IMG/VR virus record: IMGVR_UViG_3300021478_000036
Location: 1 to 54,389 of that record
DNA from: a virus
DNA length: 54,389 nucleotides
Direction: 5' to 3' (one strand)
The translations under genes and the position numbers were made by a program. Positions 1-54,389 of the stretch are shown here, piece by piece. A model generated the notes under the pieces. It saw only the letters and a list, made by a program, of their open reading frames with translations. It was not told the origin of the DNA and ran no database searches. Every line of letters starts with the position of its first letter. Within the stretch, counting starts at the first letter, position 1.

Positions 1-467
1 TGGTTCATTCGTTCTTGCGGAGCAAATTCTATAACTGGTGGTTTCATTCTTAACCATTTACAATCTTGACGCACCATACTTGTAATGTACATACCATTAT
101 CTAATGGAGGAGGATTATTAAATACATCATCCATCTTATATTCTATTTTATATCCGAGCTTCAAAACTAAATTACGAGAAGCTATATTCCATTCTGGTAC
201 TAAAGCAATCATTTTCTTTGCCTGTAATTGATTAAATCCATATTGACATGTCAACCATAATAATTGCCTACACAATAGACCTTTAACTGGAACTAGAGCA
301 ATATGAGTAATCACAGAACCATAATTCCAATCTGTAAACAATACACCGCCTACCAGTTGATCACGAGAGTTATACTCAGCAATACAATGGTGTATATGCG
401 GAACGAATTGTACCCGTGCCGCTCTTGCTACAGCATTGATAGCATGAACATCGTTTATACGGATCAT
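1..467 (-). CDS. GNAT-like acetyltransferase, cut by left edge
   Basis: Reading leftward, 155 codons are visible before the window ends, so the stop lies outside. The ATG overlaps the TGA of the collagen-repeat gene upstream (ATGA), which suggests coupled translation. Residues about 50-106 look like the acetyl-CoA binding part of a GNAT fold: a strand SVITHIALVP, a helix, a strand KKMIALVP, then EWNIASRNLVLKLGY, the usual Asn/Ser helix ending in Gly-Tyr. GNAT proteins transfer an acetyl group from acetyl-CoA to an amine; the substrate here cannot be told. It is the last visible gene of the leftward tail block. Family assignment is fairly sure, role is unknown. Confidence 0.65.
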   Translation of the reverse strand, partial: MIRINDVHAINAVARAARVQFVPHIHHCIAEYNSRDQLVGGVLFTDWNYGSVITHIALVPVKGLLCRQLLWLTCQYGFNQLQAKKMIALVPEWNIASRNLVLKLGYKIEYKMDDVFNNPPPLDNGMYITSMVRQDCKWLRMKPPVIEFAPQERMN

Positions 468-979
468 GTTACCCTCACCATCAATACTGAACCATTCTTA
501 TAAACACCACCAACTGGAACGCCAGCAGTAGCAGCAGCACTATCATTAGCAGCATCAACTGGTAAAGGAGAAAACACAGCATTAACTAAAGTCAATGAAC
601 CTGTCATTACACCACCACTCAATCCTAGCACTTTATTCCATGTTCTATTAAAACGCGCATAATAGAAACCGTCAATAGGTGCATCAGGGAAACCTGTACC
701 GGGAGCACCTGCTGGACCGGGCGGACCATCTTTACCGGGCGGACCATCTTTACCGGGCGGACCTGCTGGACCTGCTACACTTGCTGAAGATATCGCTTGT
801 GCCACATGGTCTGTAGTAGCAAATACTTGCGATGCTTTAGTTAGCGTCGGTTGTGATGGCTGTTGTTGATTTACAATTAACAAACTCACCGTTTGACGCA
901 TAGCATTGACTGCATCACCCATGCTTTTAAGATCGCCGGAGTGTATTGGTATCGAGGGATATTTAGTAGCAACTGGCAT
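464..979 (-). CDS. Virion protein with collagen-like repeats
   Basis: A 171-residue protein. Residues about 70-96 form Gly-X-Y triplets (GPPGKDGPPGKDG), expected to make a short collagen-like triple helix. The N-terminal 65 residues look helical and could form a trimer-forming or attachment part. The C-terminal part after residue 100 is a small domain of unknown fold. A sound ribosome binding site (GAGGA) precedes the ATG, and the start overlaps the stop of the 914-residue tail protein (TAATG). Collagen-like phage proteins are usually trimeric tail fibre or appendage parts. The tail-gene context supports a structural role; the exact location is not known. Confidence 0.65.
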   Translation of the reverse strand: MPVATKYPSIPIHSGDLKSMGDAVNAMRQTVSLLIVNQQQPSQPTLTKASQVFATTDHVAQAISSASVAGPAGPPGKDGPPGKDGPPGPAGAPGTGFPDAPIDGFYYARFNRTWNKVLGLSGGVMTGSLTLVNAVFSPLPVDAANDSAAATAGVPVGGVYKNGSVLMVRVT

Positions 980-3723
980 TAAGCTTTCCTCAACTCCTTC
1001 ACACTCGTTGCCATCTTAAGATGCACAACATTTACTTGACCTTGAAGTTCAAGTTCCCACAGAGTAGCCTTAAACCCATCTGGTATCAATAGAACCTCTT
1101 CGTTCCTTAGTATTTCCTTTACCATTACAAACCTATCATCTGCATACACTCTAATGATTAACCATTGCGTAGCAGGATCAAAGACTTGATCTTGAGAAGT
1201 ATTTCTTGTCATAGGTATAATAGTTACTTCTGACGGTACATCAAATATAATCTTAATGGCTTTGAACGATGCTGGAAACGCCATACGAAACGGTTTGGAC
1301 TCCCACGTCCAATCCCATAATGTAGTAGTACCCGGATTAGCTACTGGTGGGTTCCACTGCATTACTCTGCCATCACTTAATATCTCAAACAATTGACCTG
1401 ATATCTCATCGAAATACATATTCTCAACTGTAGTAGAAAAATGAAGATAAGTAAATGAAGTATTCTTGTCCTCTTTATCTAGGACAAAACCATGTAGTAC
1501 TGCTCCATCAGGATCAACATCAATTAATCCTGTACCTCTTATAAAAGCCACATAGTTTAATCCGAAATGTCCAGCAGCCCAATTCCAAGGCTGTAACGTA
1601 TTGTGAAACTCTTTTTCATAAACAAATTCAGTTATACTTACAGTGCCGCTAGAGTTCAGCAATATAATGCCGTTAGGTGAAGCATAGTAAGCGCCTTCAC
1701 CAGATGACACTACACTGCCCCTACTAATACATGGCTCATTGGATGATATTCTACCAATAGTCATCGTATCAGGAGTAACACCAGTAGCAATGAACGGTGT
1801 TCCTTTACACATGATGTTTAAGGAAGCACCATTTGCAGTTAGTCCCACAATTGGATAATCCACTGTGAGAGCATAAGAAGCAGGCCAAGCGTGAGGCAGA
1901 TAAGCAGCACTGAACCATATCTCCCGTTCGTTACTCCACCCTGCGGCTATACCATTTGCCATCATCACTACCCCCTGAAGATCAATGGGGGGTGCTGTAT
2001 AAAGCTCGCTTGACAGTGGAGAATTAAAAACGACATCCTGTGGCAACGCCGAGTCACTATAGTTAGTTACTCCGGTCGGAAACGGAGGTCCAAACTCTGT
2101 CACTTGATAGTACGATGCATTGCCAGAACTATCAACGACAGTACGATATAAGCGTACTTTGGCTAAATTTCGGTTGGTTGTAATACCAGCAGCGGGAGCA
2201 GGTATAGTTATTGTCCACGTACCAGTAGGATTTCCTGTTTCATTTGTCGGCGGACTAGCTGCACCCTCTTCACCATATGCACTAACGTATGTATAAACAT
2301 ATGCTCTGTTCTCAATATCAGTAACATCAAACTGAATTTGATCACCAACCAACACACCGGCACCAGCAGTAGGCGCGGTTATATTAACCGTTGTTGTGTT
2401 TACTACCCCTTTAGTATCAATCTGTGTAGCTATGGGAAACACTATATTTTGGAATTGGATGCTATCACCAGCACCAACACCACTGCTAGCTACATCTTGG
2501 CTCATCGTAACCTTAAGCCCTGATACACTAGCCACTGTAGTATTAACAATAAGTGCTGCCGAATTTGTAACATCCGTAATTGTCATACCAGCAACAATGC
2601 CAGTAACACTATTCATAGCTAAAGTATTAGGGGATGTGGCTCCACATTGTATTGCATCTCCAGCATTAACAGTACTAGCTACGTTTGCACTTAAAGTAAT
2701 TTCGCTTCCTGAAACAGCAATTATAGTAGTACCAGCAGTAATTGAAGATGGGTTTGAAAGATTTGCAACTGCCATGCCAACTGTAGCACCAGCAGTATTA
2801 CTTAATACTAAAACATTAGGCGGAGGGGATTGGAAATTTATTGCAGTACCTGGAGGTATAAGAGCAGCCATATTTTGGCTTAAAGTAATATTAATTCCCG
2901 ATACAATACTCACGAAAGTACCAGTAGGGATCGAAGATGGATTTGATGGATTTATAGGTATCATACCTTGTGTGATACCAGCACTACTAGGTACAGTTAA
3001 GTACGGAGTACCAGCAGGCGCTCCAACAGTTATTGATTGAGTTATTACAGTTGGAACTAAACTAGTAGAAGTAATAGCTGAGTATGTCGGCGTAATCGAA
3101 TTTGGATTAGTAGCAGCAGTTGTCGTATGTGTTACTGTAGTGGCAGTCTTATCTGTGATAGACATGCCATCGCTAAGATCGGTAGTATTATTAAGAGTTA
3201 ATGTTGTGCCGCCAGCAGGAACGGCAGCAGTAGCCGTTTTTGTTAGGGTTGTTGGTGCCGGTACAACAGTAGGAGCAACAGTAGGAGTGGGGATACCAAT
3301 GACCAACATAGGCCCAAGTGTATTAGTTGCCGGATCATATGTTCTGTATTGAGGAGGTGGCTTTATAGTAGGCCAATCTGGATTATCACCAGTTGAAGCA
3401 TACTGATCAGATGGGAAAAAATAATACCTATTCCATTGATCCCCAACAACGGGGTTGCGTATTACAGCCATATATGGATCAGGAAACTCTAACCATTTGG
3501 AAGCAGAAAAATCAGGGGGTTCAGCAACACTTTCCGGTATACGATACACTTGCTGCGTGTCACTATGGATAGTTGTGTAGACCTGAAGAGCCTGCCGAAA
3601 CCCTCTAACGCCTCCCTTGTAGAGCCATGTATTTTTCGCATACTGCGCGTTTCTATCGGGAAGGAGTATTCCATCCCGAAGTGGCATCATACCAGAGAAA
3701 TCTTGTATAGTAATTACAGACAT
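979..3723 (-). CDS. Large tail protein, tail-tubular-B-like, with internal repeats
   Basis: A 914-residue protein. The N-terminus (FSGMMPLRDGILLPDRNA, then a K-G-G-x-R-G-F-R run) resembles the opening of tail tubular or tail needle-hub proteins of podoviruses, which recognise a list of virion genes by a similar start. Residues about 232-425 hold three tandem copies of a 60-68 residue Thr/Val/Ser-rich unit with the pattern NPSSI, VSG, TLS and AGD-x-I. These probably form beta-rich decoration domains. The C-terminal half (from about 440) has Trp- and Tyr-rich stretches typical of a beta-propeller-like tail hub. It follows a 67-residue gene with no gap. The role is inferred from position and N-terminus only. 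Confidence 0.6.
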   Translation of the reverse strand: MSVITIQDFSGMMPLRDGILLPDRNAQYAKNTWLYKGGVRGFRQALQVYTTIHSDTQQVYRIPESVAEPPDFSASKWLEFPDPYMAVIRNPVVGDQWNRYYFFPSDQYASTGDNPDWPTIKPPPQYRTYDPATNTLGPMLVIGIPTPTVAPTVVPAPTTLTKTATAAVPAGGTTLTLNNTTDLSDGMSITDKTATTVTHTTTAATNPNSITPTYSAITSTSLVPTVITQSITVGAPAGTPYLTVPSSAGITQGMIPINPSNPSSIPTGTFVSIVSGINITLSQNMAALIPPGTAINFQSPPPNVLVLSNTAGATVGMAVANLSNPSSITAGTTIIAVSGSEITLSANVASTVNAGDAIQCGATSPNTLAMNSVTGIVAGMTITDVTNSAALIVNTTVASVSGLKVTMSQDVASSGVGAGDSIQFQNIVFPIATQIDTKGVVNTTTVNITAPTAGAGVLVGDQIQFDVTDIENRAYVYTYVSAYGEEGAASPPTNETGNPTGTWTITIPAPAAGITTNRNLAKVRLYRTVVDSSGNASYYQVTEFGPPFPTGVTNYSDSALPQDVVFNSPLSSELYTAPPIDLQGVVMMANGIAAGWSNEREIWFSAAYLPHAWPASYALTVDYPIVGLTANGASLNIMCKGTPFIATGVTPDTMTIGRISSNEPCISRGSVVSSGEGAYYASPNGIILLNSSGTVSITEFVYEKEFHNTLQPWNWAAGHFGLNYVAFIRGTGLIDVDPDGAVLHGFVLDKEDKNTSFTYLHFSTTVENMYFDEISGQLFEILSDGRVMQWNPPVANPGTTTLWDWTWESKPFRMAFPASFKAIKIIFDVPSEVTIIPMTRNTSQDQVFDPATQWLIIRVYADDRFVMVKEILRNEEVLLIPDGFKATLWELELQGQVNVVHLKMATSVKELRKA
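2054..2069. promoter_or_regulatory. Operator-like palindrome (one mismatch)
   Basis: TCACTA-TAGT-TAGTTA. Inside the 914-residue tail protein gene; the coding frame reads T-N-Y-S-D. Confidence 0.6.
3560..3575. promoter_or_regulatory. Operator-like palindrome (two mismatches)
   Basis: TCACTA-TGGA-TAGTTG. Near the start of the tail protein gene; the frame reads T-I-H-S-D. Confidence 0.5.
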
Positions 3724-3927
3724 TTATCTTTGTCTTGCTCGTTGCTGGTTAGTTTCTACTGCCTTTCTGCCTGCCTCTTGTTCTTCTTGAAATCTCTGTT
3801 TAGTGAGTTTCAACGCATCCTTTCCAGCTTGCTGTTCTTGTAAGGTCTTTTCTGACAAGTATTGATTGGCAGGTTCTTTAGCTTCTGGTGTGTCACTTTT
3901 TGGCCTGGGGGGTAACGGAGCTGACAT
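3724..3927 (-). CDS. Small charged helical protein, unknown
   Basis: A 67-residue protein rich in Gln, Glu, Lys and Arg with a long predicted helix (residues 22-67) that could be a coiled coil. Its stop abuts the ATG of the 914-residue tail protein. The ribosome binding site GAGGA lies directly after the right arm of a TCACTA-N4-TAGTGA palindrome, seen from this strand. No family is recognised; a minor virion or assembly part is possible from its place among tail genes. Confidence 0.55.
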   Translation of the reverse strand: MSAPLPPRPKSDTPEAKEPANQYLSEKTLQEQQAGKDALKLTKQRFQEEQEAGRKAVETNQQRARQR

Positions 3928-3937
3928 GTTCTTTTCC

Positions 3938-3953
3938 TCACTATAGTTAGTTA
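3938..3953. promoter_or_regulatory. Operator-like palindrome at a gene junction
   Basis: TCACTA-TAGT-TAGTTA. On the minus strand the first arm gives the TAA stop of the 110-residue gene and the second arm runs into the GAGG binding site of the 67-residue gene. Confidence 0.7.
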
Positions 3954-4283
3954 CGCTAAGACTATCGCATACGGTTGCATGTGCGACGGGATTACGTTAG
4001 CAGTAGTAGTCCATACTTCAGTTTGCGCTTGAGTAATGATGACCGAAAGATTACCAACGATAAACGATGCGCCCCAAACTTCCACTTGGATTTGAGTTGC
4101 ACAAGCATTCGGATTACCTCCTTGCGCTCCTTGCCCCCAAACCTCTACTTGGGCTTGGGTTATATAAGCAATCGTAGAACCCAAAGCTATATCTATAACA
4201 GCATAAACATTAATCTTTGAAACCTCTACGGCATTATTATCTATAACAGCATAAACATTAACTTTTGAAACTTCGGTAGTCAT
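3951..4283 (-). CDS. Repeat-containing small virion protein, unknown
   Basis: A 110-residue protein built almost wholly from short repeats. The first 31 residues contain two copies of EVSK(V/I)NVYAVID. The rest contains three copies of a unit ending in TQ-x-Q-(V/T)-EVW, spaced about 25 residues. Such alternating hydrophobic repeats suggest stacked beta strands. The ATG overlaps the stop of the upstream gene (TAATG). It lies between two fibre-like genes and a small helical protein, so a fibre tip, linker or decoration role is likely. No known family is recognised. Confidence 0.55.
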   Translation of the reverse strand: MTTEVSKVNVYAVIDNNAVEVSKINVYAVIDIALGSTIAYITQAQVEVWGQGAQGGNPNACATQIQVEVWGASFIVGNLSVIITQAQTEVWTTTANVIPSHMQPYAIVLA

Positions 4284-5308
4284 TAAGCTATACTCTGTAC
4301 GCCATAATTAAATGTAGCTGCTGTCACATCGGCTATCGTCCACGCTGCTGCTGTATTTGGGTTAGTGGGCCACACTAGATTAGGAAAATTACCGAATGCA
4401 GCCCCAGGTGCATAACTTGAAGACCAATAGCGTGTACCATTAAAGTTAAACCCTGACTGTACATGCTGTGGACCAGCATCCACCGAAGCAAGAGCACGCA
4501 TAGATGTCACTACTGCCCTAACAATCCAAGAGCCAGTAGGGACTGTAATACCGCCAGTTTTATAATCATTAATTTGTCCAGCAGTTGGACTAGTAACAAA
4601 TGTTCCATCAGCAATAACTGCTTTATTAACGTTTGTTGCCGTTCCTGTCCACTGAGTAAGTGTGCCAGAAGTTGCAGAGTTCAATAACCACAACTTCATT
4701 GAACGAGTATCAATATCAGCAACAATAACTTCCGAGAAGTTATTATTAGAAACGTTAGTTTGACATGGAGTAAGATAGAAAAAACTAAGACTGGTTGCGC
4801 CATCAGTCGTAACATTTATACTAGCACCAGTATCGCAAATATTAACACCATTAGCATAAATTATCACGCGCCCAGTAGCCGAGTAGTTAACAAAAATATC
4901 TATCTTGACAAGTACAGCTTGACCAAAGGCTCCATTAGTTCCAGTAACAAGATCAACAATCGTTCCTGCCGCATTACGAGTAGAAATTTTAAATTGTCCA
5001 ACGTTGCCTGTGTTTCGGATTAAAAGACGCGCAACTCCAGCAGCATCAGCAAATGCAAATGGAATAGTATTAAGTATCTGTCCAACTCCACTAGCCGAAC
5101 TAACAAACCCACAATGAAACCAGAACGACGATAAATTGCCTAATGAAACTGGATTGGTAGCATAGCTAGTAGGCGGCCAAGCTGCATTACTAGTATTCAT
5201 AAGTATATTACCACGCAATGCAGCATCAAACGGTCCAGTAGTTGAACCGATAGCCGTTCCTGCTAAAGTAAAATCAACATCCTCAGTACCTGCAAAATAA
5301 ATGGTCAT
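4283..5308 (-). CDS. Tail fibre-like beta-rich protein
   Basis: A 341-residue Thr/Ser/Asn/Gly-rich protein with no charged clusters, typical of a beta-sandwich adhesin or fibre. A middle part (about residues 110-200) resembles a concanavalin-like lectin sheet, with VKIDIFVNYSATGRVIIYAN reading as adjacent strands. A ribosome binding site AAGGTAG precedes the ATG, and the start overlaps the stop of the 509-residue neighbour. The two share style and the ending around A-A-W-T-(V/I)-x-(D/G), which suggests related C-terminal parts. A host-binding or virion surface role is inferred. Confidence 0.55.
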   Translation of the reverse strand: MTIYFAGTEDVDFTLAGTAIGSTTGPFDAALRGNILMNTSNAAWPPTSYATNPVSLGNLSSFWFHCGFVSSASGVGQILNTIPFAFADAAGVARLLIRNTGNVGQFKISTRNAAGTIVDLVTGTNGAFGQAVLVKIDIFVNYSATGRVIIYANGVNICDTGASINVTTDGATSLSFFYLTPCQTNVSNNNFSEVIVADIDTRSMKLWLLNSATSGTLTQWTGTATNVNKAVIADGTFVTSPTAGQINDYKTGGITVPTGSWIVRAVVTSMRALASVDAGPQHVQSGFNFNGTRYWSSSYAPGAAFGNFPNLVWPTNPNTAAAWTIADVTAATFNYGVQSIA

Positions 5309-6834
5309 GAGACTACCTTAAGTCCAACCTCGATAGCATTAATACCTGATACAGTCCATGCGGCTCCTGTATTTGGATCGGTGGCATATTGTTGAAACGG
5401 CATATACTGATATGATGTTGCAAGTATTACTGGAGCACCAAGAGTAACGTTTGCACCAGACTTAAAATAAGTCTGCATTGTTCTTGCACCAGTATCAGAC
5501 ATCCTCACCAATTCTCTGACCTGAGCAACAACAATAGATTGTGGTGACACTGGTAAACCATTAGTAAGATAACTATCGGTAGCTCCAACTATATTAGAAT
5601 AGTTCATTGTGGTGTCGCCATCTTGTACTTGCTGATTGACATTTTGCCAGTTTGCTGGTGTCCAGTTAATTGTCAAAGTAAATTGTGCGCTAGCAACTCC
5701 ACCAGCCGGATTAGCAGGGAATGTAGGATAAGTAACGCCAGTATTTGTTTTATTCCAGTTAGTACCAGTACTGTTATTATAAGCAAGCGAAAATGCTGCA
5801 TCACCCATAATTGCAAAATGATAATTAACTCCAGCAACAACATTAACTGGTGTCGGAAATGTAAATGTAACAACTCCTGATGCAGGATTTGTAACTGCGG
5901 TAGAAGTACCAAGAACAACACCGGGTGCTCCTGCCGTATCTGCATAAACGCAAGCTATAAGATGCCCGGTCATAGCAGCTTGTAAAGTAACAGTAAATGA
6001 CGGCACAGTTCCAGTATATGTAGCTGCTTGTGCTGCGCTCCAATGAACAGTATTTGCAACGCCAGCAAAAGTTCCCACTGTAGACGAAATTGGAGTAGTA
6101 GGAGTAGGTTGTGATGTAAATTGCGTATTTGATCCCGGAGCGGCAGGAGATAAAATCCAAGCTCGCACATCGCCAACCCAAGTATTCGGAGCCGCTCCAC
6201 TATCATCAAAAATTAATAGATCATCAATCTCGCCCGAGAAAGAAGTACTGGAACCATTAACAAACTGAATACCATTACAATAATTATTAGCACTTCCACC
6301 GCGCGTATTGATGCCAGTTTGAACCCAAGTATCAGTTGTCACTCCATTCTTCCGAATACGAACTTCACCCGTTGTATTATTAAAAACAATCCTAATTTGA
6401 AAATGATTCCATACATTCTGTGTAAATGCATTTGTGAAAGTAGCGACGATAGTTCCACCAGTACCACCAGTACGAACATAAATATTTTGATCGACGGCAC
6501 TAAAATGAATTGTTACTTGTGTAGTAGCAATATCAAGCAACGTCATAAAAGTATCATTAACTGTAGCAAATGGAGCATTTTGGAAGAAAGCAAAATTTAC
6601 ATAAACAGTAGCTGAAGTATTACCATGCGGCCATTGCTGTGAAGTTAATACACCAGTTGTAATACCGCTTTTAACAATAGAGCAATACTTCCCTAAATTA
6701 AATCTTGTTCCAACTGGGCCTCCAAGTGCCGTTCCTATGTTCGCAGTATTCCACAAACCGCCCGGCAACAGTAACTCATTAGCGGGCTGTTGGGTTAGAT
6801 ACAAATCAAAACTGTCAGCGAATACGAAGGCCAT
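5305..6834 (-). CDS. Tail fibre-like protein with LamG/concanavalin-like domain
   Basis: A 509-residue protein. Residues about 1-215 look like a laminin-G/concanavalin-like lectin domain: NHFQIRIVFNNTTGEVRIRK followed by NGV, and a closing IDDLLIFDDSG, are the usual strand pair and closing strand. Residues about 240-400 form a second beta domain, and the last 100 residues resemble the end of the 341-residue neighbour. It is preceded by GAGGA at good spacing. Such domains in phages usually bind host glycans or decorate the particle. No enzyme motif is seen. Confidence 0.6.
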   Translation of the reverse strand: MAFVFADSFDLYLTQQPANELLLPGGLWNTANIGTALGGPVGTRFNLGKYCSIVKSGITTGVLTSQQWPHGNTSATVYVNFAFFQNAPFATVNDTFMTLLDIATTQVTIHFSAVDQNIYVRTGGTGGTIVATFTNAFTQNVWNHFQIRIVFNNTTGEVRIRKNGVTTDTWVQTGINTRGGSANNYCNGIQFVNGSSTSFSGEIDDLLIFDDSGAAPNTWVGDVRAWILSPAAPGSNTQFTSQPTPTTPISSTVGTFAGVANTVHWSAAQAATYTGTVPSFTVTLQAAMTGHLIACVYADTAGAPGVVLGTSTAVTNPASGVVTFTFPTPVNVVAGVNYHFAIMGDAAFSLAYNNSTGTNWNKTNTGVTYPTFPANPAGGVASAQFTLTINWTPANWQNVNQQVQDGDTTMNYSNIVGATDSYLTNGLPVSPQSIVVAQVRELVRMSDTGARTMQTYFKSGANVTLGAPVILATSYQYMPFQQYATDPNTGAAWTVSGINAIEVGLKVVS

Positions 6835-6836
6835 CG

Positions 6837-8060
6837 TTACGTCCTCGTCACTAAAATAGTGAGGCTGACGTCAGCCAGCGTTGCATCCTGTGTGGCTGGC
6901 GCAACCATTTGAAGTATATCGCCTACCACTAATATCCCTCCGCTACCTGCCAATGTAACTGATGTATGGCTTGCTGGTGTAACGGTCAGAGTGCCTATTG
7001 CAGTAGTCACTCCAGCACTTATTTTGTTCAAAGTAAATGCTGCGTTTGCCGTTGCTTGCGTACTATCATATACTAATGCACCAGCAAGATTAGCGGGGAC
7101 ATTAATTCCTATTGGCATTGGTACGTTAATGACTTGACTTGCGGGCGGTTTCCCCGGATAAATAAAAGGTATCGGAACAGGAATAACTACCCAAGTAGCA
7201 TTCTTACGCCCATATATATTATTATCAATTGGTGCTTCTGGAACACCTGAAGGCGGTATTATTCCTGATTCAGTAAGCACAGCCCATTGGTTGTTCATCC
7301 GCCCCCAAACTTCACCATCATTGGGAGCGTCAACTTGAAGAGGGTCAGGTATCCAACCACCATTATTACGGACATATATCTTACCATCAGAGGTAGCATC
7401 AACTTGAATAGGATCAGGTATCCAATTAGCATTCCTACGACTGTAAAGAGTGCCATCAAGTGGCGCATCTATAACATAACTAGTTGTAGAGTTACTAAAA
7501 CCAATCTCCTCCCAAAAATAATTGATGCCATTTGTTGCCCATTCATACAATAAATTGTTATTTGTATCAAACCATTGATCTAATACATGTTGACCAGTCG
7601 GCGGGTCTGGACCCCAAAAATATCTAATATTAGTACTAACGACTGCACTTCCGGGTAGCAAGCTAACAACTGGAGGTATAGATGCATCACATGCAGATTT
7701 CGATGGCATATTAATTGTTAATATATCATCCCGCGGAATTGTTGAACCGACAATCTCAGTTGCTATTACAATGTTATATTGTTGTCCATCAATACCTCCC
7801 GAAATTAAAAACGAAAGAACAGTACCAGTTGCATTTAATATTGGATCGGTCAAGAACAACGGTGGATTAGTTTCGGCATCAGCAGTAAAATTATATGTCT
7901 CAATAACATGTCCAGCCAATATAGTAGTAAAATCTAAAATAACTAAAATTTGGTCTGAAACTTTTTTAACTATAGGGCCAAACTGTTTTGTGCTGTCTGC
8001 ATAAAAATATGCAGTACGATTGTTTACTGTACCAGCAGGAAGAAGATAATTAGATGTCAT
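6837..8060 (-). CDS. Tail fibre-like protein with D-x-x-Y-x-R-x-N-x-x-W repeats
   Basis: A 407-residue protein. Its first 190 residues are a diverged copy of the start of the 286-residue protein encoded at 9024-9884 ([13 protein letters not shown] against TAYYYVNSTNKMG, and [14 protein letters not shown] against DRWYNLIDHVWYDY). Residues about 195-300 carry four short repeats of the form DAPxDGxxYxRxNxxW, a motif common in phage fibres. The C-terminal 100 residues are a separate beta domain. GAGGA precedes the ATG. It is the product of duplication with its neighbour and probably forms part of the fibre or its attachment platform. Confidence 0.6.
6848..6862. promoter_or_regulatory. Operator-like palindrome, perfect arms, 3-base spacer
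   Basis: TCACTA-AAA-TAGTGA near the end of the 407-residue fibre gene. The different spacer length puts the arms in a different frame. Confidence 0.65.
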
Positions 8061-9031
8061 GTCTTTATTATCCTCGTCCGAGAGATATATGGCGGAAGAA
8101 TATTAATTGGAGTACCACCACCCACTGGATCAGTTGTTAATGTTAAACTATTATTAATAACAACTGTTGCAGGTTGTATATCGCCACTCAAATTAACAGC
8201 AGGAGGAGCGCCTACACCAGCAGCAAAACCAATCGAAGAAACAGTAACACTCATTCCAATAGTATTCGATGAAAATTGATGGGTATGTGGTTGTGAAGTA
8301 TGCCCGTGTGGTTGAATAGTATGCGTGTGGCTTGGTAAATTAGTTAAATTTAATGCAGCAGTAGTCGAACCACCCATAGACCCTAATGGAAAACTAGAAC
8401 CAGCAGTAACACCAAAACGATTAAGAGAAGGAGGAACCGCAAATGTAGTCGTACCATTTCCACCAAACCTATTACCTAAAAGAGCACCTAATGCCGGGTA
8501 GGTTGATATATTATATACACTACCATCTTCCAATAACCAACCGGCAGGAGCATTAACTCCATAATAATCCATAGATACACCGGGAGGAAATACGTTAGCA
8601 AGAGCAGTATTTGTAGCATTTATTTCATTTTGTAAATTCTGTTCTGCTAACTCCGCTCTTGTTGTCTCAGCGTCGATCTCGTTTTGTAAAACTTGATCAG
8701 CATTTATTCTGTTCTGTGTTTCTATAGCTATTAATACTTGAATTTCTTGCAAGTCTGCAAATAAAGACCATTTAGTGTTATCAAACGCTCCTTGTGTATT
8801 ATTTTGGAGACAGCGGTATAAACTACCATTATATATAACAAAATCACCTGCAACATATAAAGCTAATTGTGAGTAATATCTTACCGCAACAAAGTCAACA
8901 GGAGATTTAGATGTGTCTAAAGCTCCTATTTGTATGTCAGCAAAGTTGATATAAAGCTCGCCCGAAAACTCAGTAACGGGGGGCCGCTCTAGGGTGGTAT
9001 AGTATCGTATAGTTTGGACACGACTAGCCAC
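8057..9031 (-). CDS. Tail collar domain fibre protein
   Basis: A 324-residue protein starting at GTG, with GGGGGA eight bases upstream. Residues about 50-90 contain a carbohydrate-binding-module-like motif ([16 protein letters not shown] and a later W). Residues about 95-145 are a helical coiled-coil stalk with heptad-like repeats. Residues about 155-324 match a phage tail collar domain: [11 protein letters not shown], then [14 protein letters not shown], then LPSHTHTI with a His-rich loop. Collar-domain proteins form trimeric fibre tips or baseplate-proximal fibres. The start overlaps the end of the upstream gene. Confidence 0.8.
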
Positions 9032-9884
9032 TCGTTATTCCCCCAAATATCCATAGTATGAACACATAACTATCGACAGCAGGAGCAGTCGCGAAAGTTA
9101 TAGAACCACCAGATGCATCGAACTGTATTGTAGGCTCTTGCCATACACCATCAATAGATACAAACAATGAGTTAGGAGTTGTAACATTGGGTATAAACAA
9201 ATCAGTTGAGATAAGAGAGAACGTAGTAGTGACCCCATCAAGCTCAAGTGGTTGCATTCTTTTAATTGTAATATTGCCGCTTACGCCACTATCTCCACCA
9301 GTATCAGGTGGAGGAGTACCCACACCAGATATAGCCCAAAAGTTAGTCACACCGTCAGTAACATAATCATACCAAACATGATCAATCAAATTATACCAAC
9401 GATCAAGTAAATTAGCATTTGTTGGTGCAATAGCAGAAACAAAAAATCTAGGGTATTTATTAACAAAAACTTCTTGAGTGCCATATTGTATAAAATTGTT
9501 TTTGTATGTATCTCCTTCAGAACCACAAGCACAACCACCCTCACCAAATACATTAATTATTAACAAATCACTATGTATAGAACCATCATCAAGTACCGCA
9601 TTAGCTACAACGTTATAAGACATATCTGAATAGCCGCCATCAACATAAAATGTCACTAGTGGATCGGCAACCACAACACTATCTATAGTGAGTGGAGGTA
9701 CTCCACCCGGTTCAATTTCAAACCAAATTTTATCAACTGAAACAGTCGGAATTAACTTGCTATAGTCCATAGTAAGTTGTACGCGCCCATCAAGAGGTTT
9801 ATCGAACGAACCCATCTTGTTCGTACTATTGACATAATAGTATGCTGTATTAGTTTGAGAGAATGGTATGGGATAATTCATCAC
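9024..9884 (-). CDS. Virion structural protein, paralogue of the 407-residue fibre protein
   Basis: A 286-residue protein. Residues 1-185 are clearly related to the N-terminus of the protein encoded at 6837-8060, with the shared pattern TAY(F/Y)Y, then a hydrophobic D-(F/Y) strand, then D(Q/R)W(F/Y), then NFWxxxG. Residues about 205-286 form a second domain (MQPLELDGVTTTFSL) resembling the short beta domain used in fibre attachment. It starts four bases inside the end of the adaptor-like gene, so it is in the same transcript. A connector between tail and fibre is a reasonable guess. Confidence 0.55.
   Translation of the reverse strand: MMNYPIPFSQTNTAYYYVNSTNKMGSFDKPLDGRVQLTMDYSKLIPTVSVDKIWFEIEPGGVPPLTIDSVVVADPLVTFYVDGGYSDMSYNVVANAVLDDGSIHSDLLIINVFGEGGCACGSEGDTYKNNFIQYGTQEVFVNKYPRFFVSAIAPTNANLLDRWYNLIDHVWYDYVTDGVTNFWAISGVGTPPPDTGGDSGVSGNITIKRMQPLELDGVTTTFSLISTDLFIPNVTTPNSLFVSIDGVWQEPTIQFDASGGSITFATAPAVDSYVFILWIFGGITSG
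9676..9691. promoter_or_regulatory. Operator-like palindrome (one mismatch)
   Basis: ACACTA-TCTA-TAGTGA inside the 286-residue gene; the frame reads T-I-D-S-V. Confidence 0.55.
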
Positions 9885-10609
9885 ACCGCCTTATGCTTGA
9901 ATGGGGTGCCGAAGTTTTGCGGGAACATCCATCTCTGACTACCATAAACAAACAAATGTCTATTCTCAGTACGAGCTAACCCAACCCCTTCATGAAACTT
10001 ACGCATATTATACTCAGCCATTTTTGGAGAACTGTATGGCTTATTAGGCGATAACATCAATTTACCAGACATACCATGAGCTATATACTCAAAATATTTC
10101 TCAATGATCCAATCGGGCATTTCAGTCGGTAAACCCTTACCATCAACTGGATCAGCAATGGAAAGAGATACTAATGCTACCCACACGTCATTAGTGCCGG
10201 GGTTCCAGAAAATACGTAGAATAGGGTTCTTTACACCAGCAGTTAATAACCCACCATCTCTTGGAGCGCGTGGAAATGGGTTACTAGTTTGAGCGCCCGG
10301 TACAATTGATGCGTACTTTATAAACTGCGGAGGACAACCCGGAATATATTCAATTGGATCACTCGGGAGATTCTGTGGTTTATCCAACGACATAAGTCGT
10401 ATAACGTCAGCATTCTGACATGTATTGATCACATAATCGTTAGTATCTCCTGATATATAAATCGGCACCTCAAACAACCAAATATTTGTACGGCGAAAGA
10501 ACTCACGCAATGTATTAAATAACAACTTACGTAAGATACCATCCATTACGCCCGGACAATCCATGCGTACCGTATCTAACAATCTAACTAAGCTTGTTGA
10601 TACACTCAT
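9881..10609 (-). CDS. Tail tubular A-like or head-tail joining protein
   Basis: A 242-residue protein. The N-terminus (VRMDCPGVMDGILRKLLFNT) is a pattern I associate with a widespread podovirus joining protein that sits below the adaptor. It is followed by a conserved Trp/Phe-rich strand region and a C-terminal helix with KMAEYNMRKFHEGV. The order major capsid, adaptor, this protein, fibre proteins matches a head-tail connector series. It overlaps both neighbours by four bases. Exact family name cannot be fixed without a search. Confidence 0.55.
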   Translation of the reverse strand: MSVSTSLVRLLDTVRMDCPGVMDGILRKLLFNTLREFFRRTNIWLFEVPIYISGDTNDYVINTCQNADVIRLMSLDKPQNLPSDPIEYIPGCPPQFIKYASIVPGAQTSNPFPRAPRDGGLLTAGVKNPILRIFWNPGTNDVWVALVSLSIADPVDGKGLPTEMPDWIIEKYFEYIAHGMSGKLMLSPNKPYSSPKMAEYNMRKFHEGVGLARTENRHLFVYGSQRWMFPQNFGTPFKHKAV

Positions 10610-11037
10610 GATGCTGCCTGTGTCATTCGTTGCATGAACTTAGTTAAGAATGCTACACCTCTCTGGTCTTCTGTATCGTCAACATCTAAGAACTGTAAGT
10701 GAGCGCCCATATACCATAATATAGGATCATTGTACCTTGATGGTATTGGAACTAATGGCCCATCAGAAGGAACATAGTTATCACTACCATCAAACACAAT
10801 GTCAGAACTAGTGTAATAACCCGATATAAAACCATCATCTAAATCGTTTGGTTGGATCTTCTGTTGGTACTTTAAATCTAAAAATATATCAGGACGTATA
10901 CGCTGTGTTTCCTCAAGCGCAACATTTAGAGCATCAACAATCTGGTCATCAGTGTACCGATATGGCAGTACTCTATCCTGCATCCTGTTTCTAGCAGAAA
11001 CAACATATGCAGTGACTGTGTTGTATAACTGGGCCAC
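10606..11037 (-). CDS. Head-tail adaptor-like protein
   Basis: A 143-residue protein starting at GTG. The pattern YRYTDDQIVDALNVALEETQ followed by RPDIF and later a conserved W-Y-M-G-A-H is typical of the small all-helical adaptor that docks on the portal in podoviruses. The ribosome binding site AAGGA is formed by the centre of a perfect TCACTA-N4-TAGTGA palindrome at 11041-11056. It lies just after the major capsid gene and a strong hairpin. Confidence 0.65.
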   Translation of the reverse strand: MAQLYNTVTAYVVSARNRMQDRVLPYRYTDDQIVDALNVALEETQRIRPDIFLDLKYQQKIQPNDLDDGFISGYYTSSDIVFDGSDNYVPSDGPLVPIPSRYNDPILWYMGAHLQFLDVDDTEDQRGVAFLTKFMQRMTQAAS

Positions 11038-11040
11038 AGG

Positions 11041-11056
11041 TCACTATCCTTAGTGA
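11041..11056. promoter_or_regulatory. Operator-like palindrome, perfect arms, upstream of adaptor gene
   Basis: TCACTA-TCCT-TAGTGA. On the minus strand its centre AAGGA is the ribosome binding site of the adaptor gene, so binding or folding could control translation. Confidence 0.8.
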
Positions 11057-11059
11057 GAA

Positions 11060-11097
11060 GCGCTCCCGGTTAAGTATGCGGCTTAAACCGGGAGCGC
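11060..11097 (-). terminator. Strong hairpin after the major capsid gene
   Basis: A 12-bp perfect inverted repeat (11060-11071 with 11086-11097, GCGCTCCCGGTT) with a 14-base loop lies between the major capsid stop and the adaptor gene. On the minus strand it is followed by TTCTCA, not a true U-run, so it may act as a partial terminator or protect the capsid mRNA end. A regulatory palindrome begins four bases beyond it. Confidence 0.6.
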
Positions 11098-11109
11098 CCA
11101 TCCACCATC

Positions 11110-12183
11110 TTACGATCCGACGACCTGAGACACCAAAGCTTGAGCTAGTGCCTCACTTTGTCCAACCGGGATGGAAGGATTACTTGCGAGAACTTGTCGG
11201 CCATACACTTGTAAGCCACGCAAAATCTGTCCGAATGTACGTTCCGAACGGATAGTCTCAACGTTAGTCAACTGTGACGCAAACGTTAAGGCATGAGCAT
11301 GACCAGCATAGATAGGCCACACACCAGCACTCAAGCCCGAACCAACGCTAGCATTGCCGGGGAGCAAGTTTGACCCGTAGATAGTGAAACGGTCAACCTG
11401 ACCAAATCGGCCATTACGGAGGATAGAGGTCTGATCTCCTGACACGAACACTTCACGCAATTCTGAACGCTTGAGTTGGAACGTTGCCCATGTAGGCATG
11501 ACAATCCAACGTCCCGTCTCAGGGATATTCTGCTCGTCAAGCACTTGACCAAGACGTAAGATAACGTCAATGATTTCAACTTGACCAGTAGTTGGATTGC
11601 GACCAACTGTATTGATAGGAGCCGCGTTCGTTCCAAGATTAACGTTAGCTGAGATAGCTCCTGCCGTCGCACCGCAATTAGCACCAGCGGTAGGGGTAGT
11701 AGGAGTACCGCCGGGACCAAGATACGCTTTATTGAGGATATACAACAAGACATCAGTATCAACTGCAATCTTCATTTGTTCCGAAGCATCATCGGCCCAA
11801 ATAGAAAGATTGTTGATGTCTGATTGCTTTTCGATCACATCGTCAAGGATGGTCGAGAAATATTTGCCTTGGTCGATGTATAATTCAGTGAAGTTACCAA
11901 CAGGACGCTGAAGCGACAGATCGCCATTGACTAGATAGTTATTAATGACAATCGTCGGCTTTTGACGAATTTTAACGCGGTCGCCGTAACTCTTGATTTC
12001 GCCTTCGTAGTCGGTATTGCTGATTGCCGCCAACACCGTCGCGGCATAGAACTTTTCAATCAGCTTACCTGACCATAACTCCGGTACGAAACCAGCAGCT
12101 ACATAGTCAGTACTAGTGGTAGACGAACCACCAGGTGCATAGATTACAGGGGTTGTGCCGGAACCGGCAAGACCTAGTGCCAT
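11110..12183 (-). CDS. Major capsid protein
   Basis: A 357-residue protein. The pattern AAGFVPELWSGKLIEKFYAA, then GDRVKIRQKP, then a hydrophobic LYIDQGKYFSTILDDVIEKQ stretch is that of HK97-fold major capsid proteins of the P22/N4-like coat group. It assembles the icosahedral head around the scaffold. The gene sits directly after the scaffold-like gene and is followed by a strong hairpin, as expected for a highly expressed gene. GAGGC precedes the ATG. Length fits the family. Confidence 0.85.
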   Translation of the reverse strand: MALGLAGSGTTPVIYAPGGSSTTSTDYVAAGFVPELWSGKLIEKFYAATVLAAISNTDYEGEIKSYGDRVKIRQKPTIVINNYLVNGDLSLQRPVGNFTELYIDQGKYFSTILDDVIEKQSDINNLSIWADDASEQMKIAVDTDVLLYILNKAYLGPGGTPTTPTAGANCGATAGAISANVNLGTNAAPINTVGRNPTTGQVEIIDVILRLGQVLDEQNIPETGRWIVMPTWATFQLKRSELREVFVSGDQTSILRNGRFGQVDRFTIYGSNLLPGNASVGSGLSAGVWPIYAGHAHALTFASQLTNVETIRSERTFGQILRGLQVYGRQVLASNPSIPVGQSEALAQALVSQVVGS

Positions 12184-12220
12184 TTGAATGCCTCATTACG
12201 TCAGGTGTTAATGACTAACA

Positions 12221-13288
12221 CTAACGAATGCGACCCTCTCTGGCAGCTTGAAATAGCTGTGCCTCAAGAGCCGCCTTGTCAGCGTCACGGCCCGTATACA
12301 TACCCTTGGTAACATCAGCATAAAATTTAGTGATGTCATCACGGGTAATATACGGTTGATCAGGGGGCGTAACTGGCTGCCCTGATTTTGCCCGACCCGG
12401 CGCTGCAAGGCTTTGTAGTTCAAACTGTGGGGGTGGTGAACGGTCTACACCATTACCATTGCCCGCAGTTGGTTGCAAATTCCCAGCAGGGTTAACGGCG
12501 GCTCTCTCTTGTCTATACCCCTTTATGATGTTAAGGACACGGGAAGCTTCATTATTCCGGTGTGCTTCAGCTAAGAGGTCTTTACGCACTCGACCTGAGA
12601 ATGGATCTACATTCGCAAGCCAACCAACGAACTCTTGGTCATGATTGGTTACTTCCCAATCAGGTAATTCACGATCTAGAGTATCGTAAAAACGCCCAGT
12701 AGCATCTTGGGTGACAACATTACGGACGCCACCTACAGTCTGCTTGAGCTGTGCATTCTCTTGCATCAATTGATTAACAGCTTGACTAAGTTTTGCAATC
12801 TCAGGACCAACAATCTCCATAGTCCTTCGACCCATTATATCAAGTACTTCGTTACCGTACTCCTGTCGTTCTGTATCAGAAATAAGCTTAGGCTGAACAA
12901 CTGGTTGATGAACTGGCTGACCACCACCAAATCTTGTATCACTTGATGGACCAAATTGAGAAGGGGCAGGTGGTGCGGCAGGAGGGCCAGCAGACATAGC
13001 AAGCAATCGTTGTAGCTCAGAAATTTGTTGTGACTGCTGTCTAGTTCGAGCTTCAGCGGCATCATACCGCCCTTTCATAGAATTAAATCTGTGTTCCCAA
13101 CCGGGGTCTGACGGTGGACCTTCGGAAATGTCACTAACGTTAGTGACCGAGGCCGCACCATTTCCTCTTGAACCGGGGGGCGGCGGGGGTCTAAGTGTAG
13201 CAGCAATCTCATTAGCCCGAGCGGCCGCATCCTGCACTTGTTGAGGTATTCTTACATTCGGGTCTGGATGGTTTGATTGATCGTTCAC
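12221..13288 (-). CDS. Scaffold-like protein
   Basis: A 355-residue protein starting at GTG, with the upstream gene stop overlapping (GTGA). It is rich in Pro, Gln, Asn and charged residues, with a predicted coiled coil at about 70-95 and a helical part at about 150-185, and low aromatic content. It lies directly before the major capsid gene. This place, size and composition are those of capsid scaffolding proteins, which guide head assembly and then leave. A regulatory palindrome at 13131-13146 is inside the gene, in a disordered linker. Confidence 0.65.
   Translation of the reverse strand: MNDQSNHPDPNVRIPQQVQDAAARANEIAATLRPPPPPGSRGNGAASVTNVSDISEGPPSDPGWEHRFNSMKGRYDAAEARTRQQSQQISELQRLLAMSAGPPAAPPAPSQFGPSSDTRFGGGQPVHQPVVQPKLISDTERQEYGNEVLDIMGRRTMEIVGPEIAKLSQAVNQLMQENAQLKQTVGGVRNVVTQDATGRFYDTLDRELPDWEVTNHDQEFVGWLANVDPFSGRVRKDLLAEAHRNNEASRVLNIIKGYRQERAAVNPAGNLQPTAGNGNGVDRSPPPQFELQSLAAPGRAKSGQPVTPPDQPYITRDDITKFYADVTKGMYTGRDADKAALEAQLFQAAREGRIR
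13131..13146. promoter_or_regulatory. Operator-like palindrome, fully symmetric
   Basis: TCACTA-ACGT-TAGTGA, symmetric over all 16 bases. Inside the scaffold gene; the frame reads T-N-V-S-D. Confidence 0.75.
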
Positions 13289-13554
13289 GGTTGCGTACCT
13301 TGTTTGTTGGTCTTCTCCTTGTCCATCTTTCTTATAGCATCGTCAATATTTCTAACTTCGTCCCTGAACTCCCGCATATGTCTGACCATGCCAATAGCCA
13401 AAAGTGCTTCATTAGTAGGAACGCTTGTAATCACTCGTTCCATTTGATCTTGTGTATAAGCACTTAAAGCTTCCACAAATTTCATCCATACATCAGGGTG
13501 AGTAGTTTTAGAAACTGTATATAATGTCCTTAGATATGTTTCTCGTGGGTTCAT
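13285..13554 (-). CDS. Small helical protein, unknown
   Basis: An 89-residue protein. I chose the ATG at 13554, which overlaps the TGA of the upstream gene (ATGA), over an earlier GTG. Mostly helical, with a charged C-terminus (RNIDDAIRKMDKEK). It overlaps the scaffold gene start by four bases. A head assembly role is possible from position only. Confidence 0.5.
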   Translation of the reverse strand: MNPRETYLRTLYTVSKTTHPDVWMKFVEALSAYTQDQMERVITSVPTNEALLAIGMVRHMREFRDEVRNIDDAIRKMDKEKTNKQGTQP

Positions 13555-13868
13555 AAACCCCCCGGCCACTTAGCTACGATACGAGGTTGAGAAGTGTTCT
13601 CCCTTGCCGCTCCAGTAGTTTCAATACGCTCAAGTGTTTGACCAATAGTATAATCTGGATTTCCTTTATTCTTCTCGTAAGCAGCATGTTTGTCTTTGCA
13701 GTACTGCTGGTTTACCAACCTTTGCTCGCGAGAACCGCCAGTAATAGTAGTAAAACCCCACAAACCATTAAGCTGTTCTCGTTTATTACCGGGACCATAC
13801 TCATGAATACCAATATCGGTATCACCCCATGCCTTTGCATCTTTTGTTTGTTCTGATTTTTTATCCAT
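13551..13868 (-). CDS. Hypothetical protein near head genes
   Basis: A 105-residue polar protein with a strong ribosome binding site (AAGGAG, eight bases before ATG). Contains GFTTITGGSREQRLVNQQYC, a motif seen in small phage head-region proteins of unknown role, and a Lys/Glu-rich stretch. It is translated just before the scaffold unit. No function can be given. Confidence 0.5.
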   Translation of the reverse strand: MDKKSEQTKDAKAWGDTDIGIHEYGPGNKREQLNGLWGFTTITGGSREQRLVNQQYCKDKHAAYEKNKGNPDYTIGQTLERIETTGAARENTSQPRIVAKWPGGL

Positions 13869-13885
13869 CTCATTCTCCTTTGCTT

Positions 13886-15019
13886 TTATGGAAGAATTGG
13901 TTTGCCATTAGTATCTGGCGGACCACTATAAAAAGGATGATTAGTCGGAAGATTACCTTCTAACCCCCACTTCCACGCCAGATAACCCTCAAGCTTCTGA
14001 CGGTCAGCGTCGGCAATTAAGGCACAGAGAACAACCTCACTGACATTCCCTGTAGCGAACTGACCAAATCCCCCCAAATATTGCAGCCCGCATAAGGCAC
14101 AATAAGCAGGCTTAGATCCATAATGAGCTGGGATATCATTCGAAGTAGGAAGGGTACTCCATAACGATCCATTAGAATAATCATTATATTGATTTGTCGA
14201 TAATACATACGTCAGCCCGAAAAGCTCTGGAACGCCAGCCCTTTCAAACCCGTTTGTCCCTAAATCATACGTTTGACTATCGCCACCGCCAAACATAGTT
14301 ATAGAACTATATATAGAGTACGGGTTAGCGTAACCACTCCCATCCATTCCACTTAACTTGACAATACCCCACTGGTTGCTTGTCGGCATGTTGGAAATAG
14401 TCGCGATTGAAATCCCTTCACTAAACAAACCAGCAGGCATGTCGATAGACAGAATTTGAGAGCCGCCAAAAATCATTGTTGGCTTACCATTCAACCCTGT
14501 CGCGTTGTAAGTCGGCTGCATACCTGCCGTCGCCAGTACGTTGTGACCATGCCCGCTCTGATCGTTCCACTGCGCCACGGTCGGGCCGTTTAGGATGATC
14601 GAAGCCGTATTTTGCGCGTCATACCATGCAACAAGATTGGGTAGAGAAGTAGGGGTCCACGGAGGAGCAATATTAATACTAGCTGCACCTATATCATTTA
14701 TTGCAGTAACATATTCATTTAATACTGAAGTATATGCGCTACGACCTATATGATCATAAGAATTTGGATCAGCAACAGTAGTGACATTAACTGCTTGCTT
14801 AAACTGCACAATATAATCTCTTAGCTGACGTAACCAATCAGTCATATTATCTTCACTATCTACCATATTAGCACGAGTAGGCGTAGGAACATTTTTTGGT
14901 GGTATGTTAGAATATGTTATCCAAGCTCGAAAATAATTAAAAGTCTTCATAAATGCCATTTGATGGTTACGATAATCAATCGAAACAAAAAGTGGCATGG
15001 AAGTGGGAGCGTCAGCCAT
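13886..15019 (-). CDS. Lectin-like (LamG) virion protein
   Basis: A 377-residue protein. From about residue 125 it has a laminin-G-like beta sandwich: LPNLVAWYDAQNTASI, VAQWNDQSGHGHN, GKPTMIFGG and a closing Y-L-A-W-K-W-G-L helix-strand. This is the common phage jelly-roll lectin found on heads and fibres. The N-terminal 120 residues are a separate helical domain of the DUF-like type seen in head-region proteins (AMVDSED, W-L-R-Q-L-R-D-Y-I). AGGAG precedes the ATG. A particle surface role is likely. Confidence 0.65.
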   Translation of the reverse strand: MADAPTSMPLFVSIDYRNHQMAFMKTFNYFRAWITYSNIPPKNVPTPTRANMVDSEDNMTDWLRQLRDYIVQFKQAVNVTTVADPNSYDHIGRSAYTSVLNEYVTAINDIGAASINIAPPWTPTSLPNLVAWYDAQNTASIILNGPTVAQWNDQSGHGHNVLATAGMQPTYNATGLNGKPTMIFGGSQILSIDMPAGLFSEGISIATISNMPTSNQWGIVKLSGMDGSGYANPYSIYSSITMFGGGDSQTYDLGTNGFERAGVPELFGLTYVLSTNQYNDYSNGSLWSTLPTSNDIPAHYGSKPAYCALCGLQYLGGFGQFATGNVSEVVLCALIADADRQKLEGYLAWKWGLEGNLPTNHPFYSGPPDTNGKPILP

Positions 15020-15377
15020 TCAACACTCCTATAATTCTATTAATTGTTTCAGTAATCCTTTTACATACAGGAACAAATGCATGATAATCCATACTAGAAC
15101 CTATTTGCGGTATAGGTTCAACATCGAACTCCTTTTGAAATATAATAAGATTTATAGCTTGAATGCATGGCCGAAGGAATGTCATCGGCATACGTTCATC
15201 ACAATTACCTTGAGCTGGCACTTTAACAGGTGGAGCTTCAAGTCCAAACGCAAACTCAATAAGCTCATTAATTTTATTACAAATACCCGCCACTATCTCT
15301 GTGCGCGCAGAGATACCGCAATCACTATGGATAGTGATCTCAAGTGGTGGTGGGAAATTGCGTTCCCAAATACTCAT
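15012..15377 (-). CDS. Hypothetical protein
   Basis: A 121-residue protein with mixed helix and four cysteines spread through the chain (C-G-I, G-I-C-N, Q-G-N-C, P-C-I, V-C-K). It starts inside the end of the Ig-like gene and overlaps the lectin-like gene by eight bases, so it is part of the same unit. It carries a perfect regulatory palindrome at 15322-15337. No family is recognised. Confidence 0.5.
   Translation of the reverse strand: MSIWERNFPPPLEITIHSDCGISARTEIVAGICNKINELIEFAFGLEAPPVKVPAQGNCDERMPMTFLRPCIQAINLIIFQKEFDVEPIPQIGSSMDYHAFVPVCKRITETINRIIGVLNG
15322..15337. promoter_or_regulatory. Operator-like palindrome, perfect arms
   Basis: TCACTA-TGGA-TAGTGA inside the 121-residue gene; the frame reads T-I-H-S-D, the same peptide as at 3560. 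Confidence 0.75.
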
Positions 15378-15901
15378 GGCACCACTATGTAATTACTCTG
15401 TGACGGAGTACTCGCACCCGCCGCAGTGGTTGCAACAACAAGACAACTCAACTCATGTCCACCTTGATCAGCAGCAACAATGGTATGAGTTGCTGTAGTT
15501 TGACCAGCAATATTCGCATTGTCACGCTGCCACTGATAAGTAAATGTAGCACCAGAAGCATTCAACCATATACCGTTTGTAACGCTCAGTATACTACCCA
15601 ACACTGGCGGAGTAGCATTACTACTAGCAAACGGCGGATTAACAATTTCCGGTCTTGCTGCACCTGCTGCTGCCGCTATAGCATTAACCGCTGTTACAAA
15701 TGAACCATAGTCCAAACTACTTAACAACGGCAATGAGAGTGCAGCCCGACAATAGTTGATATACTTCAAATATACGCGCGGGCTATTTGCTGCACTCTGA
15801 TCAGGCACTTGATTAACAGGCAAGCCAAGATCCTCGCATATCGCACGGATAGTAGCCAACCGACTACCAAAGTCAATTCTAGGACGAGCTGCGAGGGCCA
15901 T
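15374..15901 (-). CDS. Virion protein with C-terminal Ig-like domain
   Basis: A 175-residue protein. Residues 1-85 are helical. Residues about 90-175 form an Ig-like domain (YQWQRDNANIAG, then A-D-Q-G-G-H-E-L-S-C-L-V, then ending S-N-Y-I-V-V-P), a unit that decorates many phage heads and tails and may bind sugars weakly. GGAAGG precedes the ATG. It sits between the small Gly-rich genes and the lectin-like gene. Confidence 0.65.
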   Translation of the reverse strand: MALAARPRIDFGSRLATIRAICEDLGLPVNQVPDQSAANSPRVYLKYINYCRAALSLPLLSSLDYGSFVTAVNAIAAAAGAARPEIVNPPFASSNATPPVLGSILSVTNGIWLNASGATFTYQWQRDNANIAGQTTATHTIVAADQGGHELSCLVVATTAAGASTPSQSNYIVVP

Positions 15902-15906
15902 GAGAG

Positions 15907-16185
15907 TTAACCTTCCTGAGATTCTTTCCCGCTTATGAATGGGACTTTCTTACCAGCATGTCCCTTGCCAAACATATGGCCTGAGCCACCTTCAGCATAG
16001 CGAACGTCTTTACCATAAGAGCCTTCACCCTTACGTTCAGCCTTCTCGCCCGAAGCACCACCATTATCGGTTTTACCCGATTGGCCCGGAATAACTTCAT
16101 GTGCAGTACCACGACCAAACATAGAAGTTTTACCACCCTGAGCAAAGAAGTCAGGACGGTCTGATTGTTTATCCACTCGACCCAT
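15907..16185 (-). CDS. Small Gly/Lys-rich protein with internal duplication
   Basis: A 92-residue disordered basic protein. It contains two related units, SMFGRGTAHEVIPGQSGK and HMFGKGHAGKKVPFISGK, so it arose by internal duplication. AGGAG precedes the ATG. It lies after the portal gene with another Gly-rich small gene. The repeated M-F-G-(R/K)-G motif may be a binding peptide for the head or nucleic acid; no function is known. Confidence 0.5.
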   Translation of the reverse strand: MGRVDKQSDRPDFFAQGGKTSMFGRGTAHEVIPGQSGKTDNGGASGEKAERKGEGSYGKDVRYAEGGSGHMFGKGHAGKKVPFISGKESQEG

Positions 16186-16194
16186 TGCAATCTC

Positions 16195-16467
16195 CTAGCA
16201 GTTGTCTCGACCAGCACGAACGCGGCCTTTAACATCGCCACCCTTCTCATATCCAACAGGACCACCTAGAGCGTGCTTTTTAACGGCACCGCCCTTCTTT
16301 ACACCCAATGGACCCGGTGATGGTCCTGAAGGACCGGGACCGCCCAAACCACCGGGAGGCCCCATAGGAGCAGAAGCCATAGGTGTAGAAGGCCCGCTAG
16401 GTTTCTTTCCGATGCCGCCCATTGACATTGCGCCTGGGCCTTTACCACCACCTTTTTTCCTTGCCAT
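16195..16467 (-). CDS. Small Gly/Pro-rich basic protein
   Basis: A 90-residue protein. I chose the ATG at 16467, which has AAAGGAG upstream; a longer frame would begin inside the portal gene without a binding site. The chain starts MARKKGGGKGPGAMSMGGIG and is mostly Gly, Pro, Lys and Ala. A small basic Gly-rich protein next to the portal could be a DNA-associated or assembly part; no family is recognised. Confidence 0.5.
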   Translation of the reverse strand: MARKKGGGKGPGAMSMGGIGKKPSGPSTPMASAPMGPPGGLGGPGPSGPSPGPLGVKKGGAVKKHALGGPVGYEKGGDVKGRVRAGRDNC

Positions 16468-16496
16468 CGTATCACTCCTTTGCTTCGCTCCGAAGG

Positions 16497-16512
16497 TCAC
16501 TAACGTTAGTGA
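16497..16512. promoter_or_regulatory. Operator-like palindrome, fully symmetric, after portal stop
   Basis: TCACTA-ACGT-TAGTGA directly beyond the portal TAA, upstream of the Gly-rich small genes. Confidence 0.8.
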
Positions 16513-16513
16513 G

Positions 16514-18865
16514 TTACCCCACCCCTCCTGCGACTGCTCCAACGTTGTTAGTCATTGGGCCTTGTTGGTTGTTAGTTGGCGGACCAGCTTGACTACCTTG
16601 GGCTTGTGCCCCCGGTGATGGTTGTTCTGGCGGGCTTTGAGCGTGGCCCGGAATACCTTGGCTTGCCGCCATAGCAGCTGCGGCTTTCTGTTGGGCTTCA
16701 AGCTGTTCCTCTGTAGGAACAATGTTCTCCCCCGGTAAACCAATTTTATCCGCCACACTCCTAAGTACCTGCGCCCTTCCTTTCGGTCCAATGATCTGCA
16801 TATCAATCGGATTAGCTGTAAGCTGTAGAAACTCAAGCTGACGGGAACGCTCAGTCTCTCGCTGTATGGCGGTAGCAACTCCAAGAACTCTAGCTTTTTC
16901 GTCACCTGTGAGTATACCCGACTTATCAAACATCATAATCATATCAAAAAGCCCATCTAGAACTTCAGATATGACATCGCGATCTATGTTAGAACAAACA
17001 GTCTGGAGTATCTTTGCAGAGTTCTGCATCAACATCGACAAACCAGATGCAGTACGCCCAACACCAGCACTAGGTGTGCCGGTCATAAATTTAGGTATGG
17101 CGCTTATCTCATCTGCTAATTGGGAGAACGCTTGGTAAACCGCAAGCAATTCCTGAGCGTTAGAAGCGGGATTAAAGAATGATATCGCAGGTTCGGTATT
17201 ATTGCCAAACGGATCAGATTTGACATGCCATCGCTTCCACGGGTATAGGTCTTCTCCATCCTCACCGTCTGATAGTCTATCATCATTAACAATTACTTGT
17301 GGTCCGCTAGCGATGGAAAGGTTATTGACAAGTGACCGGAGAGTAGCATTAGCAACGGTAGTAATATCAGTAAGAATGTCAGGCAAACCGTTACCAACAG
17401 GAGTACCAGGAACCTTTTCGAGTGAGGTGACATAGTATTGGTGTCGCTTACGTGGTGATGGTGTTAGTTGCGCTTTAATGACATGAGAACCAATCAACCA
17501 AGCCTGAACATGATAATCTCTAGATTTGTCTGTGATCTGGTTCGGTGGAAAACCTATATCAAGTAAATGACTACCTTGCACATTACCTTGGAACTGTAAA
17601 CAGCTAATCAATCCCGATTGGTTAAACCGAGGGTCTTCACGAGATTCAAGAATAGCTCGAGGTTGATCTGTCTGATCCCAAGTATCCACGAGACCACCAG
17701 ACCCGTACTCGTCAAGAACGGCACGCACTTCGTCTGTATTGAAGCCGGGCATATCAAGTAGATCGTTGATTTCTGCACGGGTAAGACGCATACGCTCAAT
17801 AACATTGGCGTTCGCTATGTCTGAGACACCGGGGGTCCAATAGATATCGAAAGGGGAAACACGCTCCCAACAAAGTATTGGTTTGTTTGTAACAACTGCT
17901 TGTTTAGGTCCACCAACCCTTGGTGCCGTTTGACCGGGAGAACCTGAAACTGTTTGACCTTGGAACTGACTAGGATCATTCGGATTGGGTGGCGCTCTAC
18001 TTAAAGCGGGAGGAGATGGACTAGGAGCTTGTATCCACTCTACACTTGTTTTAATACGGACGACCGGACCTTTAATAACTCCATAAGGAAACAAAGGTAA
18101 ATCAACTAAAAACTCTGCTAGTGCTGTAAAGAACCCACCTTCACTTAATATCTCTTGTATTTTATCTTCGGCGATTTTAGTTTGTTCGGCGCATTTTTTC
18201 TTAGCAGCATCTCTAGCAGCCGTCTCAAGTCCGAGTATTCTGTCGCGGATAGCATTTGCGTCAGGTATAGGTGGAGGAGAAGGTGGCTCAGGTGGTAGTG
18301 AGCTAGCCACCTGCTGTTGAGATTGTCCTGTTTGTTGTCCGTAGGCGTGAGCTTGCGAGACGGCATGGAAGTGAGCCGCAGTCTGCATAAGGGCTTGGTA
18401 GTGAGCCTGTGTGGCTTCCTGCAATTCAGAATGTACAAGAGTTTGAATAGATTGAATTATTTCATCTGGAATAGGCGGATCATCATCCGGCTCAAGACCC
18501 CAAGGACGTTCTGGGCCTAAGTATACATCGCGCAATAGTGAAGTAGTGCCCCTACACTTCATCGCTAACAATCTAGCATAAACTTCTGATCCTCCGAACT
18601 TCTTAATAGCTAATATCTGTTCTGGTTCATACTCTCCATTGAAAGCACGTAACGCACGCAACAATCTATAACTCCAACCGGAACTTGCTGTATCCCGGTG
18701 GCGACGCATAATAAGCCACTGATCCCATATATAACCGGATAGCCCAGTTAGATTTGGGGTTCTATTAGGAGGATATATTGCTTGAGCACGTTGAGCGGCA
18801 GCCTGATCAAACTGGGCAGCCGTCTCGTTTGTACCAACTACTCTGAATGGCACCAGAGGTGGCAT
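16514..18865 (-). CDS. Portal protein
   Basis: A 783-residue protein, a size usual for podovirus portals. It has the wing and stem features of the family: a conserved early W-x-x-x-x-R-x-x-x-x and GEY region, TTSLLRDVYLGPERPW, then WERVSPFDIYWTPG and Y-P-W-K-R-W-H. The last 100 residues are Gln/Pro/Gly/Ala-rich and disordered. The portal forms the dodecameric ring through which DNA is packed and released. A sigma70-like promoter lies just upstream (18913-18940). The ribosome binding site is weak. Confidence 0.85.
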   Translation of the reverse strand: MPPLVPFRVVGTNETAAQFDQAAAQRAQAIYPPNRTPNLTGLSGYIWDQWLIMRRHRDTASSGWSYRLLRALRAFNGEYEPEQILAIKKFGGSEVYARLLAMKCRGTTSLLRDVYLGPERPWGLEPDDDPPIPDEIIQSIQTLVHSELQEATQAHYQALMQTAAHFHAVSQAHAYGQQTGQSQQQVASSLPPEPPSPPPIPDANAIRDRILGLETAARDAAKKKCAEQTKIAEDKIQEILSEGGFFTALAEFLVDLPLFPYGVIKGPVVRIKTSVEWIQAPSPSPPALSRAPPNPNDPSQFQGQTVSGSPGQTAPRVGGPKQAVVTNKPILCWERVSPFDIYWTPGVSDIANANVIERMRLTRAEINDLLDMPGFNTDEVRAVLDEYGSGGLVDTWDQTDQPRAILESREDPRFNQSGLISCLQFQGNVQGSHLLDIGFPPNQITDKSRDYHVQAWLIGSHVIKAQLTPSPRKRHQYYVTSLEKVPGTPVGNGLPDILTDITTVANATLRSLVNNLSIASGPQVIVNDDRLSDGEDGEDLYPWKRWHVKSDPFGNNTEPAISFFNPASNAQELLAVYQAFSQLADEISAIPKFMTGTPSAGVGRTASGLSMLMQNSAKILQTVCSNIDRDVISEVLDGLFDMIMMFDKSGILTGDEKARVLGVATAIQRETERSRQLEFLQLTANPIDMQIIGPKGRAQVLRSVADKIGLPGENIVPTEEQLEAQQKAAAAMAASQGIPGHAQSPPEQPSPGAQAQGSQAGPPTNNQQGPMTNNVGAVAGGVG

Positions 18866-18912
18866 TAGCCGCCACTTTTTAAACTTTTAGTGGTGCCGCA
18901 TACTGGTTTTAC

Positions 18913-18940
18913 AGTTTACTCTCTTTGAAAATTAAGTCAA
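18913..18940 (-). promoter_or_regulatory. Sigma70-like promoter before the portal gene
   Basis: On the minus strand: TTGACT, 16 bases, TAAACT. The -35 is preceded by AAATCCTA, the same upstream sequence as at several rightward promoters. It lies in the only gap (18866-18964) between the portal and the genes above. Confidence 0.55.
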
Positions 18941-18964
18941 TAGGATTTTAAAATAGTCGAAAAT

Positions 18965-19522
18965 TTATTTTTCTTCGCGCCCGAAAGTCGGTGGATCGGC
19001 CGGAACAAAGCGTCCAGAGGTGTAATTATCCTCGCGATCTGCCTCCCATTCACTCTCTTCAGGGTCGTGTTCAATAATTTTCTCACTATTTATAGTTACC
19101 GTTGGAAGCCCGGCACCGATGTTAATTTCAAGTCTGAAACTCTTATCAGCACCATGTATTGCATCGTGAGTGTCCAATTGGCCTATCTTACTTATAGCCT
19201 TGAATGCTTCAACACGGGCACTTAACGGTTCATTTGAGTCTGTCATTGACTCAAATATATAAGGCAAACCTTCTTCAATTGCCCACTGAGATTTGATCTT
19301 TACACGTTTAGCAGTATTAACTGCACCGTTCCACTCCACCATGATCTGGCGAAGTATACGTTGGAACGTAGGGTTATGAGTAATTAACTCATACCCTTCC
19401 TCTGTCAAGTTTAGAGACTTGAGCATGTTCTCTTTCGTTTGATACGCCTGCACAATTTCTTGTGCAAGCGCATGAAAGAGTTTTACCTGCTCATCATTAA
19501 GCGGAATCTTCACCTGCTTCAC
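18965..19522 (-). CDS. Possible terminase small subunit or DNA-packaging accessory
   Basis: A 185-residue protein starting at GTG with AAGGAAG upstream. N-terminal 75 residues are helical with a likely helix-turn-helix (Q-T-K-E-N-M-L-K-S-L-N-L-T-E-E-G-Y). A middle helical region follows, and the tail is acidic (HDPEESEWEADRED). A DNA-binding front, oligomer-forming middle and acidic tail, placed just before the portal, suggests a small terminase. No direct motif proves it. Another nucleic-acid-binding packaging protein is possible. Confidence 0.4.
   Translation of the reverse strand: MKQVKIPLNDEQVKLFHALAQEIVQAYQTKENMLKSLNLTEEGYELITHNPTFQRILRQIMVEWNGAVNTAKRVKIKSQWAIEEGLPYIFESMTDSNEPLSARVEAFKAISKIGQLDTHDAIHGADKSFRLEINIGAGLPTVTINSEKIIEHDPEESEWEADREDNYTSGRFVPADPPTFGREEK
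19083..19098. promoter_or_regulatory. Operator-like palindrome (one mismatch)
   Basis: TCACTA-TTTA-TAGTTA inside the possible small terminase gene; the frame reads T-I-N-S-E. Confidence 0.6.
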
Positions 19523-20054
19523 GGGCTTTCTTCCTTACAGCATCGTTAAGCGCACCCGTAATAGTGTTTGCCACGTAGTCTATTTCATCTGACGCTTGCA
19601 TTGCCTCATCTACAGTTGCCACACTACGAAGGTTCGGTTTTCCTTTCGGACCTAGTAGTGTTCCTGCCTCTTTATTTTCTCTATATCTACGATAGATAAA
19701 CCCCCAAGTATCTGGTTGTCTACCCACAAAATCAGAAAAATATTTAGTCCAATGACCATTATAAGGATCAATGAACCCAGTAAGTGTTTTAGGGTTAGTA
19801 CAATCCCAGAACCTATATCCACTCTCCCATATCTCTTTCATAATCGGGCCTAGTAAGAAATCATATTCTTCTACTATTGGGCCAGTAGTTTCTACATTCT
19901 CTTTTTTATTACCTTCCCAAAGACTATCAATAAAGTCACCCACATCGTCATATCCAGCGGCACCACAAGCATCAGTGATTTTACCTAGTAACTCAGCACG
20001 ACGCGCCTCCACCATAAGTCGGCGCATGATATTTAGAAACTCATGCTTTGTCAT
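19497..20054 (-). CDS. Hypothetical protein
   Basis: A 185-residue protein. I chose the ATG at 20054, because GGGAG lies six bases before it and the upstream gene ends just before; a start five codons earlier is possible. It has Trp/Phe-rich patches (GPIMKEIWESGYRFWDC) and a helical charged C-terminus. The last 26 bases overlap the next gene. No family is recognised. Confidence 0.5.
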   Translation of the reverse strand: MTKHEFLNIMRRLMVEARRAELLGKITDACGAAGYDDVGDFIDSLWEGNKKENVETTGPIVEEYDFLLGPIMKEIWESGYRFWDCTNPKTLTGFIDPYNGHWTKYFSDFVGRQPDTWGFIYRRYRENKEAGTLLGPKGKPNLRSVATVDEAMQASDEIDYVANTITGALNDAVRKKAREAGEDSA

Positions 20055-20055
20055 C

Positions 20056-20187
20056 TCACTCTCCCTCATGTTGTACTATCCTGCGTATGATCGCAAGTTT
20101 ATCACATACTTTAGTGTACTCTTCACACCACTCGTCACGCACCTTCTGACATTTACGTAATAGCTTCTTTAGCTTACGTTTTGTCAT
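20056..20187 (-). CDS. Small basic protein, 43 residues
   Basis: A very basic 43-residue helix (MTKRKLKKLLRKCQKVRDEW). The ATG lies inside the end of the 128-residue upstream gene, and the stop is one base from the next start, so it fits the tightly packed unit. It could bind nucleic acid; this is only composition-based. Confidence 0.5.
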   Translation of the reverse strand: MTKRKLKKLLRKCQKVRDEWCEEYTKVCDKLAIIRRIVQHEGE

Positions 20188-20560
20188 TTGCTTTGTCCTC
20201 TATACGCGCGTGCGCGTTCTTTGATATTACATGCGCGCGTTCACTTTCAATTATCTGACAAACCTCCTGTCCCTCATACGCACTCATAAACTCAGTAGGT
20301 AAATGAACAGTCTTACCATCAATATGAGTAACAACGTACCAGTACCTAAATATAGGACGTTTCTTGTCATCGAGCTTCTCCGCAAGATCACGCGCAACCG
20401 CATAGTGTGCGCCACCTTTACCCTGAGCACGATAGTATTCACGCTGTTGGTGCTCTGGTCCCTTTACATAACCATGCGCCCAATTGAGGTCATCACCCCA
20501 TACCATTACTACATCGTTGCCATCTACATCCTTTCCAACAACTTGTTTATCCATTGGCAT
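20174..20560 (-). CDS. Hypothetical protein
   Basis: A 128-residue protein with GGGAG six bases before the ATG. It starts with beta-rich charged sequence (DVDGNDVVMVWGDDLNWAHG) and has a helical C-terminal half with H-A-R-I-E-D-K. It overlaps both neighbours. No family is recognised. Confidence 0.45.
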   Translation of the reverse strand: MPMDKQVVGKDVDGNDVVMVWGDDLNWAHGYVKGPEHQQREYYRAQGKGGAHYAVARDLAEKLDDKKRPIFRYWYVVTHIDGKTVHLPTEFMSAYEGQEVCQIIESERAHVISKNAHARIEDKANDKT

Positions 20561-20756
20561 CTTTATCTCCCAACTTTAAACGCAATGGTTTAAGTATAGC
20601 CATTACAGGTTTTGTATTATGTGAGAACATTTGTAATTTACCATCTGGGCTTTCCCACACTTGACCCAATGAACAATCCAAATCAGCCCGCCGTTGCCAA
20701 CCAAACGTATGAAGCGGTGCAACTACCACGGTGGGTTTCGTCGGGTCACTATTCAT
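20547..20756 (-). CDS. Hypothetical small protein
   Basis: A 69-residue protein (MNSDPTKPTVVVAPLHTFGW). The start codon lies inside a TCACTA-type palindrome, whose far arm supplies the TAA stop of the preceding gene. The ribosome binding site is weak, so it may be translated by coupling. No family is recognised. Confidence 0.45.
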   Translation of the reverse strand: MNSDPTKPTVVVAPLHTFGWQRRADLDCSLGQVWESPDGKLQMFSHNTKPVMAILKPLRLKLGDKDANG

Positions 20757-20761
20757 AGTTA
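20746..20761. promoter_or_regulatory. Operator-like palindrome over a start codon
   Basis: TCACTA-TTCA-TAGTTA. On the minus strand it contains the TAA stop of one small gene and the ATG of the next. Confidence 0.7.
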
Positions 20762-21007
20762 GCTCTTGAGCTTTGAGTCTATATGTACTATGGTGTTAGG
20801 ACCGATAGCATCCTTCATAAGTTCAGCTAAATGAGCTTCAGTTTTACCAGAGAATATTAATACATCAATTGGCAAATCCATTAATGCACCATTAACTTTA
20901 ATGAACGTATCTCCCGGCTCATCACGAAACTTAGCAAGATTGCCAAAACTTAACCCAAGAATTAATAATGTACGTCCATCTGGTTGAACTGCTGTTGCTT
21001 TAATCAT
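20759..21007 (-). CDS. Hypothetical small protein
   Basis: An 82-residue protein of mixed alpha and beta type (LLILGLSFGNLAKF). GAGGATGG is upstream of the ATG and the start overlaps the preceding gene by eight bases. No family is recognised. Confidence 0.45.
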   Translation of the reverse strand: MIKATAVQPDGRTLLILGLSFGNLAKFRDEPGDTFIKVNGALMDLPIDVLIFSGKTEAHLAELMKDAIGPNTIVHIDSKLKS

Positions 21008-21197
21008 GAGTGTTTTCCATCCTCAATTGTTCTTCAAGTTCATCTGCCATAATACGTAACTTTATAATCATTCTATCGACAGGACAGTCATATGAAAATT
21101 TTATGTATGCACCATTCATTTTCTCTTCACCTGCCCATAAAATACGAAACCCTATTTCCTCTGTCTCCTCCCAATATAATGTCTCAACTGTCGTCAT
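21000..21197 (-). CDS. Hypothetical small protein
   Basis: A 65-residue protein with a helical acidic C-terminus. It overlaps both neighbours by a few bases (ATGA type at its start) and has GGGAG upstream. Part of the packed run of small genes between tRNA-Tyr and the packaging genes. No function is known. Confidence 0.45.
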   Translation of the reverse strand: MTTVETLYWEETEEIGFRILWAGEEKMNGAYIKFSYDCPVDRMIIKLRIMADELEEQLRMENTHD

Positions 21198-21496
21198 GCT
21201 CTCCCACTTATTTCTGGTTGCCCTTCAAAACGAGCAATCATTTCCTTCATAAGCGTTACAACGTCCCTACGGTCTGCACCATTAGAAATGTAATTACAAC
21301 GTCCATCAAATCCTTCAAAAGGAAATACCATTAGAACGAAGCCAGTTTTACGATCCTTCCCTTTAGCTTGACCGTTGAACATCTCATTGAGTGCAACAGC
21401 CATAGAGTTCATCATTACTATATATTCTTTCTCTATCGGAGCATCGCCGAGTTTCCACTCCCCAAGTCCGCGTTCTCTTTGTTTATGCTCGCTCAT
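21194..21496 (-). CDS. Hypothetical small protein
   Basis: A 100-residue protein, first of the packed leftward run. Charged N-terminus (MSEHKQRERGLGEWKLGD), then a helix and a mixed C-terminal half with G-R-C-N-Y and R-R-D-V. A palindrome (21503-21518) and the tRNA-Tyr 3 prime end lie directly upstream. The resemblance of this fold to its two downstream neighbours is slight. No family is recognised. Confidence 0.45.
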   Translation of the reverse strand: MSEHKQRERGLGEWKLGDAPIEKEYIVMMNSMAVALNEMFNGQAKGKDRKTGFVLMVFPFEGFDGRCNYISNGADRRDVVTLMKEMIARFEGQPEISGRA

Positions 21497-21502
21497 GTGT
21501 GC

Positions 21503-21518
21503 TCACTATAGTTAGTGG
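21503..21518. promoter_or_regulatory. Operator-like palindrome next to tRNA-Tyr
   Basis: TCACTA-TAGT-TAGTGG. Its last three bases are the CCA end of tRNA-Tyr; the other side leads to the 100-residue gene. Confidence 0.65.
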
Positions 21519-21600
21519 TGGGAGCGGTAGGATTTGAACCTACGTGGGACATAGCCACCAGATTTACAGTCTGGCTCCTTCATCGCTTGGATACGCTCCC
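21516..21600 (-). tRNA. tRNA-Tyr (GTA)
   Basis: A complete cloverleaf can be drawn. Acceptor GGGAGCG pairs with CGCTCCC, the anticodon stem CCAGA pairs with TCTGG around the loop CTGTAAA, and the T arm is GTAGG TTCAAAT CCTAC. A long variable arm fits tyrosine tRNA. The anticodon GTA reads TAC and TAT. The CCA end is encoded (21516-21518). The last three bases overlap a regulatory palindrome. Phage tRNAs usually support translation of genes whose codon use differs from the host. Confidence 0.92.
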
Positions 21601-21741
21601 CCAAGGGGCTGGCTCCGTTTTGTAGTCCGTGAGTGTCCATTTAAGTACGGATAACACGTCGCACCGCACACCCCGTTGGGGCGAACCCGATGCTGCATTT
21701 AAAGCACCCAGTCCGCCCCCATCATAGCCTAACGGGGGCTG
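21601..21741. other. Spacer between tRNA-Tyr and the PEP-CTERM gene
   Basis: A GC-richer stretch than most of the window, with short inverted repeats: CCCC-GTT-GGGG, and TAGCCT with AGGCTA around the end of the PEP-CTERM gene. I tested both strands for a second tRNA and found none that folds. It may hold the end signal of the PEP-CTERM gene, but there is no U-run. Confidence 0.4.
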
Positions 21742-22461
21742 TCAGGCTACGATATCACGCATACGCTTGCGTGTCGCTGCACCCCACGCCATAAACCCAA
21801 AGCCAATAGCTATCATAGCCCAAGTAGAAGTCTCAGGCACCTCACTCGTTACCAACGCCTGACCTCTATTGATCAACGCCTCTCCCGGAGACAGAGTGAG
21901 CGTCGATTGAAGGGTCATAGAGAACGGAGCAGCTAATGTTTGGATAAAGCTACCATTAGTACTGAACGCACTAGTACGCCCAACTGACGCATTACTGAAC
22001 GTGGTTAGTAACACACCGGGGGTGTCAAAGGCATTGTCTGCACCTTGAGCATTCGCCGGATCGACGAACCAGCCCATCGTGATGGCTGAGCCACTCGGCC
22101 CTTGCCAAGTACCAGACCCCGCAGCAGTGAACAAAGCTGCAATACTCGGAAAGTCTGTATCACTCACGGCAACAGTAGCCACAATGGGAGTGGCTAGCGT
22201 GTTAATGATATCGAGAGATGACGTGTTCAAACTCGGAAACGGAGGACCGTGATCCGATGCCTGAATAGAGCCGTCAACTGCAATACCGTCAACAACGACA
22301 TTACCAACCTGAACAATACCAAGTGCAGGGTTGGTATCGCACGAAGTGTTATCGGCACAGAAGAACGCATCAGGTCCAACCTGAAGCGCAATCTGTAACG
22401 TAGCATTTGCGGGGGCGCTTAACAGTGTCGCTCCCAATAAAGTACCTACAAGTCGTCGCAT
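21742..22461 (-). CDS. Secreted PEP-CTERM sorting-signal protein
   Basis: A 239-residue protein with start at 22461 (AGGAG eight bases upstream; a longer in-frame start lacks one). Residues 1-20 are a clear signal peptide (RRLVGTLLGATLLSAPANA). The last 32 residues, from about 208, have the three parts of a PEP-CTERM tag: VPETSTWAM, a hydrophobic helix (AIGFGFMAWGAA) and a basic end (TRKRMRD). Exosortase cuts such tags when it sends proteins to the cell surface. The middle 180 residues are Ser/Thr/Gly/Asn-rich and beta-like, with one CxxxxxxC pair near the front. The gene looks more GC-rich than its neighbours, which suggests a bacterial origin. No exosortase is seen in the window, so a host enzyme would be needed. 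Confidence 0.75.
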   Translation of the reverse strand: MRRLVGTLLGATLLSAPANATLQIALQVGPDAFFCADNTSCDTNPALGIVQVGNVVVDGIAVDGSIQASDHGPPFPSLNTSSLDIINTLATPIVATVAVSDTDFPSIAALFTAAGSGTWQGPSGSAITMGWFVDPANAQGADNAFDTPGVLLTTFSNASVGRTSAFSTNGSFIQTLAAPFSMTLQSTLTLSPGEALINRGQALVTSEVPETSTWAMIAIGFGFMAWGAATRKRMRDIVA

Positions 22462-22496
22462 TTGTCTCACTCCTATGTCGCCTTTCCGTGTGCGCG

Positions 22497-22512
22497 TCAC
22501 TATATATAGTTA
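22497..22512. promoter_or_regulatory. Operator-like palindrome upstream of the PEP-CTERM gene
   Basis: TCACTA-TATA-TAGTTA, 36 bases before the start of the secreted protein. Confidence 0.7.
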
Positions 22513-22556
22513 CTCTTACATATGATAGCTGCGCGCATGTAACGCTCCTACGCGTA

Positions 22557-24023
22557 CTAAGTCCAAGCCTGCGATGGCATCCTCCCCCTTCTCTCTAGCG
22601 CCTCTCGCCTTCTTATATCACTGCGAGTGGTATTCTCAACCCAATTGTATGCGCTAGCGTTACGTGCTACAAGCGCAGCATACTCCAGCGCATCCGCTAT
22701 ATGTGAGCTTTCGTTCTTGTCGGGTACAGGTTTGCTTATACCTGTTTTTAATTTCGTATACCTATACCCACCATTAAGTGCTGCGATCAAGTTCGGGCAC
22801 CCCAACTCGCTTATGAGCATACCGGGGCCACCGTCAATACTCAAACCAAGCCAATACTCGACAGCTTGAATACGTAACTCAATGTCGTTTGTTGGTGCAG
22901 GATATGCGTGCTTAAACCCAAGTTGGTTCAATACTTTAAAGTTGTTTACTTCAAACTGGTCGTTTTTATACTCACCACTCGGGTCGCCAATTATTACAAT
23001 ACTCTTGCCCATATACAACGGGTTGAGCAGCATGGGCCGGAGTGTTGATTTAACGTGAAATACAATACCAATGTCCTCTGCCGACGCCTCCTCAAGTATC
23101 AGGAACCTACCGCGGTGATCTACTTGGGTAATCAAGCTCCACGGACTACGACCAAAGTCCTGTCCAACGAGGAGCATTTTGTTTTGTACGGGTTCAACAT
23201 TTGGTGCACAGTGATACCGCCTAACAAAAGTATTAGCGAACACAGCAGTACCCGAAGGATCGCGTCCATATTCAGCGTCAACATATCGACGAACCCAGTC
23301 CTGATTCTTGGTTTGTGCGGCACGAGCATAATACTCCCTCCCCTTTTGTAACCTAACTGGGTGGTCAAGTGGTAGTAATATACTCTCAGCATTCTGGTTC
23401 AGGTGCGGTATATTCTCTGCTATCTCAGTTCTACCACCCGGTTGCTTGAACACCTCAAACTGATTAGGCGCGTTTTCTAAAAACTCGTGCCAGTCGCTAT
23501 GCTCAGTAGGGAAATTACTGTCGCCAATAATACCAGACCAAGTAGGCACACCAAAGCGACCTCGCGGGTACCGAGTACAACGACCGCCCAAAGGGTCCAT
23601 AAGGTGTACATTAACTTCAGAAAACTCATTTATCCATGCCCCAGTAAGTTGGGTAGACAATAAACGTCTTTCGTCAGAAGGCTCATCCAACGGCAGGAAC
23701 AACCATTCACTTCGTATGTCATCGAAATTTATATATAAAGTACTCTCACTTACTTTCCACTCAGCTATCTCTTCCAACCACATCATACAGTCTTTAAGAA
23801 CTGTCATCTTAAGTTGCGATAAAGTCTGGCGTACTATAGCAAACCTTGTGTGCCGTAACCCGTCATCTCCCGGAGCTTGCATAGCGGCACGCCTAACAAG
23901 CTCCATTATACAGCTTGTAGTCTTCCCGCTTCCTATTGGCCCAAGTATTAAACGCCCAAAGCTCGGGCTTGCCATGAACAAACCGATGGTAAGCGGAGCG
24001 TCATATTTTATATGTGTGCCCAT
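22557..24023 (-). CDS. terL: Terminase large subunit
   Basis: A 488-residue protein. Residues 27-36 carry the Walker A motif LGPIGSGKTT. A Walker B-like strand and acid follow near G-A-W-I-N-E-F-S-E. The nuclease half shows LLVGQDFGRSPWSLI, a later IVIIGDPSGEYKN and SSHIADALEYAA, with the acidic residues expected for a RNase H-like nuclease. It powers DNA packing through the portal and cuts concatemers. Its ATG is directly next to a palindrome arm, and a leader with a hairpin and promoter precedes it. It starts the leftward late block. Confidence 0.9.
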   Translation of the reverse strand: MGTHIKYDAPLTIGLFMASPSFGRLILGPIGSGKTTSCIMELVRRAAMQAPGDDGLRHTRFAIVRQTLSQLKMTVLKDCMMWLEEIAEWKVSESTLYINFDDIRSEWLFLPLDEPSDERRLLSTQLTGAWINEFSEVNVHLMDPLGGRCTRYPRGRFGVPTWSGIIGDSNFPTEHSDWHEFLENAPNQFEVFKQPGGRTEIAENIPHLNQNAESILLPLDHPVRLQKGREYYARAAQTKNQDWVRRYVDAEYGRDPSGTAVFANTFVRRYHCAPNVEPVQNKMLLVGQDFGRSPWSLITQVDHRGRFLILEEASAEDIGIVFHVKSTLRPMLLNPLYMGKSIVIIGDPSGEYKNDQFEVNNFKVLNQLGFKHAYPAPTNDIELRIQAVEYWLGLSIDGGPGMLISELGCPNLIAALNGGYRYTKLKTGISKPVPDKNESSHIADALEYAALVARNASAYNWVENTTRSDIRRREALERRGRMPSQAWT

Positions 24024-24039
24024 TAACTATATATAGTGA
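24024..24039. promoter_or_regulatory. Operator-like palindrome at the terminase start
   Basis: TAACTA-TATA-TAGTGA, directly next to the ATG of the large terminase. Confidence 0.7.
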
Positions 24040-24085
24040 GCGTGTTGGTGGTTGTATGCATGTACGGCACTGACCACGGTTTTTT

Positions 24086-24140
24086 TAAAAAGTAGGAGGG
24101 CGCTACTAGCTGGGGGGCTCATGAATGCAGCACCCTCCTA
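24086..24140 (-). terminator. Possible attenuator in the terminase leader
   Basis: On the minus strand an 8-bp perfect stem (24133-24140 with 24093-24100, TAGGAGGG/CCCTCCTA) is followed by CTTTTT. It lies between the promoter at 24173-24201 and the terminase start, so it could end some transcripts early. The 32-base loop is long, so it may fold in other ways. Confidence 0.4.
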
Positions 24141-24420
24141 AGCGAGCCGATGGACTTTGCTCACTGTTGTATAGGGTACAGTATTGTATTAGTATTGTCA
24201 ATGGGATTTACAGTATATTGGTTTTTTATTTTTCGAGGGTGCGGTTATTTGGGTTTGTACTTTTTTCGGATTTTTAGAATCTAATATTTCGGGAGTGTAC
24301 TATTTTACTTTTTTTATCCTATAATAGTCAAAGACCTAATAGCGCCCGGTCGCCCCCCACCGGCCTGTCCAACTGGGGGTGGGGCCGGGTCCGATGCAAT
24401 GTTATAACATAACACTGAGA
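24141..24420. other. Leader and spacer region, no gene
   Basis: No gene was found. It holds the leftward promoter at 24173-24201 and AT-rich sequence. A frame that could be read on the minus strand here lacks a binding site and overlaps the better 56-residue gene. Confidence 0.5.
24173..24201 (-). promoter_or_regulatory. Sigma70-like promoter for terminase
   Basis: On the minus strand: TTGACA, 17 bases, TACCCT. The -35 is preceded by AAATCCCA, near the AAATCCTA found at other promoters here. The -10 is weak. Confidence 0.45.
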
Positions 24421-24452
24421 GAATAAAAAGAAAGCGCAGCATGTGGCTGCGC
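24421..24452 (-). terminator. Rho-independent terminator
   Basis: On the minus strand a 7-bp perfect stem GCGCAGC/GCTGCGC (24434-24452) with a 5-base loop is followed by TTTCTTTTTATTC. It follows the stop of the 56-residue gene at 24462. Confidence 0.85.
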
Positions 24453-24461
24453 CTATAGCTA

Positions 24462-24632
24462 TTACGCAATACGACTATGATTAACCAAACCATGTAAACG
24501 TAAAGCGCCGCGACAATACATGGGCGGGCAGATAGTAACAGGTAGGTTAGACTTGACCCAATGGCAATACAAGTAAGCAAGTAACTCACTCCACTGTTGT
24601 TTGGTCTGAGGATCACAAGAGATAGTTTTCAT
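24462..24632 (-). CDS. Small protein, 56 residues, unknown
   Basis: Starts MKTISCDPQTKQQWSELLAY, with TGGAG about eight bases upstream, and ends 10 bases before a clear terminator. Rich in Cys, Trp and basic residues. Between this gene and the next lies another terminator, so it may be expressed by read-through or from a weak promoter. No family is recognised. An alternative longer frame overlaps it but has no binding site. Confidence 0.55.
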   Translation of the reverse strand: MKTISCDPQTKQQWSELLAYLYCHWVKSNLPVTICPPMYCRGALRLHGLVNHSRIA

Positions 24633-24644
24633 TAGCTCAACTCC

Positions 24645-24674
24645 AAAAGAAAACGGGGAGCATTAAGCTCCCCG
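24645..24674 (-). terminator. Rho-independent terminator
   Basis: On the minus strand an 8-bp perfect stem CGGGGAGC/GCTCCCCG (24654-24674) with a 5-base loop is followed by TTTTCTTTT. It lies 11 bases after the stop of the 104-residue gene. Confidence 0.88.
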
Positions 24675-24685
24675 CTATAGTTAAC

Positions 24686-25000
24686 TTACTTGCCTTTCTT
24701 TGCAGTAAAGGAAACCTTGGTCTTGCCATTCTTTGTATTGGGAACAGCATTACCAAAGGATAGTCCGTCAAACTTGAAACTAAACCGGCGAACCATTCCA
24801 GCCGGAATAGCTTCGCTATACGAATCGTTGAACTGTTCCGCAAACTTAGTCTTTGCGGCTTTAACAGCCTGTTCCATTTCATGAATAGTAGTAACTTGCT
24901 TCGCAAGTACTGGGGGCAATGAAGTAAGCTCCATTTGCTCCCATTCGATATCTTTGCTGTTAGACTTGGTGGAGGGCAGGTTGAAAGTAGCAACAGTCAT
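24686..25000 (-). CDS. Small protein of the control region, unknown
   Basis: A 104-residue protein. The ATG at 25000 is chosen because TGGAG lies nine bases upstream; a longer frame starting at 25048 overlaps the promoter. It has a charged helical middle (IHEMEQAVKAAKTKFAEQF) and a beta C-terminal part ending in basic residues. It has its own strong leftward promoter (25050-25077) with an operator-like palindrome over the -10, and its own terminator. As the first leftward gene from the divergent region it could be an early or regulatory protein, but no DNA-binding motif is obvious. Confidence 0.55.
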   Translation of the reverse strand: MTVATFNLPSTKSNSKDIEWEQMELTSLPPVLAKQVTTIHEMEQAVKAAKTKFAEQFNDSYSEAIPAGMVRRFSFKFDGLSFGNAVPNTKNGKTKVSFTAKKGK

Positions 25001-25044
25001 TAGAGTAGCTCCAGTTTGTCGGGGCGAAAATCGCTGGCCGACGA

Positions 25045-25059
25045 TCACTATTATAGTGG
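25045..25059. promoter_or_regulatory. Operator-like palindrome over a leftward -10
   Basis: TCACTA-TTA-TAGTGG with a 3-base spacer. It covers the TATAAT of the leftward early promoter. Confidence 0.75.
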
Positions 25060-25077
25060 TTTCGCCGGGCCTGTCAA
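25050..25077 (-). promoter_or_regulatory. Strong sigma70 promoter with operator over the -10
   Basis: On the minus strand: TTGACA, 16 bases, TATAAT, close to the ideal. The -10 lies inside a TCACTA-N3-TAGTGG palindrome (25045-25059), so a protein bound there would block the polymerase. Confidence 0.8.
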
Positions 25078-25143
25078 GCGATATTTTTTCTCAAATAAAT
25101 CAATGGGTTAGCGATTTTCGGGCCGTTCGCCTCGCGGTTGATG

Positions 25144-25197
25144 AACTAGAGTTTATATAAGTTCTAGTTTAACTAGAGCTAGAAAGAATTAACTAGA
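25144..25197. repeat. AACTAGA repeats
   Basis: AACTAGA occurs at 25144-25150, 25171-25177 and 25191-25197, with an inverted copy at 25163-25169. The pair at 25163-25177 forms a near-perfect palindrome. Confidence 0.6.
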
Positions 25198-25201
25198 ATA
25201 G

Positions 25202-25280
25202 GTCAAGTAACAACTAAACAAGTCAAGTAACAACTAAACAAGTCAAGTAACAGTCAAGTAACAATCAAGTAGTCAAATAG
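25202..25280. repeat. Iteron-like direct repeats GTCAAGTAACA
   Basis: GTCAAGTAACA occurs at 25202, 25222, 25242 and 25253, followed by shorter copies of (G)TCAAGTA and GTCAAATAG. The first two are part of a 20-bp unit repeated in tandem. Spacing of 20, 20 and 11 bases is close to one or two helical turns. Such iterons bind replication or control proteins. A further GGTCAAGTAGCC copy is at about 25340. Confidence 0.75.
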
Positions 25281-25433
25281 CCAGATCATGTAATGGCACA
25301 CCAACCACCCATAAACCATTGATTTGATTGATGTTTTAGGTCAAGTAGCCAGCGCATTAAGCGGCACTAGAACTGGAAAGGCCCCATAATACAATATACA
25401 AAATACAAAAAGACAGATACTATATATATCTCG

Positions 25434-25483
25434 ATCAACCATCAACCATCAACCAGACACCCCGTTGATGGTTGATGGTTGAT
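25434..25483. repeat. Perfect 20-bp inverted repeat built of ATCAACC units
   Basis: Left arm 25434-25453 and right arm 25464-25483 pair perfectly around the 10-base loop CAGACACCCC. Each arm is three tandem copies of a 7-bp unit (ATCAACC, the last truncated). As RNA it would make a very stable hairpin; as DNA it could be extruded or bind a protein. There is no U-run after it on either strand. Confidence 0.85.
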
Positions 25484-25597
25484 ACTCCTATACAGCTCTG
25501 ATGTTAAAAAACTATGTTGTATTATGTATTAGTCGCAAACGGGCTAACCCTTTGAAATGATTGGGGAAAATAAATATAAGATCCCTAGATTATCCTA

Positions 25598-25626
25598 TTG
25601 ACAAGTCACTGACAATAGTGTACAGT
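25598..25626 (+). promoter_or_regulatory. Early rightward promoter with operator in the spacer
   Basis: TTGACA, 17 bases, TACAGT, preceded by ATCCTA. The spacer contains TCACTG-ACAA-TAGTGT, a variant of the dispersed palindrome, ending at the first base of the -10. It drives the first rightward gene at 25655. Confidence 0.75.
25606..25621. promoter_or_regulatory. Operator-like palindrome in a rightward promoter spacer
   Basis: TCACTG-ACAA-TAGTGT, between -35 and -10 of the early rightward promoter. Confidence 0.65.
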
Positions 25627-25654
25627 AAAAGAATTGGATAGAAGGAGACATGAA

Positions 25655-26233
25655 ATGCCAAAACTGCGCGCCCCGGTTGATAGTCTTAGGGATGCACAAA
25701 AACATATGATAGTGTTCAAATCTAGGATACTTAAATCTGAAAGAAATGGCTCTAATCATGATAGTGATGAGATAGCGGTTGACGTCAATAGGGTTATCAT
25801 CACTATTGATGCTCTTATAGACAAGCTTCCACAAGAAGAGAAATCTTTTCCAGATAAAGCAGTAAGTTCTGCACTAGATTTAATTAACAAAGAAGTAAAA
25901 AAGAATGTTCCTAAAATCGACTATCTTGGAATAGTTAGGGACATGTGTAATGCGAGCGTTATAAGCGAAGCAAAACGCATCGGCTTAGAGCATAATATTT
26001 CAGATGCACAAGTAAACCAAGTAATAAATAGAGCGCCACTCAACTCAAACCTTGGTAGGGCTGTTGCCGTCTATAAAGCGAAACTGCAACGTATGAAGCC
26101 CAAACCAGCACCTATAAAATATGAGCCTTCGGCTCCAAATGTAATAATGGAGGATGATGACAATAGTATTACTAATGATAGTGACGAAGGTGAAATGGAT
26201 GACGAGCTAAACCACCTATTAGCGAGTAAATAA
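25655..26233 (+). CDS. First early gene, unknown
   Basis: A 192-residue protein. The ATG at 25655 has AAGGAG seven bases before it. The chain is helical and mixed-charge with a middle core (V-P-K-I-D-Y-L-G-I-V-R-D-M) and ends in a long acidic tail with D-D-D-N and D-E-G-E-M-D-D-E. Acidic tails of this kind are seen in proteins that bind other proteins or mimic DNA. First gene after a repressible promoter, so it is likely made early. No family is recognised. Confidence 0.55.
   Translation: MPKLRAPVDSLRDAQKHMIVFKSRILKSERNGSNHDSDEIAVDVNRVIITIDALIDKLPQEEKSFPDKAVSSALDLINKEVKKNVPKIDYLGIVRDMCNASVISEAKRIGLEHNISDAQVNQVINRAPLNSNLGRAVAVYKAKLQRMKPKPAPIKYEPSAPNVIMEDDDNSITNDSDEGEMDDELNHLLASK
26169..26184. 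promoter_or_regulatory. Operator-like palindrome (one mismatch)
   Basis: TTACTA-ATGA-TAGTGA in the acidic tail of the first early gene; the frame reads T-N-D-S-D. Confidence 0.55.
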
Positions 26234-26234
26234 T

Positions 26235-26513
26235 ATGGCTAATACATTAGTTGGCGATCACATTGATTATGCAGGTAAATGCAGTATGTGTGGACATTTA
26301 ATAGGTATTGTTATACAAGGTGAAGAAATAGATGAGTTGTTGAAGGAGGAAAACTATTTTTATTGCACTGGTTGCTATGATATATCAGAAGAAATAGCAT
26401 TTGAATTAAAAACGCCAAAACCTTGGATCAAATTAGGTATTAGTCGCGCTACCTATTACCGTGACCAAGCACGTAGTAAAGCTAATAACATGAACCGTTC
26501 AAACAAACGATGA
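26235..26513 (+). CDS. Small zinc-ribbon protein with a helix-turn-helix-like end
   Basis: A 92-residue protein. C-S-M-C-G and C-T-G-C are a CxxC pair spaced 27 residues, likely one zinc site. The C-terminal part PWIKLGISRATYYRDQARSK resembles the recognition region of resolvase-type helix-turn-helix domains. It may bind DNA. The start follows the leader GCGAGTAAATAAT, which recurs before two other genes here. Confidence 0.55.
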   Translation: MANTLVGDHIDYAGKCSMCGHLIGIVIQGEEIDELLKEENYFYCTGCYDISEEIAFELKTPKPWIKLGISRATYYRDQARSKANNMNRSNKR

Positions 26514-26641
26514 GCAATAAGCCTATTAATAAATACCACATACGCTCATTACTCACTATATTTAGTGATTGCGGGCTTAATCAGTTTGAGTATTTAATGC
26601 TTGAGTTACGTTACATATGGGAGGAACTAAAGTGGATATAG
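26510..26641 (+). CDS. Small protein, 43 residues
   Basis: ATG overlaps the stop of the zinc-ribbon gene (ATGA). Helical sequence (MSNKPINKYHIRSLLTIFSD) ending in W-E-E-L-K-W-I. A perfect palindrome at 26553-26568 lies inside, and the stop overlaps the start of the next gene. No function is known. Confidence 0.5.
   Translation: MSNKPINKYHIRSLLTIFSDCGLNQFEYLMLELRYIWEELKWI
26553..26568. promoter_or_regulatory. Operator-like palindrome, perfect arms
   Basis: TCACTA-TATT-TAGTGA inside the 43-residue gene, before the membrane protein gene; the frame reads T-I-F-S-D. Confidence 0.75.
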
Positions 26642-26871
26642 ACATGAACATGCTTATGATAATGTTTGGAGTAATGATGGGGTTGATAGTAATACTCATA
26701 TGGTGGGCGTCACATATACATTTACAGCTCCTACGTGAACATAACCATTTTACTAAAGAGTTAACTGAAGTATATACACACTTGCAAGAGCATTTAGACT
26801 TAATAAAGCGGCAAGAGCGTATACAAACAATGAAGGATGGTATATATGGAAAGGGAACCGATCGAGTTTGA
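26632..26871 (+). CDS. Small membrane protein
   Basis: A 79-residue protein. I chose the GTG at 26632, seven bases after GGGAGG; an in-frame ATG at 26617 lies before that site. Residues about 6-28 form one membrane helix (MLMIMFGVMMGLIVILIWWA). The rest is a cytoplasmic helix with heptad character (EHNHFTKELTEVYTHLQEHL). It could be an early membrane-anchored protein acting on the host. No family is recognised. Confidence 0.5.
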   Translation: MDIDMNMLMIMFGVMMGLIVILIWWASHIHLQLLREHNHFTKELTEVYTHLQEHLDLIKRQERIQTMKDGIYGKGTDRV

Positions 26872-27037
26872 CTGTATTGACTGTGATGTGCATGTATACA
26901 TATATGTTATAAATACTACACAACAAATACAAACTGAGCGTTGCTCTAGTTGTGAGTGGTTACACTTTACTAAATTACCAGAAGAGAAGAAAGAGGAACT
27001 ACGTAAACTGTTGAACTGGAAAGGAAGTAACAGATGA
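26846..27037 (+). CDS. Small zinc-ribbon protein
   Basis: A 63-residue protein. The ATG at 26846 is eight bases after AAGGA. It contains C-I-D-C and C-S-S-C, 23 residues apart, typical of a single zinc ribbon. The chain ends in a charged helix. A small nucleic-acid or protein-binding factor is possible. Confidence 0.5.
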   Translation: MEREPIEFDCIDCDVHVYIYVINTTQQIQTERCSSCEWLHFTKLPEEKKEELRKLLNWKGSNR

Positions 27038-27252
27038 ACGAGGACTTAATAAACCGAATACCTAATAAGCCACAATTAGACATTGGTTCTACTGTTGTCA
27101 AACATGGTGCTTACCAGTGGCGTGGTGTTGTGTGTAGTGTATTCGGCACACCAGATGGTCTTAAGCGTGTTGTTGTAGCGCATAGAGTTGATAAAGGATA
27201 TGTGTTACATATCTATAGACCTGAGCAATTAGAGATAGTGTTGGGGGCTTGA
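27034..27252 (+). CDS. Hypothetical small beta-rich protein
   Basis: A 72-residue protein starting with ATGA overlap after AAGGAAG. The sequence (V-V-K-H-G-A-Y-Q-W-R-G-V-V) has the alternating pattern of an SH3-like barrel. A sigma70-like promoter begins at its stop. No function is known. Confidence 0.5.
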   Translation: MNEDLINRIPNKPQLDIGSTVVKHGAYQWRGVVCSVFGTPDGLKRVVVAHRVDKGYVLHIYRPEQLEIVLGA

Positions 27253-27277
27253 CACGGCGACCAAGTTCGGCTACAAT
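27249..27277 (+). promoter_or_regulatory. Sigma70-like promoter
   Basis: TTGACA, 17 bases, TACAAT, starting at the stop of the 72-residue gene and followed by the next group of small genes. It lacks the ATCCTA element of the other promoters. Confidence 0.65.
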
Positions 27278-27315
27278 TTTGGTCGGTGCCGTATTTAATA
27301 TATGAGGAGCTACAC

Positions 27316-27468
27316 ATGCAACGCTTTACTGACTGGTTGAAATACGACTATGGATGGTTTGTTATATTGTTTTGTTTATTTATATTACTTGTAACCTTAA
27401 ATAAATCGGAGGTATGCAGCGAAAACCCAGATGGGTATGGTTGCAATGGTATTGAGGATCATAACTAA
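27316..27468 (+). CDS. Small membrane protein, 50 residues
   Basis: The ATG at 27316 follows GAGGAGC with a five-base space. Residues about 12-30 form a membrane helix (WFVILFCLFILLVTL). The short tail has two cysteines, with a possible periplasmic location. The stop overlaps the next start (TAATG). No family is recognised. Confidence 0.55.
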   Translation: MQRFTDWLKYDYGWFVILFCLFILLVTLNKSEVCSENPDGYGCNGIEDHN

Positions 27469-27734
27469 TGGACGATAACGTATTCAACGCTAAACTTGCG
27501 TGGCAGAGAGCATGTGAGAATGTTAATATAGCAGTTAGCAATGTATCAAAAACAGCTAAAGCTGCAAATGATGATCGTAAAGATCCAGTATACATTGCTG
27601 CACTCACCACTTTTCGTAAAGCTACGGAGATCGAAAAACTAACTAAGAAAATATATATGTCTGCAATGGCTAAACAGAACTTCAAGAGGAAGAGGACTGC
27701 AAATGCCAATGGTAACAAACCAACAAATGAATAA
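27468..27734 (+). CDS. Hypothetical helical protein
   Basis: An 88-residue helical basic protein with Ala/Lys-rich heptads (VSKTAKAANDDRKDPVY). It overlaps both neighbours. No function is known. Confidence 0.45.
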   Translation: MDDNVFNAKLAWQRACENVNIAVSNVSKTAKAANDDRKDPVYIAALTTFRKATEIEKLTKKIYMSAMAKQNFKRKRTANANGNKPTNE

Positions 27735-27912
27735 AGCACTAACTATAGTGATCAAGTTAGCAAAAGATAATGTTATGCGTGATGAGCAACTTGAAGCAAT
27801 TAAACTAGTTGAGCATTTGCAAACTACAATGTTTATGCACAACTTAACACGAATAAAGGAGGATATAAAAACTGAAGTGATTAAGTATCACAACGGAGAC
27901 AATGAGGACTGA
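27703..27912 (+). CDS. Hypothetical helical protein
   Basis: A 69-residue helix-rich protein that overlaps the end of the previous gene by 32 bases. AGAGGA lies before the ATG. A palindrome near its start (27736-27751) is one of the few in the other reading frame. No family is recognised. Confidence 0.45.
   Translation: MPMVTNQQMNKALTIVIKLAKDNVMRDEQLEAIKLVEHLQTTMFMHNLTRIKEDIKTEVIKYHNGDNED
27736..27751. promoter_or_regulatory. Operator-like palindrome (one mismatch), other frame
   Basis: GCACTA-ACTA-TAGTGA, starting two bases after the stop of one gene and inside the start of another; the frame reads A-L-T-I-V-I. Confidence 0.6.
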
Positions 27913-27913
27913 A

Positions 27914-28093
27914 ATGGCAAATAACCCAGCTAAAAACTATATCGACATATTACTTAATACTATCGCTACGATAGTAAATGAGGACAAGCGACCGTATAAG
28001 GAGAAAGTTCAAGCTATATTGGCTGCATGTGATGAAGCTGATCGAATAAATTTGAGTGAGTTTGTATCATGGTTTGATGAAGTTGAGTGGTAA
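27914..28093 (+). CDS. Hypothetical small acidic protein
   Basis: A 59-residue protein. The ATG at 27914 lies six bases after GAGG; an ATG at 27902 is possible. Helical and acidic, ending W-F-D-E-V-E-W. A strong terminator follows. Confidence 0.45.
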   Translation: MANNPAKNYIDILLNTIATIVNEDKRPYKEKVQAILAACDEADRINLSEFVSWFDEVEW

Positions 28094-28105
28094 CTAACTA
28101 TAATA

Positions 28106-28135
28106 ACTGGCAGTGTAACAACTGCCAGTTTTTTT
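28106..28135 (+). terminator. Rho-independent terminator
   Basis: A 9-bp perfect stem ACTGGCAGT/ACTGCCAGT with a 6-base loop is followed by seven T. It ends the group of small genes begun at the 27249 promoter. Confidence 0.92.
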
Positions 28136-28157
28136 GTAGCTAAAAACAGGGTAAAAC

Positions 28158-28388
28158 GTGAACAAGCCAACCAACGACTATATACAATTCCGATTAATAC
28201 AAATGCCATGTTGCCATATATTTATTTGTTGGGCTAATCCACGCAGACCAATGTATTGTCCTGAGTGCGGCACACGTATATTTAATTACTTTCCTAGACC
28301 AAAATGGGATAATACATATTCACCAGCATGGTTGCGTGTTGAAAATGTGGACAAAGCAACATATATATGTACAGAGGAGGGAAAATAA
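28158..28388 (+). CDS. Small zinc-ribbon protein
   Basis: A 76-residue protein starting at GTG, seven bases after AGGG. It has a first zinc pair region C-C-H at residues 18-20 and C-P-E-C-G at 34-38, the latter a standard zinc-ribbon knuckle. It follows a terminator, so its promoter is unclear. No family is recognised. Confidence 0.5.
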   Translation: MNKPTNDYIQFRLIQMPCCHIFICWANPRRPMYCPECGTRIFNYFPRPKWDNTYSPAWLRVENVDKATYICTEEGK

Positions 28389-28389
28389 G

Positions 28390-28602
28390 ATGCGATATAG
28401 AGTAGTACTACGAAGTCTTAAAAACCCAGATGAACTAATCACTTTAAATAGTGATGCAACATCGCTTGACTATGCTCAACAGCAACGTAAGTCATGGCGT
28501 AAAGCGTTAGGTGATAAAAAGTGGACACAAGACCGTAGACCGGGATTGGATACACTTGACCACTTGACACTATCAATCGAAAAAGCAAATGAAAGCGAGT
28601 AA
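28390..28602 (+). CDS. Hypothetical small protein
   Basis: A 70-residue basic protein. The ATG at 28390 follows GGAGGG; a longer in-frame start at 28336 would overlap the zinc-ribbon gene by 53 bases and lacks a site. The sequence (RYRVVLRSLKNPDELITL) is beta then helix. A palindrome at 28439-28454 lies inside. No family is recognised. Confidence 0.45.
   Translation: MRYRVVLRSLKNPDELITLNSDATSLDYAQQQRKSWRKALGDKKWTQDRRPGLDTLDHLTLSIEKANESE
28439..28454. promoter_or_regulatory. Operator-like palindrome (one mismatch)
   Basis: TCACTT-TAAA-TAGTGA inside the 70-residue gene; the frame reads T-L-N-S-D. Confidence 0.55.
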
Positions 28603-28607
28603 ATAAA

Positions 28608-29102
28608 ATGTTTATACTTGTGCTCGGCAATCCAGTAGATGGGTTTAAATATGAGGGATTGTTTACTAATACAATATCGGCAACAGAATATGGAGAGCTT
28701 TCATATCCTGATACAGAATGGTGGATTGCACCAATACATATAATACCATTGATTGCGAAAGAAAACAATAAGTATAATAACCATATAGCTAAAATAGCTG
28801 ATGTACTTAATGAACTATTGGTAGCTATAAACACTAATGATATAAAAGCGGCACGAACCTACTCAGTTGGGCTTGCTGCTAATGCAACTGATTTGTATAA
28901 CGAATTATGCGAAGGTGACAGTATACCTAAAGGTTATAATGGTCATTCTGGTGCCGGTGAAGATGCGCCATTACCACCAATAAATGCTATATGTAGTTGT
29001 GGTCATTTATGGAGTGAACATACACAAAATGTTCATAGAACATGGGTTTGCTCCAAATGCAATTGTCGTAATATGAACGTGCCTTCGGAAATTCCGAACT
29101 AG
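28608..29102 (+). CDS. Protein with C-terminal zinc ribbon
   Basis: A 164-residue protein. Residues about 128-155 hold C-S-C-G-H and C-S-K-C-N-C, a zinc ribbon. The N-terminal part (FILVLGNPVDGFKYEGLF) and a helical middle are unassigned. It is preceded by the leader GAAAGCGAGTAAATAAA seen before two other genes. No function is known. Confidence 0.5.
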   Translation: MFILVLGNPVDGFKYEGLFTNTISATEYGELSYPDTEWWIAPIHIIPLIAKENNKYNNHIAKIADVLNELLVAINTNDIKAARTYSVGLAANATDLYNELCEGDSIPKGYNGHSGAGEDAPLPPINAICSCGHLWSEHTQNVHRTWVCSKCNCRNMNVPSEIPN

Positions 29103-29129
29103 GCCGCGAACGATTTCTGAAAAAACCGC

Positions 29130-29158
29130 TTGACAAACCAAAAATAAGTCACTATGAT
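29130..29158 (+). promoter_or_regulatory. Strong rightward promoter with the -10 inside a palindrome
   Basis: TTGACA, 17 bases, TATGAT. The -10 is the centre of the perfect palindrome at 29149-29163. It drives the 409-residue gene through a 60-base leader with a small hairpin (GCTAGCAAAAGCTAGC). Confidence 0.75.
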
Positions 29159-29163
29159 AGTGA
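29149..29163. promoter_or_regulatory. Operator-like palindrome, perfect arms, over a rightward -10
   Basis: TCACTA-TGA-TAGTGA with a 3-base spacer. It contains the -10 TATGAT of the promoter for the 409-residue gene. Confidence 0.8.
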
Positions 29164-29217
29164 GGTCGGCTAGCAAAAGCTAGCAATAGAATGGATAAAC
29201 AGAAAGCGAGTAAATAG

Positions 29218-30447
29218 ATGGCAAAGTTTGGTCCCCCGAAAGCTAAAGGTCTCTTCAATCCTGCCGCTCCCCCCAAGCGTGTCTTAACGGCACAAGAGGC
29301 AGAGAACGTTCTTACTACTCCTGCACCAGAGCCGGAGGTTGAAGAGGACACGGATGTCACTACAGATAGTGAGGATACCGATCAGGATATTGCTGACGAG
29401 GTATTCGGCTCTGAGGATGGTGAGGATGAGGAGGGTGAACCGTCTGAGGATGACGTAGAGGAAATTGCTGATAAGCCCACTAAACCAGCAGTTACTGCCA
29501 AGACTGGCAAGAAGCAGGGCAGTAATCTCTCTCCCGAACAGCAGAAGTATTTCGACGAGATCGGCAAGTTGGGTATTGACCAAGGGAAGGGTGTCAGTTC
29601 CTTAATTTTCCTTGCTGAGAAGATGGTGTCTATTGGCGCCAGTGGCACCTTTGAGAGTTCGCAGATTAAGGATTTGTATTTGCACTTCCGTAAGAACTCT
29701 AATAGTGCAGCCGGTAAGAATGCCGAGGTTGGCGACCAAGACCACACTGTGGTTTCCAACACTTCTAAGCTTCGATCCTTCTATAAGGTTGGTGAGAAGC
29801 ACGGCACTCCAGGTTGGTCCAAGATGTTGAAGGTCGCTAGAGACATTCACGTCAATATCTTGCGCTCCAAGGACGATAGGAAGAACCTCCGTAGTAAGCA
29901 GTTGGTGCCGACTTACGAGGCTCTTGTCAAAGTTGCTTCTACGCAAATGAGGACAGAGAAGGATGCGAAGGGTGTTGCACATCCTGTGTATCCTAACCTG
30001 TTGGACGAGACACAAATTCGGGAGATCTTCATTGACCCGAATAAGAAGGAGGCTGAACCCACAGTTACCGATGTTATCAAGGCCGCGGCAAAGGCTATTG
30101 AGCGCGTCATTCGTGGTAAGGTCAATCCTGACAATAGTGAGCAGACCCGTGAGGCGTTTGAGTCGCCAAAGGATGGAGAGGATGACGAGAGTGTCGGTTA
30201 CGCTCTTGTATCTTCGTTGACTTGGATGCTTCAAGCTGGTGAGCGTTTCCAGACAGGGTTTATCGCTAACCGTGAGAAGGAGATTGCAGACGCTAAGGCT
30301 CTTGCCGAGGAGCGCCATAAGAAGCATGAAGAGCGTATGGCTAAGGAAGAGGCTGAACGCCAAGCTCGCAAGGCTAGGAAGGAAGCTGAAGCTAAGGCCA
30401 AAGCTGCTGAAGCTGCTATGGCTAAGGAAGCAGTTGCTGCTAAGTAA
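29218..30447 (+). CDS. Acidic/Ala-Lys-rich protein, unknown, likely abundant
   Basis: A 409-residue protein. The N-terminal 110 residues are strongly acidic and disordered (EDTDQDIADEVFGSEDGEDE). Residues about 110-330 form a globular helical domain with basic patches. Residues about 330-409 are a long Lys/Ala/Glu coiled coil. Its codons look GC-richer than neighbours. It has its own strong promoter and strong terminator, so it is probably made in quantity. A DNA-binding or DNA-protecting role is possible. No family is recognised. A palindrome sits in the acidic part. Confidence 0.55.
   Translation: MAKFGPPKAKGLFNPAAPPKRVLTAQEAENVLTTPAPEPEVEEDTDVTTDSEDTDQDIADEVFGSEDGEDEEGEPSEDDVEEIADKPTKPAVTAKTGKKQGSNLSPEQQKYFDEIGKLGIDQGKGVSSLIFLAEKMVSIGASGTFESSQIKDLYLHFRKNSNSAAGKNAEVGDQDHTVVSNTSKLRSFYKVGEKHGTPGWSKMLKVARDIHVNILRSKDDRKNLRSKQLVPTYEALVKVASTQMRTEKDAKGVAHPVYPNLLDETQIREIFIDPNKKEAEPTVTDVIKAAAKAIERVIRGKVNPDNSEQTREAFESPKDGEDDESVGYALVSSLTWMLQAGERFQTGFIANREKEIADAKALAEERHKKHEERMAKEEAERQARKARKEAEAKAKAAEAAMAKEAVAAK
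29357..29372. promoter_or_regulatory. Operator-like palindrome, perfect arms
   Basis: TCACTA-CAGA-TAGTGA in the acidic part of the 409-residue gene; the frame reads T-T-D-S-E. Confidence 0.7.
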
Positions 30448-30463
30448 TAACTATACATAGTGA
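30448..30463. promoter_or_regulatory. Operator-like palindrome between a stop and a terminator
   Basis: TAACTA-TACA-TAGTGA. Its first three bases are a second in-frame stop after the gene TAA. Confidence 0.65.
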
Positions 30464-30468
30464 CTTCG

Positions 30469-30494
30469 GGGAGCCTTCGGGCTCCCTTTTTTTT
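30469..30494 (+). terminator. Rho-independent terminator with UUCG loop
   Basis: A 7-bp stem GGGAGCC/GGCTCCC closed by TTCG is followed by eight T. A palindrome (30448-30463) lies between the stop codon and this hairpin. Confidence 0.94.
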
Positions 30495-30531
30495 GTCTGA
30501 AAAATAAATTTGGTTTGTTCAAATAATCCTA

Positions 30532-30560
30532 TTGACAAGCCAAGTACATTGTAGTATACT
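30532..30560 (+). promoter_or_regulatory. Strong sigma70 promoter
   Basis: TTGACA, 17 bases, TATACT, preceded by AATAATCCTA. It starts directly after the terminator and drives the two small genes that follow. Confidence 0.85.
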
Positions 30561-30581
30561 TAAGTACAATGGAGGGTGACG

Positions 30582-30809
30582 ATGGCACGTAAACTAATAC
30601 GAGATACAGAAGGCAAGCGAACTCTAATGCGCGAGAACGCATTGAAGCGTGGAGTTTGTATGTGGTGTAAACGATCTGGAATTGAGAACCAGCTATATAA
30701 ATACTGGTGGGAGAAAGATATAGGGGGCGATGACCGAGCAGATAGACACGCATTGCCGTTTTGCAGTGTTGATTGCTATAGAGCTTATGAGACTGAGGGA
30801 GTTATATAA
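30582..30809 (+). CDS. Small zinc-finger protein
   Basis: A 75-residue protein. The ATG at 30582 is six bases after GGAGG. It contains C-M-W-C-K and F-C-S-V-D-C-Y-R-A-Y, the second being like a TRASH or MYM-type zinc finger end. It may bind a protein or metal. The stop abuts the next start. Confidence 0.55.
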   Translation: MARKLIRDTEGKRTLMRENALKRGVCMWCKRSGIENQLYKYWWEKDIGGDDRADRHALPFCSVDCYRAYETEGVI

Positions 30810-31028
30810 ATGACAACTATAACTGTATCTCCTGTGCCGCTTTCACGTTATCATCAACGTATCATTGCTTTAGCAATACATAAAGCTAAACCTAAAACAA
30901 CAAGTGATAGAGATCGTATGGATGATTATAGAAATATGTATACAAAAATAGGTGAGGCTATACGCGATCAAGGTGGTACGTTTGATATGGACACATGGAT
31001 GGATCTCTGTCATTATGGGCCAAAGTGA
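30810..31028 (+). CDS. Hypothetical small helical protein
   Basis: A 72-residue protein (basic helix IIALAIHKAKPKTTSDRDRM) starting directly after the zinc-finger gene. No family is recognised. Confidence 0.45.
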   Translation: MTTITVSPVPLSRYHQRIIALAIHKAKPKTTSDRDRMDDYRNMYTKIGEAIRDQGGTFDMDTWMDLCHYGPK

Positions 31029-31057
31029 AATATTTTTTGGTTGGTCTGAAAATCCTA

Positions 31058-31086
31058 TTGACACAGCAGAACAAATCTGCTACACT
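31058..31086 (+). promoter_or_regulatory. Strong sigma70 promoter
   Basis: TTGACA, 17 bases, TACACT, preceded by AAAATCCTA. A perfect palindrome (31115-31130) lies in the leader just before the ribosome binding site of the next gene. Confidence 0.8.
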
Positions 31087-31114
31087 TCCAAACAGATCGG
31101 CGGAGGTTCGCCGG

Positions 31115-31130
31115 TCACTAACGATAGTGA
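31115..31130. promoter_or_regulatory. Operator-like palindrome, perfect arms, in a leader
   Basis: TCACTA-ACGA-TAGTGA. The right arm runs into GAGG, the binding site of the coiled-coil gene, and the promoter lies 30 bases upstream. Confidence 0.8.
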
Positions 31131-31137
31131 GGTCGAG

Positions 31138-31476
31138 ATGAACGAGGCGAGGCGCAAAACCCTAACCGGCACAGCAAATGATCTTGCTGCATTGGTTAAG
31201 GAAATTGGTGCGAGTGGTCTTAATGATTGGGAGGATAAGCTTCAAGCTATTAAGGACGAGATTGAACAAATTAAGGACGATGAGGACGAGGCGCTCGAGA
31301 ATATGGCTGAGAACCTCAAGAGTGGTGAAAAGGCTTCACGTATGTCAGAGGTCATTAACGAGCTTGATGAAGCAATGGGTTCCATTGACGAGATATTGGA
31401 AAGCATTGTTGGTGCTAAGGAATGGGTTACTGGTCTGGATGATATTATTGCTAAGGTAGAAGCAGCAAAAGAGTAA
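31138..31476 (+). CDS. Coiled-coil protein
   Basis: A 112-residue acidic protein that is almost all helix with heptad repeats (DKLQAIKDEIEQIKDDEDEA). The ATG at 31138 follows GAGG, which is joined to the right arm of a perfect palindrome. A longer in-frame start at 30952 would run through the promoter. A structural, dimer-forming or inhibitory role is possible. Confidence 0.5.
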   Translation: MNEARRKTLTGTANDLAALVKEIGASGLNDWEDKLQAIKDEIEQIKDDEDEALENMAENLKSGEKASRMSEVINELDEAMGSIDEILESIVGAKEWVTGLDDIIAKVEAAKE

Positions 31477-31477
31477 C

Positions 31478-31555
31478 ATGAATTGCGCGATCCTACACAG
31501 AGCTAGGATGAAAACCGCTAGCACGGCACAATTCTCTGAGGGACAACTCTGCTAG
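31478..31555 (+). CDS. Possible 25-residue peptide
   Basis: A short frame (MNCAILHRARMKTASTAQFS to a TAG) begins two bases after the previous stop. The binding site is poor. It overlaps the inverted repeats of the leader before the ATPase gene, so the region may be a structured leader and not coding. Confidence 0.3.
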   Translation: MNCAILHRARMKTASTAQFSEGQLC

Positions 31556-31572
31556 GAGCCCTTGGGCGCGCA
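31484..31572 (+). ncRNA. Structured leader before the MoxR-type ATPase
   Basis: Three pairings are consistent with one fold. An outer stem TGCGCG (31484-31489) pairs with CGCGCA (31567-31572), an inner stem ATCCTA (31490-31495) with TAGGAT (31504-31509), and a second inner stem CTAGCA (31518-31523) with TGCTAG (31550-31555). The two inner stems would sit inside the outer one as a three-way junction. No known riboswitch pattern is recognised. Confidence 0.45.
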
Positions 31573-31617
31573 TTGAATGTTATTTTATACATACACAACA
31601 CAACGGAGCTACACGGT

Positions 31618-32739
31618 ATGAAACTCTCAGTTTTCTCTCAGTATATGCCAGCCCTTTATAAGACTAGCGTTCGCAGGCACGGGCTTGCTATTAATCTTAA
31701 AGGTCGTCCCGGTCATGGTAAGACTTTTACGCTTGAACAGTTCCCTTCAATTATGTTTGAACTGTTCCCTGACTTACGTTATGGTTGTCGAATTATTGAG
31801 GGCGCTAGCCTTACGCATAGTGGAGCGTTAGGCTATATGGTACTTGGGGAGAAAGACAAATATGGTCATAAGTCTGTCTTTAGCTCACCTTTCTGGATGT
31901 ATACTTTGGAGGGTAAACATCTCTCGGAATACGATGGTGGTATTCTCGTTATCGACGATTGGCATCTTATTGACCCGGACCTCAAAAAGATCATGTCACA
32001 GGGTGCCTACGAAGGTATATTTGCCAACCATATTCTTCCGCCCGGTTGGGTCATCTGGTTTTGCGGTAACAGACCACAAGATCGTTCTGGTGCAACTCGT
32101 GATTATGAGCACACAACTCTACGACAGTTAACGGTTGAGATTGACGATGACTTGGAAGGTTTGATTACATTTTTCGAGAACAACGATACTATGCCAGTTA
32201 CGCGAGAGTTTATCAAGAAATTCGCTAACGACCACATATATGTTCCAGCACCCAAGGAAATTGAACCGTATTGCTGCCCACGGACATTGTATCAATCCGA
32301 TATGTTATTGCAAGATTTGAAAGAAATGTTTGAGATGGACGATGTACCTGTTGATGCTAACGTGCTTGAACTGGTTAGCGGTTCAATTGGCAAGTCGGCA
32401 GCACATGACTATATCACATATATTGAGGAGGCTAACGCACTTCCGAAGCACGCTGAGATTATCAGTAATCCCACAACTGTTAGAATACCGCCAACTACCC
32501 GTCCTGACTTGTGGCGTCTACAAGCTTATAAGCTTGCAAGCGACGTGCAAGTGAAGGAAGCTGATCCGGCGTTGAAGTATATGGAGAGGTTCCCGAAGGA
32601 GTTCCAAACTATATTTGTTCGTGCCGCTTCAGCTAACAAGTCTCCTATCATCTTGCAGCCCAAGGTAAAGGAATGGATGAAAAAGAACATGCTACTAATG
32701 GCTGCCATCACTGGTATGGAAGAGACGGTGGAGGAATGA
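31618..32739 (+). CDS. MoxR-like AAA+ ATPase
   Basis: A 373-residue protein. The ATG at 31618 lies after CGGAGC. Walker A GRPGHGKT is at 29-36, Walker B ILVIDDWH at 109-116 and a sensor strand GWVIWFCGNRPQDRSGA near 143-159. The layout is that of MoxR-type AAA+ ATPases, which remodel partner proteins. The metallopeptidase/VWA gene at 33449 is the usual partner type. Together they may act as a chaperone pair, as RavA-ViaA does in bacteria. The phage role is unknown. Confidence 0.75.
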   Translation: MKLSVFSQYMPALYKTSVRRHGLAINLKGRPGHGKTFTLEQFPSIMFELFPDLRYGCRIIEGASLTHSGALGYMVLGEKDKYGHKSVFSSPFWMYTLEGKHLSEYDGGILVIDDWHLIDPDLKKIMSQGAYEGIFANHILPPGWVIWFCGNRPQDRSGATRDYEHTTLRQLTVEIDDDLEGLITFFENNDTMPVTREFIKKFANDHIYVPAPKEIEPYCCPRTLYQSDMLLQDLKEMFEMDDVPVDANVLELVSGSIGKSAAHDYITYIEEANALPKHAEIISNPTTVRIPPTTRPDLWRLQAYKLASDVQVKEADPALKYMERFPKEFQTIFVRAASANKSPIILQPKVKEWMKKNMLLMAAITGMEETVEE

Positions 32740-32954
32740 GCAAGCGACCAACTTACAATGAGCTTCTAGATGAAATTAACCATCTAGAAGAAACTTTAAA
32801 TGAAGCGTTACATTTTGTTAACGCATTCATTGAACCTGAGTGGAAAGAGTGGGTTGGTCGCAACATGCCAAACGCATTTGAAACTCATAAGAGGGGTATG
32901 ACTGCAATCGCTAGAGTTATAGATATGGATAAGTATAGGGAGGCTGCGGAATGA
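32736..32954 (+). CDS. Hypothetical helical protein
   Basis: A 72-residue protein with ATGA overlap to the ATPase gene, so it is translated with it. Long helix YNELLDEINHLEETLNEALH then a second helix. It may be a small partner of the ATPase. No family is recognised. Confidence 0.5.
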   Translation: MSKRPTYNELLDEINHLEETLNEALHFVNAFIEPEWKEWVGRNMPNAFETHKRGMTAIARVIDMDKYREAAE

Positions 32955-33085
32955 AAACTGTTATTGAAGTGCGAATAACATTTGAAGGCAAAACGCACAC
33001 AGAAATTTCTAAGCATATCGAGGCACTGTTAAAGTTACTCGATGCGCGTGCTGCTGCCTACAAACTAAAGCACATGGGTAACTAA
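32951..33085 (+). CDS. Small protein, 44 residues
   Basis: MKTVIEVRITFEGKTHTEIS and a basic helix. The ATG overlaps the previous stop (ATGA). The stop overlaps a palindrome (33079-33094). No function is known. Confidence 0.5.
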   Translation: MKTVIEVRITFEGKTHTEISKHIEALLKLLDARAAAYKLKHMGN

Positions 33086-33094
33086 CTATAGTGA
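33079..33094. promoter_or_regulatory. Operator-like palindrome at a gene junction
   Basis: TAACTA-ACTA-TAGTGA over the stop of the 44-residue gene, just before the next small gene. Confidence 0.65.
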
Positions 33095-33101
33095 GATTGA
33101 G

Positions 33102-33233
33102 ATGGGCAAGGGTCGTAAGATACTCAGTATGAAAGCCGGTCCAAAGCTTACCAAGCTACTTAATCCATCAGTCAAACGACCAATTGTTGTTTGGCATAAA
33201 GTTGGCAAACACTCGAAACAGAAACAAAAGTAG
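33102..33233 (+). CDS. Small basic protein, 43 residues
   Basis: A very basic chain (MGKGRKILSMKAGPKLTKLL) with many Lys. It lies eight bases after a palindrome, with GAG just before the ATG. It may bind nucleic acid by composition only. Confidence 0.45.
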   Translation: MGKGRKILSMKAGPKLTKLLNPSVKRPIVVWHKVGKHSKQKQK

Positions 33234-33242
33234 GAGCTACAG

Positions 33243-33449
33243 ATGCATACCGAATACACTCTGAAGTTTGAGTTTCATACTCCAAACAAAGATGCAATGG
33301 TGACATTCATCCGTGCTTGCCGTCTAGCGGCACAAGAGCTATCCATGCAAGGTGCGATCCTGAGTGGAGATACACCGATCATTAGTTTCACTGTTGAAAA
33401 CAATGAGATCGGCACCAAGAAGCTTAAGATATTCAATGGGGGTGAGTAA
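33243..33449 (+). CDS. Hypothetical small protein
   Basis: A 68-residue beta-alpha-beta protein (TEYTLKFEFHTPNKDAMVTF) with GGAGC before the ATG. It overlaps the next gene by one base (TAATG). Possibly a small partner of the metallopeptidase. No family is recognised. Confidence 0.5.
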   Translation: MHTEYTLKFEFHTPNKDAMVTFIRACRLAAQELSMQGAILSGDTPIISFTVENNEIGTKKLKIFNGGE

Positions 33450-34816
33450 TGGAAACGTTTGCATCCCCATTAGTTGGTGAAGCCAACAAGTGGAAGCAGT
33501 TAGAACTGTCTCCACGTCATGCTAAGAGTTGGGAGGATTGTAAGACTGCGATACTGTATTCTTATGGAGCATTCGGAGGAATACTCTATAAGATGATGCA
33601 AACGGACAATGGTGAAAAGGCTTGGTTTACGGATCAAATCCCTATTGCCGCTACAGATGATAAGGTACTATACCTTAATCCTTATAGGTTCTTCATCCAC
33701 ACTCTTAAGCAACAGGTGTTCATCAGTTGTCATGAGATAATGCACGCGATACTGAACCATTGCGGTATCTTCCATAAGTACCGTAAGAAGGGTAAAGTTA
33801 CATATCCCGATGGCATGACACTTCCTTATGTTGAGGAAGTAATGCAATGTGCTGGCGACTGTGTTGTTAACGCTATTCTCGTTTATTGCCGTGTTGGTGA
33901 GATGCCCAAGGGCTGTTACTACAAGCCGCACATTGTGCCGCATACAATGGAGTTGCTTGAGGCTTATAGAGTTATATATAAGCACACTCAAGGTGGTAAG
34001 ACATTACCGCCTCAACCAGCACCGGGACAAGGTAGTGGTGATGATGGTGATAGTGATGACCTCACTAACAATAGTGATGATGACGAACAACGTCCATTCG
34101 ATCAACATCTTCCACCCGGTAAAGGTAGAGGTAAGACACCCAACGAGGCTATCGACGAACGTAGTAAAGTAGAGTGGGAAGCTGCTGTTACTGCCGCTAA
34201 ACATACCATGAAAGCAATGGGTGTTGGGTCGTCAGGGATTGATCGTATATTCGGCAAGGTCACTCAGCCGGAATATGATTGGGTGAGTGTACTGCGCCAT
34301 ATCTTCAATAAGACTGTAGGAACAGGTAGACAAACTTGGGAGCATCTTGATCCTGAGTTTGTCATTCGGGGTATTGGCGCACCCGGTAGAATAAACTATG
34401 GTGCTGGTTTTGTTATTGTTGCCGATGATAGTTCTGGCAGCATTGACGATGCTATGCTCAGTACATTCATGGGTCATACTGGCGTCATCATTGACGATGT
34501 TAGACCGAAGGAACTACTAATCTGTCAATGTGATGACATGATACATGAATGGCGATATGTGCAAGGTGGTTCAGAACTACCGAAAAAGGTTCTAGGTGGA
34601 GGCGGCACAAGCTTTATACCAGTATTCGACCGTATCGAGAAGGAACAGCTAAAACCTGATGTAGTTGTGTACTTCACGGATATGTATGGGTCATTTCCTA
34701 GTAAACCTCCGTCATATCCAGTGATTTGGGCTAGTATCACACCAAACATTACCGCACCATTCGGTGAGGTTATCTATATACCGTTACAGAAACAACGGAG
34801 AAGTTTCAACTATTAA
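33449..34816 (+). CDS. Metallopeptidase and VWA-like protein (DUF2201 type)
   Basis: A 455-residue protein. The zinc motif HEIMH is at residues 95-99, after a hydrophobic helix, and a later conserved Cys/His region (CAGDCVVNAIL) fits the family. A disordered acidic linker at about 185-230 contains a palindrome (34062-34077). The C-terminal 140 residues form a von Willebrand A-like domain with a metal-binding DSSGS at 327-331. Such two-part proteins are encoded next to MoxR ATPases. It may cut or sequester a host or phage protein when the ATPase is active. Confidence 0.7.
   Translation: METFASPLVGEANKWKQLELSPRHAKSWEDCKTAILYSYGAFGGILYKMMQTDNGEKAWFTDQIPIAATDDKVLYLNPYRFFIHTLKQQVFISCHEIMHAILNHCGIFHKYRKKGKVTYPDGMTLPYVEEVMQCAGDCVVNAILVYCRVGEMPKGCYYKPHIVPHTMELLEAYRVIYKHTQGGKTLPPQPAPGQGSGDDGDSDDLTNNSDDDEQRPFDQHLPPGKGRGKTPNEAIDERSKVEWEAAVTAAKHTMKAMGVGSSGIDRIFGKVTQPEYDWVSVLRHIFNKTVGTGRQTWEHLDPEFVIRGIGAPGRINYGAGFVIVADDSSGSIDDAMLSTFMGHTGVIIDDVRPKELLICQCDDMIHEWRYVQGGSELPKKVLGGGGTSFIPVFDRIEKEQLKPDVVVYFTDMYGSFPSKPPSYPVIWASITPNITAPFGEVIYIPLQKQRRSFNY
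34062..34077. promoter_or_regulatory. Operator-like palindrome, perfect arms
   Basis: TCACTA-ACAA-TAGTGA in the disordered linker of the metallopeptidase/VWA gene; the frame reads T-N-N-S-D. Confidence 0.75.
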
Positions 34817-34821
34817 AGCTC

Positions 34822-34841
34822 CTACCGAGTAGCTCCGGTAG
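34822..34841 (+). other. Small hairpin in the gap after the metallopeptidase gene
   Basis: CTACCG (34822-34827) pairs with CGGTAG (34836-34841) around an 8-base loop. The 78-base gap also has a GC-rich run. There is no U-run, so it is not a clear terminator. It may stabilise the message end. Confidence 0.35.
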
Positions 34842-34894
34842 TAGACTGCGGCGGTTGGAGGCGTCCGGCAAATCTATGTATCTAAGGGTACAAA

Positions 34895-35887
34895 GTGAAA
34901 GAAAGGCAGGGTTCGGATAAAATGTCTGTTTTAAATCCTGCAAACGCCTCCGCTTTTATTCAGACGGTGAATGAGTTCGCTGAGATAACTAAAGAAGCTT
35001 GGGACCAAGTAAACTTAGCCTCTAACAGAACAAGAGCTATGACCGTGAGCAATGCTGTACTGCACTCTAGACTAAAAGATGCGCTAGCTGATAAACTACA
35101 ATCTATCAGAACAAACATGACTTCGCGTTTCATTGTTATGCTACCGTATGACGAAATTCAGAGCATGTTAATGTCACCAGTTACACTTGCTACGATGCAA
35201 ACTGCTGGCAAGCTCATGGTAGAACAATATACGAATTATAGCTATAAGTTAGGAGAACAGGTTACAATTAGGCTTTCGTGCCGTGGTGGCAAGGAGATGC
35301 CAACCATTTTGTTTCCTAATGAAGAACTCACTAACTTTAGTGAGGATTTCCTCGATCTTATACGTCCGTTGTACCTTATTACTAAGTCATGGATGGATGT
35401 TACACTCGCGTTTGAAGCAGTATGCAAACTTGTGCAAGATACGCGCGAGCTTAATTTCTATGTGCCGTGGCTTAGGTTTCTTATTCCTGACAACGATCTA
35501 ACTAATAAATTCAATGCAGCATTCCGCGTTTCACAATGGCTTGATCTTGAAAGAGAAAGACATGCAACTATTGAATTGATAACTCGTCAAGTTAAATACA
35601 TCCTAAATAACGAATATACACCAAAACGTACTTGGATGCCAAGCGAACTTGTGCATATGGTACGGCAAGGAGAAGAATTAATCACTCAATACAATATAAT
35701 GAAACATGTTTCAGTACCTAATACTCATCTTGCGGAGGGCATGGTAGCTGTAGAAGTGATCATAACTGTTAAAGACCATCCAACAATCAAATGGAGTACA
35801 CAAGCGAGTACTTATAAAACAATGAAGGAAGTAGAACGCCTAAGAGCGTTAGATGAAAAGAGGAAGAGGAGTGCTGACGAATGGTAG
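34895..35887 (+). CDS. Hypothetical protein
   Basis: A 330-residue mostly helical protein. The GTG at 34895 has AAGGG six bases upstream; an ATG at 34922 is also possible. It has no clear motif, with a Trp-rich middle (YVPWLRFLIPDNDLTN) and a C-terminal beta part then a basic helix. It overlaps the XRE gene by seven bases. It may be an early protein that acts with the regulator. A palindrome lies inside. Confidence 0.5.
   Translation: MKERQGSDKMSVLNPANASAFIQTVNEFAEITKEAWDQVNLASNRTRAMTVSNAVLHSRLKDALADKLQSIRTNMTSRFIVMLPYDEIQSMLMSPVTLATMQTAGKLMVEQYTNYSYKLGEQVTIRLSCRGGKEMPTILFPNEELTNFSEDFLDLIRPLYLITKSWMDVTLAFEAVCKLVQDTRELNFYVPWLRFLIPDNDLTNKFNAAFRVSQWLDLERERHATIELITRQVKYILNNEYTPKRTWMPSELVHMVRQGEELITQYNIMKHVSVPNTHLAEGMVAVEVIITVKDHPTIKWSTQASTYKTMKEVERLRALDEKRKRSADEW
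35328..35343. promoter_or_regulatory. Operator-like palindrome, perfect arms
   Basis: TCACTA-ACTT-TAGTGA inside the 330-residue gene; the frame reads T-N-F-S-E. Confidence 0.75.
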
Positions 35888-36201
35888 GGTATATCTATAA
35901 GAGCTACAGTTTTGTTGATAAAGACCCCATGATTGATTATATCCGTACAATCATTCATGAGAGTGGGGAAACGCTCACTAAAATTAGTGAGAATAGTGGT
36001 GTTGGTACTCATACTATTAGCAAGTGGTTGTATGGTGAAACAAAGCAACCGAAAGCAGCATCTATCAATGCAGTGTTAAGGGCACTTGGCTACAAGCTAG
36101 AGGTTGTTACCTTCAGCTATAGGACAGAAATTAAGCCAACTTTCCTTAAGGAAGCTAAAGTGTATCACATTCCAGCAAAAGTGGGAGCTAAACATGGTTA
36201 A
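35881..36201 (+). CDS. XRE-family helix-turn-helix regulator
   Basis: A 106-residue protein. Residues about 20-71 match an XRE (Cro/CI-type) domain: SGETLTKISENSGVGTHTIS, then K-W-L-Y-G-E, then INAVLRALGYKLEV. Such proteins bind as dimers to 14-17 bp palindromes with a variable centre, exactly the style of TCACTA-N4-TAGTGA. It carries one such palindrome inside its own gene (35975-35990). It is the best candidate for the protein that reads the dispersed palindromes. That link is inference. Confidence 0.75.
   Translation: MVGYIYKSYSFVDKDPMIDYIRTIIHESGETLTKISENSGVGTHTISKWLYGETKQPKAASINAVLRALGYKLEVVTFSYRTEIKPTFLKEAKVYHIPAKVGAKHG
35975..35990. promoter_or_regulatory. Operator-like palindrome inside the XRE gene
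   Basis: TCACTA-AAAT-TAGTGA, perfect arms. The frame reads T-K-I-S-E, inside the helix-turn-helix of the regulator itself. Confidence 0.75.
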
Positions 36202-36634
36202 GTTCAAGATTGGGTTTACTATAACACCAGAGGTTCTATTTGGTATCATCGGTAAGGTGCTACCATTAGAGGACTTACATATTGAACAACTTGTTGAAGC
36301 GCCTATGCCTGATCCTGCAATAAGGTTCGATAGGCGATTTGATCTGCCAAGCCCTAAACCGAAAAAGAAACAAAGGAGATATACCAGAAAAAACCCATCC
36401 ATCCCAATGGATTTAAGTAAAGGCATTAATGATGTTATTATGACGGCACTCAAACTAAGACCGCATAGGGCTGTTGAGCTTAGACCATTACTTAAGGAAC
36501 GCGGGTATTCGCGTAACTCAGCAGGTTCGCGGTTACAGAACCTAGAGAAACACGGTATTATAGAGTCAATGCAGAATGGGTATTGGCGGCTATCGGTTGA
36601 TGAACTCAAGAAACATTTGAAGGAAAGTGCATGA
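36194..36634 (+). CDS. Winged-helix-like protein
   Basis: A 146-residue protein. The ATG at 36194 follows GGGAGC. Residues about 1-60 are of unknown fold with a basic linker (PSPKPKKKQRRYTRKNPSIP). Residues about 78-140 look like a winged helix (LRPHRAVELRPLLKERGYSR, then LQNLEKHGIIESM). It may be a second regulator or a DNA-binding helper of the polymerase, whose start it overlaps by four bases. Confidence 0.55.
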   Translation: MVKFKIGFTITPEVLFGIIGKVLPLEDLHIEQLVEAPMPDPAIRFDRRFDLPSPKPKKKQRRYTRKNPSIPMDLSKGINDVIMTALKLRPHRAVELRPLLKERGYSRNSAGSRLQNLEKHGIIESMQNGYWRLSVDELKKHLKESA

Positions 36635-38496
36635 AACGGATTTATATCGACTTTGAAACGTATTGGGCTGCTGACTATTCAGTCGGCAAAATGGTTACTA
36701 TCGACTATATACTTGACCCACGCTTTGAGACTATGGGTTGTGGTGTCGCTATAGATAGTGACAAACCGTTCTGGTTGCCGAGGGATAAAGTACGTGATTA
36801 TTTAGAAACACTTGTTCGTGAACCCTATATGTGCATATCACACAACGCATTGTTCGATGCATCTATACTTGCGTATAGATACCAAATTCACCCAACGTTA
36901 ATTATAGATACGATGGGTATGGCGCGGGCTATACTTATGGCTGAGTTGCCGCAAGGTAGAGTATCACTTAAAAAGATCGCTCAGTTCTTAGATATTGGTA
37001 CTAAGGGTGAGACGAACCTTAAGACTAAAGGTTTGACACGTAAAGAACTGGAAAGCAAGCCATTTCTCTATAGAGAATTTGCTAAGTATTGTTTGAACGA
37101 TACTGATTTGTGCCGTAAGATATACTTGAAACTTAAAAACAGATTTCCGGCAACAGAGCATATCATTATGGATATGATTATTAAAACTACAACACAACCT
37201 CAATTACAATTAAATGAGGAACATTTACAGGAACATCTTAAAGAAGTTATAGCTACAAAAGCTGAGACGCTTGCGGCTGTTAGCCAATGGTTTACTGTTG
37301 ATGACTTAATGTCTAATCCTAAATTTGCACAGGCGCTTAAATTCTTTGGCGTGCAACCACCAACAAAGATATCTCCTTCAACTGGTAAACTAACGTGGGC
37401 TTTTGCTAAAGCTGACGTACAGTTTATGGAGCTATTAGAACATCCTGATCCTGATGTACAAGCATTGATGGCGGCAAGATTAGGCCACAAAAGTACATTA
37501 GAAGAAACACGTACTGAGAGGTTTATTTCTATTGTTCATAGTACCAAGAACTATTGGAACGATACTTATATACCTATGGCGCTTAGATATGCTGGCGCGC
37601 ATACTCATAGGTTCAGTGGTGATTGGGGGCTTAACTTACAAAATCTCCCTAGTCGTAAATCTAAAAAGTTACGTCAATCTATTATAGCTCCTCCGGGGCA
37701 TGTTATCCTTGCCGCAGATGCGGCACAAATAGAAGCTAGGTTAGTTGCTTGGTTCGCTAGACAACGAGGCTTATTGAATGCATTTGAGCAAGGACGCGAC
37801 GTTTATAAAGAATTTGCTTGCGACTTGTTTCATATTGAATTAGAGGATGTAACGAAAATACAACGCTTTATTGCAAAGGAATGTATACTTGGATTAGGTT
37901 TTCAGTTAGGTAAGGTTAAGTTGCTTAATACGCTAATCACTAAAGCAAAAGACCAAAACATACCGATTGAAATTCCATTCACTATAGAACAAACAGGGAT
38001 ATGGGTTGATACATATCGAAATAGGATGAATAATATTAGACAATATTGGGGCCATCTCAGAGATTGCTTACCAGTTATATCAGGTATACCAACAGATTAC
38101 AAGATTGGACAATGCTGTATAATAGAACATCAAAAGATTAGATTGCCTAATGGGTTGTATTTGTACTACAATGACTTACATCTTAATGATAAGAATGAAT
38201 GGTGGTTTACATATGGTGGTAGACAAAAGAAGCTATATGGTGGTAAATTGTTAGAGAACTTAGTGCAAGCATTTGACCGAATGATTGTTATGGATGCAGC
38301 ACTTAGAATATTTCAACGTACTGGCTATCGTATCGCACACCAGATGCACGACGAGATACTATATATAGTGAGCGAGGGCGAGGCCGACGCTTTAAAGCAA
38401 GTAGTGCTTGAAGAAATGGAACGTAGACCAACATACGCTCCTGATTTGCCTCTCAAAGCAGAAGCAAAGATAGCACACAATTACGGAGATCTTTAA
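36631..38496 (+). CDS. polA: DNA polymerase, family A with 3'-5' exonuclease
   Basis: A 621-residue protein. The exonuclease domain shows Exo I (IDFETYW) at residues 6-12, Exo II (HNALFDASIL) at 71-80 and Exo III (YCLNDTDLC) at 153-161. The polymerase domain shows motif A (ADAAQIEAR) at 362-370, motif B (RFIAKECILGLGFQLG) at 412-427 and motif C (HQMHDEILY) at 570-578. All catalytic acids are present. It is the replicative polymerase of the phage. Motif A has Ala in place of the usual Tyr in DYSQI, which is common in phage enzymes. It lacks a 5'-3' exonuclease domain. Confidence 0.93.
   Translation: MKRIYIDFETYWAADYSVGKMVTIDYILDPRFETMGCGVAIDSDKPFWLPRDKVRDYLETLVREPYMCISHNALFDASILAYRYQIHPTLIIDTMGMARAILMAELPQGRVSLKKIAQFLDIGTKGETNLKTKGLTRKELESKPFLYREFAKYCLNDTDLCRKIYLKLKNRFPATEHIIMDMIIKTTTQPQLQLNEEHLQEHLKEVIATKAETLAAVSQWFTVDDLMSNPKFAQALKFFGVQPPTKISPSTGKLTWAFAKADVQFMELLEHPDPDVQALMAARLGHKSTLEETRTERFISIVHSTKNYWNDTYIPMALRYAGAHTHRFSGDWGLNLQNLPSRKSKKLRQSIIAPPGHVILAADAAQIEARLVAWFARQRGLLNAFEQGRDVYKEFACDLFHIELEDVTKIQRFIAKECILGLGFQLGKVKLLNTLITKAKDQNIPIEIPFTIEQTGIWVDTYRNRMNNIRQYWGHLRDCLPVISGIPTDYKIGQCCIIEHQKIRLPNGLYLYYNDLHLNDKNEWWFTYGGRQKKLYGGKLLENLVQAFDRMIVMDAALRIFQRTGYRIAHQMHDEILYIVSEGEADALKQVVLEEMERRPTYAPDLPLKAEAKIAHNYGDL
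36746..36761. promoter_or_regulatory. Operator-like palindrome (one mismatch)
   Basis: TCGCTA-TAGA-TAGTGA in the polymerase gene; the frame reads A-I-D-S-D. Confidence 0.55.
38356..38371. promoter_or_regulatory. Operator-like palindrome (two mismatches), other frame
   Basis: ATACTA-TATA-TAGTGA next to motif C of the polymerase; the frame reads I-L-Y-I-V-S. Confidence 0.45.
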
Positions 38497-38526
38497 AAAT
38501 AAAGTTAGCTTGAGTAAATAATCCTC

Positions 38527-38555
38527 TTGACAAACAACGTACATAAGAGTATACT
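38527..38555 (+). promoter_or_regulatory. Strong sigma70 promoter
   Basis: TTGACA, 17 bases, TATACT, preceded by AATAATCCTC. It lies in the gap after the polymerase gene and drives the winged-helix gene at 38580 and the recombination genes that follow. Confidence 0.85.
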
Positions 38556-38579
38556 AGCAAGCATAGGAGTAGAACCGAC

Positions 38580-38915
38580 ATGCAAATGCCAGAGTTTAAT
38601 TTCGATGTGGACATTCCATCGCTTCGTGAAGCGATTGGGTTGACACATACCGAGGCTAGAGTACTGTTAATGCTAATGCAGGAGGAAATAGCTACGCATG
38701 AGCAGCTTGTTGTTATCAACTCGCGTGTTAGACAACTCATGTATAGTTTAAGGAACAAATTAAGATCGCAAAGCATTAACATCGTAAATGACCGCGATAT
38801 TGGTTACTCGATCCCGCTTAAATATAAGCTGCGTATTAAGAACCTTATCGAGGGTGAATTAGTTGAAGAGATGAATAAGGCTAGAGAGATTTCGGAAAGA
38901 CTACCACATGAGTAA
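38580..38915 (+). CDS. Stand-alone OmpR-like winged-helix DNA-binding protein
   Basis: A 111-residue protein. Residues about 20-85 match the C-terminal DNA-binding domain of OmpR/PhoB regulators: LTHTEARVLLMLMQE, then SRVRQLMYSLRNKL, then IVNDRDIGYSIP. It has no receiver domain. Alone, such domains act as phage transcription factors or regulators of host genes; CtrA-like and GcrA-like factors in alphaproteobacterial phages are a comparison. It has its own strong promoter. An ATG two codons further is also possible. Confidence 0.7.
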   Translation: MQMPEFNFDVDIPSLREAIGLTHTEARVLLMLMQEEIATHEQLVVINSRVRQLMYSLRNKLRSQSINIVNDRDIGYSIPLKYKLRIKNLIEGELVEEMNKAREISERLPHE

Positions 38916-39603
38916 ATTTGCTACAATTAGAGCACCAAAACAGAATTTTAGTTTTACGTGGAGTAAAATTAAGAATTTTGAAACTTGTCCGCGTCGATAC
39001 TTTGAAATTGACGTGGGTAAAAAATTTGAAGAGAGTAGTCCACAGTTAGACTATGGGTTTGAGATGCATGAAGCGGCAAAACAACGTGTTGCAAACAATA
39101 AACCACTTCCTGAGAAATTTGAGATGTTAGAGAAGTGGATACAAAAATTCACTAAAGATAGTGACGATCCTGCTGTAGGTATACAGACGGAATTGAAGCT
39201 TGCTATTGATAAGAACATGAACCCATGCAGTTGGTTCGATAAGAAGACCTATATGCGCGGAGTAATTGATTTTTTAAAGATACGAAAGAAAGTTGCTCTT
39301 GCCGTTGATTGGAAATCGGGTGAGCATAAGGACGATATTATTCAATTAGGTTTATTTGCTCAATTAGTGTTCTCGCACTACCAATGGGTTGAAGCTATTA
39401 AGACTATGTATGTGTGGATTAAAGAGGATGATAGCTCAGAAGAAGATTTATATAGAAAGGATATGCCAGACCTCTGGAATGAAATTAACCCACGGGTAAG
39501 AGCATTAGAAAGAGCGCATGAGTTAGATGATTTTCCCCCTAAAAAAAGTGGGCTGTGTAAAGCTTATTGCCCGGTGGTGACATGCGAACACAATGGAAGA
39601 TGA
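38908..39603 (+). CDS. Cas4/RecB-like PD-(D/E)XK nuclease
   Basis: A 231-residue protein. It starts with the W-S-K-I-K-N-F-E-T-C-P-R-R-Y motif (residues 19-31), has D121 in GVIDF and the DWK core (134-136) in VDWKSG, then a Q at about 146, all features of RecB/Cas4-type nucleases. Four cysteines, C27 and the C-terminal C-K-A-Y-C-P-V-V-T-C, are placed as in the iron-sulfur forms of Cas4 and AddB. It probably trims DNA ends in recombination or replication. It overlaps the upstream gene by eight bases. Confidence 0.8.
   Translation: MSKFATIRAPKQNFSFTWSKIKNFETCPRRYFEIDVGKKFEESSPQLDYGFEMHEAAKQRVANNKPLPEKFEMLEKWIQKFTKDSDDPAVGIQTELKLAIDKNMNPCSWFDKKTYMRGVIDFLKIRKKVALAVDWKSGEHKDDIIQLGLFAQLVFSHYQWVEAIKTMYVWIKEDDSSEEDLYRKDMPDLWNEINPRVRALERAHELDDFPPKKSGLCKAYCPVVTCEHNGR
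39149..39164. promoter_or_regulatory. Operator-like palindrome, perfect arms
   Basis: TCACTA-AAGA-TAGTGA inside the Cas4/RecB-like gene; the frame reads T-K-D-S-D. Confidence 0.75.
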
Positions 39604-39791
39604 AACAATTTATTAAAAGTATTGCTAATGCCAATGGTGTGCCGCAAGATGGCGCAAGAGCATTTATTGAAGGATGGGATGTAACAGCATGTCCATTTAA
39701 TTATGATCCATTTAAACAGCAATGGTTAGATGAATGGAATGCTGCTAATAAATCTACGTGGGAAGCGTCATGCGAGTTCAATGGACGGTAA
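39600..39791 (+). CDS. Ribosome-modulation-factor-like small protein
   Basis: A 63-residue protein. I chose the ATGA-overlapping start at 39600; an ATG at 39582 is possible. The sequence A-R-A-F-I-E-G-W, then T-A-C-P-F, then W-L-D-E-W-N-A-A matches the core of RMF (G-x-x-A-x-x-x-x-C-P, W-x-x-G-W-x-x-A). RMF joins 70S ribosomes into inactive dimers in bacteria. Small phage versions are known, role unclear. Here it sits between two nuclease genes. Confidence 0.55.
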   Translation: MKQFIKSIANANGVPQDGARAFIEGWDVTACPFNYDPFKQQWLDEWNAANKSTWEASCEFNGR

Positions 39792-40162
39792 AGAAAGACT
39801 TTGAGAATGAAGAAGATGATGTAAAAAAGTGGGTGAAAGATGTACTTAAAAAATACCATGTATACTATCTTATGCCGGTTCAAACTGGTAGGGGTGCGAC
39901 TGGCGTTGATTTTCATTGTACAGTTGATTGGTCTGGTTTTCCACTTGCATTCTTTATTGAAACCAAGAAGTTCGGAAAGGAGCCAACTCCAAGACAAGAT
40001 TTGTTTATTAAACAGCGTAGACAGTACCAGAAGGCGAGGACGTTTGTAATAGATGGAATGGTAGGAGTAAACCAACTAGAAGCGTGGCTTATAAAACTAA
40101 GAGAGTATAAAATAAGCGCAACTAAAATAAAACAAAGTGGAGCTACAGATGGGCATTCTTGA
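39770..40162 (+). CDS. VRR-NUC nuclease
   Basis: A 130-residue protein with ATG at 39770, overlapping the end of the previous gene. The core GRGATGVDFHCTVDWSGFPL, then F-I-E-T-K-K and Q-x-x-F-I matches the VRR-NUC domain, which has a D-x-(ExK)-Q active site. Such nucleases cut branched DNA and often act with SNF2 helicases. That is the next gene. The ending overlaps the helicase start. Confidence 0.75.
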   Translation: MRVQWTVKKDFENEEDDVKKWVKDVLKKYHVYYLMPVQTGRGATGVDFHCTVDWSGFPLAFFIETKKFGKEPTPRQDLFIKQRRQYQKARTFVIDGMVGVNQLEAWLIKLREYKISATKIKQSGATDGHS

Positions 40163-41573
40163 TGAGTACAACTTTCCAGTAGTAGACCCGAAGAAACCCG
40201 CATTCGCTATACAAAAGCGATCATGTGCAGTTATGGTAGGAGAGCTTAGGGACTATAACTTAAATGATCTAGGTACAGGCAAAACACGCTGTGCATTGTG
40301 GTCGTTTGACTATCTACGTAAGAAACAACAGGCAAAGCGTATGCTTGTTATCTGCCCACTCTCTACTATGAACCGAGTGTGGGAAGCTGAAATACAAATG
40401 CACTTTACTGACCTTACTTGTGCCGTACTTCACGGCACCAAGGAAAAGCGCCTTAAAAATTTAAATCGTAATGTTAATATCTATATCATCAATCACGATG
40501 GAGTTGGCACTATCTATAGTGAGCTGATGGAACGGACGGACATTGATGTAGTGTGTATCGACGAGCTAGCTACATTCCGTAATATGAACAAGCGTTCCGC
40601 CCGTGTTAAGCAACTAGCTCATGGTAGGAAGTTTGTGTGGGGTATGACTGGTTCCCCTATGCCAAGGGAGGTTACTGATGTATGGAGCCAGTGTTGTATA
40701 GTAACACCGCACACTGTGCCAAAGTATTTTTCTTGGATACGTGCCACACTAATGCTTAAGGGTCCAGCAGGTCCGTATGATTGGAGGGCACGTCCCGGTG
40801 CAGAAGTGATGGCGGTTAACTATATGAAGCCTAATGTTAGGTTCACATTAGATGATGTAGTTGAGCTACCACCAAAGATAATGCAATACCACGAAGTTCC
40901 TATGTCGGCACAACAAGATAAAGTATACAATGAAATACGTAATAAAGCAGTGAGTTTAATTGGAACTAAGATAGTTGATGCACTCAATGCTGGTGCAGCT
41001 ATCCAGAAGCTGTTACAGATAGCTTGTGGGTATGTATATACTAGGGATGAGGACGACGATAAAAAGAAAGAGACTATTACACTTGACAATACTGAGCGGT
41101 TACAGTATACACTCGACTTGGTAGACAGTACATCACGTAAGGCTATTATATTCGTGCCGTTCTTAAATGCACTCAATGGTGTAAGCGACATGCTTACAAA
41201 AAATAAAGTAGATCATGCTATTGTACATGGGGGTATAACAAAGACGCATCGTAATCTAATCTTTAGTGCGTTCCAAGATACACCGCGGTATAAAGTATTG
41301 CTGGCCCACCCGGTCTGCATGAGCCACGGCTTGACTTTGACGGCGGCAAACACTATAATCTGGTTCGGGCCGACCCTGAGTTTGGACACGTTCTATCAAG
41401 CGAATGGACGGATCACTAGATTAGGACAGGAACATAAGCAAGTGATTGCTATGTTAGGTGGAACCAAAGTAGAGAGGAGAATTTATGGTATACTAGGACG
41501 TAACGAGAAAGTGCAACAGCACTTCTTAGACATAATTAAGAGTGAAACCACAAGAGCAATGGCAGCAGAATAG
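40149..41573 (+). CDS. SNF2/DEAD-type helicase
   Basis: A 474-residue protein. The ATG at 40149 follows GGAGCTACAG. Walker A LGTGKT is at 41-46, motif II D-E-L at 138-140 in VVCIDELATF, motif III is MTGSP near 166-170, and motif VI is GRITRLGQEHKQ near the end. This is a superfamily 2 helicase of the SNF2 type, as found in phage replication and recombination units. It may unwind or remodel branched DNA with the VRR-NUC protein. Confidence 0.85.
   Translation: MGILDEYNFPVVDPKKPAFAIQKRSCAVMVGELRDYNLNDLGTGKTRCALWSFDYLRKKQQAKRMLVICPLSTMNRVWEAEIQMHFTDLTCAVLHGTKEKRLKNLNRNVNIYIINHDGVGTIYSELMERTDIDVVCIDELATFRNMNKRSARVKQLAHGRKFVWGMTGSPMPREVTDVWSQCCIVTPHTVPKYFSWIRATLMLKGPAGPYDWRARPGAEVMAVNYMKPNVRFTLDDVVELPPKIMQYHEVPMSAQQDKVYNEIRNKAVSLIGTKIVDALNAGAAIQKLLQIACGYVYTRDEDDDKKKETITLDNTERLQYTLDLVDSTSRKAIIFVPFLNALNGVSDMLTKNKVDHAIVHGGITKTHRNLIFSAFQDTPRYKVLLAHPVCMSHGLTLTAANTIIWFGPTLSLDTFYQANGRITRLGQEHKQVIAMLGGTKVERRIYGILGRNEKVQQHFLDIIKSETTRAMAAE
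40507..40522. promoter_or_regulatory. Operator-like palindrome (one mismatch)
   Basis: GCACTA-TCTA-TAGTGA inside the helicase gene; the frame reads T-I-Y-S-E. Confidence 0.6.
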
Positions 41574-41583
41574 GATGGACACT

Positions 41584-42060
41584 ATGGACGCTGTATCTAT
41601 ATCACAAGAGAAAGACCTCAACGTAGAACGTCGTGTTGCCCAGCTTCGCGAGCTTAGAGCGAAGATGGAAAGTTTTGAGCAAGCACATGTGGAGTTTATG
41701 GCTCCATATGAGCAAGCAAAGAAAGCTCTGGAGGGAGCTTTAATGAAGTGGTTACTTGACCACAAGATCAAAACTACTAACACGGCAGCAGGTAACATCA
41801 CATGGGTTGACAATACTACCTATCCCATTGAGGATAAGGTGGCGTTCCGTGCGTTTGTTATCGAAAACCAAGAGTGGGATATGTTAGACTGGAAAGCTAA
41901 CAAGACAGTAGTGAGTGATTACGCAGAAGTACACAAGGGAAAACTCCCACCGGGACTGAAGCCTAATCCACACCCGCACTTAAGAGTGTCAGGACCGGGG
42001 AAAAAGAAAACCTCTGTTAAAACAAAGGGGTTCGATGAAAATACGCCCGAGGAAGAGTAA
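41584..42060 (+). CDS. Coiled-coil protein, Gam-like or accessory
   Basis: A 158-residue protein. I chose the ATG at 41584, eight bases after AGGA; an ATG at 41575 is possible. The N-terminal 60 residues are a coiled coil (RRVAQLRELRAKMESFEQAH). A beta-alpha part follows, then H-K-G-K-L-P-P-G-L and a basic end. A similar ending (LPPGxNxxxxxxLRV) is common in small phage proteins next to SSB-like genes. A nuclease-inhibitor or SSB-helper role is possible; it is not proved. Confidence 0.5.
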   Translation: MDAVSISQEKDLNVERRVAQLRELRAKMESFEQAHVEFMAPYEQAKKALEGALMKWLLDHKIKTTNTAAGNITWVDNTTYPIEDKVAFRAFVIENQEWDMLDWKANKTVVSDYAEVHKGKLPPGLKPNPHPHLRVSGPGKKKTSVKTKGFDENTPEEE

Positions 42061-42063
42061 TCA

Positions 42064-42079
42064 TCACTAACGATAGTGA
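42064..42079. promoter_or_regulatory. Operator-like palindrome, perfect arms, before the SSB-like gene
   Basis: TCACTA-ACGA-TAGTGA, starting four bases after the previous stop. The right arm runs into GAGG before the SSB-like ATG. The spacer is the same as at 31115. Confidence 0.8.
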
Positions 42080-42090
42080 GGTCAAAGCCA

Positions 42091-43218
42091 ATGTCTAACA
42101 CAACTCCAATTGTACCGAAGAACTTTGGTCCCCCGCCCAAGGGTATCGAAGAGATGGATGACGATGTACTGCAAGGGACAAGACCGTCCTTCGCTGTACT
42201 TGCTATGCCTAGCAAAGGGCAATGGGCCTTCCGTTATCAACGGCAAGACCTAGCATGGCAAGACGAGGATGGTAACAACATCCCTAACATTGAAGTGGTG
42301 ATTGTAAAGTCACGGGAGAATTTATCAAACAACTTCTACGTGAAATACAATCAGAACGAACAGCATAAAGCACCAGATTGCTGGTCGTCTGATGGTCAGG
42401 TGCCGGATCAAAGAGTGCCAGAGGCAACTAAGCAGAACCCTATCTGCGAAGGTTGCCCACAGAAGAAGATGGGATCGGCTATTACAGCGGCAGGTGATGC
42501 TACTAAGGCTTGCCGTGACATACGTAAGATCGCAGTGATACCGATCATGCACTTGCTTGACCGTAAGTTCGATGAGTATGGTGGACCTATGTTGTTTACC
42601 ATCACACCAACTTCACTCAAGAACTATGCTGAGTATTTGGATCGCATCAAAGCGATGGGGCATAAGTCTTTTAGTGTTGTCACTAGGATGCGTTTCGATC
42701 CTAATGTCAAGTTCCAAAAGATTGTGTTCTCTCCGTATAGGGCGCTTTCAGATGAAGAGTTTGAACTCTCAAAGGAAATGCGTAAAGACCCAAGAACGGC
42801 GAGGGTACTTGATGAAGAACCGGAAGCTGGTCAAAGTGCTGCACCAGATGAATGGGATCAAGATACTGGTGAAGTTATCGTACAGCCAAAGCCTAAGTCG
42901 CCAGCACCAGCACCAGCAGCAAAGGCACCAGTAACACAACAGGCACCATCGAAGGTAGACCCGAGGTTTAAAACACCAACAACACAGACAGCACCACCCC
43001 CACCTAGACCGGGTGGGCATCCAGCTACTCCGCAAACTGTAGCAGCAGCTATGACTAAACCTGCTCCACGTCCTACTACAGTTCGTGCTGTAGAACCTAC
43101 ACCTGTTGAAGAGGAACAGGTAGAACAAGATGAAGTGTTGGACGAGGAAATTGTAGATAGCTTGGATGAGGAGTTGGATAACGACCTCAAGAGACTGTTA
43201 GCCGGCGACAACTCGTAA
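42091..43218 (+). CDS. SSB-like single-stranded DNA-binding protein
   Basis: A 375-residue protein. The ATG at 42091 is preceded by a palindrome whose right arm runs into GAGG. Residues about 25-215 form an OB-like beta domain, with four or more cysteines around residues 98-141 (DCW, C-E-G-C, A-C-R) that may bind zinc as in T4 gp32. The linker is Pro/Ala/Thr-rich, and the last 25 residues are strongly acidic (DEEIVDSLDEELDNDL). Acidic tails recruit replication partners. It lies between the helicase and the primase-helicase. The role is inferred from layout and composition. Confidence 0.55.
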   Translation: MSNTTPIVPKNFGPPPKGIEEMDDDVLQGTRPSFAVLAMPSKGQWAFRYQRQDLAWQDEDGNNIPNIEVVIVKSRENLSNNFYVKYNQNEQHKAPDCWSSDGQVPDQRVPEATKQNPICEGCPQKKMGSAITAAGDATKACRDIRKIAVIPIMHLLDRKFDEYGGPMLFTITPTSLKNYAEYLDRIKAMGHKSFSVVTRMRFDPNVKFQKIVFSPYRALSDEEFELSKEMRKDPRTARVLDEEPEAGQSAAPDEWDQDTGEVIVQPKPKSPAPAPAAKAPVTQQAPSKVDPRFKTPTTQTAPPPPRPGGHPATPQTVAAAMTKPAPRPTTVRAVEPTPVEEEQVEQDEVLDEEIVDSLDEELDNDLKRLLAGDNS

Positions 43219-43231
43219 CTATAAATAGTGA
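43216..43231. promoter_or_regulatory. Operator-like palindrome at a stop codon
   Basis: TAACTA-TAAA-TAGTGA. Its first three bases are the stop of the SSB-like gene; the right arm leads into a hairpin. Confidence 0.7.
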
Positions 43232-43260
43232 GCGTACCCCACTGTAAAGGTGGGGTCGCT
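43231..43260 (+). other. Strong hairpin between SSB-like and primase genes
   Basis: An 11-bp stem with one bulge (AGCG-T-ACCCCAC with GTGGGGT-CGCT) closes a 7-base loop. It starts where a palindrome ends. There is no U-run, so it may be a message-protecting or pausing hairpin and not a terminator. Confidence 0.5.
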
Positions 43261-43285
43261 CTAGTCGTCTCTAACGGTCAGTCCA

Positions 43286-46147
43286 ATGGCAAACTTAGAT
43301 ATAACTAAGGCTCGCAAATATTTAGAGATGCTGGCTCCTATATGTGAGAATGGTTACGTCACAATTCATCGCTTGCGTAATGGGCTACCTGGTAATGCCC
43401 ATAAAACTATTGACAGTGCATTAAAAGATTTAGCATATTGGGTTCAACGTGATGTTGATACATATATGTGTTTATCCGCAACTGAAACAGCTACCCTTAA
43501 CGGTAATAGATATTCTATAGCAGTTCGCAAAAGCGAAAAAGTAATTGGAACAAAAGCACTATGGATGGACATGGATGTTAAGGAAGATGGCTATGCTTCT
43601 CCAAATGAATTGAAGCAAGCACTCAGTAAATTTATGGGTGAGTTTCTTAGCCCAACACTCATAGTAAAGAGTGGTGGTAAAGGAGGTATGCATATTTATT
43701 GGATATGCAATGAGTTCATACTGCCAGATACATTTGATAAGCTATCTAAAGCTCTTGCCGCATTAGCTCGCGAGAAAGGAGTTAAATTTGATAGTGCATG
43801 TACTGTTGATAGAGTACGAGTGCTTCGTGTGCCGGGAACCTATAATTTTAAACACGGCACACCAGATCCTGTTGAAATATTTTACGATAAAGGTAGAATA
43901 TATACGCTCGAGGAACTGGAAACTAAATTAAGCGTGGTCACTAACGTTAGTGATGATGACGAACCCGACGATGTATTGCAGCAACCAAAGAACGAATACC
44001 CGCCATCTGATATAGATCGGGTAGCTACAGTTTGTCCGTTCGTAGCTAAATCACTAGAAGATGGTGGTACTAACCATAATAAAGAAACGCTTTGGACTTA
44101 CACTATAATGTTGGCAAGCTATTGTGCCAATGCTAAAGAGACAGCTATTCGGTTTAGCGATAAACATCCTGCATATAGAGAAGAGGATGTTGTTGCAAAG
44201 CTTCAGTATCATATAGATGATCACAAAGCTCGGCCTAAAGTAGGTCCGCCTAAGTGTGAGACGTTTAATAGTAATGGTGCAGCAGAGTGCAAGACGTGCC
44301 CACATCTTAAACTCAAGCGCAGTCCACTCAATGTTCCCGGTGCCGTTTCTGCTGCTAATTTTAAGCAACCAAGCACTAACAATAGTGATCTACCGCCGGG
44401 ATATTTTCGTGGGAAGGATCAGCATATCTATACAGAGAAAGCAAAAAAGGTAGATGGTATACTTGAAAAACAAACCATTAAAGTATTTCCATATCCTATA
44501 AAAACTGGATCAGCATGGGGAGAACCTAATTGTAATGATTATCATATGCATTTTATAACATATGAAGAAGGAAGTAAAGAGAAAGAAATAATATTACCGT
44601 ACTCTCTCACTAGTGGCGATGAACCTTTTAAACGTACTATGGCTCAACAAGGTATAGCTTTGCCATGGTACACTAAAGATACACGGGAGGCTTTCGTGTC
44701 TTACCAAGAGATGTTACGCAGTAGAGCAGGAGGTATGGTGCGGGGTGAGCCCGTAGGTTGGACTATGAAGAATGGAGAGTTTGATGGGTTTAGTTTTGAT
44801 GGGCAATCCTTCTCTCCTAATAGTCACTGCGTAGTACCTAAACTTAAAGGCGCTTTGCTACAAAATTATAGTCCTATGGGTAGTCCTCAACCGTGGATTG
44901 AAATAGCCCAAGTTATTACTGAACAGCAACGCCCCGGTCTTGATGTGGTATTGTTATCAGGTTTTGCAGCACCACTAGTACCAATGACTGGTCACTCTGG
45001 TATCATACTTGGATGTTATAGTTCTGAAACAGGTATAGGCAAGAGTACATCATTGGAAACATCTACAGCTATATGGGGTCATCCAGTAAACTCACGCTGT
45101 GGGTTGAATGATACAATTAATATGGCAATGAACAAAGCTGGTGCTATTAGACATTTACCACTCAATTGGGATGAAGTTAAAACCAAACAACAGTTTGGTA
45201 ACTTAGCTAGTATAATATTCCAAATGACTGAAGGACGAGAGAAGGGTCGTCTTAATCGTGCATCAGCAGCAATGGATATGAAAGACTTTCAAACCATGTT
45301 AACTTATGCAGCTAATTCATCAGTGCTTGATGCTGTACAAGAAAGTACTAAAGGTACTTCTGCTGGTGTAGTACGCGACTTTGAATTTCGTATACCAACC
45401 TACCAACTCAAATCAAGTTACACAACTGGTGAAGTGCAGAATATGTTGCATAAACTTAAGACTAACTATGGTATGGTTGGGCTTGAGTATGCTAAATATT
45501 TAGGGGAGAACGGTAGAACCATTCATAAGAATGTAATGGACTTACAGAATGTACTTGAAAAGAAATTTAATGTAGGTAGGGATGAACGTTATTGGGCTGC
45601 TGCTATGGCTGTTATACTTTGTGCCGCTAAAATTGTTAATGATCTAAAGTATGCTAGTATAGATATAAATGCTTTATACGGATTTTTAGTAAAAGAGTTT
45701 GTGCGTATGCGTAATAAAAAAGATAGATCACCTACAGATTACACTAAAGAGGATGCACTTATATCAGTATTAGCACAATATCTCTCAATCAATAGAGCAA
45801 ATAATACTATCATTCTAAATGAATTGTGGACTACTGCCGGAAGACCTCCTATTGGTAAGATAGAAATAGAAGGTAGGGGTACATCTAGAGAAAACCAACT
45901 TAGAGAAGTTAATGTAGCAATTGGTAGGGAAGATAAAAGGATACGATTTACAGATAGTAGCCTTAGTCACTTCTGTAGAGAAAGAGATATACCAACTAGT
46001 GCAATAAGAGAAGGATTAAGAAATATATTAGGAGGCACAAATGCTATTAGAAAAATCACAGGAGGTACAGAAATAATATCGGTTAACCAATACTGTTGGA
46101 TAATAGAGCTAGGAGGTACACAGTATGAAAAGAAGTTTGGGTTTTAG
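43286..46147 (+). CDS. Primase-helicase (AEP primase and DUF927-like ATPase)
   Basis: A 953-residue protein. Residues about 90-190 look like an archaeo-eukaryotic primase: WMDMDV with D95-x-D97, SGGKGGMHIYW with H136, and D-R-V-R-V-L-R-V-P-G-T. Residues 324-340 hold a zinc motif (C-E-T-F and C-K-T-C-P-H). Residues about 390-600 resemble the DUF927 region with Walker A SSETGIGKST near 580. The C-terminal part is a winged-helix-like region. It makes primers and unwinds DNA. Two palindromes lie in disordered linkers. Confidence 0.85.
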   Translation: MANLDITKARKYLEMLAPICENGYVTIHRLRNGLPGNAHKTIDSALKDLAYWVQRDVDTYMCLSATETATLNGNRYSIAVRKSEKVIGTKALWMDMDVKEDGYASPNELKQALSKFMGEFLSPTLIVKSGGKGGMHIYWICNEFILPDTFDKLSKALAALAREKGVKFDSACTVDRVRVLRVPGTYNFKHGTPDPVEIFYDKGRIYTLEELETKLSVVTNVSDDDEPDDVLQQPKNEYPPSDIDRVATVCPFVAKSLEDGGTNHNKETLWTYTIMLASYCANAKETAIRFSDKHPAYREEDVVAKLQYHIDDHKARPKVGPPKCETFNSNGAAECKTCPHLKLKRSPLNVPGAVSAANFKQPSTNNSDLPPGYFRGKDQHIYTEKAKKVDGILEKQTIKVFPYPIKTGSAWGEPNCNDYHMHFITYEEGSKEKEIILPYSLTSGDEPFKRTMAQQGIALPWYTKDTREAFVSYQEMLRSRAGGMVRGEPVGWTMKNGEFDGFSFDGQSFSPNSHCVVPKLKGALLQNYSPMGSPQPWIEIAQVITEQQRPGLDVVLLSGFAAPLVPMTGHSGIILGCYSSETGIGKSTSLETSTAIWGHPVNSRCGLNDTINMAMNKAGAIRHLPLNWDEVKTKQQFGNLASIIFQMTEGREKGRLNRASAAMDMKDFQTMLTYAANSSVLDAVQESTKGTSAGVVRDFEFRIPTYQLKSSYTTGEVQNMLHKLKTNYGMVGLEYAKYLGENGRTIHKNVMDLQNVLEKKFNVGRDERYWAAAMAVILCAAKIVNDLKYASIDINALYGFLVKEFVRMRNKKDRSPTDYTKEDALISVLAQYLSINRANNTIILNELWTTAGRPPIGKIEIEGRGTSRENQLREVNVAIGREDKRIRFTDSSLSHFCRERDIPTSAIREGLRNILGGTNAIRKITGGTEIISVNQYCWIIELGGTQYEKKFGF
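43938..43953. promoter_or_regulatory. Operator-like palindrome, fully symmetric
   Basis: TCACTA-ACGT-TAGTGA in a disordered linker of the primase-helicase; the frame reads T-N-V-S-D, as in the scaffold gene. Confidence 0.75.
44373..44388. promoter_or_regulatory. Operator-like palindrome (one mismatch)
   Basis: GCACTA-ACAA-TAGTGA in another linker of the primase-helicase; the frame reads T-N-N-S-D. Confidence 0.6.
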
Positions 46148-46418
46148 CTCACTATTGTTAGTGATGCTTGCAGCACCAGCGGAAAGCAAATGCTATAGTA
46201 GATGGTACTATCCTTATCCTCAACCTCAACCTTGCGGGCGTGGCGAAACTGGTAGACGCATGGCACTTAAAATGCCAGAGCCTAGTGCTATGAAGGTTCA
46301 AGTCCTTCCGCCCGCACCAGAAGATGAAGACCGCTCATGGTATGTAGAGATCACTGCTCTACCACCTGCTTGGGAAAGAGAGATAGCATTAGATAATCTA
46401 AAAGAACAACTGAAATAA
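46125..46418 (+). CDS. Small secreted protein with tRNA-Leu inside its gene
   Basis: A 97-residue protein. It starts in the end of the primase gene after the strong site AGGAGGT, eight bases before ATG. Residues 1-20 are a signal peptide (RSLGFSSLLLVMLAAPAESK). A perfect palindrome is in the signal region. Residues about 37-65 are encoded by the tRNA-Leu gene read in the same direction. The tail after it (RSWYVEITALPPAWEREIAL) again looks like normal protein. The signal and binding site argue that the gene is real. The tRNA part gives a plausible but odd Arg/Pro/Met-rich segment. Confidence 0.55.
   Translation: MKRSLGFSSLLLVMLAAPAESKCYSRWYYPYPQPQPCGRGETGRRMALKMPEPSAMKVQVLPPAPEDEDRSWYVEITALPPAWEREIALDNLKEQLK
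46148..46163. promoter_or_regulatory. Operator-like palindrome, perfect arms, other frame
   Basis: TCACTA-TTGT-TAGTGA directly after the primase stop and inside the signal peptide region; the frame reads S-L-L-L-V-M. Confidence 0.75.
46234..46319 (+). tRNA. tRNA-Leu (TAA)
   Basis: A complete cloverleaf: acceptor GCGGGCG with CGCCCGC, anticodon stem TGGCA with TGCCA around CTTAAAA, T arm GAAGG TTCAAGT CCTTC, and a variable arm of the leucine kind. The anticodon TAA (46268-46270) reads TTA and TTG. CCA is encoded at 46317-46319. It lies inside the 97-codon gene on the same strand. Confidence 0.95.
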
Positions 46419-46468
46419 AAAGTAGGCCGGAGAGACGATGGGGGAGGACACCATCTCAATCCGGCCTA
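46413..46468 (-). terminator. Terminator for the leftward lysis block
   Basis: On the minus strand TAGGCCGG/CCGGCCTA (8 bp, 46423-46430 and 46461-46468) with an inner GATGG/CCATC pair is followed by CTTTTTATTTC. It faces the converging rightward genes. Confidence 0.8.
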
Positions 46469-46469
46469 T

Positions 46470-46503
46470 AAAACCCACCCCGAGGAAGAGTTAAGGGGGT
46501 GGG
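46470..46503 (-). terminator. Second terminator for the leftward lysis block
   Basis: On the minus strand CCCACCCC (with 8-bp partner GGGGTGGG, 46474-46481 and 46496-46503) is followed by TTTTATAG. The stop of the last lysis gene lies in the loop. Confidence 0.75.
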
Positions 46504-46844
46504 GATGGTTTATCTAGCACACCTTCTTGAATAGGTATATCCCCAATCACACCAGTCGCTGGACGATGTGGTGGACGATAGAGAGGATTATTATTACCAT
46601 CAGAACGATATCCATCTACTGCTGGCAAGCAACGATCAAACACTTTATCCATTAATCTACCTAAGTTATCTTGCTGCCGACCAAGGTAATAAGTTCCAGC
46701 ACCAATGAAAGCAATGTTAAGAGCTACCATAACAACTAGAATGGGTGATCCTTTAAGTGCCCCAATAGTTTCTGTTGCTACTCCTATTACTCCACTGGAA
46801 GGTTGAATGATAATGTTTGGTTTCTGTGGATCAATATTGCTCAT
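46491..46844 (-). CDS. Membrane protein of the lysis block
   Basis: A 117-residue protein with one membrane helix at about 35-55 (PILVVMVALNIAFIGAGTYY) and a Pro-rich tail. It overlaps the next gene upstream by four bases. It may be a spanin-like or regulator part of the lysis unit. No clear spanin motif is seen. Confidence 0.5.
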   Translation of the reverse strand: MSNIDPQKPNIIIQPSSGVIGVATETIGALKGSPILVVMVALNIAFIGAGTYYLGRQQDNLGRLMDKVFDRCLPAVDGYRSDGNNNPLYRPPHRPATGVIGDIPIQEGVLDKPSPPP

Positions 46845-47062
46845 GACTTCATTACTCTCGCGACACCATATAAACCAATAGCGAAGCCTGCGATTTCGAG
46901 CGACGACCTAAAGATATGCTCGGGCGAACAAAGGTCAGTTTGTATAGGCCCAACTTGTGCCAGTGCAAAGCATTGACGTATCGCATAGAAATCCATGATA
47001 GCGAAAACACCAAGAATAGCCAGTGCCCCCACGAGAGCGATAATACCACTGATGTTAGCCAT
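46841..47062 (-). CDS. Small membrane protein, two helices, holin candidate
   Basis: A 73-residue protein with two membrane helices, residues about 6-25 (IIALVGALAILGVFAIMDFY) and 53-70, and charged ends. Directly downstream of another holin-like gene. A second holin or antiholin is the likeliest role. Confidence 0.5.
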   Translation of the reverse strand: MANISGIIALVGALAILGVFAIMDFYAIRQCFALAQVGPIQTDLCSPEHIFRSSLEIAGFAIGLYGVARVMKS

Positions 47063-47063
47063 G

Positions 47064-47417
47064 TTACTTCAGAAATTTTAACAAACCTGCTGGAGGAAAG
47101 AAGGTTGCGGCAGCACCTATAATCATATCCTTGATATCAGTAGTGTTATAGTCCTCCGCTTTTATAGCCGGTAGCAGGTCAGATATAATTTTGGTGGCAC
47201 TCTCAAGCACTGCTTCAGGGTTAGCAATCTTCCCCTCTTGAACAAGCTTACCCGCTTCAGTCATTGCCGCATTACGTATCTCAGCCTCGTTACTATCACT
47301 TTCTTTTATCTCAAGATAAGTTCGTAGCCAATTAAACATATAGGCAACAAGCGCAGTCACTGCGGCACCAGCTGCCGATATACAAATAGATTGTATTTCT
47401 CCAAGGATACTTTCCAT
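47064..47417 (-). CDS. Holin-like membrane protein
   Basis: A 117-residue protein. The ATG at 47417 follows GGAAGAG; a longer frame begins inside the endolysin gene. One membrane helix at about 10-35 (ISAAGAAVTALVAYMFNWLR), then a long helical C-terminal domain with heptads. This is the shape of the LL-H type phage holins. It opens the inner membrane for the endolysin. Confidence 0.6.
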   Translation of the reverse strand: MESILGEIQSICISAAGAAVTALVAYMFNWLRTYLEIKESDSNEAEIRNAAMTEAGKLVQEGKIANPEAVLESATKIISDLLPAIKAEDYNTTDIKDMIIGAAATFFPPAGLLKFLK

Positions 47418-47418
47418 C

Positions 47419-48102
47419 TTACTCTTCCTTTGGCGGTTCCGGCATATGTGGGTGTTCAGGCAAACCGGGTAATGTCTCATCGACTAGAGGCGCTGCCACC
47501 GATACACCCGGAACTTGCTTGAGTGCGTTCTTAAACTTCCAGTAATAGCCTGCGATAGTCTGTGCCTTGTCAGTGCCATTCACAATGCGTCTAGCATTTA
47601 TTGGGTCTTCAATACCCTTAGATTTACTCAGATACTTGGGCAAACCTACACCAGTGAACCACCCATATACCATGCCATCATAGGATACAAGTGCTGATAT
47701 CTCAGGGTCAAGCATACCTGAAGCATCTGGATAGATTTTGCAGTCTTTATTATATCTATCCTTCACGTATTGTTGACCGTTCTTATAGTTCGTTTCCCAT
47801 GTAAGTTGTACATGGCCTCGCCCATAGTAGCATTGTCCATAGGGACCAGCAGGCTTACCATAACTCTTACCGGACCCGCGCCCATACTCTTCAATGGGTT
47901 GCATAGTGTATGCTGTTTCATGGTAGAACGTAGCCAGTGCATAAGCTAGCCACATAGTACCATCGTTGGGATTGTTAGCTTCAAAGCCCCACTCCCAAAC
48001 CTCAAGCAAATAGTTCATACCATCGACTTGAGATTGAGTAAGTGTGCCGTTGAATAAATCCTTGCGGACAGTATCGAAGAACCACTTACGATCATAGGGC
48101 AT
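47419..48102 (-). CDS. GH19-type endolysin
   Basis: A 227-residue protein. The ATG at 48102 follows AGGAGG. The glycoside hydrolase 19 motif FYHETAYTMQPIEEYG (with the catalytic Glu) then YYGRGHVQLTWETNY is clear. Such chitinase-like endolysins cut the glycan chain of the cell wall. No signal peptide is seen, so it needs a holin. Holin candidates follow. A strong hairpin with T-run lies upstream, between this gene and the proline-rich gene. Confidence 0.85.
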   Translation of the reverse strand: MPYDRKWFFDTVRKDLFNGTLTQSQVDGMNYLLEVWEWGFEANNPNDGTMWLAYALATFYHETAYTMQPIEEYGRGSGKSYGKPAGPYGQCYYGRGHVQLTWETNYKNGQQYVKDRYNKDCKIYPDASGMLDPEISALVSYDGMVYGWFTGVGLPKYLSKSKGIEDPINARRIVNGTDKAQTIAGYYWKFKNALKQVPGVSVAAPLVDETLPGLPEHPHMPEPPKEE

Positions 48103-48118
48103 CAAAACCTCCTGTAGT

Positions 48119-48140
48119 AAAACGGGGGGCTGACCCCCCG
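48119..48140 (-). terminator. Rho-independent terminator
   Basis: On the minus strand CGGGGGG/CCCCCCG (7 bp, 48123-48140) with a 4-base loop is followed by TTTTAC. It separates the endolysin from the gene upstream. Confidence 0.75.
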
Positions 48141-48141
48141 C

Positions 48142-48157
48142 TCACTATTTATAGTTA
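48142..48157. promoter_or_regulatory. Operator-like palindrome at a stop codon
   Basis: TCACTA-TTTA-TAGTTA. On the minus strand the first arm gives the TAA stop of the Gly/Pro-rich gene, and the terminator follows. Confidence 0.7.
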
Positions 48158-48673
48158 CTTCGGTACAGCGGTGCTCGCATCACTTACCGAAACTTTCCAT
48201 TCTTGCTTGGTGGGGTTCCATACCGCCGCAACATAACTGTTAACGATATCTTCAGGAGGCGGAGGTAACTCCTCACCAGCTGGTGGCTCCCACGGGTGAG
48301 TAGGAACAGGAGGTGGTTCTGGAAGACCCTGATCGGGATGAGCCGGAAGACCATGATCGGGATGACCGGGATGATAGATAGGTGGGGACACTCCTACATT
48401 ACCACCCGGTAAGCCTTGATCTGGACGAACAGGAGGTGTCCAAGAGCCCGGAGGACGATTACCGGGACGCTCTCCACCACCCCAACCATAACCCGGATCA
48501 ATAGGACGATCCCAAGAACCCGGAGGTCTGTTACCTACATGCGGGGGCCTACCACCCCAACCGGGAGGTAAGCCCTGATCTGGATGTTCACCACCATTAC
48601 CACCGGGAGGTAAACCCTGATCGGGATGGCGATCACCATAGTAGAGTTTCCCTACGAATACAACGTCTGTCAT
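48155..48673 (-). CDS. Gly/Pro-rich repeat protein
   Basis: A 172-residue protein with AGGAG seven bases before the ATG. It has about five copies of (H)PDQGLP or PDHGLP and two of NRPPGSW, separated by Gly-rich runs. The C-terminal 30 residues (YVAAVWNPTKQEWKVSVS) form a small ordered end. The repeated part should be flexible. A virion tether or envelope-binding part is possible; it sits between the endolysin and virion genes. Confidence 0.5.
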   Translation of the reverse strand: MTDVVFVGKLYYGDRHPDQGLPPGGNGGEHPDQGLPPGWGGRPPHVGNRPPGSWDRPIDPGYGWGGGERPGNRPPGSWTPPVRPDQGLPGGNVGVSPPIYHPGHPDHGLPAHPDQGLPEPPPVPTHPWEPPAGEELPPPPEDIVNSYVAAVWNPTKQEWKVSVSDASTAVPK

Positions 48674-48692
48674 ATACTTTCTCCTAGTTAAG

Positions 48693-48708
48693 TCACTATG
48701 ATTAGTGA
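48693..48708. promoter_or_regulatory. Operator-like palindrome, perfect arms
   Basis: TCACTA-TGAT-TAGTGA upstream of the Gly/Pro-rich gene. Confidence 0.75.
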
Positions 48709-48728
48709 CCGAGTTTACGCCGTAAACT

Positions 48729-49094
48729 TTACGCGGACGGATTGTTTCTACCAGTCCTTTCTCTTTCTGCTGCTGCCGCTGCCTTACCCGGCACTACACC
48801 ACCAGTTACCTTGGCGATTTCAGACTCAACAACTCTTCGGATGCTTTGGGCAATCTCGCCAATCATATTGCCACTGGCTTCATCCATCATAGCTTTGAGA
48901 GCAGGGTTATTTTCAACCTGCGTCCTAAACCTATCAGGTGCGCCTTTCATATTCGTAACGATCTCACCTGCCAATGCAGTGATAGCATCAGATGCCATAC
49001 CGCCGGGAGAACCAGTAGGTGCTGGTGCGGGTGCATCAGGTGCAGGAGCATCACGGGTAGTAGGAGGAGCAGGGTGTTGCGGTTGTGTTGCCAT
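48729..49094 (-). CDS. Small helical virion-region protein
   Basis: A 121-residue protein. The first 35 residues are Pro/Ala-rich, then two long helices (AITALAGEIVTNMKGA and IAQSIRRVVESEIAKVTG) and an Ala/Arg-rich end. GAGGAAA precedes the ATG. No family is recognised. Confidence 0.45.
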   Translation of the reverse strand: MATQPQHPAPPTTRDAPAPDAPAPAPTGSPGGMASDAITALAGEIVTNMKGAPDRFRTQVENNPALKAMMDEASGNMIGEIAQSIRRVVESEIAKVTGGVVPGKAAAAAERERTGRNNPSA

Positions 49095-49127
49095 TTGAGT
49101 TTCCTCGTTTAAGTGTTGATGTGATTT

Positions 49128-49484
49128 CTACCAACGTCGCCAACTTGATACGGCACCTCCCTTGTTATAGGCTGAAGCTTTAACCCTCCCAGTTATCTTG
49201 TTATCACTATCGCTAGTGACGTCAGGGTCTTTCGCTGCCGCTATACGACCCGCAATCTTAGGAGGGGAAGGGGTAGGGATATCGGCGGAAGCTACTGGTC
49301 CGCCGTCATCATACTTTTTTGTTTTCTTCACAGGTTGATACTCCTCTTTACCTTTAGCTGCTTCACGCTTTTCAGAGAGCATGATAGCAACAGCTTGTTT
49401 CCGTTTTGTGACAGGCGGTCCTTTTGCACTACCGGAGTGCAACTTTCCTTCTTTAAACTTATGCATCACCTCATCGTATGGCAT
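49128..49484 (-). CDS. DUF6496-like basic protein
   Basis: A 118-residue protein with AAGGA before the ATG. The start MPYDEVMHKFKEGKLHSGSA then K-R-K-Q-A-V-A-I-M-L-S-E-K-R is the mark of a small family of phage and bacterial proteins (DUF6496, from memory). The rest is Lys/Gly-rich and contains a palindrome (49204-49219). A nucleic-acid-binding or virion part is likely. The role is not known. Confidence 0.6.
   Translation of the reverse strand: MPYDEVMHKFKEGKLHSGSAKGPPVTKRKQAVAIMLSEKREAAKGKEEYQPVKKTKKYDDGGPVASADIPTPSPPKIAGRIAAAKDPDVTSDSDNKITGRVKASAYNKGGAVSSWRRW
49204..49219. promoter_or_regulatory. Operator-like palindrome, perfect arms
   Basis: TCACTA-TCGC-TAGTGA inside the DUF6496-like gene; the frame reads T-S-D-S-D. 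Confidence 0.75.
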
Positions 49485-49525
49485 ATTACATTTTCCTTCT
49501 GTATTACTCTATGCCATTATTCGTA

Positions 49526-49541
49526 TCATTATTTATAGTGA
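49526..49541. promoter_or_regulatory. Operator-like palindrome (one mismatch)
   Basis: TCATTA-TTTA-TAGTGA upstream of the DUF6496-like gene, in the gap that also holds the long hairpin. Confidence 0.6.
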
Positions 49542-49581
49542 CGCTTTCTGTCTAGGCAGTTTTTTAGAGTGACCCATTACG

Positions 49582-49653
49582 CATATGTCGTAGCGTCGAT
49601 CTGAGCAACGATCGTCGTAGCTAAGTACGACCAGCTCAACGCTACGACATATG
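49582..49653. repeat. Long imperfect hairpin with 15-bp perfect outer arms
   Basis: CATATGTCGTAGCGT (49582-49596) pairs perfectly with 49639-49653. Inside, TGAGC pairs with GCTCA and TCGTA with TACGA, so the whole 72 bases can fold into one long hairpin or cruciform. The gap 49542-49711 holds no gene. It is not followed by a U-run. It may be a small RNA, a binding site or a remnant of a mobile element. Confidence 0.6.
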
Positions 49654-49711
49654 TATAATCGCATAGTATTGTACAAGTTAAATTTGTGTAGGTCATAATT
49701 TCGCCACAATC

Positions 49712-49906
49712 TTATGTTACACTTAAAGAATGGGGTAATTGAGGATCGGAGCGCCGAACCCCCTTCCCCCCATACTGGAAGGCCGATAGGCTCAACAGGG
49801 ACCGGGGTAGGACAGACTTTATAGGGTTCCGGCTAGGGTAGTAGCCAAAATGAAAGAGGCCACTCAGCGAGCTTCCTAGGGGCCTTAGAAAAACACCAGT
49901 TGTCAT
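49712..49906 (-). CDS. Possible 64-residue protein with strong ribosome binding site
   Basis: AAGGAGATATACAG lies directly before the ATG. The sequence (MTTGVFLRPLGSSLSGLFHF) has many Ser, Leu, Arg and Pro, unlike normal phage proteins, and the DNA is GC-richer than the flanks. It could be a real small protein or a structured RNA after a strong leader. No family is recognised. Confidence 0.4.
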   Translation of the reverse strand: MTTGVFLRPLGSSLSGLFHFGYYPSRNPIKSVLPRSLLSLSAFQYGGKGVRRSDPQLPHSLSVT

Positions 49907-49955
49907 CTGTATATCTCCTTTCTGTTTTTCAGAAGTCGATTACCGGGCACTTATC

Positions 49956-49971
49956 TCACTATCCATAGTGA
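49956..49971. promoter_or_regulatory. Operator-like palindrome, perfect arms
   Basis: TCACTA-TCCA-TAGTGA, directly after the stop of the DUF3309-like gene. Confidence 0.75.
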
Positions 49972-50154
49972 TCAAAGTCTGTTCGTTAAGACTAGGATCA
50001 AGACTATAATCAGGATGACCCCGACTATTCCGATACCACCATTGCCGAAGCCATAGCCCGGTTGCCAAGGCGCACCAGTGTAGAAGTGTGGACCTACCCC
50101 ACCTACCAGAACTAGGATAAGTATGACCACCAAGATTAGACCGAGTGTACTCAT
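49972..50154 (-). CDS. DUF3309-like small membrane protein
   Basis: A 60-residue protein with GAGGAG six bases before the ATG. Two hydrophobic helices (LGLILVVILILVLVGG and GIVGVILIIVLILVL) flank a Trp/Tyr/Gly-rich turn. This matches the short membrane proteins called DUF3309, common in alphaproteobacteria. It is followed by a perfect palindrome. Its role is unknown. Confidence 0.6.
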   Translation of the reverse strand: MSTLGLILVVILILVLVGGVGPHFYTGAPWQPGYGFGNGGIGIVGVILIIVLILVLTNRL

Positions 50155-50164
50155 GTCATTCTCC

Positions 50165-50180
50165 TCACTATCAATAGTTA
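50165..50180. promoter_or_regulatory. Operator-like palindrome at a stop codon
   Basis: TCACTA-TCAA-TAGTTA. On the minus strand it gives the TAA stop of the giant virion gene and runs into GAGGAG of the DUF3309-like gene. Confidence 0.7.
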
Positions 50181-53100
50181 CAACCCGTAGTAGTTTTGCA
50201 ACTGTTGTATCCTCTCACGATTACGGTTGGTGAGTGTTTTTCCTAATCCTGATGGTGCTGTTGACCTTCGGATGGCTTTCGCTACATCCTGCGGAGTTAT
50301 ACGATCCTCTGGATGTTGCAGGTTGTATGCTGATACTTGTTGCATTGCTCTAAGTCTATCCGGTCCTGCATTAGATGTACCCACAGCATTGAGTAGTTGA
50401 GAGACTTCATCCCTTGAAGTCTTTTCTGCTCTTAGCTCTGCTGTACGTGCTTCTCTATATCGTTCCTGTCTTGCCGGTGTTAGACCAAGACCTTGCATGA
50501 TTGCCTCACCAGTACTATAAGGAGGCATACCCGGCACACCAGTCCCAGTTGGTTTCCCTTCTGTGTAGCCACTCCATGCTTTAGCCCAATCATTTATGAT
50601 CTTAAGAGGTACTAACTTAGCAATAGCGTCAGCATAGTTCCCCTGCCGTAGATCATTAATGCCATGAACTACATTTGATACTGTTTGACCGGGAGCACCA
50701 CCCACTAATCCCCACATCCATGCAGAGAAGTCAGGTAAGCTAGAACTCTGTGGCTCACCGAACACTAACAAACTTCCAAACCCTATACGATCGGCACCAA
50801 AGAAACTAAACGGACCTAATGAACCAAGTAAGCCATCCATAGCTAGATTAGCAAATCCTGATCCACCCAGCTCTGCAAACTTCTCTCTCATAGCATCCTG
50901 AGCATCCGACCAATTATAATTAGTAATATTAAGAGCACCAGCGAGAGCAAGGGCAATTCGCATAGGATCAGAAGGAAGGCCATTAACACCCGTAAGCGCC
51001 GCTGTAGTTCCAAAGAGATATGCAATTCGTTTCCATGCCTCTACTTTAGCTTCACGGGTTTCACCTTTGAATGCGTTATAAAAACTCCTACAAATATTCA
51101 TCATCATGTTCATGCCCCACCCTCTGAACTGCATTGTGGGGCGCATGTACCATTTAGACATAATAGGTGACATGTTAGCTCGAGACAATAAACCTTGAGA
51201 CTGACTTACCATATCAAACGATGAACGTGTAGCTTGTTCTATATTCTCTCCAGCCTCTCTAGCCCTAATATACGCCAAGGCATGTCCCCATACTCTATTG
51301 TATGCTTCTGTCGATCCCAACAGTTGCCTAGACATACGGTCTAGTTTACTTGACCATGCGTCTAGTTTACCACTGGACATATGATAGATCGAAGTATCAA
51401 ACCCTTGATCTGGATGTACACGTCCAGTTGCTATAGCTTTATCCATAAAGGCTTGAAGCTCTGCGCCGTACCTATGGCTCTTCAATGCATCCATTAAACC
51501 TTCTACATAGTTAAGCCCCTTACTATCTTTAGTGATCACATTCTTAGCTTCTATGACTGAACGCCAAGCGTTCTTAAAACCGGCACCAGAAAGTATTGAG
51601 TGCAGCCTAGCAGCTTCTCCCATAGTGCCTAGTCCACCATACTTAGCTGCTACCATGTCAGCGGTTATGATCTGATGTGTAGCATGTGTAATCACATGTC
51701 CAACAGATACCATGTGGTTTAGGAACGATATGGCTCCTGCTTTTCTTAGTACGGGTGCTACCTTCTTGCCGAGCTTACTATCCTCACCACCCACATAGCT
51801 AGGTGAGCCAAAGAAATTGTCACGGTCATGTAGCTCATCAAGTATAGCACTACGCTCAGTGTTGCCGCGTTCATATTCATTGTCTTTAGCATGTTGGATC
51901 ATTTCATTTTGTATATCGCCCATTTCCTTAGCGTACTTGTTACGAGATATTAAAGCGTTATGCATGTCAGCATATTTGTCATAGGTCTTAATGAAGTCTG
52001 AGTCCCAACCAGCTACCATCTTACGCGGTAGTAATGTCTTAGCAATACGATTGCCTTCCATTGAACCAATGGCGGTATCAGTCAGTAATTGTTTAACCGA
52101 CTTCTTTTGATCTTCGGTATAGTCGGTTCGTCTATCTATGGAGTTTATTAGCTTCTTAAACAATGGGGAAGCTACTTCCATCTGGGAATACCAACCAGTT
52201 TGTTTCAGTGCCGGTTCAGCTATCTTAGCGAACGCACCAGTTGCTTTCAATTCCTCAAAGCGTTTCTTAGCTGACGATAGATTGTCATGTCCAGAATAAT
52301 ACTTATCATTAACCTCCACACGCCAAGCTCGGTTGTCTTTAGCAAAGCCCATAGACCCATCAGGGTTCTGCCAATTCTCTGCCTTAGAAGTTACTTCACC
52401 TTTGTCATTGTAGTGTACAACATATGGACGAGAGTTGGGTGGTTGTTTACTTAGAAACTCTCTCATCGCTTCAGGAGTTTTAAACTCATATGTGTTGTCG
52501 TTTATTTGCTTGCCATTTGTTGGTGGGGTTATTTTATAACGTGCATTGATAAGCCAATCACCAGCATGATCTAATGGCACATACGGTCCCTTCGGCACCG
52601 AGAGTGCATGTATATCATCTGTAGTGTCGATGCCTCTGTTAGCTAGCCATTCCGTATCGTTCTCTGTTAGGTCATCATCTAGTATTCGTTGCCGTAGTCC
52701 AGCTTTATTTTTATCCCAATCCGTCTCGAATTTATTATGGTACTTGGCGTATTCTACTGCATCCACTGATTTTGGATTGGTTGGATCGAGCTTCGGCTCT
52801 GCTATGAATTTTCTTCCCTCACTATCTATAGTATGTAGCAAGGCATCCACGGCTATCTCTGCGCGCTCCCTACCCTTGGCAGCATAGTCATCTACTAACT
52901 TACCAAACCATTCCTTTGCTTTCGGATGTAGAGCGTTGAAGGCGCTAAGTAATTCACCACTCTTATCCATTGCTTGTTGGTGCTTATAGAATAGATTGGG
53001 GTCTTCCTCCCCCTTCGCTCTTGCTGCTGCAAGGCGGTCTGCTGCCGTCTTTAACCAACCGTTCATCCCCTCTCCTATAGGAGAGCGTGGATCGAACCGA

Positions 53101-54389
53101 TAAGCTGTTGCTTTAGATAATATATCAGATAGCTTTTCAGTTTCCTGTTTGCCGATCTCCGCTGTAGCTTTAGCCATCTTAGCTACAAAATCACGCTTAA
53201 CATTAAGTCGTTCTTCAAAGTCTCTAGCTCTCTGTAATGTCTTCTCAACATATTTACGAAACGGATTGTTCTCGTCTAGCTTACCAAAGAACTTCTCATT
53301 AGCCATACGGAATGTATCTGTAGTCATAAGCTTAGAAGCGAAACTGTAATATGCTTCTGTGCCAATGCCTCTTGGTCTTCTAGCTAGTAGGTCTTCAGCA
53401 CGATCTGATACAGATGCTCCACTCTTTTCGAGTATTGTTTCAGCACTACTAGGATTAGAAGCAGCAGCATGTACAGTATCAACTATACTTTGTTGCGTAT
53501 CGTGTTGCTTTTCTCTAACCGTTTCTATGTTATTAGTGTGTTCATTCATCACCCTAGTCATGTTAGCAAAATCTGTACGAGCAAGCCTGCTACGATGCAT
53601 GAACGCATCATCAGACATTCTTAACATACCATCAAGTATTGTATACCTACTCGCGTCATCCTTGCCGGGTATTTTAAATCCTAGTTTTTCTAGCCCATCT
53701 TTAAATGCCTTAACGGCACCAGCCCACAAGGTCTGTGTACCTTTAGCCCATGCACCCATATCTAAGTCTTCAGCTAACGATTTAGACATTAGTACGCGAG
53801 CCATCTGTCTTTGCACTACAGGATTTGCAAATTCAGCTATAAATTCTTCAACGCCCCCCTTTCTAATATCAATTGTAGGTATTTCATCTTTAGGTAACTT
53901 ATCCATATACTCTTTAAACATTCTATCCATTGTAGTTCTGAAATTTTTATTGACGCTATACAAATGTTGCATCGTTGCGTGCATCATTTCATGCAATAGA
54001 ACTACTTGGTGGGGCATACCAGGTACTGGCTTATCACCCATAAGAATTTGGTTTCTTTGTAAATTATAAAGAGCGCCAGCAGTTTGACTTCCTATGTCAC
54101 CAGTCTTTACATAGTAAACAGGAACATCAGGAAGATATTTTATAGCTTGTTCTGCAAGCTTCCTATAAATTATATACTTAGGATCATCTGGTAAGTCACG
54201 CAATGCTTGTTGTAAAGCTTCTTTAGCTGTAGATGAACCGAGGGTCTTAACCTTGCCGCCGCGTAGTTCTACTTCATTGAATGGATGCTGTCCTTCTGTT
54301 GATGGGTATACAGGTTCGTTCGGATTTCTAGTTTGTTTGAAATGTTCAAAGTCTTGCGGCGACATTTCTTCGACGCCACTAAAACGCAA
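50178..54389 (-). CDS. Giant virion protein with metallopeptidase motif, cut by right edge
   Basis: About 1400 codons are visible and the frame continues past the edge, so the start is outside. Near the right edge the zinc motif HEMMH (53979-53993), with an EEFIAEF helix about 45 residues later, forms a gluzincin-like metallopeptidase. The long middle is helical with many charged residues. The last 500 residues, with YMRPTMQFRGWG and membrane-like stretches (FGTTAALTGVNG, IALALAGAL), resemble the large polyvalent proteins injected with DNA by podoviruses. It probably sits inside the head and enters the cell. The peptidase may act on the host envelope or on a virion protein. Confidence 0.7.
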   Translation of the reverse strand: MRFSGVEEMSPQDFEHFKQTRNPNEPVYPSTEGQHPFNEVELRGGKVKTLGSSTAKEALQQALRDLPDDPKYIIYRKLAEQAIKYLPDVPVYYVKTGDIGSQTAGALYNLQRNQILMGDKPVPGMPHQVVLLHEMMHATMQHLYSVNKNFRTTMDRMFKEYMDKLPKDEIPTIDIRKGGVEEFIAEFANPVVQRQMARVLMSKSLAEDLDMGAWAKGTQTLWAGAVKAFKDGLEKLGFKIPGKDDASRYTILDGMLRMSDDAFMHRSRLARTDFANMTRVMNEHTNNIETVREKQHDTQQSIVDTVHAAASNPSSAETILEKSGASVSDRAEDLLARRPRGIGTEAYYSFASKLMTTDTFRMANEKFFGKLDENNPFRKYVEKTLQRARDFEERLNVKRDFVAKMAKATAEIGKQETEKLSDILSKATAYRFDPRSPIGEGMNGWLKTAADRLAAARAKGEEDPNLFYKHQQAMDKSGELLSAFNALHPKAKEWFGKLVDDYAAKGRERAEIAVDALLHTIDSEGRKFIAEPKLDPTNPKSVDAVEYAKYHNKFETDWDKNKAGLRQRILDDDLTENDTEWLANRGIDTTDDIHALSVPKGPYVPLDHAGDWLINARYKITPPTNGKQINDNTYEFKTPEAMREFLSKQPPNSRPYVVHYNDKGEVTSKAENWQNPDGSMGFAKDNRAWRVEVNDKYYSGHDNLSSAKKRFEELKATGAFAKIAEPALKQTGWYSQMEVASPLFKKLINSIDRRTDYTEDQKKSVKQLLTDTAIGSMEGNRIAKTLLPRKMVAGWDSDFIKTYDKYADMHNALISRNKYAKEMGDIQNEMIQHAKDNEYERGNTERSAILDELHDRDNFFGSPSYVGGEDSKLGKKVAPVLRKAGAISFLNHMVSVGHVITHATHQIITADMVAAKYGGLGTMGEAARLHSILSGAGFKNAWRSVIEAKNVITKDSKGLNYVEGLMDALKSHRYGAELQAFMDKAIATGRVHPDQGFDTSIYHMSSGKLDAWSSKLDRMSRQLLGSTEAYNRVWGHALAYIRAREAGENIEQATRSSFDMVSQSQGLLSRANMSPIMSKWYMRPTMQFRGWGMNMMMNICRSFYNAFKGETREAKVEAWKRIAYLFGTTAALTGVNGLPSDPMRIALALAGALNITNYNWSDAQDAMREKFAELGGSGFANLAMDGLLGSLGPFSFFGADRIGFGSLLVFGEPQSSSLPDFSAWMWGLVGGAPGQTVSNVVHGINDLRQGNYADAIAKLVPLKIINDWAKAWSGYTEGKPTGTGVPGMPPYSTGEAIMQGLGLTPARQERYREARTAELRAEKTSRDEVSQLLNAVGTSNAGPDRLRAMQQVSAYNLQHPEDRITPQDVAKAIRRSTAPSGLGKTLTNRNRERIQQLQNYYGL
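51520..51535. promoter_or_regulatory. Operator-like palindrome (one mismatch)
   Basis: TTACTA-TCTT-TAGTGA inside the giant virion gene; the frame reads T-K-D-S-K. Confidence 0.5.
52819..52834. promoter_or_regulatory. Operator-like palindrome (two mismatches)
   Basis: TCACTA-TCTA-TAGTAT inside the giant virion gene; the frame reads T-I-D-S-E. Confidence 0.45.

Follow-up and report, generated by a model that had tools for sequence, protein, structure and literature searches.

Operators of the 434 and lambda type are promoter-located dyads, similar in length to the palindrome described here; each phage has a few clustered copies, and the regulator gene lies under its own operator. A dispersed arrangement is known from the Cluster A mycobacteriophages (L5, Bxb1 and TipsytheTRex), in which 20-30 operators and stoperators are distributed genome-wide; some occupy promoters, while the majority lie outside them in short intergenic spaces. 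These sites are 13 bp long and asymmetric, follow the direction of transcription and bind a monomeric helix-turn-helix (HTH) repressor, and their spelling varies by subcluster and tracks the repressor (PMC6550527, PMC9283540). In the Cluster O mycobacteriophage Corndog, for which no integrase was detected, 17-bp palindromes of the form TGTTCGG-N3-CCGAACA, with almost invariant arms, occur at more than 30 inter- and intragenic sites; they were reported in 2015 without a function (PMC4351075). The SPbeta repeated element, SPBRE, is present in about ten promoter-linked copies and is read by MrpR, a non-HTH master repressor with a tyrosine-recombinase fold (PMC10516654).

Here we describe a symmetric palindrome, TCACTA-N4-TAGTGA, dispersed over a 54,389-bp stretch of DNA from a soil phage, hereafter the window, which is an entire IMG/VR virus record; as the last gene overruns its right end, part of the genome is probably missing. 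The product of that gene (50178-54389) is a large protein with a weak match to LPD39 (large polyvalent protein), and its relative in the phage RHph_TM27A has an inorganic pyrophosphatase domain. Allowing up to two mismatches, the window holds 44 N4 sites (17 perfect, 21 with one mismatch and 6 with two), against 2.90 ± 1.64 expected from 100 dinucleotide shuffles, of which the largest count was 8; a control of this kind, proposed in the initial annotation, therefore gave nothing comparable. By mismatch class, the shuffles predict 0.0 perfect and ~0.25 one-mismatch copies, while the six two-mismatch sites stand against 2.75 expected, which makes about half of them attributable to chance. Three further copies have a three-base centre, two of them perfect and one with a single mismatch, and 3 and 4 are the only spacer lengths among perfect copies. 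The initial annotation had counted 19 perfect copies and about 45 sites in all, between and inside genes of both orientations: the 19 are the 17 N4 plus the two N3 copies, and its coordinates and its description of both the orientations and the intergenic and intragenic mix are correct.

The refined consensus in the window is (g)TCACTAT-NN-ATAGTGA(c), and positions more than one base outside the arms carry almost no information. Single mismatches fall mostly at the two outer arm bases, and no two-mismatch site has a compensating change in the opposite arm, a pattern that fits protein half-sites and not an RNA stem. A search of the open literature, incomplete in its coverage and hence no proof of absence, found no report of this palindrome family.

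Table 1. Palindromic sites, promoter-like sequences and candidate binding proteins in the window.
Feature	Position	Strand	Remarks
Perfect N4 site	11041..11056	.	immediately 3' of major capsid gene; most position-conserved place of the lineage
Perfect N4 site	13131..13146	.	within gene 12221-13288; position common to G003, G019, G027, G028
Perfect N4 site	15322..15337	.	
Perfect N4 site	16497..16512	.	3' of portal gene
Perfect N4 site	26553..26568	.	intergenic
Perfect N4 site	29357..29372	.	within F29 gene
Perfect N4 site	31115..31130	.	~40 bp downstream of promoter-like sequence 31058-31086
Perfect N4 site	34062..34077	.	
Perfect N4 site	35328..35343	.	
Perfect N4 site	35975..35990	.	within XRE gene
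Perfect N4 site	39149..39164	.	
Perfect N4 site	42064..42079	.	separates two early genes
Perfect N4 site	43938..43953	.	
Perfect N4 site	46149..46164	.	immediately 3' of primase stop codon
Perfect N4 site	48693..48708	.	intergenic
Perfect N4 site	49204..49219	.	
Perfect N4 site	49956..49971	.	intergenic
Perfect N3 site	6848..6862	.	no strong promoter close by
Perfect N3 site	29149..29163	.	-10 box of promoter-like sequence upstream of F29; proposed autoregulatory operator
N3 site, one mismatch	25045..25059	.	-10 box of leftward promoter-like sequence
One-mismatch N4 sites (21)	2054..2069 (first)	.	other starts 3938, 9676, 19083, 20746, 21503, 22497, 24024, 26169, 27736, 28439, 30448, 33079, 36746, 40507, 43216, 44373, 48142, 49526, 50165, 51520
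Two-mismatch N4 sites (6)	475..490 (first)	.	other starts 3560, 14769, 25606, 38356, 52819
N4 site, two mismatches	25606..25621	.	in spacer of promoter-like sequence 25598-25626
Promoter-like TTGACA-16-TATAAT	25050..25077	-	leftward; 12/12 consensus match, the only one
Promoter-like TTGACA-17-TATGAT	29130..29158	+	11/12 consensus match; upstream of F29 (29218)
F29, candidate cognate DNA-binding protein	29218..30447	+	409 residues; disordered acidic N-terminus, helical domain, long C-terminal helix
XRE-type HTH protein	35881..36201	+	candidate of the initial annotation; disfavoured
Winged-HTH protein	38580..38915	+	second-choice candidate

Relatives of the window were collected via the portal protein, which gave 80 related loci in IMG/VR; a megablast search of window positions 1-25000 against cultured phages returned no match. 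The TCACTA motif is common to the close relatives (portal 81-100% identical). Among 28 contigs examined, the window included, 27 carry a dispersed palindrome in a clade-specific spelling, several of the 27 being near-identical and hence not independent cases. The spellings comprise CAACTAT-N2-ATAGTTG in G003 (32 sites), TTACTCC-N1-GGAGTAA in G018 (73 sites), TTACTC-N4-GAGTAA in both G023 and G029 (71 and 66 sites), GTTACCTT-N2-AAGGTAAC in the complete genome of RHph_TM27A, a cultured phage of Rhizobium phaseoli (54 sites), and TCACGCCC-N1-GGGCGTGA in G024 (21 sites). Three genomes are sparse, with 9-14 sites (10 in G025, 14 in G032, and G034). Seven genomes, when shuffled and searched in the identical way, gave 0-5 sites. 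The sole exception among the 28 is G033, the most distant large genome, in which no palindrome family was detected; it has a 101-bp terminal direct repeat and a tyrosine integrase. The initial annotation would have taken a complete lack of the motif in related phages as evidence against it. Distant relatives do lack the TCACTA spelling, yet they bear palindromes of their own, so that the objection holds in letter only.

Three other features of these genomes are recorded here. In G026 (L121, L124) a second palindrome, GTACTGC-N5-GCAGTAC, accompanies TTACCTT-N2-AAGGTAA in seven copies, all in the early part (contig coordinates 1332, 3322, 6667, 8472, 61405, 62270 and 63300). An ATPase gene (31573-32739 in the window) and a gene for a VWA-like protein or putative metallopeptidase (DUF2201; 33449-34816) form a pair in nearly all relatives. 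RHph_TM27A (L163) encodes, at ~16121-37734, small paralogous proteins with an 'ARAMLLG/AMLLG' motif in ~12 copies.

The positions of the sites have been kept where their spelling has not. They were compared in alignments of 16 shared genes from 15 representative genomes, after exclusion of the one pair that shares a motif; similar half-sites occur in some of the remaining genomes. Sites of genomes with different spellings coincided within 12 codons 203 times, against 69 ± 8 for shifted sites, which bears out the conservation of position that the initial annotation had proposed to look for. When only gene-interior sites were considered, a subset chosen so that gene ends cannot produce the coincidence, 45 coincided within 8 codons against 17 ± 4 (0 of 500 randomisations as high), and seven more divergent genomes gave 24 coincidences where 6.7 were expected. 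The clearest of the conserved places lies just 3' of the major capsid gene. Shared places despite different spelling are difficult to account for unless position matters for function and the sites are read in trans by something that changes together with them.

Placement relative to genes and to one another is also non-random. In the window 19 of 43 sites are intergenic, against 5.9 expected (~3-fold), and intergenic enrichment recurs in most genomes, these counts being approximate because the gene calls are mechanical; within 30 bp of a gene end the enrichment is 2-6-fold. Density averages about one site per kb, with early and late genes covered alike. No pair of matrix-defined sites in the window is closer than 200 bp, where 16% would be by chance. 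Under a null that keeps the gene-end preference, spacing is more even than chance (p <= 0.013) in all of 11 genomes but two, G026 and G028.

A few sites coincide with promoter-like sequences. In each of the window's two best sigma-70-type matches an N3 site (25045 and 29149) falls no more than 0.5 bp from the middle of the -10 box, and both perfect N3 copies of G001 likewise lie on promoter-like sequences. Part of the -10 match is inherent in the N3 spelling, which includes TATNAT, but TTGACA at the correct distance is not. Across 16 genomes, overlap with a site is seen for 10 of 35 strong promoter-like sequences, where coverage predicts 1.6; near-identical genomes contribute repeated cases to this count. 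The promoters are consensus matches, which overall are barely commoner than in shuffles. Most of the 44 N4 sites of the window are away from strong promoter-like sequences. Two strong TTGACA-17-TATACT sequences with similar surroundings (30532-30560 and 38527-38555, the second preceding the winged-HTH gene) have no palindrome.

Members of the lineage were also found in two Bradyrhizobium genomes, sp. 139 and SA-3, each ~8 Mb. The sp. 139 phage is integrated. On contig C111 host-like genes give way to structural phage genes; on C166 phage early genes are followed by a large serine recombinase and then by host-like genes, the identities at the host ends having been judged by eye from translations. 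The sp. 139 palindromes, missed by the exact-dyad count, were detected by a weight matrix, which in a relaxed scan found 12 sites in the phage part of C111 and 1 in its host part, and 29 sites in the first 24 kb of C166 and 0 in the following 16 kb. In both whole genomes the strict motif TTACC-N6-GGTAAC occurs solely on phage-carrying contigs, so the reader of the sites is most likely phage-encoded. A tyrosine integrase-like gene was identified by eye on the SA-3 contig. Among the large relatives only G033, which lacks the motif, was found to have an integrase; none was found in the window (no Phage_integrase family), RHph_TM27A or the others, which makes lysogeny unlikely as the only use of the sites and leaves no obvious need for a lysogeny repressor. 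The window has a tRNA-Tyr gene at 21516-21600 (-) and a tRNA-Leu gene at 46234-46319 (+), the latter just 3' of the primase gene, in the place of the SA-3 prophage integrase.

The best candidate for the protein that binds the palindromes is, from comparison of gene content and sequence, the putative DNA-binding protein F29. It is present in the dense-motif genomes (in RHph_TM27A at 18372-19100), absent from the motif-less G033, and unrecognisable in G025, G026, G030 and G032, which have fewer sites. Two structural models (mean pLDDT 65 and 75) are all-helical or nearly so; Foldseek of both against the PDB returned no relatives and no known DNA-binding fold, and no Pfam family was found. Counting the window's N3 operator, 8 of 13 genomes have a site in the ~100 bp before F29, where ~2.7 would be expected; 7 are left without that operator (p = 0.009). 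Three other gene families are preceded by sites as frequently, so the upstream sites are supportive of F29 and not specific to it. Motif distance correlates with F29 distance (r = 0.47), weakly so once portal distance is removed (r = 0.26, p = 0.06, Mantel test). In G024, G025 and G032 the closest site pair lies at the start of a protein of 226-268 residues, without significant homology to F29; the candidate proteins of G025 and G026 match one another weakly. Searches for further F29 relatives in IMG/VR, in cultured phages (with the F29 of the window as query) and in 272 Bradyrhizobium genomes found few. Both Bradyrhizobium prophages have a hairpin shortly before the F29 operator, at ~1845-1880 in L188 and at ~15975-16010 in the BR2 contig (L180), and the two share a similar ACCCTGGA loop.

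Taken together, we consider it reasonably probable that the palindromes are the sites of a phage-encoded regulator, with F29 as the candidate, acting as operators at promoters and as roadblocks elsewhere. An early phage protein, F29 or another, would bind the palindromes, probably as a dimer. At a few promoters the bound site would cover the -10 box and block initiation in the manner of a classical operator, and the operator before F29 would let the regulator repress its own gene. The ~40 other sites, often adjoining gene ends and ~1 kb apart, would most likely serve as roadblocks that damp elongation, as L5 stoperators do. Each lineage would have rewritten its sites together with the regulator while many positions were kept. 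We infer the identity of F29 as binder, repression upon binding and the elongation block at non-promoter sites from the arrangement of sites and genes. The proposal of the initial annotation that these are repressor-type, stoperator-like operators spread over the phage is sustained by the promoter overlap, the conservation of position, the confinement to prophage DNA and the shuffle control; its alternative suggestion of a replication or packaging code found no direct support. More speculatively, F29 might represent a new fold of sequence-specific DNA-binding protein that coats the genome at ~1-kb intervals, a form of viral chromatin or silencing with an address code rewritten by each lineage while many addresses stay constant; we offer this tentatively.

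The even spacing makes an architectural role the main rival to a transcriptional regulator. A nucleoid-like phage protein, binding sequence-specifically at intervals of ~1 kb, would bridge, compact, segregate or protect the genome, and promoter regulation would be a side effect. Mutual avoidance of the sites, over-even spacing with the gene-end preference already in the null, equal coverage of early and late genes, the disordered acidic N-terminus and long C-terminal helix of F29 and the lack of integrases in most members all suit such a protein, but the promoter overlap and the preference for gene ends point to transcription, and the 10, 14 and 21 sites of G025, G032 and G024 would make a poor scaffold; we judge an architectural code unlikely overall. 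If the sites are instead read by a host regulator, lineages that differ in host might differ in spelling for that reason. Such a regulator should have chromosomal sites, yet outside the prophage neither ~8-Mb Bradyrhizobium host has a strict motif, and we reject a host reader as very improbable. An RNA function, as terminators, processing sites or N4-type hairpin promoters, has in its favour that the palindrome can be written as a stem of 6-7 bp closed by a loop of 2-4 bases and that many sites come just after stop codons. Against it, arm mismatches are uncompensated, TTTT follows within 10 nt at only 1 of 38 sites, the flanks of the arms carry no information, no Rfam families other than tRNAs were found, and within 24-44 kb a single terminator-like match is a site; hairpins were rejected on these grounds, and their chance of being correct is negligible.

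The remaining alternatives keep the regulatory reading and change the protein. XRE dimers are compatible with a 16-bp dyad, and the XRE protein of the window, which the initial annotation had proposed as binder, has an HTH with phage-repressor matches. No homologue of it was found, however, in RHph_TM27A, G019 or either Bradyrhizobium prophage (the prophages searched with phmmer only), all of which carry palindromes, and between G023 and G029 the recognition helix changes from GVTTTTLYAW to GVTEGTIRNW although the motif is identical. We accordingly set the XRE protein aside as general binder and regard its ownership of the sites as quite improbable. The winged-HTH protein, or another unrecognised early protein, is an improbable reader as well: winged-HTH relatives occur in 8 separate genomes, RHph_TM27A and both prophages among them, but none was found in the palindrome-bearing G024 and G027, and the 100 bp preceding each winged-HTH gene are free of sites.

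The question posed by dispersed palindromes becomes directly testable in this lineage, which offers many related genomes with different spellings at shared positions, members integrated as prophages, copies that overlap promoters, a candidate for the binder and, in RHph_TM27A, a cultured member. Dozens of sites rewritten in concert with one protein would be a sharp case for the evolution of a regulator-operator network, and for how immunity groups might split.

Compared with the systems described at the outset, the 44 N4 sites of the window resemble those of Cluster A in being genome-wide and mostly off promoters, with some in promoter-like sequences identified by consensus only. They differ in being symmetric, both in the window and in its relatives, more numerous and at least as often intragenic, and no HTH can be recognised in the likely binder. 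As to kinship with the two-domain HTH immunity repressor of Cluster A, F29 was compared with the PDB and Pfam and matched neither. Symmetric sites cannot depend on orientation in the way that L5 stoperators must; since asymmetry and orientation are both lacking, we do not class these palindromes as Cluster A stoperators, despite their similar proposed working. Likewise, the dozens of mutually avoiding sites set the window apart from phages with 434- or lambda-type operators, and an XRE-type reader is disfavoured here. SPBRE and MrpR offer a parallel in a repeated phage element with a single proposed non-HTH reader, although F29 models as helical and without a tyrosine-recombinase-fold match. 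Closest in form are the palindromes of Corndog, for which spelling turnover, promoter overlap and a binder were not reported (PMC4351075). No mycobacteriophage was among the named groups of the portal search, which gives no homology to Cluster O, and no clade here uses the spelling TGTTCGG-N3-CCGAACA; what the two have in common is a symmetric repeat in more than 30 copies, genic as well as intergenic.
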